From NCBI GenBank assembly GCA_017506865.1, contig JAFCMP010000538.1:496001-560000 (forward strand): DNA of 64,000 nt, read 5' to 3'. Positions 1-64,000 of the stretch are shown in pieces (the first letter of the stretch is position 1; every line of letters begins with the position of its first letter). Under the pieces are notes generated by a model that saw nothing but the letters and a program-made list of their open reading frames with translations, ran no database searches and was not told where the DNA came from. Both the position numbers and the translations under genes were made by a program. The stretch comes from Tribonema minus. Lineage: Eukaryota; Sar; Xanthophyceae; Tribonematales; Tribonemataceae.

Positions 1-126
1 AACTTCAAAGTTCAACCCTTTTGTGCCGTTAAAACTCCTAACACTCATTTGCTGGCACGCAATGCTCGCGCTGGTTGGTGCCCGGAATCACCTGCAAGCC
101 AGTATTGAGTACACATTGCATTTATA

Positions 127-354
127 GGTCATTCGAAGGAGCAGCTCAGGCAGCTCGCTGTGCTACTGGAACGCCTCAAAGGCAGTCGCCGCACACACAA
201 CCTCAAACTTCAACACGACATCAAACCAGTGCTCAGTGCGATTTCCACCTGGACACGGCGGGTGGAGGGCACGGCTCGCAGCCCGGCATGGTTCAAAAGA
301 ACTGAAACAAAAACTAATGTTCATGGACACTGCTGTCTTCTTAACCATAAGTGA
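127..354 (+). CDS. Possible exon at the left edge (unrecognised)
   Basis: A frame open from a TATAG acceptor-like site near 127 to a stop at 354 reads as a charged, Leu-rich helix (GHSKEQLRQLAVLLERLKGS at its start). It could be the last exon of a gene entering from the left, or a chance open frame. I do not recognise it. The composition looks more protein-like than the surrounding sequence, but there is no conserved motif and no partner exon in view. Confidence 0.2.
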   Translation, partial: GHSKEQLRQLAVLLERLKGSRRTHNLKLQHDIKPVLSAISTWTRRVEGTARSPAWFKRTETKTNVHGHCCLLNHK

Positions 355-1100
355 GCGCCGCGCACAGTGCTCAAATTGATGTGCGCCTGGTTGTAGCAGG
401 CGGTGTGCGCAGAGACTAGCATGGTGTCACCAGGCCCAGCCGGCGCAGGCGCACGCGCGCTGCCAGGGCAGTGAGACCATGGGTTTCCATGAATGCGCTG
501 AGCGCTGAGGTGATGTGTGTTATCAGGGGTTGGCATTAGGGTTAGTGTTATAGCCCTTGGCTCAGATTCTGTATCAGCCACTGCCCATGGGGCCACTGTC
601 GCTGACGCCAGGATATTTAAAAAAACTGTACTGCGTGTAGTACAACTATCCGGGCTATGTCATGCCCTCAGCAGGAATCAATGAAAAGTACGACGTACTT
701 CTGTTGCATTTTTTTAAGTATTTTGCCACGGCAGTCGGACAATGCCATGCGCACGCCTATGGCCCGCAGTAAGCTGGAGTGCCAGATGCAGATGCAGGTG
801 CAGGTGCATCCTGAACGGCGTACTTGAACATTCAAACTTGAACTTGTCCTGGAACAGAAGCAATCACTTGACACCACGCGCGCACGTCTTGGCCTGCCGC
901 GCATGCGCCGTGCCCTTGAAAGGGGGGGCTTGCAAGGAGCATCAGCGTACGTACCTACCCATTGCTGTAACTGCTGTAACTGACATTCGCCCCCCCTCCT
1001 GCAGCAGCAGCAGCAGCATACTTACCTACCCTGACGCAACTGCCGTAACTGTCCTCAAGTGCCCCCTTGTTAACCCCTATCTCATGTGCACGTTTCCCAG

Positions 1101-2426
1101 GGCAAGGGGCTGGCAGGGTTTCAGGACTGCATAGGGTATGTAGTTCTCAAACGCGATGGCACCTTTAAGACGGGACCCTACGAAGGGGGGGGCGTCGCGA
1201 GGCGATGGCGGTTCACGCCCGCCAACAGGCGCATAGTCTTTGAGGTTGACGTGCCCGCCAAAGAGGTGAGCAAGCACTTGCACTTTGCGCATGTATTCCT
1301 GGGCCTCTGCTGGTATACATCAGGCAGCACTGTGTAATATGTTGGGGCTTCGGGTGTGTAACGAAGAGCTTGAAGCAACAGTCGCCGATGCAGCCAGGTA
1401 TCCGCTGCCTGGTTTTTTGAGCACCTTGATGTGCCATGAAGCAAATCGAGCGTGTCGCGATGGCCCTATCAAACAGCACCAACACTTTAATCATTGTCTG
1501 CCTGCATCCTCGGAGTGTATGCGTGCGTGCCATCATGTGCACTTTCAAAAGCGGTTGTGATTGCCCTGCACTGTAGTATCAGATCATCAACGTGCGCTGC
1601 AACGCGTAGCGCCCTTTGGGGAGATGATGTTCAATTGCTGTTTGTATGCGCTAATGGGTGCATCGATAGTAGGTGAGCTGCCACACAGCATGTGAGTGCG
1701 CGGCAAAGCGACGCTTACAGATCCGTTCTCGTTGACATTAGCTACCACGCTGCTGCGGCTACCACATCATCCCTCACCGCCACCTTCTGTTGCGTGTAAC
1801 GAACCCAAATCAACAAATAGCACAGCAGCAGTGCAGTCTGTCCAAGGCACCTGCAGTCTTTGCCCTGCCGTTAATCTGTTTATGAATGGCACAGCGTACG
1901 CAGTCCCAACAACAGCATCTGCACACACTGCCACTGCTACCATGCCATGTTGCCTTCAACTCGGGTGACGCTCTGCTACGGCCTGCGGCTGAAGCGCGCT
2001 GCGCGCAAATTCACTTCCATTCGCAGGCCATTGATCACTCTAGTCGTATGAAAGGCACAGCATACGCAGCCAGTCCTAATAATAGCAATGCGCCCGCGCT
2101 GCACTGCTGCCATGTGAACTTCACCTCAGGTGACGCTCCGCTACAGCCTGCGGCTGAAGCGCGCCGCGCGCAAGTTCACGCGCGCGTACGGCAACGTCCG
2201 CGTCCGCCGCCTCAGCCCCAACGCGCCTTCGAAGGCGCTGCCACCCACCAAGCAGGGGTGGCCAGTGGTGGCGGAAGTGTCGCTTGAGAAGAGCCTAAGG
2301 GGAAGGTGGGCTCCTCCGCAGGGGCCCCTCAGTGGCGGCGATGAGGAGGCGCTTGCGGAAGGGGAGGATGGAGTGTCTCTTGGGGATGAAGGGGCACTTG
2401 AAGAGGCAGTTGAAGCGGGGCAGTGA
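1101..2426 (+). CDS. Unrecognised protein, 3' two exons
   Basis: Two exons join in phase 0. Exon A is 1101-1265 (55 codons), between TTTCCCAG and GTGAGC. Exon B is 2130-2426, after TTCACCTCAG, ending in TGA. Exon A encodes a beta-strand-like stretch (GYVVLKRDGTFKTGPYEGGG, then RIVFEVDVPAKE). Exon B continues with VTLRYSLRLKRAARKF, a basic region, and an acidic Glu/Gly/Ala tail. I do not recognise the family. The start was not found: no ATG exon is obvious between the left edge and 1101, so the 5' part may lie upstream. The acceptor and start of exon B are echoed once about 165 bp upstream. Confidence 0.5.
1884..2180 (+). repeat. Junction echo: acceptor plus exon start, two copies
   Basis: About 130 bp at 1884-2015 recurs at about 2050-2180. 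Both copies hold the intron end, the AG and the first 50 or so bases of the exon starting at 2130 (GTGACGCTC.GCTAC..CCTGCGGCTGAAGCGCGC). The upstream copy is diverged and in the first copy the acceptor reads CTCGG rather than CTCAG. Confidence 0.75.
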
Positions 2427-4961
2427 TGAGCAATATGTGCTGTGCGCCATGCGCACCGCGAGGCAGCGCCAGCAGATGGTTGTATTTACGTTGAAGTACG
2501 CGCTGTTGAAGTGTGCTGGTGGTGCACGCACGGCGAGCGCGCAGCATCCTCTTTTGTAGCCGTTGTTAATGGAAGCTTATTTCGTTGTTGCCAGTGACTG
2601 CTGCACAGCATTCGGATTGAGCGCTGCCATAGGCTGTACATGGTACAAGCATGAAAATGCGAGTGTGATGCCTGCATGTCAGCACGTGAATGGCTTGACG
2701 AGGAATTCTTGACTCTGTACAGCCCGAGCAGCAGTTGCTGACTTGTCCAAAATTGCTTCTGATTGACGATGGCATGTGCTATGCATCGACGTTATCTGCG
2801 CTCCCCAGTGCTCAGCAACATGGCACACTGCGTGCTCATATATATGACGTTGGCGCGCGTCCTTCGAGCCCCTCCCTCCCCGCGCGTCCTTCGGGCCCCT
2901 CCCTCCCCGGGCCCCTTTGCAGCCACTGGAGGGCTATGAATAGGGGGGTGCAAGGGGACAATGTCGGCGCCTGCAGCCGCTGAGTGTGATGCACTAGCTA
3001 CTGTGATTGAACACAACGTTGTCCACCGCATCACTGATCCACACAACATAGGCCTTGACAATGGACGCAGGCGTGCACGCCATTGCACTGACAGGCGGCG
3101 TGACGCCAGTTAGCCGTGCAAAGCAGTGGCAGGCGGAGTTCAAGCAGACATCGTTCGTACTACGGCATCTGGCATTTGGGAGACAGCCAGCTTCTACATG
3201 CAGGAAGGCATTGTGGCGACGTGCCTGGAACATGCTGCATGTGGCAGCATATGCAAGAAATGTCAAGTAATGGTCGCACTACGTGAAGCTCATGAAGCCA
3301 TGCAGCACACCACATCCGGCACACTTAAACAAATCACCTAAACATCAGATGCAGTAAATTAAATGTTACACACGTGCACCGGAGTGAATCTCTTGATGGT
3401 AGTCAAAAGCTACAGATACGGGCTGCACAGCCTCTGAGGCATATCTTCACGTGCAGCAGCTGGCAAACTGGCATTCCGCCTATTGCAGGACACGACGTCG
3501 CAGTACAACTGATACATACCCCTGCCCTTTCTAGGAACAATATGGACACAAGACACAATGTCTAGACTTTCTTGTGCGTACAGACTGCCAGAAATGCCGC
3601 ACAGGCTGCCAGAAATTACTCTACTATAGTATAGTGTAGCACAGTATGGTGCGCACTGCTCCAGTAGGCGTGCCAAGCAACAAGATGCATGTACAGGATA
3701 CCAGGCATGTTGTATGTACGCACACAGGTCTACCGGATAGATGTGCTTGCGTCTTCAGGTGACCAGGACGTGCATGAATTATACTTCGAAGTACAGCGCG
3801 AGACACGCGATGATCATGCAGCAGACCACGACTGCAAAGAACAACTTGAACCTGGCAAGTCACAAATGAACATCCCACTGCACATCATGCAACGGCAGGT
3901 GCTCACTGGCACCAAAACAAAACTATGCAAGCCAGACAAGCGACTGTTGAGCATGCTTACTGAAGAAATAATTGGCTGGCACTTAGCACTGCGCGGCGCA
4001 CGCACTGGCAGTCAAGTACACAACAAAGCAAACCAGCAGCGGCATGGCGGAAAAAGCTCAAGCACACACAACGCTGGGTAAAAAATCAATTGTTCATTTT
4101 TGAAGTGTAGCCATAAAAGCGTCTGTGTTGCTGCCATCGATGGGAAAAACGCACTTCAGGAGAAGCGAAGGGGAGGGGGATTTTGTGATAGCGGCAGCAC
4201 CCAAGGGCCCGTGGACCTGCGAACTGCAAGTTGAAGTCTCAGAGCGTTGTCTGCTCAATAGTATACAATCACAACAGCGATGCGCAACAGTGAGGCGTAC
4301 GGGGGGCTCTACATAGCCGGCCAACACAACTCTCAACTTCAACAATGCCACGCTGCAACTTCAACAGTGCCGCTCCCCTCAAGGGGGTGCACTGCACGTT
4401 GGAACTTCACGGTAAACCTGGCAGCAAACGTTCCCACATTACGGTGACGGGTCGGTCTTGGAACAACATTCAACGGCGCACGGGGCTGGGTGGTAGTATA
4501 TTTGGCCCGAATCTGCAGACGGCAGCGTAGGGTTGCAGCGGAGAAGAGAAAGGGCACAGTCAGACAGGGTACTGTACTGTGCTCACATGATCACCATGGC
4601 TGTCGACACGGTCCTGTCATGCAAGCTATAGCACATCCGCATCCAACACACAACAAAGTTGTTGGGACTGCTGCAGCGAAAGGCACTCTCCGTGGCTCGA
4701 CACGAAAGCACACAGCTTTTTCGATGGCTGCAGGCAGCAAGCAGGCACTGCAAGCCGTCACTACAAGCCACAAGGTTTCGAAGAAGTGCTTACACAAATC
4801 ATCAGCCTGGAAAACCACTCATGGGTGAGGGAGACAGCCATGCACCACGCGTCACAGGCACATGATCACTCACCCAACAAAATCTTCAACAGCGCAGCTC
4901 CTCCCCCGCGGCGCCACCTTGGGGCGCCGCGGCGGCGACGCATCCTCAGTGAACCTCAACT
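2427..4961. other. Gap with two weak ORF candidates
   Basis: No recognised gene. ATG at 2961 opens 50 codons (MSAPAAAECDALATVIEHNV...) to TAG at 3111. Another frame through 3126-3341 carries a CGSICKKC Cys cluster. An ORF at 3689-4081 (130 codons, polar, with HELYFEVQRETRDDHAADHD) is less biased than random ORFs here. These three could be remnants of one decayed gene or transposon. No domain could be assigned. The remainder shows nothing I can name. Confidence 0.25.
3689..4081 (+). CDS. Weak candidate ORF, 130 codons
   Basis: ATG-initiated, uninterrupted, charged and hydrophilic. It contains a plausible helix (KRLLSMLTEEIIGWHLALRG) and a basic, Asn/Gln/Ser-rich tail. There is no intron signal, no recognised domain and no echo array around it. 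It may be a remnant of a mobile element or a chance ORF. I list it because its composition differs from the low-complexity shadow frames that dominate the window. Confidence 0.22.
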   Translation: MYRIPGMLYVRTQVYRIDVLASSGDQDVHELYFEVQRETRDDHAADHDCKEQLEPGKSQMNIPLHIMQRQVLTGTKTKLCKPDKRLLSMLTEEIIGWHLALRGARTGSQVHNKANQQRHGGKSSSTHNAG

Positions 4962-6198
4962 TCAAGCGGAAGTCGGCGCGGCGGTCGGCGCGAACGTCGG
5001 CAGGCTCGCGGGCGACAGCGTGCCCCCCGCGTTGTAGCAGTGGGGGTGCGGGCCCAGGGGGCAGGGGGTGAAGTGGTCGTCGCAGAAGGGGACCCCCATG
5101 GGGCTCCAGTTGATAATGCCCCCCGCCGTGCAGCCGTCGAAGCAGTAGACGCCGTCGCCGGAGGGCTCGCCGACGGCGTGGCACCAGCCGATGTTGGTGC
5201 AGCCCTCGACGCGCGCGTTGCAGTGGTCGGTGAGGCATTCGGGGACGCCGCCGTTCTGCACGGGGGCCCCGGGGGGGCGGGGGCGGGGTGGGGGGGGAGT
5301 TTAATTGAGGGGGTGCATGTGTGTGCGTGTGTGTGCATGCAGGGGGGGGGGAGCGGTATCATAGTATGAAGCGCAGGGGGCAGGGAGCGGTATCAGAAAA
5401 CGCTGCAACACTGCTCATAGAGTATGTGAATGTGATTAGCAGCCTCCAGTCACACATCAAATTGAGGTGGCTGAGTGTGGAGGATCGACACTGATGCATG
5501 CTCTGTTTTGTTTGAACGAGGAACTGCAAAAACGCTAGCACAGCTGCAAGGGCTCCTAGCACAGCAGCTATGGTGCATGCAATGCTGCAGCAGGAATGCA
5601 ATGCTTCAAGGCCTTAGACGCCTGCATGTACCACTGGTAGTTGCATGGCGCGGTGTACACACGCTACTTCCATGACGCAGGCAAGCAAGCGCACGTATAC
5701 TATCGGAATCCGGATGCGGTACTCACCCACACCACGACGCACGCTCCCTCAGCTTCGGTAGCCAAGCACACTGGTGAGCCGTTGCTGTACTCTGCGCTTG
5801 CGCACCCATCGAAGCACAACGCCTGCTCCTTGTCCCACATCACGTTGTCGCACGTGGCAACAGGCTCGCAGCTGTCGAAGCTCGTGATGCACCTGCGGCA
5901 GCGGCGGCAGGCGTGGCGGGGAGATACTATTTTTGAGCAAGCAATAATGTGCAAGCGAGCGGTGCTCACGACCAATACACAGCACGCGCGCACTGGGAAT
6001 GCGTTCACGTTGCAAGAGATGCCATGTTACGTTGCAGTACCGGTGGTGAACTGACGAGAGCTGGGCCTGGTATCAGAAAGTCTGGCACTTGGGGTAGTCG
6101 GCCGGCGTCGCAGTTGTGGGGCAGCGAGTGGCAGGCGCAGGCGCGGCCGAGGCGAGAGCGCTGATGGCGAGGACGGCGGCGGCGATGGTCTTCATCAT
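4962..6198 (-). CDS. Secreted cysteine-rich protein, 3 exons, about 189 aa
   Basis: Exons 6198-6089, 5892-5727 and 5255-4962 join with matching phases (2, then 0) to 570 nt including TGA. The first exon starts MMKTIAAAVLAISALASAAP, a clear signal peptide, so the product should enter the secretory pathway. Exons 2 and 3 each carry one copy of a Cys-rich unit built around CFDGC: LCFDGCASAEYSNGSP in exon 2 and YCFDGCTAGGIINWSP in exon 3. The unit appears duplicated and is probably disulfide-rich. The C-terminus is Pro/Thr/Ala-rich (PTFAPTAAPTSA), resembling a linker. I know no family for the CFDGC unit. The first donor (AA|GTGCC) is weak; the second (TGG|GTGAGT) and the acceptors are good. Confidence 0.6.
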
Positions 6199-6536
6199 GG
6201 TTGCTTGACGGCGGGAGGATTGCGGATTCAGGCGCTTGCTTGAAGGTCTGTCTTTTGAGCTGCCAGGGCCAGGAGGGACTTGGAGAGTGAGAGTGATTGC
6301 GGTCTCGCTCACGCTACTTTGCACGCGGGGTATTGTGACGATGCAGCTCACTAGCAGCTCGAGCACTAAAACACGGAATAGCCGCTGGCGAGTGCACACG
6401 ACATGAGCAAGAGAGGAGCGCGACGCTCCTGCGGCTACTGGTTTTATTATGCCGACGCTGCATCATAGATTTCTACAGGTATGCCCGCCTGCGCCGCCGA
6501 CCATGTCGTCCGAGGCAGATTTTACTTTGGGGGGGC

Positions 6537-6553
6537 CTGTCGACTGTCGACAG
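6537..6553. repeat. 17-bp near-perfect palindrome
   Basis: CTGTCGAC and GTCGACAG flank a single central T, giving an 8-bp inverted repeat. It is flanked by GGC and CC, which extend the pairing slightly. A third GTCGAC lies near 6584. Function unknown. Confidence 0.6.
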
Positions 6554-6954
6554 CCCAAAAGTGAAAAAACTGACCAAAACTGCGTTGTCGACTGCCATTT
6601 ATTCTTGCGATGTCGCCTTTGTAGTAATAAAAAGTACACAGCGCGAGAGAGCAGAAGCATTCGCCCAAGAGGAGAGTATGAGTACCGCGTAAAAGCTGTG
6701 CTGCAATCGTGGACTGGGCGGCCGGGCTCTCGTCACGCTCAGGCCGATGCTGCCAAGTACAGTCATCTCTAGAGAGCTTGCAGGCCGAGCTGGTGTGAAC
6801 GTCGCTGCAACAGCATAAGACTGAAGCGCATTGCCAAGTGCAATTGACGAGCTTTCGATGACAAGCAACACCAACACGACAGGACGCACACTGAAGCGAC
6901 GCTCCATTGATGCGGAAGTCGCGAGGTGCACGCTCTGCGCTGTGGAAAGTTGAG

Positions 6955-7035
6955 TAGAGCATTGCTGACGTGCAATGCTCTAGCATCATCAACAAGACAG
7001 CACGTCAGCAATGCTATAGCATCATCAACAAGACA
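6955..7035. repeat. Interleaved hairpin and direct repeat
   Basis: GCATTGCTGACGTGC (6959-6973) is the exact reverse complement of GCACGTCAGCAATGC (7000-7014). A shorter hairpin, GAGCATTGC/GCAATGCTC, sits inside the left half. The segment TAGCATCATCAACAAGACAG occurs twice, 36 bp apart. The layout suggests a tandem duplication with an inversion. Confidence 0.6.
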
Positions 7036-7965
7036 GACCACCCCATGAAGTGCTGCAACTCCGCCTCGGCCGTCATCGTTTAGCACCTCAGTGGCCATCA
7101 CAAGGAAGGCAGGTGGGCATTTTCGCGTTGACATACGGCTCTCTGCTGGGCTCTCTGCTGCGATGCAGCATCTGCAAGGCTCCTTGCTTTGTTAGTCACA
7201 AACCTGCTGTTGCTATTTAGCCATTATGAGATAGTATGATAGTATGATACAAAGAGAATTTCGGCAGCAGCGCGCGGATCAACTGTCAAGGGCCTGCTGC
7301 AGATAGCAGCTTTAGTGTCAGCAATTATCATACCTGCCGTCCTGGCGTGCCACTGCGTAGTCACTGCGATCTGCAGTAAGCTGCAGTCTTGACAAGTGCT
7401 CAACAAAAACTGATTTGGGATCTGACGCTAACAGAGCCCTAGAGTGTTGCTGACCACGGTACCACCATTCGCAGCCTGCCAGACTGAGTACGATAACAGT
7501 TTTAATCCTCAACAACATGATGCGGCTACCGCTTCTGGTGGCAGCAGTATCGACAGCATTTGATCAATCACGACAGTCTGAGCACAAACACTAATATGGT
7601 AGTGACCATGCATGCACTGCATGCAGTCACAGTCAAGCTGCTTGTGGCAACAGCATGACCATCACAGACAAGCGAGCTCATATTATGTTTGTGTTGCATT
7701 CAAAGTTTGCTGGTCCAGGAGCCGAGCAGCCTGAGGCAAAAACTTACTAAGACTAAGTGCCACTCAAGTAAACTACGTTGAACCTGAAATACTGCTAGTA
7801 TTAGTAGTGGAGATGTGCGACGCTGCTGCAGCCGCGCTTTTGGACGCTTGATAGGGCGCAGCCGGCGGCTGACGGTCGGGACAGCATTGTGTGCCACAGT
7901 GCACCGGACCGGGTGTGTGCATTCTGCAGCGGGGTTTCAGTGCTTCATACAGCAGTGGTGAATTC

Positions 7966-8132
7966 TTAACTGTTCCTGCTGCCATTGTTTTTGGCAGCAA
8001 GAAAATTATTCCCGCTGCCATTTCATTGATTGACAGCAAAAAAATATTACTTCTATTTAAAAATTATTTTTGTTTGACAGCAAAAATTTATTTGTTGCTG
8101 TCAAACAAAAAAATGGCAGGGGGAACAGTTAA
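7966..8132. mobile_element. TTAA-bounded foldback / MITE-like element
   Basis: The 167-bp segment begins TTAACTGTTCC and ends GGAACAGTTAA. The inverted ends continue imperfectly for about 28 bp through CTGCCATT(G)TTTTT. A second perfect inverted repeat (TTTTTGTTTGACAGCAA, about 8066-8082, with TTGCTGTCAAACAAAAA, about 8094-8110) folds the right half. GACAGCAA or GGCAGCAA recurs four or more times inside. TTAA ends are typical of piggyBac-type MITEs; assigning it there is inference, since no transposase is present. Confidence 0.5.
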
Positions 8133-10528
8133 AACTATGTTCGCGTCCTGGCTTCCACACAATAATTTGAGGTTATAGCAATTCGTGGTGTGTACCGAGT
8201 ATTACTACTACCAGTAAATATACAGTTCTGTAGCGTTGCCAATTTGGCTTAACACAAGTGCTTGCTCATTGACAAGCAGTTGGCTCAAAAACATGCTAAC
8301 TTCATTTAATGAATAGTATACATATGTCATGTATGCAAGACTGAGTGCACTGGCAAGTATACACATATATATTTACATATATGATATATCCTGCCTGAGC
8401 CAACAGTATCAGCCGCGCTCCGGCAATGCATTCAATTTGGGACTTGGTACTGCTGTGGCTACAGCAGTAACGTGAAATACCTGTTGGAGGATATTTGTGG
8501 GTGTCAATGTGGGTTGTATGGCGACTCAAGTTTACATGTTTTCCTAAGACGTCTAGTCGGCATGTGTTTCCCTAAGGCGTCTGTGCCAAGCTTCGTGGCT
8601 CTTTCCTGCATGCATGCACTGCGGCAGGCACCACAATGGCATGCGCGCAATAGTATAATTTCAATTGCCATAGTGCTCATGATGATGGGTGATAGGGTCT
8701 CCTTTCTCAACTGCTCACTGAGAGACAAACTGTTGCTACAGCTGCTTCACATTCATGCGCCACATTTACATCTTGTGGTCCATATGTTTTGTCACACGAC
8801 AACGTTTGGACAGCTTGGCTGTGAACATTCAGTTCAAGCTGGTCCATGTGGTGTCATGGTCGTGAGTGCAATGACTGAACTCTTAAACGGGGGGCTGAGT
8901 GCCCGCAATGCAGGTGAGCTTCCCAGGGGTTTCTTCAATTAGTTATTTGGCAGCCCCTTCAAGTTATCTTGTCTGTTTGCTCCACAGCCTGAAGAACTGC
9001 ATACTGTGATGTCTAAACTGCAGATATCGCCACGTGTGTGCCAGTGGGAGCCATCTGGGAGAGCCAGACACCTCCCACATGTGCAGAGACAACTGTAGTA
9101 CTTTGCAGTATTGCAGCCTCATGTGCATGAGCTCAGAAGCATGAGGAGCGCACTCTACACGCTTCAAATGATAGTATTTGTGCATTACAATCATGTTTAA
9201 CCCTGTCCTGCGCTGTCCCATGCAGAATACACCAAGAAATGTGCCTCAGCAGAAGCAGCAGCAGCAGCTAAATAAGGTCCTGGAGCTAAATCTTCCTCTT
9301 TCTTCCCCTTTTTTTCTCTTTATTTCCCCCGGCCTGCCAACCCTACAAAAAATTTGCCCGTTTTTCCTCCAAAGATTCGATCTACTCGGTCTATTCCGAC
9401 CGTTACGCCGACGTAAAAAAAGCGAAAGTGAGGTTGTGAGCTGGCAGATCTGCAGAGCTGCAGCATGATGGCTCTCAGGTGGTGCGTCCAATGAAAGTGG
9501 GTTTGAACTCTTATTCGAGCCGTAAACCCGATGGCTAAGAACAAAGTGCCGCTGACTACTTCCCATGTATACATGTATACATGTATACATGTCATGACAG
9601 AACACATTTGGGTTGGGGGCCATCAGGGCCCGCCGTTGCCCAGCGTTGCGGACCTATGATGTGAACAAGCGCAGCATGCCATGAATGACGTGACTACACG
9701 TGTGCATGTGAACTTCGGAATGCGTTTTCAACTATTGCTAATGCATACATGCGTCTGTATTTGACATGCACCATTGTGATACTGCTCGCCCCGCGTGTCA
9801 CGTCGTGTACCGCTGTGCACATGAAGCTTCTCAACAAGACAAAGGTGTATCAGATCGCCCATGCATTACAGCACTGCCCGACTGGCACTTGACGGCGATG
9901 ACGTGATGAGTGAGATGTGTATGATGAGTGAGATGTGCCATCAGTGACTCCCGGACTATCAGATGCAACTTTGTCTAAAGCACATCCCAGTGCATGACGC
10001 CAGCAATACCTCACTCTGTGCGCTCACAGGGCAGAGCACTCATTGACAGTAGGCATGTTCAGAGTTGGACTTCTTGAATCTGCCACGGCACAAACAGTAG
10101 TAGATTCTGGTAGCACTTCAAGCTTGACTCAAAGTCGGACATCAGTTCTATCATCTGGGCTTTTTCGCACCTTTTAAATCCTGGAAAGCGAGAATATAAA
10201 ACAAAATGTACATTGAATTTCACATGGCGTGAGCAACATTTGCTGCGACATGACCATCTGCGGAGACCAAAATCGGGCCATCACCTTGTCACTGACCTCT
10301 ACGACCACAGTGTCACACTGGTTCGGAGTCGGAGTCACTCAATGACATGATGCCGCTGACCAGTATGCGCACGCTACCCACCGCCCAACTAGCTGAGGCT
10401 TTCACTTCATACTGCATTGCGGCACTCAGCAGCGCCCCCGTGAGGCTGGCTCACTAATTTCAAAACATCAGTGATCACAAGCCCACCGCTGCCCCCCCCC
10501 CCCCCCCCCCCCCCGACTCGGACCTCTG

Positions 10529-13500
10529 CTACAGCTGAAAGTGACCGGACGCCTGCGGGGTCAGGCTGAACTGCCCCGAATTTGACCTCTGCAGCGGCGC
10601 CGCAGCGGAGGAGACGCTCCCGCTGCTGCTGCGCCGCGACGGCGGCGGCGGTGCCACCGGCTGCGGCAGCGCGCGCAGCCAGCTCATGAGGTCCGCGAAA
10701 CCGTCATCGTGCAGCACCTTGCACTCATCGAGGGAGCCCGGCACAAGGCTCATCCAGGGCGGGTAGGGGGGCCTTTCGGAGGGGGGTCCGATCACCGCGC
10801 GCTCTATCTTGTACGGCGAGACGGTGACGGTGGGCGCCGCGCCGCCCCCGCGCGGCAGGTTGTCGGTGAAACCGCCGTCAACTGCCACGCGCCCCGCCCA
10901 CGTCTGCGGCGTCTCGTAGTACAGGGGTATGTAGCACGAGCACAGCAGCGCGCGGATCACGTCGTCGTCGGAGTCGAAGCGGTCCACCGTGACGTTGCGC
11001 GGCGCCGGCGTGAGGAGCGTGATGGAGACGCGCAGGCGCCCCGTGAGGCGGCGGTAGGAGCCGCGCGGCAGCAGCTCGCGGATGCCCTGCGGCGTGCGGC
11101 GTGGCAACGGCGCAGCACTGCTCAGCAATTGCTGAAACACGTATGTGACAACCTTGGCATGTACTTCTATCCTGTTGACTTTGCATAGGGTTTCTTCACC
11201 AAGAGGCGGCGGTGCGCGCCGCGCGGCAGCAGCTCGCGGATCCCCTGTCACACGAAAGTCCACTTGTGGCCGTGTAAATGCCGTGTACTACTTCAAAAGT
11301 GTGTGACCTCTGACTTAATTGCAGGTGGGTTCAAAGTGTTCACCGTGAGGCGGCAGTGCGCGCCGCTCGGCAGCAGCTCGCGGATCCCCTGCGGCGCGCG
11401 GTGCGGCAACGGCGCAGCACTGCTCAGCAAACACGTATGTGACGAGGCAGCAACTCGCGGATCCTCTGCGGCACGCAGTACAACAACGGCGCAGCGCTGC
11501 TCAGCAAACACGTCCCTGACCTCAGCAAAGGCTCGCTTTCTGGTTACAACCTATGGGTATAACTTCACCGCATGGCGGCGGTGCGCGCTGCGCGGCAGCA
11601 GGGCACGTTTGCAATCACATGATCATACACAGGGATTCCGAACCACGCGCGCGCACCTTCTCCACGACGCACGTCATGGCGCCGTCGTCATCGTTGGGCA
11701 TGTATGAATACACAGTGCAATACATACCCCATGTACACATAACATATGCGCACCTTCTCCACGATGCGCGTCATGGCGCCGGCGGGCCCCGCAAAGCGCC
11801 CTGTGCATTTATGCACGTATCTATGACACTTTGCGCATATACATACCCCATGGAAGTACACACAACACACGCGCACCTTCTCCACGATGCGCGTCATGGC
11901 GCCGGCGGGCCCCGCGAAGCGCCGCGCTGCGAAGTCCGTCAGCGTCTGCGCGAGCGCAATCAACTTCGCCACGTCCACATCCGCCGCCAGCGCGCACGCG
12001 ACCAGCGCGCCGCAGCTCGAGCCCGCAAACACCACGTCGACGCTGCGCGACGCTGCGCCGCCGCTGCTGCCGGCGGCGGAGAGGGAGTGGCGCGCGCGGC
12101 CCGCGGCGGCGGTGAGGGATTGGATGAGGGAGGTGAGGCCCTCCCTACGGTCGCTGGAGACGGTGGCCATGGCAATGTCGTTCATTACCGCGCCGATGCT
12201 GACGCCTCCTGTGGCGGTGAGGACATGGGATAAGAATGTAGCAGGGCACAGGGGGGTCGGCATGTTGCCCATAGACTAGGTCACCTATCCTGAAATATCA
12301 TATTACTGTTTCAGACAGTGTATATTCCTTGCGGTCGCTGGAGACGGTGGCCATGGCGATGTCGTTCATTACTGCGCCGAGGCTGACACCTGTGGTCGTG
12401 AGATGATTGTAGAAGGGGGGGGGGCACAGGCATCAGTGTGATGCGTTGACGACTACTGTGGTAATACCGTACTTCATACAGTGGTGAAAGTGTGATGTTG
12501 GCGATGTCGTTCATGACGGCGCCCAGGCTGACACCTGCTGCGGCGGTGAGGCTAACCCTAACCCTAACCCTAACCCTAACCCTAAGGTAGTTGAACACGG
12601 AGAAACAGTAGGGGGCACAGGCATCAGCTGATGCTCGTTAGTGATCGAGTGTGTGAGTATGCGTTTCAAATATCAGACTGTTGGCACTGTATGTATGAAA
12701 AACGAATCAAGAGATCGTTGAGCTCTAGGTGACAAGGGATGGTTAGCCGCAAGTGCCTTCCACCAATAACCGTGGTCGCCGCTGCTGCAGTCATTGGCCA
12801 CGAGTCAAATAGTGCCACCATAACCACAGTAGGCAAAAAGACTTATGTGTGCAAGCTTTTAGCGTTCGAGGCATGTTGGCGAATTGAAAGTCGTTCACCA
12901 CGGCGCCGAGGCTGACGCCTGTGGTGATGGCAGCACAGGGGGTACAAGCATCAGTGTGATGCGTGGATCTTAAATTTTTTAAAAATGATATCACATTATA
13001 CACCACTACTTCGAAAGAGTAGTGGTGTTGGCAACGGCGGTCATCATGGCGCCGAGACTGACGCCTAGGTGATGGCATCATAGCACAAGGGCGGGGGTGC
13101 AGCGCAGCACAGGGGTCAGTGTGGCGCCTGGTATCATATACACTAAGGACATCAGTGTAGCCTGGGGTAACATACATAAAATACGGTGGCCATGGCGATG
13201 TCGTTCATTGCGGCGCCAAGGCTGACGCCTGTGATGACGGAGTGATGGTAGAAGGGGGGGGGGGGGCAGCAGGGGGCACAGGCATTAGTGTGGTGCGTGG
13301 ATATTTCAAAGATTAGTGCTGCCATATCATACACTACAACCAGTGATGTTGGCAAAGGCGGTCATGACGGCGCCGACACCTAACTGCTGGAAAGATGCTG
13401 GAATGAGGAGGCATGCACCAGGGCACAGCATCAGAACGTTGCTCATTTTTGAGTGAGTATACATGTCATTGTCAAACGTGGGCACATTGGATGTCGTTCA

Positions 13501-16500
13501 TGACGGTGCCAGGCTCGCATGGGTACACACGATTGACTCTGCAATGTGAGCAATGCGCAATGCCATCGACATGGCGGGGCGTGGGTGATAAATGTGTCGA
13601 AACAAACAACCATCCCAACTTGAAAGTGGATGGGTGCATGTTGAAGTTGGGGTGTGCTGTAGCAGTGTGCTCAATGAGGTGCAGACATCGAGGAGATCTG
13701 CATGGACCCCTGCTCCCAAACTGTAGTGCTGACTCCCTTGTCTCGTTCATACATACTTCGAGGTACACTGTGTTACATGTGCATATAGACACACAGCAAG
13801 ATTGGCTGCGCTGCTGTGATTCACTACTCTCCTTTGTGTGTCTGGGAAAAGCAGATCATGAGCAACGGTCTCTCTTGCCGCCCCTGCCATTCCGCAAGAC
13901 ATACCTGTTGCACATGGTGTATGCCTGTTGTCCATCACATGCACAGTATTCTGGGCTCCAGGGTGGTAGCTCTCGTGCTGGGGCGAAGTTCAGACTTCAA
14001 CTGCAACTGCACTGCAAAGTAGCACATTGCTGATGTCTGCGACAAACTCAACCCTTGTCAACTATTGCGTCCGTCCGTCCAGCCTGCATGCTCTTGTAAA
14101 AGGCCCACTTTTCGGCCTGTGTTGAGCACTGAGCAATTACTCAATGGAAACGAATCAAAAGATCGTAGAGCTCTAGGTGACAAAGGATGGTTAGTCGCAA
14201 GTGCCTTCCACCAATCACCGTGGTCACTCAATGATACATACCTTCATCTACAGGCACACACTAGCGTCCACTTCTCTGACCAAGCCAAGAGTGCCTTGAT
14301 GCCAGGTACCTCCAACAAACATCACTTCTGTTCTGTTGCATTCACTTTGCAATGCAGCCTCCTAAGATACCAGCACACTAGAGAAGTAGTTTCAAGTATA
14401 CTTGCTGCAACAAAAGTATACAAACATACCTCATAGGGTGCACTGAGTTGCCTGTATGGAGCACTGTGCAATTACGCAACATATATGCCTACCTCTACAG
14501 ACACACACGGCGTCCGCATCGCCGACCAAGCAAAGCGCTGTGATGCCAACATTTATTCTGAAGTTTATGTTTTGTGCAGTACCGTACTTGACCGCCTGTA
14601 AGACAAGTATACATGCAGGTCACAGTACACATACTTCCCAGACATACATACATACCTCCGCCGCCCGCCTCCCTGCTCGGCGTCGCCACCATCTGCAGCA
14701 TGTTCAGCAGCGAGTTCTTGCGCTTCACCGGCGTCACCATCTCCCCCCCCCCACCCCCCCCCTCCCCCTCCCCCTCCCCCCCGCCCCCCCCTTCCGTCTG
14801 CCCCCTGGCGCGCTCCCCCTGCTGCTGAGCGCTGTCGCCGTCAGTCAGCGGCGTCGTCTGCGCGCGCTGCCGCGGCGCGTCGGGCGGCGGCGCCTGCAGC
14901 TCCTGCACTAGCGTTACGGCATCTTGGGCGCGCAGGACGTTGGTCTGGATCGCGCGCGCGACGCCGAGGTGGTACCACCTGCATATCAGTAGCCGCAGTA
15001 TATCAATCAAGTAGTTCAACTTGGAAATCATTGAAATTGGACGTATGCGAGCGTCATATGTGCATGCGCATGGACAATGATGGCATCCTGTTACGTGGTA
15101 TGGATCGCGCGCGCGACGCCGAGGCGGTACCACCTGTAGCCGCAACGCAATTGCAGATGCATTCTAATTTTGGCGATGAAAACATGACATAGTTTCACAT
15201 GACACGGCTGTTTTCGCAATGTATGTGAGCGTCACAGGTGCACGCGACAGTGAAGGCGTCGTGTGACGTCATCTGGATCGCGCGCGGCGCCAAGGCAGTA
15301 CCACCTGCACATCAGCAGCCGCAATCCAAATTGTAAATGCATTCTGAGTAGTTTCACACGGCATTGCTGTTTTCGCAATGTATATGAGCGTCACAGGTGC
15401 ACGCGACAGTGAAGGCGTCGTGTGACGTCATCTGGATCGCGCGCGGCGCCAAGGCAGTACCACCTGCACATCAGCAGCCGCAATCCAATTGTAAATGCAT
15501 TCTGAGTAGTTTCACACGGCATTGCTGTTTTCGGGATGTATGTGAGTGTCACATCGAAAGCGCCTTGTAGGTAGGCTGAGGTAGCTTTTGAGTAAATGAA
15601 TCAGCTGTTTTTGGGATGCATGTGAGCGTCACGAGTGCATGCGACAATGATGGCGTCTTGTGCGCGGTGCCGACGTGGCACCACCGGCAAAGGAATGGAT
15701 GACTATGTATCGAGATCAAGGCCACCATTGCCACTTGTTGCGGAGCATAGCGTTCTACTTCGGAGTACCCGTGTTCATTACTGTACTTGCCTCACGTGAG
15801 CCAGCAGCAGCCGGAAAAGCTGACGCACAGTGGCGCCCCAAGAGCCAAGAGCAGCTGCAAACATATTCACTGGAGGTGAATGCTGCCATTGGCACTTATC
15901 AAGAAGCATCGCATTAAGCATCGCAATTACTTCGGAGCACCCATTTTGATCACTACCCACGTTGATCACTGTATTTGCCTCACATGAGCCAGGAGCAGCC
16001 GGAACAGCTCATCAAATATCAGTTTACGGCATGTTATTTTGCCTCACATGAGCCAGGAACAGCCGGAAAAGCTCATCAGATTCCAATTTGCAAGTGAAGG
16101 GAGCAATTGCTGTTTGCCTCACATGAGCCAGGAACAGCCGGAAAAGCTGAAGCACAGCGGCGCCCCCGCCTCTGCGCTGCAGCCCGGCCCCTTCCGCCTG
16201 GCCCACGCATTGAGGGCATCCATCAGAGTCACCATCTGCGCCAGTGGCAGAGGCCCCTGCTCCCCCCCCTTCCACTCGCTGGTGTCTATGCGCTTCCTGG
16301 GATGTGGGGAGAGAGTCAGATTCAGAGTAAGAACCAGAGTCAGAGTCAGAGTCAGATTTGCTAGTGTCTGTGCGCTTCGCTGGTGTGCGGGAGATGCGCA
16401 TCGAGATGGTCAGAGTCAGACTCAGATTTAGAGTTGCTCTTGTTTTGAACTGTTTGCTTCCTGCATTGGCAGGATGGCAGACAGCGGTGGAGGGTGAGAG

Positions 16501-17190
16501 TCGCATGCATGTAGAGGCGAGAGCCAGAGGCAGAGTCACTGTGTCTACATGTGCGTTTCCTGCAAGGTGGGAAACATGGGAGGGCAGGATTAGAGCTCGG
16601 GGAGCAAGACAATGCATGGCAGATGGAGTACGATGTGGCATGTATTGTTGAATTGCACGAGCAATACTATTTGTTGATGCCGCCCGGCGGGGTATGCTGT
16701 TGCCATTCAAGCACATGCCAGTGATGGATTTGTGGAGCATGCACTCTGATTCCAAGCATCGGAGGGCCTCAGCGATTTACGCGATGCGAACTTTGCTTGA
16801 GTAATATCACCGCGGCAGCAAGGACACGACCCCACTTTTGACTAGCACCATGCGACGATGCAGCTGCTTAAACAGAGCTCATGAAAGGACGCTCGCGGGA
16901 CTGTGTAATTATGTTCAACAAGCAGCCCCCAAAAGTTACCTATGTCGCCATCTGCTGTCCCAGAGCTTCGTCACCAGCTTCCTGACTGGCAACAACATCA
17001 CCCTGGCGCCGGCAAATGCCCACGTGGCCACGTAGAAGAGCAGGTACAGGGCAATGGCCTGTGCTCTCCGCCATGCGCGCCTGAACAGCACTGCATGCAG
17101 TGCCAGTGCGACCAAGAGTGGCACCAACAGGCACGCTAGCGCTGCGCCCAGGCAACCAGCGCCGGTCTGGGCGCCACGAGGCAGCCCCAT
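10529..17190 (-). CDS. Patatin-like phospholipase / ATGL-type lipase (PNPLA family)
   Basis: Exons P1 16256 (or 16235)-16123, P2 14978-14656, P3 12208-11877 and P4 11086-10529 join with phases 2, 1 and 0. Across the P1/P2 junction the protein reads SFSGCSWLMWYHLGVARAIQ, the Gly-rich oxyanion block of PNPLA lipases. P3 holds the nucleophile elbow VVFAGSSCGALVA (GxSxG). P4 holds the catalytic Asp motif VAVDGGFTDNLPRG and the ATGL-like TVSPYKIERAVIGP. The order matches adiponutrin/ATGL proteins, which hydrolyse acyl esters on lipid droplets or membranes. P2 carries a Gly/Glu linker of variable type. A tentative first exon, 17190-16975 (72 codons), has two hydrophobic segments and would give about 520 aa; starting at ATG 16235 gives 441 aa. 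Three introns are filled with junction echoes. Confidence 0.82.
11205..11515 (-). repeat. Junction echoes of lipase exon P4 start
   Basis: On the minus strand, the acceptor plus the first codons of P4 (GGCATCCGCGAGCTGCTGCCGCG) recur diverged at about 11210-11245, 11355-11430 and 11447-11511. The copies carry the upstream intron text with TTGCTGAGCAGTGCTGCGCC. They lie upstream of the real exon only. Confidence 0.75.
11640..11800 (-). repeat. Junction echoes of lipase exon P3 end
   Basis: The 3' end of P3 with its donor (GCGCATCGTGGAGAAGGTGCG on the minus strand) is repeated at about 11750-11800 and, more diverged, at about 11645-11685. Both lie downstream of P3 in the intron. Confidence 0.75.
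12552..12587. repeat. Interstitial telomere-type repeat
   Basis: Five to six uninterrupted CCCTAA units, followed by GG. It lies inside lipase intron 3, immediately next to an exon-P3 echo (12500-12545). Confidence 0.9.
12697..12809 (+). repeat. Dispersed ~100-bp repeat, copy A
   Basis: Copy of a short family beginning GAA(A)ACGAATCAAAAGATC, with core GGTTAGCCGCAAGTGCCTTC and CACCAATAACCGTGG, and ending TTGGCCACGAGTCAAA. Other copies are near 14146, 23328, 39634, 40541 and 56609. No coding potential is seen. Confidence 0.8.
14146..14226 (+). repeat. Dispersed ~100-bp repeat, copy B
   Basis: Matches copy A from its left end through ACCGTGGTC, then ends. The last 30 bp seen in copies A and C are missing. 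Confidence 0.8.
15095..15700 (-). repeat. Junction echoes of lipase exon P2 start
   Basis: CAG|GTGGTACCACCTCGGCGTCGCG (minus strand) is repeated at about 15100-15132, 15275-15312, 15435-15472 and 15660-15690. The middle two copies sit in a near-identical tandem unit of about 159 bp (about 15200-15530) and are the youngest-looking echoes of this intron. Confidence 0.8.
15785..16080 (-). repeat. Junction echoes of lipase exon P1 end
   Basis: The 3' end of P1 with its donor (minus-strand CTTCAGCTTTTCCGGCTGTTC through the GTGAGG donor) recurs at about 16035-16078, 15977-16015 and 15787-15845. All are downstream of P1. The oxyanion-loop codons are among the duplicated bases. Confidence 0.8.
16975..17190 (-). 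CDS. Tentative N-terminal membrane exon of the lipase gene
   Basis: From ATG 17190 the frame encodes a hydrophobic segment (CLGAALACLLVPLLVALALH), a short Arg-rich loop (FRRAWRRAQ) and a second one (AIALYLLFYVATWAFAGARV). It then reaches CTG|GTGACG, a phase-0 donor that could join the phase-0 acceptor at 16256 or 16235. If so, the lipase has an N-terminal membrane hairpin. It could instead be a separate small membrane protein, since this frame runs on to a stop at 16936. Confidence 0.45.
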
Positions 17191-18856
17191 GGTGGCGTCG
17201 CCGCTACCTGCGGCAGAAGATCTCTTGATCGAGCTTCAACTCCGAAGTTCAAGTGCTACTTCACCATCTGATTGAAGTTTGAATGCTTGTTCGAAGGGCA
17301 ACATCCAACAAAGATCATCGTTTCTGTATAGGCATCGCAAGCCGGGCTGATGAAGTTTGAACGCGCCACATATGCACACCAGCGAACAGGTCAAAACGCA
17401 ATTCACAGCCGTTTGCAGTACGTCTGGACAATGTTGGCTTGACATACGATTGAGCCATGTGTCATGCAGAATGATCATGATATTGAAAGAAGTGACACAT
17501 GTGGAAGGCCCTGGCACCTATCCGAAAAGCGGCACCGGGCGGTACTTGCAGAATGATCATATTACCTTAAGAAAATGGAGTGATACGTGAAATCCCCTGC
17601 CAGTGGCACCCATCCGAGGAGCGGCACTGGGTGGTACTAGCATGCCCCTTGTACAGTGTATGAACATCCGCATGCCACAGTGGCATACAACTGACACTTG
17701 CGTACTATGCATGTTGAACTCGCTTGAAGTTTGTGTACACAATACATACCCTATCCCCCTACCATGTGCGCCCTCTCAGGCGCTCAAGCTCCATGGTGCT
17801 CCCCCACCCATTTCTGTACATGCATTCCGCCGAGCTATGGACATAGACACCGTCACCATCCGCAAAACCACCGTACATGATATACAGCTATGTGCAAAAC
17901 GGACCGCGATCCCATGCGCAGCCGTGCTGCGCAGCGAAGGCACTGAGCACCATGCATCGCCACAACTTGGATATCAACTTCAACTTGCGCCTCCTGTGAG
18001 CATGCGGCGCAGCAGCGGAGAGCGGTCGATCGCGCAGCAGTCAGCAGTGCGCGTTGTAGAGCTGCCAAGTTTGACTGCCTACATTGTTGAATAATAGTGA
18101 TGAGAAGTTGCATGAGATACGAGCATGGACTGCAAGGCCCCTCGCCGCCCAGTGCTGCAGAATCGAGAACTCTGACGTTCTGTGTGCCAACATGTGGTTA
18201 CAGCTGACGCTGTCATGTTGGTACAAACTTCCAGGTCTGCTGTGTAACAAACAAGTGATGAGTCGGATGTTAAATGAAGTTTTCTGTTGGTCACTGCTCC
18301 CGGTCAGTAGGCGTTCGATTCGAAGGGTCGTGACCGCAATGTTAATTTGCGAACTATTGTACGGCACAGCATACTGGCTTGGGATGAAAGAGAATGGGCT
18401 GTGTTATTGCCATGCCATGCTCGCATCGTTGACATTGAAGATTAACAGGCATGCAGACGCGTGTGGGTTAAAAGTCGCGCACTGCTGCATGATGCCGCTT
18501 GTGATCGCAACAGTTGGTATCGGTGCCTGGATGCGCCTGATGCCAGGTTTGTGAAGGTCCACTGACCCTAACCCTAATCCTATCCCTAACCCTAAGTTTC
18601 GTCCCAACTTTGAGCCGCGGCCCTCGCACAACTGTGTGGTGCACTACAATACATGAGAGTCCCATCACTGCGCAAGCGCCACCGGTGCGCCACTGCTGCC
18701 AACAGTCAGCGCAGCACATGCGAAACGCAAGCAGCTTACTTCAGGACCTTAAGCAAGAGCGCGCGCACGCCACTCACCGAAGATAAGTACATACATGCCC
18801 GCCCCCCCCGCTCCTGAGAGTACGCCGGCAGCGGCGGCAGCCCACCATTCGTCCAC

Positions 18857-18935
<79 letters not shown>

Positions 18936-19018
18936 TGCCGCCGCCTCCGCTGCCGCCACCGCCGCTGCCGCCGCCGCCGCACGTGCAGCGACAGCCCGTG
19001 TGTGGCGCCGCCACAGAG
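17191..19018. other. Intergenic stretch with one weak ORF
   Basis: No recognised gene. An ATG ORF on the plus strand at 18084-18554 (156 codons) has a Cys/Leu/Met-rich, partly hydrophobic composition and no domain; I consider it doubtful. A degenerate CCCTAA tract is at about 18565-18595. A GCC/CCG trinucleotide microsatellite spans about 18859-18980, directly 3' of the minus-strand gene at 19019. Confidence 0.4.
18859..18980. repeat. CCG/GCC microsatellite
   Basis: About 25 uninterrupted CCG units, then imperfect CCG/CTG units. It can be translated as poly-Arg, poly-Ala or poly-Gly in different frames, which explains the long low-complexity ORFs over it. Confidence 0.9.
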
Positions 19019-19831
19019 CTACAGCGTAGTGACGGGGTACAGGGTGATTGCGAGGCGGTCCGCGATCTCCTGCAGCGCCGCGCCCATGGCCCAGAGGAAG
19101 AAGAGCGTCAGCACCGCTCCGAAAAAGAATTCCTGCCCCGTAAGATTGGACCCCTGGACGGCCTCCCTCTGCGGCGTAGCCACCTGCTTTTCCGCCGCCG
19201 CCGCCGCCGCAGCCGCCGCCTCCTGCCTGTATTTGCTGGCGGCGGCCGCCGCTGCTTCCGCTGCCGCTTCCGCTGATGCCGCAGATGCTTGTTCGGCAGC
19301 GCTCCTGACTTTGAGCACGCGGCCGGACTGCTCGAAGAGCTCGAGAGCACGGGCACCGACCCCGAAGGCCTGGACGTCTTTTCGCCACTCATCGAGTGCA
19401 GATCGTCGAGCCTCTTCCACGCTGACGCGAAAGAGCCGCACGTTCAGTTCGGCCAGCTTTTTGTAGTACTCCACGTCGCGCTCACACTGCTCAGACGTGT
19501 CTTCGCTGTTGAAGCACTGCTGTGCATGCTGGAGGGGCTGCAGCTGCTGCCCTGTGTGCTGTAAGTCGATGACCGTAGCTTTGGGGCCACTGCCTTCATC
19601 GGGCAGCTGCTGCCCTGAGTGCTGCAAGTCGATGACCATAGCTTTGGGGCCACTGCCTTCATCGGGCAGTGCGTCGTTGCCAGCTAGCATCACGCTGTTC
19701 TTCCTGCTGTATCTGCAGCTGCTGAGTATGTGGCAGTTGGGGAGGCATATGCAATGACGAGGCAGTCCAAATGCTGTCACTCCGACCGCAAGTAATCCAA
19801 TTTGTACTGCTGCTGCTCCGTATTTGTTCAT
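19019..19831 (-). CDS. Unrecognised protein: signal peptide, repeats, coiled coil, C-terminal TM
   Basis: A single uninterrupted 270-codon frame. The N-terminus (MNKYGAAAVQIGLLAVGVTA) resembles a signal peptide or anchor. Two tandem 21-residue units follow, each with LPDEGSGPKA.VIDLQH.GQQ. A charged helical region (ERDVEYYKKLAELNVRLFRV and onward) and an Ala/Glu-rich coiled-coil-like segment come next. The end is a membrane segment (FFFGAVLTLFFLWAMGAALQ) plus a short tail. This layout suggests a membrane-anchored, lumenal or organellar protein. I know no family. The start is the first ATG of the frame; an upstream exon cannot be excluded. Confidence 0.6.
   Translation of the reverse strand: MNKYGAAAVQIGLLAVGVTAFGLPRHCICLPNCHILSSCRYSRKNSVMLAGNDALPDEGSGPKAMVIDLQHSGQQLPDEGSGPKATVIDLQHTGQQLQPLQHAQQCFNSEDTSEQCERDVEYYKKLAELNVRLFRVSVEEARRSALDEWRKDVQAFGVGARALELFEQSGRVLKVRSAAEQASAASAEAAAEAAAAAASKYRQEAAAAAAAAAEKQVATPQREAVQGSNLTGQEFFFGAVLTLFFLWAMGAALQEIADRLAITLYPVTTL
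19548..19673 (-). repeat. 63-bp tandem duplication inside the 270-aa gene
   Basis: Two adjacent 63-bp units (19548-19610 and 19611-19673) differ at only a few positions. The length is a multiple of three, so it adds 21 residues in frame. Confidence 0.85.
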
Positions 19832-21614
19832 GCTGGCACCTCTGCCAAGCTGTCAAAGATGATCACGGGGCTTTCTCTCTCGATCGAACAGTTGAATCTC
19901 CGGAACTTGAAGTGGGTGACTCTCCTATTTCCGGGCACATGTCGCTTGACAACAGCGGTAGCTCGGCTGTGTATTCAGCACCGACAGGGACAGCGTTTCC
20001 GTCTGCGCGCGCTTGCAACATGGAACATGGGTGGCAGCGGCGGCAGCTCAGCCGTGCCTCCAGCGCAGGCAGCGGCGGCGCTTCCATCCAAAGTGAGCGA
20101 CGCGATGGCAACGGGTGCTCGTTTTCAGTGCTGGCAGTGGTGCCCGAGATAGGATCGCGCACAGCAGCCGTTGCACTCCAGTTGCGCGCGCATGGCGCTG
20201 TCTATAGTACACGGTGGGCACCCCAGCCAGCGGCGCCGAAGTCGAAGGCATAGTTCCACTTTACAGCTTGTTTATTGCCTACTTGCTTATTTTTTTACCT
20301 TTTACCCGCTGGCACTTTCAAACTTGAAAGTGGCGGCACCAGCTGTGCGACAAGCTTTCGGCGGTGGTGGGCGCGCCAGCGTTAGCGCTACACGGCGCAG
20401 CACACGAGCCGCAGGCGGCGGCTGGGGGCAGCTTTTCATCGAATCGAACAGTTTGACCCTCCAGACTTGAAGTGGCGAGTCACGCCCACCTTTTAAGAGG
20501 GGCAATGCGATGGCACAGCCGGCAGACACCTCAGCGTGTGCGCAGCGACGCAATACACGACCGACTGCATGCAGCTGGTCACCAATGTGTTCACAATGAG
20601 GCAGTGAAAGCGCATGTGCACATGCACACAAGACTAGCATCGAGCGATGCTGCACAGCACACGCCGCAGACACCACCCTCAGCACGCAGCCAAAACACAA
20701 AAAGTGCAGTGTATACCTATATGAGCGTCAAGAGATACACATGATGTTCCACAGCACACACACCGCAGACACCACCATCAGCGCGCTGCCAAAACACGAA
20801 TAGTGCAGTACTATTTGGTCGTGGCGCAGCGGGCCTGACCCCCTGTACATCCTGCGACGCGAACGAACGGCGACACACGCTCTTGATGTGTCCTATTGAC
20901 AAGTCGCAGGGGATTAGTGCGTGGAGCACTGCTGCGGCGGCGGGCGCAGCGACGCTCAGAACGAGCCAGGGCGATTGCTGCAGCGGCACACGGTACTCGC
21001 GGCTGTGCGTGCACTGTTTTTTCACCGCGACCGTTGCCGCGTCTGATGGCAGCAATGCTCCACGCGACGAGCGTGCGCGTGCAATGTCACGCGAGTGTCG
21101 CACGCGACAGACGCGCGCCGTTTGAATGTCTGGAAGTGCCATCGCACTTGGCGCGGTAGCAGCAGCGCTCCGTGCAAGCGAAGTCGCTGTTGACGTGTCT
21201 GCTGCCCCTCGAACCTCCTGCCGCTGCGCGGCCTCGTGTGTGTGCAAAATTGGCGGTCCTTAGCCGCAATACCCTCGCGCTGCTCGCGTGCGCTGCCTGC
21301 CGTGAACATCATCGTATCGCCGACGGCAACATTGCCACAGCCGCGCTCCCTGAGAGCAAGGGGGGTGCATGCCGCCGCTGCCGCCGCTGCCGCCGTGCAG
21401 CCGCTGCGCCACGGCCGCTGCCATGCAACCGCCGCACCGTTGCCACGCTGCTGCCGCCACCGCCGCTGCCGCTGCGCTGCCGCTGCGCTGCTGCCGCTGC
21501 GCCGCTGCCGCTGCGCCGCTGCCGCTGCGCCGCCGCTCCACGCCACCGCCGCTGCGCTGCCGCCGCCGCCGCCGTCGCTGCGCCGCCGCCGCCGCCGCAC
21601 GTGTGCGTGCGCAA
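19832..21614. other. Intergenic stretch with tandem and trinucleotide repeats
   Basis: No recognised gene. Two related units of about 65 bp (about 20648-20710 and 20740-20812; GATG.T.CACAGCACAC..CGCAGACACCACC.TCAGC) lie about 95 bp apart. Diverged copies of a CTTCAAACTTGAAAGTGGCG-type motif occur near 20318 and 20460. An imperfect CCGCTG-rich tract covers about 21370-21600, upstream in coordinates of the RRN3 stop. Minus ORF 20717-21247 spans one repeat unit and is probably not a gene. Confidence 0.45.
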
Positions 21615-24600
21615 TCACCAGCCGTCGTCGGCGATGGAAGCGCGCCGCTCGCGCTTCATGGTGAACGTCTCGCCGGGCGTCGTCGCGACCATCTCATGGA
21701 ACGCGTCGCCGTGCACGCGCAGCGGGCTCGCGCTCGCGGGCGTGCCGCCGCCGACGCTCATGCGGTCGCTGATGAAGCTCGACGCAAACTTGGCGCTCAC
21801 CGCCATGTCCACCTCGTCCACAGAGGCGGGCGTAGGGCTGCACGCCTGCGGCTCCGCCTCCCCGTCTACGTCCTCGCTGTACACGGAGGAGCCGCCGTCC
21901 GAGACGTCATCGTCAGAGCCAGAGTCAGAGTCGTCGCCTCCGCCGCCGCCGCCGTGCCAGTAGTTGTACATGCCTGCCACATACGCGTGCGAGCGCCGCA
22001 GCAGGTACGGGTCGAAGGGGAAGTATGCGTCCAGGGGGTTCCCCCCCGCACCCAGCCCTCCCGCGCGCGTCACCGGCTGTGCGCCAACGCTCAGCGACGC
22101 CCCCGGCACGATCGCGCGCGGCGCCGCCGCCGCGGCAGTTAAGGACAGGTCCTGGTCTCGCGCGGCGTGGTGCAGCAGCGCGCGCGCCGCCGGCGGCAGC
22201 TGACCCGCGCACTCGCGCAGCATGAGGCGCGCAAACTCGCGCCGCACCGTGCCGAGGCAGTGGTCGAGCGGCGCCGCGGCGTGCAGCAGCAGGCGCTGCA
22301 GCGGCGCGGCCTGCTGCGCGACCCACCCCCCCACCTCCGCGCCGCGGAAGCACACCACGTAGAACGCCGCCTGGCACGCCGAGTAGAAGAGCTTGTGGCG
22401 CAGCACGCACGCTGCGCCGCCGCCGCGCGCCGCCGCAGCCTCCGCCGCCTCTCTGTCCGCCTCCGCCGCCGCCGCTGCGAAATCTACGCCAGCATCCAAT
22501 GCGTCCAGGTACGCGCCCGCCCACTCCAGCACCGCTGTGAGCGCCGCGGTTACGAGCGCCGGCGGCGCGAACGACGCGCGCGAGAGGAACGAGCCCAGGT
22601 ACGCGGCGGCGCTCTGCCGCACGAGCGCGGAGCGCGGCGCCGCCGCCTCCGCTGCTGAGCGCTGCGCGTCCGTCGTGATCTCCAGCAGGCGCCGCGTGAA
22701 GGCCGCGCTCAGCGGCGCCGGCGGCGAATCATCTGCCGCGGGGGACCCCGGCGCGGCGGCGGTTACAGAGGCGGTTACGACAGTTGCGGCGGCAGCGTCC
22801 GCGCGGCCGCACAGGTAGAAGAGCAGGTACTGCACGTACTTGCTGCGGTGCGTGACGAGCGTTGTGTCCTCGAACGCCGCCAACAGCGACTTGAACACGG
22901 CGAGCACCGCGCCGCCGCTGCCGCCGCCGCCGCTGGCCGTAGGGCTGCCGCCGCCGCCGCCGCCGTCTGCCGCCGCCGCGGTGATCGCGCTGTTGTCGAG
23001 CACCTCGGGGAGCGCCGCCGCTGCCGCTGCCGACGGTGACGCTCCTCCGCCTGACTGAGCGCTGACGAGCTCGTCAAGGTAGGCGAAGAGCACGAGCATG
23101 ATGCCATCAAGCTTCTCCGCCATCTGGTCTACCGCGACGGTCTTCACGGGGGCGGCGGCGGCGGGCTCCGCGGGGGTCGCCGCATCCTGCAAATTTGGGG
23201 GGAGGGGGGAGGGGGGGGAGGGGGGGCGGAGAATGGGGGGGGAGAGGGGCGTCGCATGAGGTACAGTAGTTGAATCTGGGGGGGGGTGCACACACCATGG
23301 CACTGTGGCAGGGACGACTGCCGTTGTGGCGACCACGGTCATTGGTGGAAGGCATCCAATTAGACGAATAATCACACCTACAGCTCTACGAGCTTCTGAT
23401 TCGTTTCCGTGTAACTTGTGATACTTCAAAGCATGTATGTGATACCATCCAAGCGCTGGAGGGGGGGGGGGGGGGGGGAGATTCAAGCGCAATGATGTTA
23501 GGCGCGGCATTGAGCGAAAGGACCAGTCAGATTACGCAGGGTGCTACCGGGGTTATTCGTGTGCGCAAGCCAGTGACACAATGGTGCTCAGCAATCACAC
23601 GGAAGTCAATGCTGCGGTGCGCACCGGAGTGCAGGTACGCACTCAGGTGAGAGCATGGATGGCAGTCACGGCGGTCGACTGCGCTCACAGGCGTGCCTAC
23701 CGCCCGCCTCAGCCACCTGCGTAAACTGCATCAAAGCGTGCTCAGGGTCCCTGTGACTGCCGCTGATATGCGTCAGCTTCGTGTCTGTGCTGCCGCTTTT
23801 GTGTCAGGAACTTTCTGCACTGCCGCTAGAGGCGTAAGCAATGAAGTCCGGAACCGTACCACTCCATAACTGCGCCATTCAGAAACTACATCACTCCACT
23901 CCATTCTACTGTAGAAAAGTACTTGCCACCGTGCCGACACGAGGACCTGTCACCATGAGCACTTACTGCACCAGGTCACAAACTCTCAAGGCGCAAAGTG
24001 CGACACAAGTAGTGCTGCACACAACGCTGCCAGCCACCGGTAATGACCGGGTCACTTGGCACACCCAGACAGCATTGGCATCAACACCTGCGTGAGAGCG
24101 TGTAGCTGAGTTCCTATTGATGCGCTCACCCAAGCAAATAATGCTGAATCCCTATTCATCAGGAGGGTGTACGCCAGAATAGCCTTGGATGATGCGCTGG
24201 CTGCAGAGGCGGTCATGCAAGGCTGTTGCAGATGTTGAAGTACGGTGCGAGCCAACTTCAACTGTCTGCTTGCCGAGCGAGCGCATGGGCAACGAGTGCG
24301 TGTAGGTTGCGCAGAGCGGCGGACCAGCTAGTGACTGCTGCAGTGACCGAGTTCAACTGCTGAATAGCACCCCGTGTGTTCTGACTGTATCTGATCGCAA
24401 CAACGCTCACGAAGGTAACTTCAAGTCTGCCTTGAAGTGCAGCACGCCTTAGGTGGGACCGCCAAACCGGCACAGGGTCCTCACACAAGGTTCATGATAG
24501 CGCCACTGCTGTCCTTATGCTTGACACGTAAGTCACTCGATTTGGCGGCCAAGGCAGTGTACTCGTGTGCATCCACCGTACCGGTGTAATACCTATGTGA

Positions 24601-25808
24601 GACGGCTACCAACTCGCTTGTCACCATCACTTGCTGGTCGCTTGGCTCAGCGATACAGCTAATAACTGACTTGCCGCCATCACACAGGGGTGCGAGGAGA
24701 AGTGAAAGGGAGACGATAGCCACAGCTGCATCACTGCAGTCAGCGACGCACCTCCAGGCAGAACAGAACTGACCATCTGCAAAAACAGCCTTGGACTGGC
24801 CTGTCACTATCCAGGAAGGACCACGTGAGCCACAGAAGGGTAAAAGGACATCAATATATGCTGCATGACTTCAAGCGATGACGCACCTCCATGCAGAACA
24901 TGACCTCCTCCTCCTCGTCCGCCACCAGCACCGCCTCCCCCCCATCCATGATCCTGATCTCCACGTCTATCTCCAGGCACTTCTCCATGAGCAGCCTCAG
25001 CACCTTGTGCTGCACCACCGGCACGTACTTCGTCAGCGTCAGCAGCTGGCTGGCGTAGTGCGCCTGCACTCCCCCCGTCCTCCGCCGGTGCGGGAAGTGC
25101 GACCTCAGGATCTTGAAGAGACGGCTGCAGCCGCTGGGCACCAAAAACAGGACTGCGCGCAGCGTGCGGTGGACCAGCGCCATCGGCACGGCAAGATCGG
25201 GGGTAGGCGCGCCTTCCGTTGACTCGCTGGCGTCCAGCAACAGGCTGCGCACGAGGGTGTGCAGGGCGGGCACTACGTATGTGCTGTTGGCGGACACTAG
25301 CTGAACCAGGAGCTTCATGTAGGCTCGTGAGATCCGCTCCTGCTCTCTGAAGTTGTACTGGAACACTGCATGGATCAGCTCCTTGTACTCGTCGGGCCTG
25401 CAGTTTTGGCGATAGCAGCAGCGAGAGCGCGCCTTTCAGCACTTTCAAACGTGAGGCCATGCTGCACAGCACACGCCACAGCAGAAGGGCGACGCATCAT
25501 GTGCCTCAATATTGAAATGCGCAAGTTATCTTCACTTACCGCTCGCAAATGGTCTGCACGCAGTGTGAGAGCCCTAGGTACACCCTCCACAGCGTCTCTG
25601 GATCGTCCCTCTTGGAGAGCTGGGCGACGAGATGGAAGTAGTGCAACGAATCGCCCCTGGCCTTGGTCGACAGGGCGTTCTCCAGAAACCTTATGACGGG
25701 CCCCAGCGACACCTCCGCATCCCTCGCCTCGGCCTGTTCCGCAGCGACGCTGTCTGTGGGTGCTGCTGATGCGCTTGGGCGCTTTGCCCTCACCTTGGGA
25801 GCCGCCAT
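21615..25808 (-). CDS. RRN3: RRN3 / TIF-IA, RNA polymerase I initiation factor
   Basis: Exons 25808-25540, 25397-24887 and 23186-21615 join with phases 2 and 0 to 2352 nt, giving 783 aa with TGA at 21615. RRN3 binds Pol I and bridges it to the promoter factors of rDNA, so it controls rRNA synthesis. Exon 2 carries the N-terminal HEAT-like region (e.g. HYASQLLTLTKYVPVVQHKV). Exon 3 carries the family core: MAEKLDGIMLVLFAYLDELV, THRSKYVQYLLFYLCG, HKLFYSACQAAFYVVCFRGA and the signature NPLDAYFPFDPYLLRRSHAY. The order matches known RRN3. At 783 aa it is longer than human RRN3 because of Ala/Gly/Ser-rich insertions, and it has a Ser/Asp acidic patch (DDSDSGSDDDVSDGG) after the signature. The start is the first ATG of the exon and gives a basic N-terminus (MAAPKVRAKRPS). 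Confidence 0.93.
23328..23410 (-). repeat. Dispersed ~100-bp repeat, degenerate copy F
   Basis: Reverse-orientation match to the family: GACCACGGTCATTGGTGGAAGGCA at one end and GAGCTTCTGATTCGTTTCC at the other. The middle is diverged. Confidence 0.6.
24745..24780 (-). repeat. Single junction echo of RRN3 exon 2 end
   Basis: GCGACGCACCTCCAGGCAGAACA near 24746 copies the plus-strand reading of the exon 2 end and donor at 24880-24905 (GATGACGCACCTCCATGCAGAACATGACC). It lies downstream of the exon in gene sense. It is shorter and more decayed than the arrays in other genes. Confidence 0.5.
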
Positions 25809-26237
25809 GGTGGCAGAAAGTAGTGGAGAGGCACAAAGGGCAGAGGAGCAATGCGCCTTTGCCCCTACCGCTACGGCGTTGCTGACATACTGTCGGCCTG
25901 CAGAGCTCTCGAGGCAGTAATGGCGCCTTAATCGATGAAGTAGGGTTAGCGGAGCCCCCAAAAAACGTTCACCAAACCCTACTTCATGACATCTGTCTAA
26001 AATCCCCCCAATTCGTACAAGCTTGCATGAGGGTTCATGCGCTGGGATATCTGGAACAGTCGGACACAGTGCACATGCATATGACGACAGCAATCCAGCG
26101 TGAAAATGTATGGTGATTTGCGACACGGAACATGGACAGCAGAAGATGACATGGCAATTACGACAGATCCATACGCAACGCTCGCTTGAGCAAATGCTAG
26201 AGCTGCGGGCTCAAGGAAGTGTAGATGAAATCGTACA
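25809..26237. other. Gap between RRN3 and the methyltransferase gene
   Basis: 430 bp between the RRN3 start and the 3' end of the next minus-strand gene. It should hold the RRN3 promoter. I see no TATA box or repeat in it that I would defend. Confidence 0.4.
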
Positions 26238-27537
26238 TTAGCGTTTGTAGCCGACGTACAACAGCACGGTGGGCGTCAAATTACCCCTACATTCCACACC
26301 CTCAGATTGCCAGGCGTTATTGCTCAGCAGCGGCAATAGGCTCTCCGGGGTGTTGAAGCTGGTACAAATGTAACTGCCACCCGGCCGCAGCACCCTTGCG
26401 GACTCTGCCACCACCTGCAAGGGCGCAGGTTTTTGGATGCAGCTGTGCGCGTCAGCACAGGTGAGCAGTCAGCACATACGGTACATACCAGCTACAAGTG
26501 CCACTCGACCATGAATGCACGAGAAGCATACCCAGAGACAGCCGCCAAAGTATGACCACACGCAGTGCGCCAGTTTGCAGATCACATCATGTGCACTATG
26601 CTGGTGCTTCAACTGTCTGCGCGCCAGGCAGTTGCTCAGACAACGCTTATCAAGAGCACCAAGATGAAGCTTGCAGCAGCCGTGGTGGTCAATAGGCTCA
26701 ACAGTTTGGAGCAGGAGCTCAAGTCAATTACGCACATGGGCCTTTGTACTTGCATATGCAGACATGATTGGCACCATGCATGACATGTTGTAGGCAGCTG
26801 TGCACAATGCGTCTGCGTAACAGCGCCAGTCACAGCGGGTGCCACCGGCACTCTATCAATATCAATGCTGCTAAGTTTTGAGGACCTGTGAGCCTGCGGC
26901 GTTCATCTCGATGGCCTGCCCGCAGCAGCACGCGCTTGCCACCTCACCGCCGACGTCTGCAGACATTGCAGTTTCACTCCTCTCACGTTCAATCGATGCC
27001 AACTCTGCCTGATGAGGCCGCCCAAGGCACACAATGTAGCTGCAATGTTGCCAATGCCTGCGCCGCACAGCTGCAATCATGTGGTGTAAGCGCAAATGCG
27101 CACCTTCTGAATGTCGTCCCGGTACTGATCAGAGTGCGTGAGAGCGTCAATGAGACCCTTGTCGATCACAGTTTGGACGCTCCCGTCTGGCACCCCACTC
27201 ATGTCCCTCGCGTCCATCACCGCCCACTCCATCCCGGGCTTGTCTGTGTGCTTTGACCGCATGAGATCTATGACCGGTTTGCTGAAGTCAATGTTGATTT
27301 GCTGCGTCCATCCATCGTCGTACATGCGCTCGCTGAGTTCGGAGTTGCCGCAGCCAAGTATGAGGACTGTTCCAGCGCCATTGCGCGCGTGCGATGCATG
27401 CTCCAGCAGCGCCTCCCGCATTTTGGGATATCCTGCATCGTCAGCAGCGGGGGCGCCAGCAATAGGTCGTTGATTGCCTACCTCACATTACTGATAGAGC
27501 GCACAATGTTTATTCGCTCACTGTGAAGGAATGCGCT

Positions 27538-27585
<48 letters not shown>

Positions 27586-27985
27586 TAGTAGCACTACCAG
27601 AAATGCCTTTGACGTAGAAGTTACACTGGGTCATTTGTGACATGGTGTGAACTGTATCACAGGAAACTGCTGATCCAGTGTAGCACTCACCGAGGAACCA
27701 ATCGTATGTCTCGCCAGCCTCGGACTCCCCTTCGTCATATGGAGTGTAGAATGCATCCCAGAATTCCCTGAGCGAGTACTGCTGCCTGCTGAGAAAGTAA
27801 TCACGCTGCTCTTCTGCACTGCCAGCAGTGAGAGCATCCACAAGATCCTGGTCTACAAGATCCTGGTCGCTCTCGCTGCTACTACGTGCCACAGACAGCA
27901 GCAGCTGCCGTGTGCATACAATGCCAGGAGGCAGAAAGGCTCGCACGCATGTCAGCAGCACTGAAAGCACAGAGAACCTGTGCAT
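26238..27985 (-). CDS. METTL13/EEF1AKMT4-like SAM methyltransferase with N-terminal leader
   Basis: Exons 27985-27691, 27432-27104 and 26414-26238 join with phases 1 and 0 to 801 nt, 266 aa. After the leader comes the substrate-side block LREFWDAFYTPYDE...YDWF, typical of eEF1A-lysine/N-terminal methyltransferases. SAM motif I is VLILGCGNSELSERMYDDGW (about residues 121-140), followed by the acidic loop INIDFSKPVIDLM, motif WAVMDARDM, the family block VQTVIDKGLIDALTHSD and RVLRPGGSYICTSF. The N-terminus MHRFSVLSVLLTCVRAFLPP looks like a signal peptide followed by RAF|LPP, reminiscent of secondary-plastid leaders; plastid targeting is inference. An upstream in-frame ATG at 28009 would add 8 residues. 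The substrate cannot be told from sequence. Confidence 0.85.
27541..27590. repeat. CAG/CTG microsatellite in an intron
   Basis: About 14 uninterrupted CAG units on the plus strand (CTG in gene sense), inside the first intron of the methyltransferase gene. They extend the exon 1 frame as poly-Ala, but this lies beyond the GTGAGT donor. Confidence 0.85.
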
Positions 27986-28089
27986 GGTTGGTTTTGCTCT
28001 GCAATGCATGGTACAACTTCAATAGTGACCCCGCGGCCGTCGCTCAGGTCCGTTGGGGTCTCGATGTCGAGATTTTTAAAAACTTTGTC
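27986..28089. promoter_or_regulatory. Candidate bidirectional promoter
   Basis: Only 104 bp separate the proposed start codons of the minus-strand methyltransferase (27985) and the plus-strand ERICH2-like gene (28090). If both starts are right, promoters and 5' UTRs overlap here. A TTTTTAAAAA-like palindrome occurs at 28072-28081. No other motif is claimed. Confidence 0.35.
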
Positions 28090-29247
28090 ATGGATGCTGA
28101 TGGAGTAGCACCGGCTGCAGGCCATGAGCAGCAACCTACTGGAGCTCCGATACGACTGATGACCCAGTTCCTCCGGGCCGTGTCAGATGAAAGGATGCAG
28201 GACGCCCTGGACCTGACGAAGCTGATACTCAAATTTGAGCCGGACAACAGCATGGTGCTTGAGTACCAAGATGTGTTGCGCAAGTGTGTGCCGGGGGGTT
28301 CAGGTCCCGCCTCAGATACATCCGATGCGGACGAGTCAAGCAGTGAAGACGAGAGTGTGAGCGGCGAGAGTACCTCATCCGAAGAGGACACGGACACTGC
28401 AAGCTGCGATGGCGATGGGCCTGAACCAGCTGGGCCTTCTCAACCCAAAGAGACTTCAAGCAGCGGTGGCGTTATATACGAGAGTAAAAATGCGCTGGTG
28501 AGTGGGCGCGCCCAGTTCTGGGCCATGGTTTGGTATGTGGCACTGCTGGTGAATGCTGTCAATCAGCCTAGCTGCAGTGGGGTGGCTCTAGTTAAGATAT
28601 AACTGATATTAGTGGGTGGTGTTGTGCGCAATTGTGTTTTGCAGGCTTGTGGCCTTGCTATCCACACGGTGGCACCTGCAGAAGTTGCAACCGTGCATTC
28701 CATTCCGACGCATGTAAGCACCTGCTTGGGAGGATGATATGCATTCTGTACCTCCTGCAACCGCTCAGATCCTGTGCATGCAAGCGTTTACATCGAGTAC
28801 TTCCAGTGCATCTAATCCAATGCCAATTGTTCTAGGTCACAGCTGGTACATGCACTAGCTCGGCGCAGAGCAGTTGACGCAGCACACTCGTCAGGCACAA
28901 AGTGCACGGCTCCGTCTACAGCAGTCCACGAATACCGCAAGCTGAGCACGATCGACCCGCGCATCTGATGCCGCTGCTCTCTTGCATGCTGCAACACGTC
29001 AACCTCGACCTACGCATCTGATGCTGCTGCTCTCTTACATACTGCAATTTTTCCATCACGCCTCTCCGCGCCTCTGCCGGCCCCGCAGGCGGACCAGTGC
29101 AAGGCAGAAGCGCATCTGGCTTGCGTCATGCAGGACCTGAGACTGAGCGCTGCCACCAAGTGTGCAGCAGACCGCGCGGCCTGGGACCCCGCGCAGTTCA
29201 CGCCTGACGGTGAATTAGATGGGGCACGCAGGAGCAAGAGGAAATGA
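28090..29247 (+). CDS. ERICH2-like (glutamate-rich protein 2) protein, 2 exons
   Basis: Exons 28090-28497 and 29089-29247 join in phase 0 to 567 nt, 188 aa. The N-terminal half has the ERICH2-type helical block: APIRLMTQFLRAVSDERMQD, then LILKFEPDNSMVLEYQDVLR. It aligns by memory with the conserved region of that poorly studied family. A Ser/Glu/Asp-rich linker follows (SSSEDESVSGESTSSEEDTD). Exon 2, after CCCCGCAG, encodes ADQCKAEAHLACVMQDLRLS and a basic tail to TGA. The donor is CTG|GTGAGT. The function of ERICH2 proteins is not established. A short upstream exon is possible since the frame is open before the ATG. Confidence 0.65.
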
Positions 29248-29570
29248 AAGTATTCATTGTCCCATATATATAGGTGTGCAAATACTTGTGCAGCAGGGAT
29301 GTTGCTGCCATCACCGCCTTTGCATACAAATTGTGGTGATGCCTTCTTGCCTGTATTGGTACCTGCCTCAGAGCCTGTGGTGTGAAAGGTAATGGTTTGT
29401 TCTGTTGGCGATGGCCTCACAGGCGATGAATTTGGCCTGCAACATGCCGTACATCATGATTGCTTGGTGGCCTTTTGTTTAATTAAAAGCTGCACTACAT
29501 TGAGCAGGCACATCTGCCCGTGGTCCTGGCAGCATGCAGCCTTCATGCAGTGCAGAAGTGACTCTGGCTG
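29248..29570. other. Gap between the ERICH2-like gene and the retrotransposon
   Basis: 323 bp with no gene seen. The retrotransposon target site (GGCTG) is at its right end, so the insertion lies just 3' of the ERICH2-like gene in the same orientation. Confidence 0.6.
29566..29570. repeat. Target-site duplication, left (GGCTG)
   Basis: GGCTG immediately before the 5' LTR, matched by GGCTG at 34680-34684 after the 3' LTR. Confidence 0.93.
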
Positions 29571-29852
29571 TGACGGAGTATGATACCTACATACCCTACT
29601 TGCATGTGCATGCATACCTACACAGGTTTCTCCCCATTCTGGGAGTTTCTCTTGTTAGTCCACCACTGCATGTTCCAGCACCAGTCCGGTACTGTTCCGC
29701 CATTGACTCAGGGCTATTTCTCCGCTTGCTCACGCTCCTGCACAATAATCACTTCTTTGCAATACCAGCCTGCCCTGGTCTAGTGCTGTTCTGCACTTTG
29801 CATTGGGTCCACCTTGGGTGTCCTACTCTGCCACGGTGTTATAGTTCCGTCA
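29571..29852 (+). repeat. 5' LTR
   Basis: 282 bp, TGACGGA...TCCGTCA. Contains CATACCTACACAGG and GTTATAG near its end. I saw no differences from the 3' LTR. Confidence 0.97.
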
Positions 29853-29866
29853 GGTTATGATGGCCT
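29853..29866 (+). other. Primer-binding site, half-tRNA type
   Basis: The base after the LTR starts GGTTATGATGG. GGTTATGA is complementary to the anticodon-loop segment UCAUAACC of initiator tRNA-Met, the half-tRNA primer used by Drosophila copia. It is not complementary to a tRNA 3' end. The Gag ATG at 29857 lies inside it. Confidence 0.55.
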
Positions 29867-30978
29867 CCATGCGGATGGACACCAAGGTGCCGCTGCCACA
29901 GTTTGATGGGCAGCACGAGAACTGGGACCAGTTCTCTTACCTCTTCTTAGCCATCATGGCATCAAAGGGGTTCTCCGGAGAGTTTCTCAACTTCCGGCTC
30001 TCCGACACAGAGGAGACGCAGCTGAGAGCCAAGGACGACTACGCCAAGATGAATCAACACTTCTTCGGCTGTCTGGTGGCATCAATCAGCTTCACAGCCA
30101 GCGCTGCGCACGCAGTGACACGGCAATCCGCAGGGCCACCAGCAGATGGTCGCGGAGCATGGCGGGCACTCACCGCCAAGTACGAGGGCAACACGCGGGC
30201 TCGCACCATGGCCCTGACCAGCGAGTTCCAACGCACTTCCCTCCAGCCAGGCGAGGACACGGACGAGTTCCTCATGCGGCTGCAGAACCTGAAGGCGAAG
30301 CTGACCGCCTTAGGAGAAACGATCACGGACACCACGTTGATCGGGCAGATCCTCCGGGGATTGCCTAGCGCCTACGACACCGTGAAGAAGATCATCATGG
30401 TCAACGGCGCCATGTCTTTTGCAGACATCCAGCAAGCGCTCCGGACGGAGTACGACAGCCAGCGGGAGCAGGGGCTTCTCACAGCCCTCTCAGCTTCGAC
30501 GCCGGCATTCCGAGGTTCCTGCCGCTCCTGCGGCAAGTTCGGACACAAGGCCAGCAACTGCCACGCCAAGAAGCAGCAGAAGGGCCAGCGCCATCGCCCC
30601 AGCACTCCCAGCAGCAGCGCTGGTGCCAGCGGCAAGTGGTGTCATCGACACAAGAGTGACACGCACTCAACCAGCGAATGCGAGCTGCTCGCTCGTGAGC
30701 GGCGCAATCGCAACGGGCGACGATCAGAGGGTCACGATGCCTCTTCGGCTGGACAAGATGGCCCACTCGGCTTCGCCATCAACAGCAGCCACCCCAATGG
30801 CGACCAGCACGGTTTCCAAGCTGCCATCGACACAGGCAGCAATCGGTACGTCTTCGATCCTCTACTCCTGCCTTGGGACTTCAGCATCGCCCTGTCCAAC
30901 AAGCGGCCTTGCAGCGAGAAGATCAAAGGAGTCGGAGGTTTGTGCGAAGTTGACATCATCGCAGATGTCACGCTGTAG
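29857..30978 (+). CDS. Gag and start of protease (to in-frame TAG)
   Basis: 373 codons from ATG 29857, four bases after the 5' LTR. The N-terminal part is a UBN2-type copia Gag (FDGQHENWDQFSYLFLAIMA; later LQPGEDTDEFLMRLQNLKAK). A CCHC zinc knuckle, CRSCGKFGHKASNC, is at about residues 221-234 and binds RNA. The protease active site AIDTGSNRYVF is at about residues 323-333. The frame stops at TAG (30976-30978), part way through the protease, and the following sequence continues in the same frame as protease then integrase. The TAG is therefore more likely a point mutation or read-through codon than a natural Gag/Pol border. Confidence 0.92.
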   Translation: MMASMRMDTKVPLPQFDGQHENWDQFSYLFLAIMASKGFSGEFLNFRLSDTEETQLRAKDDYAKMNQHFFGCLVASISFTASAAHAVTRQSAGPPADGRGAWRALTAKYEGNTRARTMALTSEFQRTSLQPGEDTDEFLMRLQNLKAKLTALGETITDTTLIGQILRGLPSAYDTVKKIIMVNGAMSFADIQQALRTEYDSQREQGLLTALSASTPAFRGSCRSCGKFGHKASNCHAKKQQKGQRHRPSTPSSSAGASGKWCHRHKSDTHSTSECELLARERRNRNGRRSEGHDASSAGQDGPLGFAINSSHPNGDQHGFQAAIDTGSNRYVFDPLLLPWDFSIALSNKRPCSEKIKGVGGLCEVDIIADVTL

Positions 30979-33900
30979 GCACGGACGAAGAACGGCAGCT
31001 ACACCGACGTCAAGTTCACCGACTCGGTCATCGCAGCAGGTGCAGGTTCGCACCTCATCAGCTACTCGCGGCTCGAGGCTGCAGGTGGCACCTTCGAGTT
31101 CAGCAACAAGAAGGTTCAAGGCATCAGCAAAGGGAAGGTGCTCATCCCTACTACGCTCCGCAACGGCCTATACTACATCAGCCTACGTCCTCCGTCTCGC
31201 CGCAAGCAGCCGATCGAGACTTTGGCGGCAGTACTTACAATTGCCGAAGCTCAACTTTGGCACCGACGGTTGGGTCACCTCAACTGGAGGGACGTACAGG
31301 CCCTGGCCAAGGACCGCGGCACAGGCATCAGCACGACAGTCAGCAAGGCGCAGCTTCCGGATTGCTCGACCTGCGCCCTCGCCAAGTCGCGTCATCAGCC
31401 GCCAGCAGCAGCAGCATCGAAGCCAGCAGGTACTTCAACTCGCGGCAGTCACTTCCACTCTGACTTCGCAGGTCCCATCACGCCTGCGTCGCTACAAGGC
31501 TACAGCTATGCGCAAGGCTTCAAGGACGACAGCACGCGCTACAGCTTCATCTACTGCTGCAAGCGCAAGAGCGACGCTCCCGACAACGCGCACAAGCTCG
31601 TCTTCGCCATGGCAAAACAGGGCATCCACATTCGCGGCATCCGCTTCGACAACGCTCGCGAGTTCATCAGCGAGGGCATCATCCACTACTGCAACAGCGC
31701 GGGTATCACTCCAGACTACTCAGCGCCGTACACGCCGCAGGAGAACGGCGTCGCAGAGCGGTCGTGGAGCACCCTGTTCGGCATGGCTCGGTGCATGCTG
31801 TACGACACATCGCTGCCCCCATTTCTGTGGGCAGAGGCGCTGCAGACCGCCAACTACATCTGCAACCGCTCTCCAACGCGGGCACTCGGCGGCATGACGC
31901 CTTATCAGGCATGGACAAACGAGGTGCCGGACCTTGCGCACCTCAGGGTGTTTGGGGCGCATGCGTACGTGCACCTGGAGCCAGGCGCCAGGGAGGGTAA
32001 GCTTGGCCCTAGGGCATGGCGGGGGAGGTTTGTCGGCTACGCGGAGCAGAGCAACACCTACCGCGTCTACAACGAGTCTACGCAGCGCATCATCGAGACG
32101 CGTCATGTCACATTCATCGAGGACCCTCGCGACGCGCCTGCACTTCCCACCAGTGTGCAGCTTGAACAGCAGTACATCACCATTGGCATGCCAGAGCCAG
32201 AGCAGCCGCTACCTCAGCAACAGCCTGCAGACGCGACGCAGCAGCCCGCAGCCCCGCCGCAGCCGCCACTGCAACCGCCGCCGCCGCAGCAGCAGCAAAA
32301 CGACCATCCTCAGCCGCAGCTACCTCAACTGCCGCCCGCACGTGGGCCGGTCACTCGCGCCCAGACGCGAGCTGCCCTCCGCGACGAGCTGGCGGCCAAG
32401 CGCGCCGACCTCAATGCTTTTCAGGCATTCGCAGCTGTTGCTGGCGTCAGCTCCGAGGAGCCCAGTACCATTACCGCTTTCGAAACGTTCGCAGCAGCAG
32501 CTGAAACCAGCTCATCGGAGCCTAGCAGCTACGGCGAGGCGGTAGTATCGGAACAGTGGCGTGCAGCCATGCAGAAGGAGTACGACGCCCTCATCGACAA
32601 CAACACCTGGGAGCTGGTGCCGCAGACCAGCGGCATGAACGTGGTAAGCTCTAGGTGGCTGTTCAAGGAGAAGCGCAACGAGCTGGGGGAGGTAGTGGTA
32701 CACAAAGCTCGTTTCGTAGCAAAGGGCTTTTCACAGCAGCCCGGCGTCGACTTCCAGCATACCTTCGCGCCAGTAGTGCACATGGCATCGCTGCGCACCG
32801 TCATCGCCTTGGCAGCTCACAACGGCTGGCAGCTTCGCCATATCGACGTCAACAACGCTTTCGTCCAGAGTTACATGGAGGAGGAGGTCTACGTCAAGCA
32901 ACCTGAGGGGTACGAGCAGCACGCAGCAGACGGCACTCAACTTGTGCTGCGGCTTAACAAGAGCCTCTACGGACTCAAGCAGAGTCCCCGCACCTGGCCT
33001 CGTACAGTGTCAGACTACCTACTACAGCAGGGCTTCACCAGCTGCGACTACGACCCGTGCGTCTTGTTCGACGCCGAGACCGGCGTCATCCTTCTCATCT
33101 ACGTCGATGACATCTTCTTTACCGGCACGAGCAACGGCCAGCTCATCACCAGCATCACCAGCAAGCTGCAGCAGCGATTCTCCATCAAGGATCTAGGAGA
33201 GCTCAAGTGGTTCTTGGGCATCAACATCACTCACAACACCACCAGCCACACCATCAGCCTTGGCCAGTACAGCTTTGCGGCCACACTGCTCAGCAGGTTC
33301 AACATGACTAACTGCAACCCCGCGCCAACACCGGCCGTCTACCAAGGTGACAAGCTCATCACCTCAGCAGCCTTGGAGCCTGCACAAGCTGAGCTCTACA
33401 GGAGCATGGTCGGGGGCTTGCTCTACCTGTCAACGAGCACGCGCCCCGACCTCGCCTACACAGTTGCTCAACTGGCTCAGCACATGGGCAGCCCCTGCCA
33501 GCATCACATGCGCAACGCCAAACGTGCACTGGCATACCTCAAGGGCACACAGGACTACAATCTCACGTTCAGGCCCAGCAAGCGGCTTCAACTGATCGGC
33601 TATGCGGACGCGTCCTTCGCCAGCGACCCGGTCGACAGGCGCTCAACATCGGGCTTTGTCTTCATGCTCGCGGGAGCGGCGGTCGCATGGCGCAGCAAGA
33701 AGCAGGGCCTCGTCACCACTTCCACTACGGAGGCGGAGTATGTGGCGCTGTACCACGCGTCACAACAGGCGGTTCCACTTCTGGGCCTGCTTGCCTTTCT
33801 GCCAGTGGGGGTGAGTGTGTGGCCAGCAGCCCATGCCCTTGTACGAGGACAACTCCGGGGCGCTACAGCTGGCGTCCAACCCTTACGCGCAGCAGCGTAC

Positions 33901-34069
33901 TAGACACATTGGCGTCAAATACCACTACACCAGACAGCAAGTGGCAGCCAAAGTCATCGATGTCACGGCCGTGTGTACACAGCAGCAGTACGCGGACGGC
34001 TTCACCAAGCCACTGCCCAAGCCGGCTCACCGCACACACACTGCCTTCATCATGCCATTGGGCATCTAG
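30979..34069 (+). pseudogene. Pol: protease end, integrase, RT, RNase H (frame disrupted at about 33811)
   Basis: Same frame as Gag. Protease end HLISYSRLEAAGG is followed by the integrase zinc-binding block LWHRRLGHLNWRD..CSTC, then the integrase core with Asp in FHSDFAGP, Asp in RFDNAREF and Glu in PQENGVAERSW. A Gln/Pro-rich spacer comes next. Reverse transcriptase has KARFVAKGFSQQPGVDF, YGLKQSPRTW and YVDD (33100-33111). RNase H has YADASFAS and TTEAEYVALYHASQ. The frame then moves: YEDNSGALQLASNP and RTRHIGVKYHY continue in the +1 frame to TAG at 34067. Dropping the 19 bases 33811-33829, which have GT...AG ends, would reconnect the frames. Enzyme activity as written is doubtful without recoding. 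Confidence 0.88.
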
Positions 34070-34388
34070 GCAGCAACCTCAGCTTCAATGTCAAGCTCCA
34101 ACTTCAGCTTCAACAACAACTTCAACGACAGCTTCATCAGCTTCGTCAAACACCATCAGCTCAGCTTCAACAGCAGCTACAACCGCAGGGATCAAGCGGC
34201 GCACACTCAAGTTTCACACGGCAGCACGCCGTTGGCACTTGCAGTACACACTGGTGCCTAATCCAGGTTTTCAGAGTACACACTGGTTGCTACACCAGTT
34301 AGCATGCACACCGTTGCACATCAAGGAGCACACCCGGCTCATACCTGCATGTTTGCATTTCAGTACTTCAGCACATGGCTTTCGTACT
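34070..34388 (+). other. Retrotransposon 3' untranslated region
   Basis: Non-coding sequence between the RNase H stop and the polypurine tract. It has a run of CTTCAACNNCAACTTCA-like units (about 34075-34180) and two copies of a CAGTACACACTGG-like segment (34240-34285). Confidence 0.7.
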
Positions 34389-34397
34389 GAGGGAGGG
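34389..34397 (+). other. Polypurine tract
   Basis: GAGGGAGGG directly before the 3' LTR TG; primes plus-strand DNA synthesis in LTR elements. Confidence 0.9.
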
Positions 34398-34679
34398 TGA
34401 CGGAGTATGATACCTACATACCCTACTTGCATGTGCATGCATACCTACACAGGTTTCTCCCCATTCTGGGAGTTTCTCTTGTTAGTCCACCACTGCATGT
34501 TCCAGCACCAGTCCGGTACTGTTCCGCCATTGACTCAGGGCTATTTCTCCGCTTGCTCACGCTCCTGCACAATAATCACTTCTTTGCAATACCAGCCTGC
34601 CCTGGTCTAGTGCTGTTCTGCACTTTGCATTGGGTCCACCTTGGGTGTCCTACTCTGCCACGGTGTTATAGTTCCGTCA
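34398..34679 (+). repeat. 3' LTR
   Basis: 282 bp, same sequence as the 5' LTR by direct reading, ending TCCGTCA before the GGCTG duplication. Confidence 0.97.
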
Positions 34680-34684
34680 GGCTG

Positions 34685-36221
34685 CAATCAGGCGCGCACA
34701 TCAATAATGTGTTTCACAGTGCCCAGCCTTGAGGGCTTGTGCCAGATGCTGGCCTGTTGCTTTTGCCAGAACCCCTTGTGCACAACGGTCAGACCGTGTG
34801 GCAACATATGTGCCTTTCATGATCAAAGGTACAAGTGTTTGTATGCGCAACTAGTATTGAACAGGTAGAACCTAGAAGGCGCACAGTAAATGTTTTAACA
34901 GTGTCGAATTTACTGCGTCGCCGGTGACATGGAGCCTGACGAAAGGAAAGAGCTGCTGCTGCTGCTGACTCATCAGCTGCAGTTCAGGAAACCTGTTGTG
35001 AAGTCTGACAACTTGTTGTGCTCTCAAGACTGCAGATCCCACATGCCCACGCTGATATGCAGCCTGGCTGGGGGGCGATGGCGTAGACCAAATGGCCAGC
35101 CTGAGGCTCCGGCGATGATCAGTCGAGAGCGATCGCACTGTCAGTGACAATCAGCCACCCCCCCATTTCGGGTCCTGGTGATGTGTCAAATGCGGCCTAC
35201 ATCACGTGGTCTGCACCACGCTATCACCCTCTAGAGGTTTCACAGCTTGCAAAGAAATACCTGAAGATTTCTGGGTGCCTTCGCAACTCGTCAACAGCGC
35301 TTCAGCCGTTGTTTCCTTATATCCTGTGAAGCTATCGTTTTGGGCCACTTTGATCGGTAACCGCGGCAGTAACCCAAGTATAAGGAAGCCCACTCAACGA
35401 CTGCATGTACTCGTCAAGTCCCGTCAACAAGGAGCGCATACTCTCTTGCTACATGTGGGGTCATCGAACAAGGCGTCGATATTTAGGGTGAAAGGACAAG
35501 AGGGCTGGGACGAGAATTAGGGTGACCAAATGCAGTGGCACTGGTCGGATCGCTGCTGCGCGTGACGCCGTCTGCCAAACCCTAACTTAAATCCTAACCC
35601 AAACCCTATCCCTTGCGGCGGCGCGAGCACGCGGCACGAGCCTTAACTTCATCGGGTGCGATCACGCGCAGCCGCAGCGTTTTAGGTGCCTACGCCCAGC
35701 GCGCAATACGGCAACAGCCAGCGGCACGAATAAAGCTCACCCCTCCGCATTCTGGCCTGGAGGTCTGCGCACCACATCGAGGTCAATCCTATGACTGATT
35801 GAGAGTGGTCACGTGCATGCACACGGAGAGAAACCATTGCGCGTCGTCGACACACACTGTGTGACGTTCCAAAGGTCGATCAGAGAGGTCGCTCACAGCA
35901 TGGACACTCGATGTTTCATTTACTGCTTGCAGTCCTCTTTGGTGCATGCAGGGTTTGGTGCATGCACAGAGGTGCTCTTCCTGCTACTTCTCCCTCTCCC
36001 TCTCCTCTTCCTTCTCCTCATCCGGCGGTTACTTTTACAGAAACGGTTCTTTATTCATTCTGCTTCATCACCCTTGGTGGTGCATGTAGGCAGCGGGGCA
36101 GCAAGCAGTGGCGAAGAGGCAGCAGTGACATTCACACGTCAACATGGCGAAGACACGTGAGGCGGTGCTTGCAGCCGTCTAGTCTCTGTTCGCCGCTTGT
36201 CGGCGCCAGTATAGCACCCGA
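34685..36221. other. Gap between the retrotransposon and the modular gene
   Basis: No firm gene. ATG 34929 opens 72 codons (MEPDERKELLLLLTHQLQFR) that look helical but unsupported. A degenerate CCCTAA patch lies at about 35578-35612. The stretch 35970-36020 is CT-rich. The modular gene's promoter should be at the right end. Confidence 0.35.
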
Positions 36222-39200
36222 ATGGGTGCCCAGGCGAGCGTGGAACTGCTGACCAGCACTGATGGAGGCTCACTGTTGGACACTTTGTCAGTGCCGCTGC
36301 TGGAGCAATTACTGGAGCATGCACACGAGGGCCTGAAAACAGGGTTGCGGGAAGCATGTCAGGCGGACGAATCACTCGCGCTCAGCGAAAGCGCCGCCAT
36401 AGCAGCGCTGATCGCCTACACCCTGAGGCCTGCACGAATAGAGCTGTCGGACCTGGCGGGGATAGCAGAAAGAGGAGCAGAGGACGCTTCTATCACAGGG
36501 AGGACCTTGTACATATTGGGAAACAGCTTTATCAGGGCACGAAGTCCCTCGTCCTTTAGGCTCTCGCCGCTGCAGCACCAGCAGTCCCGGTCTCTGAGCC
36601 CACCGAGTGGCAAGCGAGTTCCCGCGCGGTCGGTGGACTTCGACAAAGGATTGACACTGAAAGGCTTAGCTGGTGTGACTGGAATTGCCATGAAGGTGGG
36701 CAGCCAATCCTTGGCACTTGCGCCTGTGATGTTCCTACAAGCACCCGTTGCAGCCATGTGCAATTAGCTGCACCACCGATCACTGCACAACTGACAGCAG
36801 CGTGTGTGTGTGCTTGCGTACTTCATATATGGGCCATGCAAGTCATTGCTAGTGTGCATGGCTGTTGGCAAAACAAGGCAGGCAAACCGCTGCTGCATCA
36901 GTCCTGGTCCTGGTTCACTCATGCAGCGAGCTACCACCGCACTCCTTGACAATGCTCATGCATCAAACGACGCGTCAAGGCACGCACAATCACAACCTGT
37001 GTCATCAGGGCAGCCATCGTTACCTCCACAGCGAATGTGCTCAATGCCAGCCGCAGTGCCTTCTGCAAGCTTTCATACCTACATACCCCAGCACCCGCCG
37101 CTCGCTGGTGCACATATACACCAACGGAAGCCATCTGTGATCACACATTGACAGCGCTAGCATCGCAGTGACCCCGAATGGCGCTGCCACCTCGCCACAG
37201 GCGCGTGAGGCAGCGGCTGTCAGGCGGCCGAGCAGGCAGGCGGGCGGCGCTAGGGCGGGGAGCGCTGCTGCGAAGCGCGCCAGCGCCAGCGCGGCGGCGG
37301 CCATGAAGAGCGGGAAGTCGCTCAAGGACGCGGCGCTGCTGGGGGTGGGGCCGGACGGAGCCACGCAGGTGGTAAGTCACACTGCTGATGTTCACCTGAT
37401 GAGGTTGAAGTTGAGCAGGTGGGGAGCGCTCAGGCAGCCCCGGAGTGCGCTGTTGGTGGACGAAAAGCGTAGTGTCGCTCAAGGACGTGGCGCTGCTGGG
37501 AATGGGGCCGGACGGAGCCACGGCACACGTGGTGAGCCATCATGTTGAAGTTATGAGGTAGGCTTCTGAAGTTCATCTGATGAAGTTGAAGTTGAGAAGG
37601 TGGTGAGCAGGCAGCGTTGCAGAGCGCTCTTGCCGGATGAAAAGCGCGCGCAATGTCGCTCAGGGACGTCACGGTGGCGCTGCTTAGGGGGGGGGGGAGC
37701 GGACGGAGCCACGGCGCAGGTGGTGAGCGCTGATGCACACTGTTGAAGTTCATCTGATGTGGTTGAAGTTGAGCAGGTGGATGGCGCTCAAGCAGGGTTG
37801 CGTCTTGCTCTTGGGGGATGAAAAGCGCAGGGTCGATCAACGACGGGTGGGGGGGGGGGGGGGGGGGGGGACGGCGCCACGGCGCAGTGGTGCGGCACAG
37901 TTGAAGTGCACGTGATGAGAGTGAAGCTGGCATATTTCAGGAGTGGCGGCGCGGGTGGCGAGCGCAGATGCAAGCTCTTGGGGGAAGCGCAATGTCGCTG
38001 CGTGATGTGGTGCTGCTGCGGGCGGGGCCGAACACCGAGCCGCGGCACAGGTGGTGAGCACTGAGGCAGTGTCGACACGCATTGTCCAAGAGTGGAAGTG
38101 CATTTCCGAACATGGCGCTGAGGGGTGGTTGAGCAATGATGCAGTGTTGAAGTGCGATTCTGGGGGATGAAGAGGGTGGAGTCGCTCAGAAAGACGCGGT
38201 GCTGCTGGGGGTTGGACGACGGCGCAGGTGGTGAGCGCTGCTGAGGCAGTGTTGAAGTTCACTTTCAGAGTTGAAGTACGCTGTTGAGAGCTACGGTGCA
38301 GCTTGGGGCGAGCCTGGATGTGACGACGGCACAGAAGAAGCGGCGCACATGTCGAGCACTGAGGCAGTGTTGATGTGCACCGTCCAAGAGGAAATATGTG
38401 CCGTAGGTGGTGTGGGCACCGGAAAAGGCAGAGTTGAACTGCGCTGGTGTGAGGCTCGGCGCAGTAGCGTCAAGTGCTGAAGCAGTTTGAGGAAGTTCAT
38501 CAATGTTTGTTGCAGGTGGTGAGCTCTAAGCCAGCAGTGTGACAGGGCGCCTCTGGGACGTGTGGTGCAGGTGATGAGCACTGACGGATTTTGGCAGTGC
38601 AGATAACAGCAGCAGGTCACTCGTGTACTGCAGTTTAGACCCAGAGACTCTGCAACAGCAGTTTAGTGGTGTACTTTGGACCTGAGTACACGCAAGATAG
38701 CATTATCATACTTCTTGAAGTAGCAGTAGGTGTCCATCTATGCTCCCAGCGGCTCAGAGGGTAGGCGTGCGCAAGCTCAATGGGAGCGTTTGTGTTGTAT
38801 ATGCATTTGTGTTATATAATACGGCGTCCGCCCCTCAAGCGAAAGTATCTCAAATACGCGGAGGTGCTACGGGACTCTGCAATGGCCAGTACAAGGGCTC
38901 TGCTGCAGAGCAGGGCTTGCACCAGTGCAACAGCCACGGACGCGCCAAATTAGCTTGAGGATGTTGCCCTGCTTGGAATGAGTTCCGGCTAGGCTGCGGA
39001 TCAAGCTGAGCAGTGCTTGCAAAATAACAAACAAAAAAACACATACACACACACAGACGAAAAAGGCGGGAGCGGGGGGGAGGGGGGGGGGGAAATAGGA
39101 AAGTTGCTTGTTGGTCACACTCGTGCACACCGATTGTCTGATGCGAAGCAAAAAACAGACGAAAAGGCGGGAGCGGGGGGAGGGGGGGGGGCAATAGGAA

Positions 39201-42200
39201 AGTTTCTTTTTGGCCGCACTCGTGCACACCGATTGTCTGGAGCCCTCGATGAGCATCGTACATTGACTCCATTCTCAAGCAGACCTGCGCAGCTCTGGCA
39301 CCACCAGCCAATAGCTGGGCTTGAGCTGGCGCTACTGCACGACAGTGCAGCGCCGACCCCCGCCCTTTTTTTGAAGGAGGGGAGCGCAGTGCAGACTAGG
39401 TTGCTGCATAGGAGTCAAAACCCCTAGAAACACAAGGGGGATACCCGGCCCCCCTTGGGGCCTTGTGAATGCAAGTCCACGAGTACATACAGCACATGAT
39501 TGAGGCGCGCCTTGCTGGCGATGTCAGTGCAAACACCTCCTTAAGAGGGGGGTTGTGTCAATTACGCATTGCAGGTCACCTGTCCCTAACCCTAACCCCC
39601 ATATGCTGCAAATGACCCTGACGCTCATTGTTAGGAAAAACGAATCAAAAGATCTTGGGCTCTAAGGGATGGTTAGCCGCAATTGCCTTCCACCAATAAC
39701 CGTGGTCGCCGCTGCTGCAGTCATTGGCCACGAGTCAAACATGTCATGATAGCCCTTGGTGCCATCCCAACCTTCGCCTCGATGAACGTCGACTCAACAA
39801 CAGAGGTTTTTGGAACTGCACAGCACATTTAGGGTTGAATCAGGGGTAGGGTTAGAGTATGGGTTAGGTGTAGGTTTAGGGTAACGGTTAGGTTTAGGTT
39901 TAGGGTGAGGGTTATCAGGTTAGGGTTAGGACCTGGAGACGCTCCAGCAGTTTGCCTGACGCAGCTGTCAAGGTTTGTGAGGTGCAATCAGCTCTGCCAT
40001 GGGGTCCTGTGGTCTGTATTTACAGCAGATGGCAAGTCACCCGCACTGGCTGCAGCCCTAGTCTGATCCAAACCCTTACTCTCACCCGTTTTACTCTCCA
40101 CGACTGTCAAAGTGCAGCCCCTGCTTAACCACTTTCACACATCTCAAAGTGCGACATCTACTCCACCACCGCTCTCGCCATCTCACAGCGGCAAGGCGGG
40201 CAAGGCTCCAGCGCAGATGAAAAGTTGAAGTTTCCCTAACACTCATTGCAGCCTCCAACCCTTGCTCTCGCCATATGCAGCCCTTACCCGGGCTTTGACC
40301 CCAATCTCACATGCTCTCATGACATCCGCTCAAACAGCCCCTATGCTTGTTGAACGAACAAGGCCTGCAAGGCTCCAGAGCCAGTGGCAAGTCACCCGCA
40401 TCGGCTCAAGCTGCAACACTGGTTCTGACCCCAACCCTTACCCCAACCCCTATGTACTCTCGCATCTCTCAAAGTGCAGCGCCTGCTTGACCACTCTCTC
40501 ATATCTCGAAGTCTGTTTGACTAGTGGATACGGTGATACTGTTTGACTCGTGGCCAATTGCTGCAGCAGCGGCGACCGCGGTTACTGGTGGAAGGCACTT
40601 GCAGCTAACCATCCCTTGTCACCTAGCGCTCTACGATCTTTTGATTTGTTTTCATCTCAAGATGCGACCTCTGCTTGACCACTCCTAGTCTTGAGGTTTT
40701 TCCGCGGCAAGGCCGCCGAGACTCCGGCGCGGGTGGCAAGTCACCCTAACACTATCTGCAATGCCCAACCCTAGCCCTCACCGTCATCGAGATCTCTCGT
40801 GCTCTCTCGTCACGTCACATCCCGCAACACACTCTTGCTATCTCTCAGCGGCAAGGCCGGCAAGGGTCCGGCGCGGATGGCAAGTCACCCGCACTGGCCT
40901 CAAACTTCAACCCTAGTTCTATCCAAACCCTTCATAAATACTCTCACATACTTCAGAAAAAGCATCTCAAAGTGCGGCATCTACTTCACCACTTTTGCTG
41001 TCTCTCAGCGGCAAGGCCGGCAAGGGTCCGGCGCGGATGGCAAGTCGCCCGGTTTGAAGGCGGCAGCGCTCCTCGGCGACAGGGCGCTGGAGCAGCGCGC
41101 GCTGGACTCCGTGGGCGAGCACGCTCAGGTATGTAGGTATGATCAGCACGCTCAGGTATGCAGGTATGATCAGCACATAGGTTGAAGTCAAGGAAGATTA
41201 ATGAGTTGAAGTTAAGCAAGGCGGCAGCGCTCCTCGGCGACAAGGCGCTGGAGCAGCGCGCGCTGGACTCCGTGGGCGAGCACGCTCAGGTATGTATGTT
41301 GTGTAGGTATGATCAGCACATAGGTTGAAGTCAAGGAAGATGAATGAGGTGAAGTTAAGCAAGGCGGCAGCGCTCCTCAGCGACAAGGCGCTGGAGCAGC
41401 GCGCGCTGGACTCCGTGGGCGAGCACGCTCAGGTATGTAGGTAGAAGTCAGCAAGAAGTTGAAGTTGAAGTTGACTGACATCAACAGCAATTGATGATGG
41501 AGTGTTTGGCGTACATGTCATGGAGGTGGGAAAAAAAAGCATCAGGTTTCACGGTCGATGATTGTATGCGAGGTGCATAAAAAGCTCAAGTTTAATGAAG
41601 GTTACAAGCAGGTTTCCGATTCATGATGGTATGTGCGGCGTGCATAGAATTATATTTGAAGTTTCACAACAAATATCAAAACATACGGCGTATACCACCC
41701 TCACCACATACGTGTATTAGGTTTTCCAATTGATGATGGTGTGTGCGGCGTGCATACCATTGAACTTTTACAACAAGTACTACATAATCACATGGCAACT
41801 TAGCCCTGACCGCATACGCGCATTGCGTTGCTACATACCCTATACGCAGATCAACAGGAAAATGCGCACACAGTTGGAGTTCAAAAAGCAGCATCAGCAC
41901 GACTGATGATGGCACGTGATGGCACCGTTTTGCATTGCCATCACCGCACACGCGTGCTCTGTTGCTACATACATACCCTATACGCGCACCTCAAACAAGA
42001 AGGTGGTGTAGTTCACGTGGGACAAACAGTACAAACACACAGGCTTGCGGTTTAATGATGGTGTGCGCGGCGTGCATACACTCGAAGTTAAACAACAAAG
42101 ACCAAGTATACGACATACTTTGAAGTGTACATGTACCACCCTCACACACACGCGCACACGTGTCCCGTTGCAACCCATGCTGCATACCTACCCTATACGT

Positions 42201-45200
42201 GCAGATCAACAAAAAGGTGCTGGACATGGTGGGTGATGCCACCAAACTGGCGCCGCCGGCCGCGCGCAAACGGCTCGGCTCGGAGATGGCACTCGACGTC
42301 AAGGTCAGTTTAGATGTAACGTAGCGACTGGCACTTGAATTTGCGTGATGACATCAGCACCACATAGAGAGCAGGGGAGGGCGTGCAGCGCATCTCCCAT
42401 CATCAGCACCGCGTGCGATTTGCGCCATGCAGCGCAACATCAACTTGAGCTTTGAAAATGACGAGGACGCTCCGCGGTTCAGCGATCGCTGCCGCGGCCG
42501 GTGCGGGCCAATGTAACGATTGGCACCAGTCAGGTAACAGCCCCACGCCAGGGCTGCTCTGCCGAAAAACATGTGAGCAAACTCGCGCCGCCGGCCGCGC
42601 GCGAACGCCTAGGCTCGGCGATGGCGCTCGACGTCAACGTCGGTTCAAATGTAGCATAGCGACCGGCACCAATACAGCAACAGCACCACGCCAGAGCCGC
42701 TCTGGCTAAACATGAGCAACTCGCGCAGCCGGCCGCGCGCAAACGAATCGGCTCGGCGATGGCGCTTGACGTCAAGGTCAGTGTGGATGTGACGTAGCGA
42801 CTGGCACTCATGAAGTAGCAGCGCCACGCCAGGGCTGCTCTGCCGAAGTACGTGTGAGCAAACGCGCGCCGCCGCCGGCCGCGAGCGAACGCCTCGGCAC
42901 GGAGATGGCGCTCAACGTGAAGTTCAGTGAAATGTAGTGTAATGACTGGCACTAATAGTGTGACGTGGCCGCAGCAGAGCTGCTGTGGGTTGGCGTCAGA
43001 GTTAGGGTTAGGGTTGGGGTAAGCACGTTAGTATGAGCGCCCAGGTCAGCGTTAGGGGGGGTGGTATTTGGTGTAGGACGCCTAACCCTAATCCTAATCC
43101 TAACTTGCGCCGCCGCACTGCGACTGCGGGTCAGGGTTAGGGGTAGGGTAGGGTTAAAGTTAGGTTAGGGTTAGGTTTTGAATGCCTGGTGTCCAAGATG
43201 GCGCTTGACCCGAAGGTCAGGCGGCGCATGTGTGTGATGGGATTGGAGTTGAAATAGGGTTAGGTTTAGGATTAGGGTTAGGGTTAGGGTTAGGGTTAGA
43301 GGCAGCCTCATGGAGGATAGAGTTTTGATGGACTGGAATGCAAGGGCTGGCGGCGCGCCAGTGGCCCGCAAATGGTTGCCATTCACCCGTCTGTTGGGTA
43401 ACCCTAACCCTAACCCTAATCCTAACCCTACGCAATGCATACCAGTCACGCCACCTGCACCGGTCACTGTCAGCTGATGTGTACGCCTCCGAGGTATGTA
43501 TGCATGTATGTATGCATGTATGTATGTATGTATGTATGTATGTATGTACGTATACATGTTTGTAATGAAGATGGCGACACTCATGGCGCTCTGTGCTGGC
43601 AACGACAACACAATGTGCAGCAGGCGGACGGCGGAGAAAGCTGAGCACTGCCGCGATGCACATAGTATAGGCGAGAAATGGCCTAATAACGCGCCTGACA
43701 TGGGCACCCACGACACACGACCATCTGACGGACTCACGCCACAAATATCAATGTCATCCGTTACGCGACTGCTATGCCAGATGCACCAGGTGGAGGCGGA
43801 GAACGCGGAGCTCTGCCCCGAGTCGGAGAAGGCCGAGCGCGATCGCGTGCAACAACAAGTGACCTCATAACACACTTCGCCTTTGCATCTGCGACACGCA
43901 GCCGTTTGACAGACACAACCGCCGTTGCGCGCGCTATGACAGATGCACCAGGTTGAGGAGGAGAAAGCTGAGCTGCGCCGCGAGCTGGAGAGAAGGCCGA
44001 GCAGAGCACTGCCACGAGCTGTACACTATGAACAAGAAGTAGCCTAATAACACACTTCACCTTTGCGTCCGCGACACGCAGCCGTCTGACAGACACAAAC
44101 GCCATTGCACGTGCGACAGCAGATGCCAGGTGGAGGCGGATAAAGCTGAGCACTGCCGCGAGTCGGAGAAGGCAGAACGTGGCAGCGCGCAGCAGCAAAG
44201 TATAAGCAAGAAGTAGCCGACCAACACACTTCACCGTTGCGTCCACGACACGCAGGCATCTGACAGACACAAACGTCGCTGCACGCGCGACAAAAGATGC
44301 ACCAGGTGGAGGCGGAGAAGCGGAGCGCTGCCGCGAATTGTGTAGTATAGGCAAGAAGTAGCCTGATAACGTGCTGAAACTTTGGCACCCTTGACACACA
44401 GCAACCTGATGGACTCACACCACACATGCCAACGTCAGTCATGGCGTGAATGCCATGACAGATGCACCAGGTGGAGGCGGAGAAAGCTGAGCTGCGCCGC
44501 GATTTGCATCAGGCCTAGCGCGATCGCGTGCAGCAGCAAAGTATATGCAAGCAGTAGCCTAATAACGCGCCTACCTTCGCACCTTTAACACGCAGATGCA
44601 CCAGGTGGAGGCGGAGAAAGCGGAGCTCCGCCGCGAATCCGAAAAGGCCGAGCGCGATCGCGTGCAGCAGCTGGAGGCCGTCATTCACGCCGCGGCGCCT
44701 GACGCCGAAGCTGGCATCGCGCCAAGTGGCATCGACCACAAGGCCGCAGCGATGCTCGGCGAGAGCCTGCTGGAGCAGAAGGCCATGGAGGCCGTGGGGC
44801 ACAACGCTCAGGTCAGGATCAATGAAGAATGTTGAAGTTGACAAGTTGAACTGTTGAAGTTATTTGAAGTTAAAAATTGAAGTCAGCAATGCTCGGCAAA
44901 AGCCAGCTGGAGCAGAAGACCATGGAGGCCGTGGGTCACAACGCCCAGGATGGCAGGGTTAGCGAATAAGACCAAGTTGATGAAATTGAACTTACCAATT
45001 TTTAAACAGCTAAAAAACTGAAGTCGCGATGCTCGGCGAGAGCCTGCTAGAGCAGAAGGCCATGAAGGCCGCGGGGCACAGCGCTCAGGTTGGTACTATT
45101 GGCGAGGAAGTTGAAGCTGAAGCTGAATAACCAACTTCAATCAGGCTTAGCATTATTGGCTGAGTGAGAAAATAGCGGTCAAGCAGCCCAGAAATTGACA

Positions 45201-48200
45201 TTGCAGTCTGAACACAAGGGTTGTACTGAAGTACTTCCGAAGTAGGTGTTTGTCGCAGTAAGATTTTCTTACTGCGAAGGTGTGCAAGCTCGAATCTTAC
45301 TTGCATCAGATGGTCAGTTGGCAGCGCCGCAAGTCGTTGCGACAAGGCACACACCATGCACGAGCGCTGAAATGCTGCCCATATGTGCCATATGCCTGTA
45401 CATTGGCATGACGCGTGTTTGCACGGTACTGTAGTGCACATACACATTGTGTGTACAGCGTTTGTAAAGCGTATAAACTGCGCTGATTCACCCTCAAACC
45501 GCGCGTTTCGCCGCAACCGTATGCTCAGGTCAACAACACACGTCGCACATATGGCGTATACAGGCGTTAAATATACCCTCAAAACGCCTGTTTTGCCGCA
45601 ACCGTATCATCAGGTCAACAGCAAGGTCATGGATCTGGTGGGCGACGCCAACAAACTGGCGCCGCAGCACGCGCGCAAACGCCTCGGCTCCATCATGTCG
45701 CCGGGAAGCAAGGTGCGCATTGCAGTAGGGGAAGGGACAGGGTAGGTAGGGTATTGAAGTGGTTTTTGAAGCAAATTACAGGCCACAGCCCACGTGCTCC
45801 ATCATGTCGCCTGGGAGCAAGATGCGTTTGCGCGTGTGAGGGGTGGGTAGAAGCAGCTTTGCTCCGTAATGCCGCTGGACAACAAGGCGGGCATTGCAGA
45901 AAGGGGCGGGAGGGGGGGGGGGGGGGGGGGGGGGGGGCAGGGCAGGTGCAGGCTGCAACGTACAGGTACTGTGGGACGCCGCCTGCGCACAAGCTTTGCT
46001 CCAGGGCGTGCTGGGTGAGGGGGGCGAGGGTAGATGCGGTCGTGCAGTTCAAGTTGCAGTGCGCTGCAGGCAGCAACGCTCAGGTCGACGCCAGGCCGTG
46101 GAGAGAGATGGCGGAAGAGGTGATTGGGGCGGCGCTGCAGCCACCAGCCGCAGACACGTTTAGGGTTAGGGGTAGGGTTAGCGTCGGGGGTAGGGTTAGC
46201 GTGAGGGTTAGGGTCAGAGTTTGGAGCTCAAGGGGCTGACGCTGCAGCTACAGCCGCAAAAACAGTTGGCGTCCATTACCGCGTGTCTCTGTGCACCCAT
46301 GTGTAGTCTGTGCGACACGTCTTGGTGTCGTGTTGTGCAGGTATCGAGCATGTGTTGCATCGACAAGACCCGGGCGCCCAGTTCGAACTGCGATGAAAAC
46401 GCGGCCTTCGATGCCCGGCGCCTCGCCCTAACCCTAACCCTAACCCTAACCCTAAGCACGGACGCACGCTTGCGTTTACTGCCAGTTCCTAGGCTGTACC
46501 CAATTGCCTTCGGTGTGCGGTGACGATGCGTCATTTTGCACGCAGCCAGTGACCGTGCGCGTTGCTTCGCGTGCCCAGGGTAGGTGAGGGTATGGCATGC
46601 TTGTGCAAGTGCTTGTAACCCTAACCCTCACTCTAAGCTGTTCCCCGACCGCTGCAGCCTCCACATTCTACAGTAGTAGCCTGCCAGCTCGCACATAATG
46701 CAAGCCGGGCTAGGGTTAGGATTTAAGGGTAGGATAATCCATGGCTGTTAACTGGGGCAGTCATCACACGTACATTCATACATGCGTACTGCGTGTACCT
46801 CAGGCCCTGTAACCCTAACTCTGATTGATGTTGACCCGAATCTGAATTGTAACCCAGACATTCACGCAAGGCAGCAGCGGTCATGAGCTGACATAGGCGG
46901 GTGGGCTGTGCAGACCGTGACCCTTCACCAAAGCAGGGTTAGGGTTGGGGCTGAAGTTAGAGATGGGGTTAGGATTAGGGCTAGGGCTAAAGGCAGGCCA
47001 ACTGCTGCACAGCAGCGACGCACACCACCGCACCTATACATACACAGCACATATACAAGTGTACATGTACATGAAAGCGTACGAAGCACACGTACCCCCC
47101 CCCCCAACACACACACACACACCCTCCCCCCCCCCCCCCACACACACGCACACACCACTGAACCCCCCCCCTCTCCCCCCCCTCCCCCAATACACATACC
47201 CCTACCTACCCCCCCCCCCCCCCCAGGCCCAGCAGATCATCGCCGACATGGACGAAAAACAGCACGAGGCCGACGAAGCGGAGCGCGAGCGCCAGCGACA
47301 GTTACGAGCCGTCATCTCCATGGAGTCCCCGCCGCGCAGTGCGGGCATCGCGGCGATGGGCGTCGACCACAAGGCGGCAGCGCTCCTCGGCGACAAGTCG
47401 CTGGAGCAGCGCGCGCTGGAGTCCGTGAGCGTCAACGCTCAGGTAAGAGAGAAAATTGAGGTTAAGCATGAGTTGAAGTTGAGCACGGCGGCAGCGCTCC
47501 TCGGCGACAAGTCGCTGGAGCAGCGCGCGCTGGAGTCCGTGAGCGTCAACGCTCAGGTGTGTTGAATGAAGAAGTTGAAGTTGAAGTTGCGGTTGCGTAA
47601 GTGAATAAATTGAAGTTGAGCAGGGCGGCAGCGCTCCTCGGCGGCAAGTCGCTGGAGCAGCGCGCGCTCGAGTCCGTGAGCGTCAATGCGCAGGTAGTGG
47701 GATCAGCGAAGAAATTGAAGGTCAACAAGGAAAGAGGTCGACGTCCAACAACCAATGCAAACAGGCTGTACGATGTTGGTGATGGTGTGCACGGCGTATG
47801 CGGGGTACCTGACCCCCACTAGACTTGGCAAACAAACTCTCGAATAACAATCACGCCGACAGGTTTTCACGATGTCACCATTAGTGTATGCAACGTCTAT
47901 GCAGCGTATACCACCCTCAAGAGGATCAGCGAAGACATGCAAGTTGAACCAACACATTCGATCACGTTCTCTCGCGATTGACAATGGCGTGTGCGGCATA
48001 CGAACGGCATATACCGCCAGGATGAGCAAACAAGTTGAAGTCATGCAAGCACGCCCTATCGATAATGGTGCGTGCGCCGTATGTAAGGTGTGTGTATATG
48101 ATTACCCCCACCTAACCCTAACCCCACCTATGCGCAGATCAACAGCAAGGTCATGGGAATGGTCGGTGACGCCAACAAGCTGGCGCCGGCTCCCGCACGC

Positions 48201-49181
48201 AAGCGCCTCGGCTCCGTCATGTCCTCCGAGAAAAAGGTGCGCTTCGCGTGCGTGCGAGATGGGTAGGTAAGGTATCATGAGCCCGCGTCGGCGCCTGCGC
48301 GCAAGCTCCGCCATGTCCTCCGAGAAGAAGGTGCGTTTCGCGCGTGTGCAAGAGGGGGTGATGGGGTAGGTGAGGTATCATGAGCTGGCGGCGCCAGCGC
48401 CCGTGCGCAAGCGCCTCGGCTCAGTCATGTCCTCCGAGAGGTGCACTTCATGTGCGTGTGAGAGGGGTAGGTAAGGTATTGTGCGCTCGTGATGGATTCC
48501 GCAAGCAAGCGTCTTGGCTCCGTCATGTCATCTGAGAAGAAGGTGCGTTTTGCGCGCGTGCGTCCAAGAGGGGGCGGGGTAGGAAGGGTATCGTGTTCAA
48601 GCGCCGGCGCTCGCGCGCAGGTGCTTCGGTTTAGTTGACCTCCGTGACCTTATCCTGACCCTAATCCTGACTTTGACCCTAGCCTGACGCCCCCCTAACC
48701 CTAACCCTAACCCTAACCCTAACCCTGTAGAGCGACTTGTCGGGGCACATGGCGTGTGCAGGCGGCACGAGTGCTTACTAGTAGGGTTAGTGTTAGGGCT
48801 AGGGTTAGGGGTAGGGAGTGCGCTAAGAAATATCATCGTTGATGTCGCATGCCTAGGATCAGGGTTGGATAGGGTTAGGGCTAGGACTCGTAGGGTTAGG
48901 GTCAGGGTTACGCGCACCCCCCCCTGACTCTGCCACTGCCAAATGCTTATGGCGGCGCTGCTGCTGCAGTTGAACCTCGTGCATAGCTCAGCGTCAAGGT
49001 TAGGGTCAGGGTTAGGGTGAAATTTTGTGGACGCAAGCCAACAGCGAGGAGGGAGAGTGCGCTGCGTTCCTTGCGTCGTTGACGACGCAGGCGGAGCAAG
49101 CGTTGAAGACATCGAGGCAAAGCAGTGCTTTGCGCAGGCCGAGGCGGAGCCCGCGCCAGGGTATGTACATCATACTCTACT

Positions 49182-49212
<31 letters not shown>

Positions 49213-52200
49213 TATATATATGCCCCTACGTCAAGCGTCTTAGCTCCGTCATGTGTCCTCCGACAAGAAGGTGCGTTTTGCACGCATGCAAGAGGGGGCA
49301 GGGTAGTCAGGGCAACGTGTTCTAACGCCTGCGCTCTCGTGCAAGCGTCCTGGCTCCGTCGTGTGCTTCGAAAAGAAGGTGAGCGGCAGCGAAGGACGTG
49401 TGGAGGGGTGCAGCGGGGGGGGGGGGGGCAGGTGTCATTTGGGGGGGGGGGGGGGGGGGGGCTTCGCCATCTCTTGCCGAAGTCGGTTAACAGCGTGGGG
49501 GGTAGAAACCTACATGCCCACCTGGCCACACGCCGCGCGCCGCTTGCAAGCGCAGGCGGAGCAGGTGCGCGCGGACATTGAGGCGAAGCAGCGCGCGGAG
49601 GACGAGGCCGAGCGCGAGTGCCATACATACATACCCCAAATTACATGCATACCCCGAATTACATGTATACATGCGTACACCTGCACCAACACACGCATCT
49701 ACCCACCTACCTATCTACCCAGGCGGAGCAGGTGCGCGCGGATATCGAGGCAAAGCAGCGCGCGGAGGACGAGGCCGAGCGCGAGCGCCAGCGCCACCTG
49801 CAAACGGTCATCTCCATGGACGCTCCGGAGGTCAACGCAGGCATCGCGTCCACGGGCGTCGACCGCAAGGCGGCAGCGCTCCTCGGCGACAAGTCGCTGG
49901 AGCAGCGCGCGCTGGAGGCCGTGGGGCACAACGCTCAGGTAAAATAAGTTGAAGTTGATCAGTTGAAGCTGAAAAAGCTGAAGTTGAGCAAGGCGGCAGC
50001 GCTCCTCGGCGACAAGGCGCTGGAGCAGTGCGCGCTGGAGGCCGTGGGGCACAATGCTCAGGTATGTGGGTAGCAGAAAAGTTGAAGTTCAAAATAACCA
50101 TGAATAAACTTGAAGTTGGTGAGTTGAACTTAAAGAAGCTAAAGTTGAACAGTTGAAGTCAACGCTCCTCGGCGACGAGGCGCTGGAGCAGCACAACGCT
50201 CAGGTGGCGTAGGTAGGTAGGTCAGTGGGACTGAAAATGTGCGTTATGTAGGCGTACATTGGTGACTAGGTAGTAAGTAGTAGTATTACTGCTAGTGTTG
50301 TTGTTAGTATCTGGCTGCTGGTCACAACAATCAGGCACGCCGCCTGGCCTCCGGTGTTTGCCGTACAAGCGCCACGTTTTTGTGCCTTGCAAGCGACACT
50401 TTGCGCTGCTGCCCGCACTTGATGCCGCCGCTGCAAATGTGTTGGACTGACCATGTGCATTTTGTCGGCGTACTTCTTATCCCGGATGGAAGCAGTTCGG
50501 CCTAGCGCAAGCCACACGAGAGCTTAGGGCTAAGGTTAGGTTTAGGGTTAGGATTAGGGCTACCAAATGCCGCCCGTACACGGCGTGCGCGTATGCATTG
50601 TGTTGACTAGTATCACGACAGACATCTGTGCGGATGGTACCATACGCTCACAATGCCCGTACATACGGCGTACAAACTGCGCAAATGCCACTCTCAAGCG
50701 CGCGCGCGTTCGGTCGTAAGCGTACACACAGGTCAGCACAACGGTCGATGAGTCTCAATGCGCACTGCCGATCACTTCTAAATGACATCGCCATATGGCG
50801 TGCTGTACATGCGGCTGCGTCACGCTCACACGCGCGTTGCTTGCCGCCACCCTGCGCCCCGCTCCGCACGAAGGTCATGGAGTTGACTAGTTTTATGACA
50901 AACGCTTTGTGTGCATGAAACCATGCGCACATGATGGCGTGCAAACTGCGCAGACTCCGGCCGCTTTCAGGCGCGCGCGCTCTGTTGTAACCCTATGCAC
51001 AGGGCAACAAGAACGCCATGAAGGCAGCCGTTGTTCGCTTTGGGCAGCCCTCACACAGTGCTGCACCTGCGGCGAACATGCGGCACATGCCACTCTCAAG
51101 CGAGCGTGCGTTTTCCGTTGCAACCGTACGCACAGGTCAACAAGAAGGTCATGGAGATGGTGGGCGACGCCAACAAGCTGGCGCCGCAGCCCGCTCGCAA
51201 GCGCCTCGGCTCCGTCATGTCGGCGGAGATGAAGGTGCGTTTGCACATTTCAGGGGCGAGGGGTAGGTAGGGTAATGTGATACTTCAAGTAGTTTTTGAA
51301 GTCCGCATCCCGCACTCAAGCGCCTCGGCTCCGTCATGTCGCCAGAGATGAAGGTGCACGTTGCAGGAGGGGGAGGGGCAGGGTAGGTACAGGATTCAAG
51401 TGGTTTTGAAGTGAATCGCACGCCGCAGCGCGCAAGCGCCTCGGCTCCGTCATGTCGGCAGAGATGAAGGTTCGTTTGTGCGCGCGTGACTGGGCACAGC
51501 GGCAATGCACAAGGGGGATCGGGGGGCGGGGGGTGGGGGTATGTTTGATAGAAGTATGGCGGCAGACGCACGCACAGACACTCTCGAACCTCGCACCATT
51601 GAAGGAGAAATTTCTTTCTTCGCCGCGCCGCCGTCATCATCGTTTCACAGGAGGGTTCTGCCCCCTGTACATTTCATGAATTCTCGCTCAGGGCCCGAAA
51701 AAGCCCAGATGGCGGATGATTAGCTTGCAACCAGAACTTGTAAACAAACTGTCTTTGTGAACACCTTGAAGGTGTCTCAATGCGCGTTGCCGATCACTTC
51801 TAAACGACTGCACTTCTGCTGGCAGGTCGGGTATGTATGGTACGGCGGAAGACGCACACGCAGACACACAAACCTCCTATGACTGAAGAGTTTATTGTTT
51901 GTCGCGCCGCCGCGGTCATAGTTCACGGAAGGGGTCCCCACCCTGCAGTGTTTTTCCTGGCAGGTACGTGTGTGTTTAGTGTCAGGATTAGGGGTGGGGT
52001 CGCACTGACTTCACACTGCTTACTGTATATCCTCGCAGGCCGAGCAAGTGCGCGCAGACCTGGAGGCGCAGCGGCGGCGCGATAACCCCTGTTTTGCCCC
52101 CCTCCTTTTTCATTGCTGGCAAGCAGAGCGAGTGCGCGCACACCTACGCCAAAATGAGGGTTAAGATGAGAATCGCACTGACTCCACAATACCTACTGTA

Positions 52201-53538
52201 TGTTCTCGCAGGCGGAGCAAGTGCGCGCCGACCTGCAGGCGCAGCGGCGGCCAACACGCTAAGCACATTGATTGCGCTTGGCCGTTGCGCAGCGCTGGTT
52301 TTGATGTTCAAACCTGAAGTGACAGACACGGGCTTCTTCTCTGGTATCCATGTATATACAAGCTGCACCAACTCCACAATGCCTACCGTATGCTCGCAGG
52401 CCGAGCAAGTGCGCGCCGACCTAGAGGCGCAGCGGCGGCGCGAGGAAGCTGCCGAAACGGAGCGCCAGCAGGCCGTCGACGGCGTCCTTAATAAGGCCGT
52501 TAAGGAAAGCATGCTTAAGACCAAGGGCGGCCTCACCAACAAGGCCGCCGCCGTCATGGGTGACCAGGCGCTGCACCGGCGCGCGATGGAGCGCGTGAGC
52601 GCTGACGCGCAGGTCAACAAAAAGGTGCGTCTCAGGTGTCGTGTACTTCAAGTTCAAGTTTGGTTGTGTCATGTGGGCGGCCAGGCGCTACGCCGGCGCG
52701 CGATGGAGCGCGTGAGCGCTGACGCGCAGGTCAATAAAAAGGTGCGTCTCTCAGGTGTCGTGTACTTCAAGTTGAAGTTTGGCTGTGTCATGTGGGCGGC
52801 CAGGCGCTGCGCCGGCGCGCGATGGAGCGTGTGAGCGGTATGCGCAGGTCAATGAAAAGGTGCGTGGTGGCAGCGCTTAGGTATTGTGTACTTCAAGTTG
52901 AACTGTGGCGGTCATGGGCGACCAGGCGCTGCGCAGGCGCGCGATGAAGCGCATGAGCGCTGACATGCAGGTCGACAGAAAGTGTTGCATACTTCCACTT
53001 GAAGTGCGGCCGCGGCCCGCGAGGGAGCGTGCGAGCGCTGCCGATGCGCAGTCAATAGAAAGACGCAAAGGGGGGCAGCGTTCAGATGTTGCATACTTTA
53101 AGTTCAGACTTCAAGGTGCAGGCTGCGTCCGATAAGGCGCGTTGTGTACACTGATACTGCACCAGTTTACAGGGATCCTGGTTCCCTTTGCGCTCACTCT
53201 TTGACGCAGCGCTCCGCATCCGCACTGCCGCGCACCGCAGGTGCTCAACCTACATACATGTGCACTCAATAACAGGGAACTAGTTTCCATTGCGTGCTCA
53301 CTCAGTGACAGCGCTCCGCATCTGCACGCACGCCTTGCAGGTGCTCGACCTGCTCGGCTCAGCAGCCGTCGCGTCCAACAAGGCGCGCGACATGCTGGGC
53401 GAGGAGGACGACGACGCACCCTCGCAGCGCTCGCGCCACGCGCGGCCCAAGATATCGTTCCCGCGCGCGAGCAATGGTCCCGCGCTGCCGCGCGTGAGCA
53501 GCGGCCACGCGCTGCCGCGCTCGAGCAACGGCATGTGA
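36222..53538 (+). CDS. Modular protein of five ~105-residue repeats, 12 exons, 743 aa (family unknown)
   Basis: Exons: 36222-36695, 37201-37371, 41009-41128, 42205-42303, 44596-44811, 45614-45712, 47227-47442, 48138-48236, 49723-49938, 51136-51234, 52400-52624, 53341-53538. All introns are phase 0. Module exons are 216 nt and 99 nt in alternation, summing to 2232 nt. The 72-codon exon has a charged coiled coil (AEQVRADIEAKQRAEDEAER), then KAAALLGDKSLEQRALE, then NAQ. The 33-codon exon reads VNKKVMEMVGDANKLAP, ARKRLGSVMS. Module 1 lacks the coiled coil. Module 5 ends in VLDLLGSAAVASNKARDMLG and a Ser/Arg tail. The 158-codon first exon starts MGAQAS, an N-myristoylation-type sequence (inference). 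Exon 2 ends KSLKDAALLGVGPDGATQV, a relative of the repeat. I do not recognise the family; a scaffold-like role is a guess. Confidence 0.75.
37390..38580 (+). repeat. Junction echoes of modular-gene exon 2 end
   Basis: The exon 2 end plus donor (TCGCTCAAGGACG.GGCGCTGCTGGG...GGAGCCACGCAGGTG|GTAAG) recurs at about 37465-37540, 37650-37725, 37805-37895, 37985-38060, 38165-38235 and as fragments to about 38580. The donor GTGGTGAGC and a following TTGAAGTT are kept in most copies. Copies decay with distance. Confidence 0.85.
39054..39240 (+). repeat. Tandem duplication of about 104 bp with G-runs
   Basis: Two adjacent copies of ACAGACGAAAA(A)GGCGGGAGCG, a G-run, ATAGGAAAGTT, then CACTCGTGCACACCGATTGTCTG. 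Lies in intron 2 of the modular gene. Confidence 0.85.
39634..39740 (+). repeat. Dispersed ~100-bp repeat, copy C
   Basis: Near-identical to copy A from GAATCAAAAGATC to CACGAGTCAAAC, with a short internal deletion around the GAGCTC segment. Confidence 0.82.
39835..39935. repeat. Degenerate telomere-type tract (TTAGGG sense)
   Basis: Spaced TTAGGG/TTAGGT units over about 100 bp in intron 2 of the modular gene, next to dispersed repeat copy C. Confidence 0.8.
40180..40900 (+). repeat. Junction echoes of modular-gene exon 3 start
   Basis: CTCTCAG|CGGCAAGGCCGGCAAGGGTCC with the following GGCAAGTC recurs at about 40187, 40355, 40695 and 40845 before the real exon at 41009. The nearest copy (about 160 bp away) is almost identical; the farthest are diverged. 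Confidence 0.85.
40541..40653 (-). repeat. Dispersed ~100-bp repeat, copy D (inverted)
   Basis: Reverse complement of the family, from GTTTGACTCGTGGCCAATTG to GATCTTTTGATTTGTTTTC. With copy C it forms an inverted pair about 0.8 kb apart in the same intron. Confidence 0.82.
41215..41445 (+). repeat. Junction echoes of modular-gene exon 3 end
   Basis: The last about 75 bp of exon 3 and its donor (AAGGCGGCAGCGCTCCTCGG ... GAGCACGCTCAGGTATGTA) recur at 41218-41295 and 41362-41440, nearly identical. TTGAAGTTAAGC lies before each copy. Confidence 0.9.
41835..42040 (+). repeat. Junction echoes of modular-gene exon 4 start
   Basis: TACATACCCTATACGCAGATCAACAGGAAAATG (about 41832) and a weaker CATACCCTATACGCGCACCTCAAACAAGAAGG (about 41970) precede the real CCTATACGTGCAG|ATCAACAAAAAGG at 42205. 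A GATGATGGTGTGTGCGGCGTGCATAC segment also recurs four times between 41620 and 42080. Confidence 0.8.
42570..43220 (+). repeat. Junction echoes of modular-gene exon 4 end
   Basis: GCCGGCCGCGCGC.AACG...CGGCTCGGCGATGGCGCT.GACGTCAA(G)GTCAG recurs at about 42580-42640, 42725-42785 and 42870-42925, with a fragment at about 43190-43220. The period is about 150 bp. Confidence 0.85.
43005..43435. repeat. Telomere-type repeat cluster, both orientations
   Basis: TTAGGG units at about 43005-43022, 43135-43175 and 43255-43300. CCCTAA units at about 43082-43106 and 43400-43432. They separate the exon 4 end echoes from the exon 5 start echoes. Confidence 0.88.
43494..43550. repeat. TATG microsatellite
   Basis: About 13 GTAT/GTATGCAT units in intron 4 of the modular gene. 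Confidence 0.9.
43775..44545 (+). repeat. Junction echoes of modular-gene exon 5 start
   Basis: CAG|ATGCACCAGGTGGAGGCGGAGAA recurs at about 43780, 43940, 44120, 44297 and 44462, before the real exon at 44596. The spacing is 135-180 bp. Several copies hold stops or frameshifts relative to the exon frame. Confidence 0.9.
44880..45095 (+). repeat. Junction echoes of modular-gene exon 5 end
   Basis: GCGATGCTCGGCGAGAGCCTGCT.GAGCAGAAGGCCATG.AGGCCG.GG..CACA.CGC(T/C)CAGG recurs at 44885-44950 and 45022-45092. Confidence 0.85.
45254..45276. repeat. Perfect 10-bp hairpin
   Basis: CGCAGTAAGA and TCTTACTGCG separated by TTT. The nearby GCTCGAATCTTACTTGC gives a weak T-arm-like look, but no tRNA cloverleaf could be drawn. 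Confidence 0.7.
45515..45900 (+). repeat. Echoes around modular-gene exon 6
   Basis: Upstream, GCCGCAACCGTATGCTCAGGTCAACAACA (about 45510-45545) copies the exon 6 acceptor and start. Downstream, GCTCCATCATGTCGCC.GGGAGCAAG (about 45796-45825) and GCTCCGTAATGCCGCTGGACAACAAGG (about 45861-45890) copy its end. Confidence 0.8.
45909..45938. repeat. Poly-G tract of about 30
   Basis: An essentially uninterrupted G run. The exact length is not trustworthy in any assembly. Similar runs occur near 37690, 37850, 49400-49460, 57000 and 60586. Confidence 0.85.
46160..46460. repeat. Telomere-type repeat cluster in an intron
   Basis: Degenerate GGGTTAG/GGGTTAGG units at about 46160-46215 and four CCCTAA units at about 46428-46456, in opposite orientation, in intron 6 of the modular gene. 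One lies next to a stray repeat-exon fragment (AACGCTCAGGTCGACG, about 46075). Confidence 0.85.
47470..47700 (+). repeat. Junction echoes of modular-gene exon 7 end
   Basis: GGCGGCAGCGCTCCTCGGCG.CAAGTCGCTGGAG ... GTCAA(C/T)GC(T/G)CAGGT recurs at 47487-47557 and 47623-47694, each after a TTGAAGTTGAGCA spacer. Divergence from the exon is very small. Confidence 0.9.
48290..49385 (+). repeat. Junction echoes of modular-gene exon 8 end
   Basis: AAGCGCCTCGGCTCCGTCATGTCCTCCGAGAAGAAGGTGCG-type fragments at about 48300-48335, 48395-48440, 48500-48550, 49230-49280 and 49335-49380. GGGTAGGTAAGGTAT also follows several donors. Telomere-type tracts at 48692-48727, 48783-48816, 48866-48910 and 48990-49020 lie between copies. 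Confidence 0.8.
49075..49625 (+). repeat. Junction echoes of modular-gene exon 9 start
   Basis: CAG|GCGGAGCA.GTG.. at 49088-49160 (diverged) and a long, nearly identical copy at 49554-49618 (through GACGAGGCCGAGCGCGAG) precede the real exon at 49723. Confidence 0.85.
49975..50210 (+). repeat. Junction echoes of modular-gene exon 9 end
   Basis: AAGGCGGCAGCGCTCCTCGGCGACAAGGCG ... CACAATGCTCAGGTATG at 49987-50062 and a shortened copy at 50158-50206, with TTGAAGTTGA spacers. Confidence 0.9.
50523..50563. repeat. Telomere-type tract
   Basis: GGGCTAAGGTTAGGTTTAGGGTTAGGATTAGGGCTA in intron 9 of the modular gene, between the exon 9 end echoes and the exon 10 start echoes. Confidence 0.85.
50640..51035 (+). 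repeat. Junction echoes of modular-gene exon 10 start
   Basis: GCCACTCTCAAGCG, CGTACACACAGGTCAGCACAACGGTC (about 50690-50745), CACGAAGGTCATGGAGTTGAC (about 50866) and CTATGCACAGGGCAACAAGAACGCCATG (about 50992-51020) echo the real CGTACGCACAG|GTCAACAAGAAGGTCATGG at 51136. Confidence 0.75.
51300..51480 (+). repeat. Junction echoes of modular-gene exon 10 end
   Basis: CAAGCGCCTCGGCTCCGTCATGTCG.C.GAGATGAAGGT at 51316-51358 and 51431-51475. The period is about 115 bp. Confidence 0.88.
52025..52260 (+). repeat. Junction echoes of modular-gene exon 11 start
   Basis: GCAG|GCCGAGCAAGTGCGCGCAGACCTGGAGGCGCAGCGGCGGCG at about 52036, a weak copy at about 52123, and GCAGGCGGAGCAAGTGCGCGCCGACCTGCAGG at about 52209. 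The real exon is at 52400. Confidence 0.88.
52675..53070 (+). repeat. Junction echoes of modular-gene exon 11 end
   Basis: GGCCAGGCGCT.CGCCGGCGCGCGATGGAGCG.GTGAGCG plus the AGGTCAA.AAAAAGGTGCG donor recurs at 52677-52750, 52797-52868, 52918-52985 and, decayed, at about 53010-53070. The period is 110-120 bp and decay increases with distance. Confidence 0.9.
53195..53265 (+). repeat. Junction echo of modular-gene exon 12 start
   Basis: GCGCTCCGCATCCGCACTGCCGCGCACCGCAGGTGCTCAACC at 53209-53250 copies the real intron end and exon start at about 53309-53350. Confidence 0.85.
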
Positions 53539-54655
53539 CTCTGACTCAGGAGGCACTGCTCCGTACCTCCGAGTCGGAGATGCTGAGCGCTGTGCTTGCA
53601 GCGCTCGCGCCTCCGCGCGCAGCCGCGCAGGTCGCTCCCGCGCGTATGCGACACGCTGGCGCTCCCGTGCGCGAGCAGCGGCCTCGGGCAACGGCGTGTG
53701 ACCTCGAGGCACTCCAAGTCCGAAACTCTGAGGTGCTGCGTGCTGCTGAGCGGGAGTGACAGCGCGCGCGTAGCGGCTGTGTAGTGCGCTGACTCACTCG
53801 GAGCACTGGGGCACGACGCCGCCTGCGCGCCCCGCCGCGCGGCGCCGCCGCCGACGCATACACACTGTTCCATACGTAAGGGCTGCGCTTAACGCGGCAG
53901 CACTCGGAAGGCGACGCCGCCACGGCAGCACCGCGCAATGGCGGCTGCGCGCATTGCGGCAGTTCGACTGTCACGCAACGCGGAATGGCTCCCCCCCCCC
54001 CCCCCCCGCACTGATAATGTTTACTTTCTGCTTCCCAAGAGGTTCAGTGGCGTGCATCTGCTCTCTGCTGCTGACTGTGCCAGTACAGTATGTGCACCCA
54101 GCTGCTGTCGATGCGACGTACCTCAGTACCTGTGCGACGATCGCCACACTGCCGATGGTCCAAGGCTGTGCAGTGTACGAATGGCACATACCCAACGGAG
54201 ACCTGCAACAATACTGGCTGTTGCGCAGCTCACAGCGACCATGCGCTAAAGCGCCGCCGATTGCAACAGACACACCTAAAAGCTCGCCCCCATGAACCAT
54301 TCAAGGTGCACTGGCAAGACACTCAGCGCGCAACGAGCTATTGAGATACGCGTCCCACAATCATCAGCGCAACTTGATTTGCACTATGACCAGCGGCCGC
54401 AGGTTGAAGATACTATTGTTATTGCTCCTGAGTGGAGTGCGCACTCAATCAATGTCACCACCATTGCTGAGCGCAAGTCGATCGCAACAATATCCAGACA
54501 TCATGTACCAGCATACAGAGCAAAGTGCGAGGAGCCCCAATGTTCAACAAACGGCATCGCATGTACATGTATGCACACGTTTGGCATAACTCAAAGGCGG
54601 CTTGTTGCAGCACCAGCGCTCGCCCCCCCCCCCCCCAACCGCCCCCCTCTCAGGG
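53539..54655. other. Convergent 3' region between the modular and DNAJC11 genes
   Basis: The two genes converge here. At about 53590-53715 a diverged copy of the modular gene's last exon end, including its TGA and about 40 bp beyond, is present. The rest has several chance ORFs, a C-run near 53992-54007 and nothing else I can name. Confidence 0.5.
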
Positions 54656-57600
54656 TCACCGCACCACGTCCGCAGGCCCCAGGTACCGCGCATGCGCACT
54701 CGGCAACTGCAATGCATCCACCTCAGTCTCTGTCGTGACCTCGAACGTCCGTCCCGCGTGCACGTATCTCACGTAGAGATTAGCGGGCACTGACCCCCCT
54801 CCTCCCGGGGGAAGGGTCTCTCCCCCCTCCCCCTCCCCCGCCCCCTCCCCCCCTCCCTCTACCTCCAGCCCCTCTGTCACTGGGTAGAATCCCAGCAGCG
54901 CCGACTTGGCGCCTGCGGGCAGCGACAGCGCTCCGCGCGCAACGAAGAACTGCAGCGGCACCGTGACGTCGATGTTGCGCGGCTCGCACGCCAGCGCGGC
55001 ACGCGCGGCGTCCGTCGCCTCCCCGTTCTCAGCCGCCGCCGCGGCAGCAGCGCCGCCGCTGGTGCCGCCGTTGTCTGCCTGCAGGAACCACTGCGCGCCG
55101 TAGTCCGCGTGCAGCGCCGCGCCGTAGCGTGCCGCCAGTATCACAAGCCCGCCCGATTCTTCCTCCTGCACGGCCTTGCGGCGCGCCGCGTGGAGCATGA
55201 GCTGGACCTGCTTGGCGGCGGCGGCGCGCGCGGCGCCGCGCCGCCGCTGCCGCCGCGCTGCCTCGCGGACGCGGCGCTCGGACTCCGCTGCAGGTTGCGC
55301 AAGCGCGCAGCGCAGCGCAGGATGTTTGAGCTTGTCCAGCTTTTGAATTGATGACCAAAAACAGGGGGGGGGGGGGGGGCTTATGGGGGCGCGTCGCGCA
55401 GCGGTTTGAGCTTCATCAACGGAGGGTGCGGCAATTATGGCGGTGTGAGCGCTGCCGCCGCGCCGCCTGGCGGATGCGGCGCTCGGACTCGGCTGCGGTT
55501 TGCGCGCGAGGATGTGAGCAATGTTATCCTCGTACTTCTAGAGGGTGAGCAGCTTATATCGTTGGGCAGGCATCTGAGCTTCATCAATAGGATGTGCAGC
55601 AATGATGGGTGGCGCAAGCGGTGTGAGTGCTGCTGCCGGTGCCGCCGCGCCGCCTCACGGATGCAGCGCTCGGACTCGGCTGCGAGGCACGCGCAGGGAT
55701 GTGAGCAATGTCAAAATCACATTTCCAAAGGGGTGAGCAGCTTATGGGTGCACGTTGAGCGGGCATCTGGGCGTCATCAATGGGGGGTGCAGCAGTTGTG
55801 GGTGCTGCCAGCGGTGTGAGCACAGCCGCCACGCCGCCTCGCGGACGCGGCGCTCGGAGTCCGCTGTGAGGCACGCACCTTCAGCAAGGGCGTGTGCACA
55901 AAAATTGAACATTGTGGATGGCGTGTGCAGCTTGCAGAAGCGGCACAGCACGTGGCAGCAGCGGTGACACATTGACCTAACCCCGACCGTAACCCTAGCA
56001 ACGCCGAGAGGCGCGTCATCGCTCGCCACGTCCGCTTCAGCCCTGAGCGTGTATGCAACGGCCCCGTGTCGCCGCGGGGCACAGCTGCCCCGCCCCGCCC
56101 CTAACCCTAGAAGCAATACAAACCCTAGAGGCGCCAGCGGGCGCGCTGGTTAGGGTCTGGATAGGGCTTTCGCGCCTCTCCTTACGCCCCGCGCATTCCT
56201 GCAACGGCTTTGAGCGGCTGCACTCAACGCGTCTGATGTATGCAACACACACCGCTGCGACCGTTCTCCAGGCCGTCACCTCGCCGGACAGCTGCGCACA
56301 CGCGTAGCGTTACATGCGGGCCGTGGAGCGTGCGGTTTGCCAACAACAACAACTTCAGGGGCTTCATTCACAAATCAAAGTTCTCAGTGATGGATTGAAT
56401 GCCTGCTTCAGCCCTGGGCAACAAGTGGCAGTAATCAACGCTACTTTGTCGGTGCAGATCAGATACATGCCTACCCACCTGCTTCAGCCCTGACCTTTGG
56501 CGCACAGAGAAGAAGTTATCACAGCGCGATTGCTTCTCAAATGCAGATCGTATACATGCCTACCCACCTGCTTCGGTCCTGAGCGTTGGGGCAACGAGAA
56601 GAAGTCATGGAAACGAATCAAAAGATCGTAGAGCTCTCGGTGACAAGGAGTGGTTAGCCGCAAGTGCCTTCCACCAATAACCGTGGTCGCCGCTAGCGAG
56701 GTTGCTACTTTAACGCAGATAGTATACATGCCTACCCACCTGCTTCAGCCCTGAGCGTTGGCGCCACGACCGCGCGAATCGCCGCGTCCACGGCTGCCGG
56801 CACCACCGCCCCCACCAAGATGCTAAGGGGATCACACGCCGCGGAGAGCAGTATGGGCAGGTGAAAGCGCATGCCGCCGCGCTGAAACCGCAGCACCACG
56901 GTGACGCCTTGCACGCCGACTTTGCACCCGACCTGTTGCAGGAGGTTCGCACAGGGGGGGAGGGGGGGGCAACGCGTTGGAGATTGAGATTGAGGGGGGG
57001 GGGGGGGGGGGGGGGATGCAGGGGGTAATGGAACTCCGCCTTGGACGGCTTGATGCATGCCTGCCGTGGGTCGCCGCGCCGCGCATGCACCTTCATGTTT
57101 GAAAAGTTAACACTGTGAACGAGCAGCGACAGAGAACGCTCGCGCTCGCCACAACCCATGCATGCCTACCTTAGATTGCTGAGCCGCGGACGCACCTTGA
57201 CATGCACGAGCGGCGAAAATACACGCTTACCGTGTACTTCTACATCACAAGCATACCTACGCTAAATTGCTGAGCCGCGGACGCACCTTCATGTGCACGC
57301 GCGTCAACAATACACGCTTGTACCCTGTACATCACAAGCATACCTACCCTAGATTGCCACATGCATACCTACCCTAGGCCGCTGAGCGCACGTGCTCTGT
57401 ACGTGATGTGCATACTATAGTACATCGCCGCACCGCGTGTGCACACCACGTTTACGAGTAAGAAGCCACGCCGCTCGTACTCCACTCATCTTACAGTTTG
57501 AAGTATCGCTGAGCCGCGGACGCACGCACCTTGGCATCTATCGTATACCGCCGCGCCGTGCATGAACTTTCATGTCGATGGCGTCGGCAGCAAACGCGCA

Positions 57601-60584
57601 CACTCTCTCTCTCCACAACCCATGCATACATACCATATCGCTGAACTGCGGGGCGTACCTTGACATGCACGAGCGGCAGCAATAACTGCTTAGACTCCGC
57701 ACATCAAATGCATACGTACTGTATATCGCTGCGCCGTGCATGCACCTTCATGTTCAGTTAACACTTGTCAACGAGCGGCGAAAGCAAACGCTCGTACTCC
57801 GTACGTCACATGCATACCTACCCCTAGGTCGTACCTTGACATGAACGAGCGGCGACAGCGAGCGCAACGCATTCGCGTGCAGCTCCCAGCCGCCAACGCT
57901 GAGCCGAACGCCCACGTCGCCGCGCGTGCGCTGCGTGAACGCGCGCGTGTAGCCCGCACACACGGCACCAATTAACGCTTGTTTTTCGTACATCACAACC
58001 CTACCTACTGGACTTTGCTGAGCTGCGGATGCACGCACCTTGACGTGAACGAGCGGCGACAGCGAGCGCAGCGCGTTGGCGTGCAGCTCCCAGCCGCCAG
58101 CGCTCAGCCGGACGCCCACGTCGCCGCGCGTGCGCTGCGTGAACGCGCGCGTGTAGCTCGCGCGCGCCGCCGGGGCGAGCGTATCTTCAAGCGACAGTTC
58201 CAGCCTGTGACAGCGTGTTGGATGGGTGAATGTTGTGTGAACGCGCGCGTGTAGCTCGTGCGCGCCGCGGGGGCGAGCGTCTCTTCAAGTGACAGTTCCA
58301 GCCTGTGACAGCGCTCAACAATAGAGGAAGTGCGGTGGATGGGTAAAGGTAAGGTGAGGGTCCTAACCCTGAACCTAAGCATCAGGGTCATGGCAGAGGG
58401 GGATGGCAACGTCTGGCGCTACTAGTGGGGTTAGGGCAACCTAACCAATGTTAACCCTAACCCTGACCCATTGGCCCCGACCCCCACTTCACTTGCGCCA
58501 ATGCAACAAAGATGTTGTGGAAGAGGATGGCAACATTGCACTACTAGTAGGGTAGAGTAACCTAACCCTAATAGCAACCCTAATTCTAACCCTGACACTA
58601 CTCCCTCCCCACTTCACTTGCGCCAACGACAACAGAGGTGCATACATTTTTTTTTTTTCCGGCGTGGAGTGCGGCAGGGGGGTCAATGTTGAAGTGTATG
58701 AGTTGAAGTGTGTCAGTGACGCCCCAGCACATGACGGCGCTCCCTGGCGGCAGCTGCCGTCAGCAATGATCAGGCACCTCCCAGGACTGGGCCACAGCTG
58801 TTCAGTAGCACCCGACAGCAGCCCAGGGCCCCTGGCGCGACTGCAGTTGGCAGTTACATATCAGTTACGTGTCAGCGTCCGCGCGTCCTCCAGTCACAGG
58901 CGTCAACATGCACCAGGCAGCGAGAGGCATGCGTAGCAGCTCTCTTGGCATCATGCCGCGAGGGGAGGGGCCGGCATGCGCATCGCATGCGCAAGCCGTT
59001 GAGCACTGCGCGCTGCCATGCATGCACCACACAAAAGCTTGTATTGAGGGAGAGGGTGGAGTTTGAATATGAAGTTTGAATCTGGGCACCTCTCACGCGC
59101 GAGCGCCCGCCATCGTGCAGGTGCCCTGCGTGTGCAGCTTCGCGCGCTCGCCCTGCCGCCGCCGTGCAACTCCATGCCAAGCTCAACTGCGAGCTTGGAC
59201 GGCACCTGTGAACATTAAAATTGCCAGCTTCAACTTTGACTCATCTGAGACGCACCTCGCGTGCAAACGCCCGCCGTCGCAAGCCCACCAGTGAAACCCC
59301 ATACTCCAACTCAACAAATGCAACTGTGCGTCCCAGATTTTAATTTTGCCAACCTCAAGTTGAGCTTATCTGCGACGCAGCATTGCACCCAACTGCCAAG
59401 CACTTACTTGTGTGTTCATTCTCGCGAGCGCCCGCCGTCGCGCGCCTGCCCCACGCGCACTGTCGCCGCTCATGAACTCTGTACTTCAAAATCAACATGG
59501 AAACACTTCAACATGAAACTTATGAAACATTAAAACACCCGGAGACGCACCTCGCGCGCGATCGCCCGCCATCGCGCGTCTGCCCCACGTGCACCGTCGC
59601 GCGCCTGCCCGCCGCCGCGATGCGCCGCGACGCATTCACCACTAAACTTCAACATCAAATTTCAACATTGAAAGGAGACGCACCTTGCGCGTCTGCCCCA
59701 CGTGCACCGTCGCGCGCCCGCCCGCCGCCGCGACGCGCCATGCCCTACTTCAGCATGCCAACTTCAATTGCGAGTCAGAGACAGCAACCTCCACACTTCA
59801 ACATCACAAACATCAAATGCTGCTGACTCTTAAAAGAAAAAGGGGGCGCGCACCTTGCGCGCGATCGCCCCCCCTCGCGCGTCTGCCCCACGTGCACCGT
59901 CGCGCGCCCGCCCGCCGCCGCGACGCGCCACGACAAGTTCACCGCCGTGTTCGCCCCCCCCCTCAACGCCACGCTGTAGCGCAGGTTCGGGCCGTGGCGC
60001 CCCACCCCAGTGCTGAGCGTTGTGGTGGCGCCCCCCGGAGATGAGGTGTGCCCCCCCGTGAGGTTGATTTGGGGGTCAAAGCCGAGCTCCGCGCCGCCGG
60101 AGAGCCAGGAGCGCGCGTTGAGCGCGTGCCGCAGACCCAGGGACTGAGGGTGTGAAGATAGGAAGGGGAGGGGGGGGGCAAGTGGGCGGGAGGGGGGGGG
60201 GTGAGGGGGGGGGGTGAAGTGGCATGTATGAGGGGAGGTGTGGTGCAGGGCATGATTTGGTGTGCATCGGTATGAGGGAGGTGGTGCAGCGCTCTACTGG
60301 TGTTGAGTGCGTGCCGCAAACCCAGGGACTGAGGTGTGTGGATAGGAATAGGGGGGGGGCATGAGTTGATAGGTAATGGTAAGAGGGAGGTGTGCAGCGC
60401 CCTGCGCGTGCCGCAGCCCCAGGGACTGAGGGGCGCGGATAGGGGGGGGGAGGGGGGGGCGGGCAAGGGGGGGGAGAGGGGCATGTATTGGTATGAGGAA
60501 GGTGGTGCAGCGCTGCTGGTGGCCGACCGTGAAACAGGCGCGAAGGTAGGGGGCGGGAAGGAGCGGCACGAATGAGTCAGATAT

Positions 60585-60620
<36 letters not shown>

Positions 60621-63449
60621 CTCAGCAGACCCTGCTTCTTGTGCTGTGATTGCATGGTATTGACTGACTGCACCTTAGCACCCGACATTGCCCCCCCCCC
60701 CCTTAAAGTATCCCCCTCCCCCCAATTATTTCCTGTCTGCTGGCACAGCGGCACTCTCCCTCAGCCCGCTTCTCCACCTCAGGAATAACTGGTTCGGTGT
60801 TGAAGTTGTGATCACCAAACCGTGTCTGCAAGCACGCGAGGGCGCGCCGCCTCAATGACTCAATCACTCACTCACTCAACGTCTCACCGCGTTGCCCATG
60901 CCGACGCCCCCCCCCCGCGCGCCACGACGTACCCCCCGAACGTGCCCTGCGTGGTCGGTGGCTGATAGCGCGTGCCATTGTCAAATTCGTCATCTCTAAG
61001 CCGACTCTGCGTGCATACAGCGCCGCCTCCATGACTCACTGACTCACTCAATGACTCACCGCGTGCCATTGTCAAATTCGTCATCTCTAAGTCGACTCTG
61101 CGTGCGTACAGCGCCGCCTCCATGACTCACTGACTCACTCAACGACTCACCGCGTTGCCCATGCCGACCCCCCCGCGTGCGACGACGTACCCCCCGAACG
61201 TCCCCTGCGTGCGCGCCGACAGCGGCACGTCCACCGCCTGCTGCATCACCATGTGCGTCACCGCCGGAAGTAGGCGGCCCGGGCGCAGCCGCCCCGCGCT
61301 GTCGACGAGCGGCAGCATGGTCGCCTCCACCACGACGCTGCCGTGCGCGCCGACGGTTGCCTCCAGCTGCTGCTGCCGCTCCTGTTGGACGAGCCGCGTG
61401 ATGAGCTCGCGCACCTGCAGCGCGTGAAGCACATTGCAAAACCATCAAAACTTGAAAGTAAACAGCGTTGCAAAAATTGCAAAAAAAACTTCAACTTGAG
61501 GTATATGTGATGCTGCCGTGCGCGCCTGCGGTCGCCTCGAGCTGCTGCTGCCGCTCCTGCTGCACAAGGCGCGTAATGAGCTCGCGCACCTGCAGCGCGT
61601 GAAGCACGTAGCGAAGAGCGTCGCAAAAAAAAATCAGTTTGAAGTAATAATGATGTGACGAGCGGTCGACTCCGGCAGCAGGGCGCTGAAAAAAAACTTC
61701 AAGTTGAAGTAAAACATGATGCTGCCGTGCGCGCCAACGGTCGCCTCGAGCTGCTGCCGCTCCTGCTGCACGAGGCGCGTTATGAGCTTGCGCACCTGCA
61801 GCTGCAGGCAGCGCCAGCTGTTGTGAAGTACTCTTCAATTGAAGTAAATATGTGATGCTGCCGTGCACGCCTACGGTCGCCTCCAGCTGCTGCTGCCGCT
61901 TCTGCTGCACGAGCCGCGTGATGAGCTCGCGCACCTGCAGCACGTGAGGTACATTGCAGAAAAAACTTCAACTTGAAGTAAATAGCCGCGCGAGCCGTCG
62001 ATCACCTTGAGCTGCTGCTGCCACTCTCGCTGGACAAGGAGCGTTGTGAGCTGCGCACCTAAAGGCCACAAATGACTTCATCTGGGTGTTAAAATCCGTA
62101 AAGCCTACAAGTATGCAGCGGAAGTGCTGCTGTGCAACAGGCTGCGCGCTGCACAGGACGAGCACTGTTGGTGCTGAGCCCTGCTGCTGATTTTGTCAGC
62201 TGACCAGGGCGTACTAACCCTAACCCTAACCGTAAGGCGCACCTGCAACAAATTGTTAGCTGCATGTGGACGTCTCGTGCAAGCGACGCTGAAGCACGGC
62301 AGCCCCATAGACAACATACAGGCTGCGCAACGTGTGCGATATGAGAGCACTGAGCGCATGAGCAGCCCTCCCGCTGATAAACTTCAAGAGCATGACTTGA
62401 ATTAAGCCTCAAATGGTGGAGGAGACGCACCTTCGCCGGGCTGCTCACGGCGCTGAGCGCGTCGCAGTGGCCCACTGCCGACATGGCCTCGAACTTCACG
62501 ATGTAAACAAAGACTTCAAGAGAGACGCACCTGCGCCAGGCTGCTCACGGCTGCTGAGCGCGTCGCAGAGGCCCACCGCCGACATGGCCTCACACTTCAC
62601 GAGGCAGTACTTCAACACAAATACTTCAAGAGAAGACGCACCTGCGCCGGGCTGCTCACGGCGCTCAGCGCGTCGCAGTGGCCCACCGCCGACATGGCCT
62701 CGAACGCGCGGACGCCGTTCGCGCCGTACGCGTCGTACGCGTGGCGCTTGTTCGGGTCCGACAGCACGCGGAACGCGCGGTCTATGAGCTGAAACTGCTC
62801 ATCCGCCATGGCGCGCATGTCGCGCAGCCCCGCCGTCGCGGCCGCGGCGGCGGGGGTGTGCGTTTCGGGCGCGCTGCTGCCGTTGGTGTCCGCGTCCTGG
62901 GTGAGTTTTAGCGCCTCCTTCCTGAGCCATTCCACGCTGTTCAGGTCCACCTTGTCGGGGTGGAGGTGCGCCACCTGAGGGGGGCGGGGGGGAGGGGGGA
63001 AGGGGTGAGGACACGTTCGCGGAGTGCAACCTGCACGCTTGACTTTTGAGAGTGGTTCTGTGCAGCTGGCTGCCAGCAAAGCAGGTCAAGTGAACTGTAC
63101 ATCAGCAGTCTTCGCCGAAAAGCAGGTGACCAATTCGGAACACCATGGTGGCCAAAGTTGGCGAGCGTCTCAATGCCTGAGCAGTTCGATGTCAGCTTGG
63201 TGCAGTGAGCACATCAGCTGTACCGTGTGCGACTGAGGTTCAGGCATGTTCTAGCCCCAGCTGTGAGTGCCACACGTCACAGGCTGCAAACAGAGCCCGA
63301 GTTTTGCACATTGTCAAGTTGAAGCGTACCAGGCCGAGGTACGCAGCGCGGATCTCCTTGGGCGTCGCCGTGCGGTCCACCCTAAGAGTCGCATAGTAGT
63401 CTGGTGGCTCCATCTCGTCGCCGGTCAGCGGCGCTGCGAAAGGCGCCAT
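54656..63449 (-). CDS. DNAJC11: DNAJC11-like J-domain protein, 7 exons, 665 aa
   Basis: Exons 63449-63330, 62974-62642, 61414-61151, 60143-59854, 58204-58039, 56932-56740 and 55287-54656 join with phases 0,0,0,2,0,1 to 1998 nt. Exon 1 starts the J domain (YYATLRVDRTATPKEIRAAY); exon 2 has HLHPDKVDLNS (HPD at residues 45-47) and DRAFRVLSDPNKRHAYDAYG, split by a Thr/Ala-rich insertion of about 40 residues. Exons 3-6 match the beta-rich middle of DNAJC11, e.g. VTHMVMQQAVDVPLSARTQG and VTVVLRFQRGGMRFHLPILL. Exon 7 has the coiled coil and the DUF3395 C-terminus (GGLVILAARYG, NIDVTVPLQFFVARGALSL). DNAJC11 sits at the mitochondrial outer membrane with the MICOS/MIB complex and supports cristae. It is about 100 residues longer than the human protein. 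Every intron carries junction echoes. Confidence 0.9.
55440..55875 (-). repeat. Junction echoes of DNAJC11 exon 7 start
   Basis: Plus-strand GCCGCCTGGCGGATGCGGCGCTCGGACTCGGCTGCGG (about 55460-55500), and copies at about 55645-55690 and 55830-55870, echo the exon 7 start and acceptor at 55255-55295. The period is about 185 bp. Confidence 0.85.
56390..56605 (-). repeat. Junction echoes of DNAJC11 exon 6 end
   Basis: CATGCCTACCCACCTGCTTC.G.CCTGA (plus strand) recurs at about 56557-56600 and 56467-56500, and a fragment is at about 56400, copying 56728-56760, the exon 6 end and donor. Confidence 0.85.
56609..56697 (+). repeat. Dispersed ~100-bp repeat, copy E
   Basis: GGAAACGAATCAAAAGATCG through CGTGGTCGCCGCTAGCG. 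It is inserted between an exon 6 echo (56557-56600) and the real exon 6 end. Confidence 0.82.
57085..57975 (-). repeat. Junction echoes of DNAJC11 exon 5 end
   Basis: A long copy (57834-57965) repeats most of exon 5 from its donor side. Shorter copies of the end (GCACCTT.A.GT..ACGAGCGGC.A) follow at about 57740-57785, 57650-57690, 57560-57600, 57290-57310, 57190-57215 and 57085-57130. CATGCATACCTACCCTAG-type text accompanies each unit. Confidence 0.85.
58265..58315 (-). repeat. Junction echo of DNAJC11 exon 5 start
   Basis: GGGGCGAGCGTCTCTTCAAGTGACAGTTCCAGCCTGTGACAGCG copies 58170-58215, the exon 5 start and acceptor, about 100 bp upstream in gene sense. Confidence 0.9.
58355..58595. repeat. 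Telomere-like repeats and a tandem unit in DNAJC11 intron 4
   Basis: Degenerate CCCTAA units at about 58360-58375, 58435-58468 and 58555-58590. An accompanying unit (GATGGCAACNT.G..CTACTAGT.GGGT, then CCACTTCACTTGCGCCAA) occurs twice, near 58400-58500 and 58525-58625. Confidence 0.75.
59085..59750 (-). repeat. Junction echoes of DNAJC11 exon 4 end
   Basis: GACGCACCT.GCGCG...CGCC...TCGCGCG(T/C)CTGCCCCACGTGCACCGTCGCGCGC recurs at about 59680-59745, 59550-59625, 59410-59470, 59248-59290 and 59090-59170. The real junction is at 59850. CTTCAAC motifs (GTTGAAG in sense) sit between units. Confidence 0.88.
60295..60440 (-). repeat. Junction echoes of DNAJC11 exon 4 start
   Basis: GCGTGCCGCAAACCCAGGGACTGAGG (60308-60333) and GCGTGCCGCAGCCCCAGGGACTGAGG (60407-60432) copy 60124-60149. 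G-rich runs follow each copy (C-rich tract in gene sense). Confidence 0.9.
60880..61110 (-). repeat. Junction echoes of DNAJC11 exon 3 end
   Basis: TCACCGCGTTGCCCATGCCGACGCCCC ... CCCCGAACGTGCCCTGCGTG at 60890-60952 copies the real exon 3 end (61148-61212). A second unit (CTGACTCACTCAATGACTCACCGCGTGCCATTGTCAAATTCGTC) at about 61040-61085 is shared with 60965-60995. Confidence 0.85.
61500..62060 (-). repeat. Junction echoes of DNAJC11 exon 3 start
   Basis: The exon 3 start (plus-strand ATGCTGCCGTGCGCGCC...GTCGCCTC.AGCTGCTGCTGCCGCTCCTG ... GAGCTCGCGCACCTGCAG) recurs at 61509-61605, 61709-61805, 61853-61945 and 62000-62062. AACTTCAA-type text (TTGAAGTT in sense) lies in every spacer. Confidence 0.9.
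62212..62235. repeat. Short telomere-type tract
   Basis: CTAACCCTAACCCTAACCGTAAG in DNAJC11 intron 2, about 150 bp from the last exon 3 start echo. Confidence 0.85.
62425..62605 (-). repeat. Junction echoes of DNAJC11 exon 2 end
   Basis: GACGCACCT.CGCC.GGCTGCTCACGGC ... GAGCGCGTCGCAG.GGCCCAC.GCCGACATGGCCTC recurs at 62522-62600 and 62422-62500; the real junction is at 62640. The period is about 110 bp. Confidence 0.92.
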
Positions 63450-64000
63450 GCCGCTGCTCCCTCTCAAGTTTGTTGCTTGGCGTGAGCGCCTGTGGTCTGC
63501 AGCAGCAGAGGCTTCGCTCAGATGAAGTCCGAGGACACGAGTTTGCTTTAGCTGGCCTTTCACTGGCTGGCTGCGGCAATGATAGCAGGACTGCAGGAAT
63601 CCTTGAAGTAAGTCGACGTTGAAGTTTGCATGCCGTTGAAGTTGCAAATGATTTGAAGTTGTCCCGCCTCCCTTATCCTTATTTAGACCCTCCAGGGGAG
63701 AAACAGAATCCTTGGTAGCAAGATCGATGATAACTATTTGCACTGCTTGCGCTCTAAGCGAGAAGGACTCATGTTATGGATGTTGAGAGGACGATGCAGC
63801 ACCCTGACTGAAGCGGTGTGTGCATGAAGGTGTTGTCCTGTGCGGCATGTAGTTGTGCGCAGTCTAGCTGCTGGCACGCTTCTGTACGACTGAGGCAAAG
63901 CAGACCTGCACATCAAGTTCGAGGCATCCTGTTTCACTCACACACGCGTAAAAGTGTCAGGCACTCAGGCTGCTGATGCATCAATTGTGCACTGCAGGCT
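63450..64000. other. Upstream region of the DNAJC11 gene
   Basis: Holds the presumed DNAJC11 promoter. Three TTGAAG(T)T motifs occur at about 63604-63660. No gene seen to the window end. Confidence 0.4.

Follow-up and report, generated by a model that had tools for sequence, protein, structure and literature searches.

Serial copies of splice junctions within introns of Tribonema minus: occurrence, probable origin and fate

Why should introns contain serial, partial copies of their own splice junctions? The question is raised by a 64,000-nucleotide stretch of the Tribonema minus genome, referred to here as the window. Tribonema is a yellow-green alga, and the T. minus assembly comprises 158 Mb in 554 contigs. 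An initial annotation of the window reported repeated fragments of flanking exons inside introns and suggested that they might represent a mode of intron growth or a source of alternative splice sites. We mapped these fragments, extended the search to other genes and asked how they probably arose.

Splice junction copies in the window and in other genes

Two complete genes of the window, with 19 exons between them, were rebuilt (table 1); their splice sites are predicted from open frames and Pfam matches. The DNAJC11-like product matches the Pfam DnaJ, DNAJC11 beta-barrel and DnaJ-like C11 C-terminal families. A Pfam search with the product of the second gene gave no match and a protein search gave one distant hit; this gene is made up of a repeated two-exon module and is called the modular gene here.

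Copies were sought in each exon's own neighbourhood and mapped around all 19 exons. Serial copies of splice junctions are present inside the introns of both genes. Donor-side copies start within the exon, cross the donor and run on into the downstream intron, while acceptor-side copies start in the upstream intron, cross the acceptor and run on into the exon. The chance level was taken from 168 alignments to shuffled introns, the highest of which scored 30.0. At a threshold of 30 there were 52 donor-side and 39 acceptor-side copies, distributed over 22 of 28 introns (17 from the window and 11 of 30 kinesin introns, selected by how well their splice sites could be placed). The additional genes were nine kinesin and three chaperonin loci, picked for multi-kilobase chains of exon matches before any inspection for repeats; exon-by-exon examination covered a minority of all kinesin matches. 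At these loci the exon boundaries are those of HMM matches rather than mapped splice sites, and the chaperonin exon list omits an HMM match (C135:208473-208583) that repeats the start of the next exon. Junction copies were found in seven of the nine kinesin loci, two being without copies, and in all three chaperonin loci. Across the window, kinesin and chaperonin sets, 44 of 64 introns carried copies on at least one side at a score of 32 and 20 carried none.

The copies show a strict polarity, with exon 3' ends copied downstream and exon 5' ends upstream. All 107 copies around the 58 exons of the window genes and nine kinesin loci were placed this way, as were 30 of the 31 around 20 chaperonin exons; the lone exception was marginal, with a score of 33 against a threshold of 32. 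Over the 78 exons, exon 5'-end copies were upstream in 62 cases and downstream only in that marginal one, and exon 3'-end copies were downstream in 75 and upstream in none, giving 137 right-way copies to one wrong-way copy, in agreement with the initial annotation. Exon middles were seldom copied: among exons of at least 160 bp, 3/32 had a middle copied upstream and 4/32 downstream. In the self-comparison of the window, exon-end copies were local, paralogous modules excepted.

Copies lie head-to-tail on the same strand, and the unit length was 87-191 bp in 39 of 46 tandem families that touch a junction, which bears out the reported spacing of 100-200 bp. Among the copies listed for the window genes and kinesin loci, none includes the acceptor as well as the donor of one exon, and the phenomenon is thus, as had been argued, distinct from ordinary exon duplication. 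The copies are indeed partial, but the statement that they always span the junction was too strong, since 19 of the 65 tandem families count as intron-interior ones, a small number of which end 10-11 bases inside an exon. Elsewhere in the window, copies located without exon models bear out the pattern in a patatin-like lipase gene (Pfam E 9.3e-10), with both acceptor-type and donor-type copies, and in the first gene, with one pair (table 1); the single occurrence noted for RRN3 (Pfam PF05327) corresponds to one nearby pair at 20646-20809.

The copies have consequences for annotation. With the spliced DNAJC11-like product as query, we found a single protein annotated for T. minus (P0001; NCBI JKP88DRAFT_265477), which has 928 aa, 263 more than the 665 aa of the copy-free product. 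It matches the window at 97-100% over stretches equal to the real exons, and it includes exon-end copies as coding sequence. All three Pfam domains score higher for the copy-free product than for the deposited model (beta-barrel 59.7 versus 52.2 bits; C-terminal domain 71.8 versus 64.1 bits), and the beta-barrel domain forms one stretch in the former and two in the latter. Gene predictors can therefore mistake junction copies for exons, and other T. minus gene models may be inflated likewise.

Table 1. Positions of rebuilt genes, junction-copy arrays and dispersed elements within the window.
Feature	Coordinates	Strand	Remarks
Modular gene	36222..53538	+	12 exons, 739 aa; GT-AG introns, all phase 0, open spliced frame
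Modular gene exons 1-6	36222-36695, 37201-37368, 41009-41128, 42205-42303, 44605-44811, 45614-45712	+	
Modular gene exons 7-12	47227-47442, 48138-48236, 49723-49938, 51136-51234, 52400-52624, 53341-53538	+	
Modular exon 2, donor-side array	37303..38261	+	five copies listed
Modular exon 3, acceptor-side array	40025..41051	+	
Modular exon 3 end and donor-side array	41057..41453	+	two copies
Modular exon 4 end and donor-side array	42243..42957	+	three copies
Modular exon 5, acceptor-side array	43608..44671	+	
Modular exon 5 end and donor-side array	44747..45093	+	two copies
Modular exon 6, acceptor-side pair	45490..45623	+	
Modular exon 7 end and donor-side array	47370..47720	+	two copies
Modular exon 8 end and donor-side array	48182..49343	+	late copies near 49232
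Modular exon 9, acceptor-side array	49085..49791	+	
Modular exon 9 end and donor-side array	49865..50192	+	
Modular exon 10, acceptor-side array	50596..51150	+	
Modular exon 10 end and donor-side array	51184..51478	+	two copies
Modular exon 11, acceptor-side array	52000..52443	+	
Modular exon 11 end and donor-side array	52550..53063	+	
Modular exon 12, acceptor-side pair	53169..53351	+	
DNAJC11-like gene	54657..63449	-	7 exons, 665 aa; open spliced frame, Pfam
DNAJC11-like exons	63449-63330, 62974-62642, 61414-61151, 60143-59854, 58204-58039, 56932-56740, 55287-54657	-	stop included
DNAJC11-like exon 2 end and donor-side array	62419..62705	-	two copies
DNAJC11-like exon 3, acceptor-side array	61331..62060	-	
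DNAJC11-like exon 3 end and donor-side copy	60844..61211	-	
DNAJC11-like exon 4, acceptor-side array	60117..60481	-	C-rich
DNAJC11-like exon 4 end and donor-side array	59092..59930	-	
DNAJC11-like exon 5, acceptor-side pair	58136..58313	-	
DNAJC11-like exon 5 end and donor-side array	57053..58161	-	
DNAJC11-like exon 6 end and donor-side array	56440..56769	-	
DNAJC11-like exon 7, acceptor-side array	55240..55876	-	
First gene, single junction-type pair	1881..2179	+	without exon model
Patatin-like lipase gene, acceptor-type copies	12142..13374	-	without full exon model
Lipase gene region, donor-type copies	15766..16166	-	without full exon model
Short dispersed element	12694-12844, 14144-14225, 23316-23408, 39632-39741, 40509-40655, 56607-56694		

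How the arrays may form and whether junctions are favoured

The arrays are probably explained by recurrent tandem duplication across splice junctions together with renewal from the exon. Short head-to-tail duplications, mostly of 90-190 bp, would repeatedly straddle splice junctions in T. minus introns. When a donor is spanned, the first copy would stay joined to the exon and the second would end up in the intron; when an acceptor is spanned, it would be the last copy that stays joined. For as long as the spliceosome picked the exon-joined site the mRNA would be unaltered, and the extra copy would therefore persist as intron sequence and decay. The exon end, being under selection, would provide a lasting fresh template, from which unequal exchange or renewed duplication would insert copies beside the exon, shift older ones inward and homogenize copies with their own exon. 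Both the polarity and the partial nature of the copies follow once a junction is duplicated in tandem and the mRNA has to be kept. The polarity is thus automatic under tandem duplication and provides no evidence for a special mode.

Do duplications nonetheless favour junctions? Self-comparisons of the window genes and kinesin loci gave 65 tandem families, 46 of which touch a junction; approximately 19% would be expected to do so. The excess is seen both in the window genes (24/31 families, where random placement predicts 18%; p 1e-12) and in the kinesin loci (22/34, where it predicts 19%; p 7e-9). It could conceivably reflect detection, with tandem duplication proceeding at one rate everywhere, exonic duplications being purged and exon-touching copies remaining recognizable for longer, so that no junction-specific process would be called for. 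This uniform background suffices for the polarity, and it predicts the kind of interior family that we do find (19/65), with similar unit sizes; three families were also present in 12 kb of three arbitrary stretches outside these genes. Exon copies should be visible approximately twice as long because the exon does not drift, and such a frozen template also favours renewal. In a toy model that combined this template with renewal, the junction share rose from 0.31 to 0.67 as renewal grew. However, when renewal was set close to the rates that the copy numbers imply, this admittedly crude model gave a share of 0.32-0.36, against the 46/65 observed, and 0.67 was reached only at rates that leave almost no single-pair families; among the observed families, 13 of the 46 anchored and 15 of the 19 interior ones are single pairs. 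The frozen exon therefore accounts for only part of the junction excess in the toy model. When divergence was matched across the 64 introns, 24 junction arrays (exon-copy identity at least 90%) stood against 13 interior clusters (at least 80%), and a stricter match left 10 junction arrays at 94% against eight interior clusters at 88%.

The ends of genes provide a further comparison. A duplication spanning a stop codon should be as harmless as one spanning a donor, yet copies were present at only 3 of 18 stop-codon ends but at 33 of the 64 exon 3' ends that face an intron (p 0.007). All three stop-end copies were weak (scores 35-40), and above a score of 41, a cut-off chosen post hoc, there were none at stop ends versus 31 at intron-flanked exon ends. 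The initial count of gene 3' ends was 2/9 versus 33/64 (p 0.10), and actin ends were then added. Of eight chaperonin ends seven were used, L062 having no clean stop end; BLAST detected no stop-spanning pair at these seven, while a more sensitive alignment gave a weak positive at one of the seven and at the end of the modular gene. The nine actin ends include one with a doubtful tail (L063). The rarity of stop-spanning copies argues for a bias linked to junctions or introns. Tandem-family density was 1.0-1.2 per kb across the two window genes versus 0.1-0.4 in most other stretches tested. Taken with the toy model, the stop-end comparison makes the uniform background an unlikely explanation, and a junction- or intron-linked duplication bias beyond the frozen-exon effect is likely. 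We infer that duplication with exchange takes place at the DNA level, and that the best explanation includes this additional bias.

A more specific version of junction-straddling duplication can be put forward only tentatively. Here, a duplication process tied to the junction or to co-transcriptional splicing would write junction copies into the adjoining intron, introns would grow from their ends in the manner of a conveyor and the arrays would form an ordered record of duplication. The initial annotation had suggested intron growth by outward tandem duplication; the geometry is as described, but the polarity is automatic and the similarity gradient is significant only on the donor side (see below).

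The modular gene offers a view of turnover. Its paralogous exons 3, 5, 7 and 9 each have donor-side copies, and nearly the same linker precedes the copies in the case of exons 3, 7 and 9. Nevertheless, copies of exons 3, 5 and 7, as well as those of exon 4, which belongs to the other module type, are closer to their own exon than to its paralogues; for exons 8, 9 and 10 such grouping is not clear. The shared linker combined with own-exon grouping suggests that the register of the arrays predates the split of the modules and that the copies themselves are younger, a pattern consistent with ongoing renewal from the exon. If an entire exon were copied with its two splice sites, it would presumably be spliced in, and the repeated phase 0 exons of this gene may therefore be full-exon duplications that were kept.

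Fate of the copies and composition of the introns

The exon part of the copies retains a mean identity of 0.89 for donor-side and 0.87 for acceptor-side copies, while that of the intron part is about 0.70-0.73, presumably because the exon is frozen whereas both intron copies drift. The initial annotation had the units decaying away from the exon. This holds on the donor side, where similarity drops with distance (43 concordant versus 12 discordant pairs; permutation p 0.0006), but there is no significant gradient on the acceptor side (27 versus 21 pairs; p 0.28).

Selection might be holding the copies in place, either as splice sites that reinforce the true ones or act as decoys, or as enhancer-like sequence that helps to define exons beside long introns. 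The dinucleotides at the copied sites give a mixed answer: AG is kept in 35 of 39 acceptor-side copies, where 30.0 would be expected under neutrality (p 0.03, uncorrected), but GT is kept in 42 of 52 donor-side copies, exactly the neutral expectation (41.8). Nor is there any frame preference, with 12, 12 and 14 intact-GT copies and 4, 11 and 12 intact-AG copies at remainders 0, 1 and 2, respectively. An in-frame, stop-free extension of the exon is possible for just 4/38 donor copies and 0/27 acceptor copies. On these grounds we set aside as unsupported the suggestion that the copies are a source of alternative splice sites. The copies also score below the true sites, by a mean of 2.0 bits for donors and 3.6 bits for acceptors, with a matrix trained on those same true sites, and the 20 of 64 introns without any copy at the common threshold also speak against maintenance by selection.

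Sequence motifs within the arrays bear on the same point. Two words, TTGAAGTT and AACTTCAA, show a strong excess in the window and kinesin introns and are denser in arrays. TTGAAGT or its complement, far above the expectation from base composition, occurs at 3.1 per kb in arrays versus 1.3 per kb elsewhere in introns (2.4x), and among donor-side occurrences the sense form is the commoner one (34 versus 11); this could be read in favour of selection, although copies within an array are not independent. We considered whether donor TTGAAGT might pair with acceptor ACTTCAA to loop out introns, and rejected this since the orientation split favours it on the donor side only (7 versus 9 on the acceptor side) and since many kinesin introns have few TTGAAGT/ACTTCAA words. 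A role for the motif as a universal breakpoint signal was likewise rejected, as it is dispensable in kinesin arrays. Overall, maintenance by selection seems improbable, and the copies behave mostly like neutral fossils, in keeping with recurrent duplication and renewal.

In the two window genes arrays span 54% of the intron sequence (11,732 of 21,893 bases); for the nine kinesin loci the figure is 19% (8,085 of 42,590). The median intron length is 1336 bp where junction arrays are present (n=31) versus 973 bp where they are absent (n=16; p 0.017). Telomere-type repeats had been placed in intron middles, and their density is indeed higher outside arrays than inside (1.19 versus 0.50 per kb). 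Interstitial repeats of this type occur throughout the genome, with 11,474 overlapping (TTAGGG)3 matches on both strands and none for the reversed control. Several genes have introns that contain a short dispersed element of approximately 80-145 bp, which occurs in either orientation (table 1). The window also contains an LTR retrotransposon at 29570-34681, judged by eye from its reading frames to be of the copia type; its two end repeats of 285 bp are 100% identical, so the insertion is probably recent.

The abundance of telomere-type inserts (the 11,474 matches above) indicates that repair-associated insertion may be active in this genome, and the copies could in principle be inserted fragments, derived from reverse-transcribed pre-mRNA, templated break insertions or introner-like mobile elements. 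Such fragments would be expected on either side of an exon and in other genes, whereas in the self-comparison of the window the exon-end copies are local, paralogous modules excepted, and the polarity over 78 exons is 137 to 1, on which basis we rejected reverse-transcribed or dispersed insertion; donor-side copies, moreover, join exon and intron bases as genomic DNA does. This origin is very improbable. Assembly artefact is equally hard to credit: the NCBI protein that contains copies derives from the same assembly as the window and is not independent, but the copies differ by up to approximately 30% and have different linkers, where misassembly would give near-identical copies, and genes from many contigs show the pattern.

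Comparison with known systems

The lengthening of introns is usually ascribed to transposons and diffuse insertions. The large share of intron sequence found here in arrays that start at splice junctions would make growth readable copy by copy. It also poses a question for splicing, as the exon-joined site must be picked from among near-identical serial donors or acceptors, as exon definition would do.

Tandem duplication is a recognized route of intron gain (PMC3443670). In the cases of Hellsten et al. (2011) and Gao and Lynch (2009), as cited in PMC4974935 and PMC3443670, a local duplication supplies the splice sites, as in T. minus, but the duplicated segment is internal to an exon and a new intron arises, whereas here the segment spans an existing junction. 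The T. minus units thus differ from AGGT-type intron gain, in which the new intron appears within an exon. The closest parallel is the potato RdRp gene, where a tandem duplication that crossed the boundary between intron and exon brought about intron change (Ma, Lan and Niu 2016; PMC4974935). There, as in T. minus, the duplication takes in an acceptor together with the beginning of the next exon, and inherited splice signals are reused. The potato case is a single event that yields a new intron and a coding change, whereas in T. minus many genes and both junction types are involved, serially, and existing introns lengthen. Direct repeats at intron borders, also a feature of the arrays, were described by Rogers and Bendich (2025); theirs are 4-30 bp long, one end of an intron being compared with the other (PMC11782384), while the T. 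minus units are about 100 bp and one-sided.

Introners place similar splice-site elements in many unrelated genes, which is not what the self-comparison of the window revealed. Tandem exon duplication, as in mutually exclusive exons, copies a whole exon with both splice sites, unlike the junction copies, although the repeated exons of the modular gene would fit this class. Minisatellite-like arrays consist of head-to-tail units that undergo copy-number turnover and homogenization. The T. minus arrays share the head-to-tail units and may share the turnover and homogenization, own-exon grouping being seen for exons 3, 4, 5 and 7 of the modular gene and not clearly for 8, 9 and 10, but one unit of each is a functional splice junction and the arrays gather at junctions. 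Their head-to-tail arrangement, close spacing and placement on the side dictated by duplication are those of local tandem duplication. Searches of an open-licence library gave no description of serial, genome-wide, junction-centred arrays. Single junction-spanning duplications are thus already known, and what appears to be new in T. minus is their serial form, spread over many genes.
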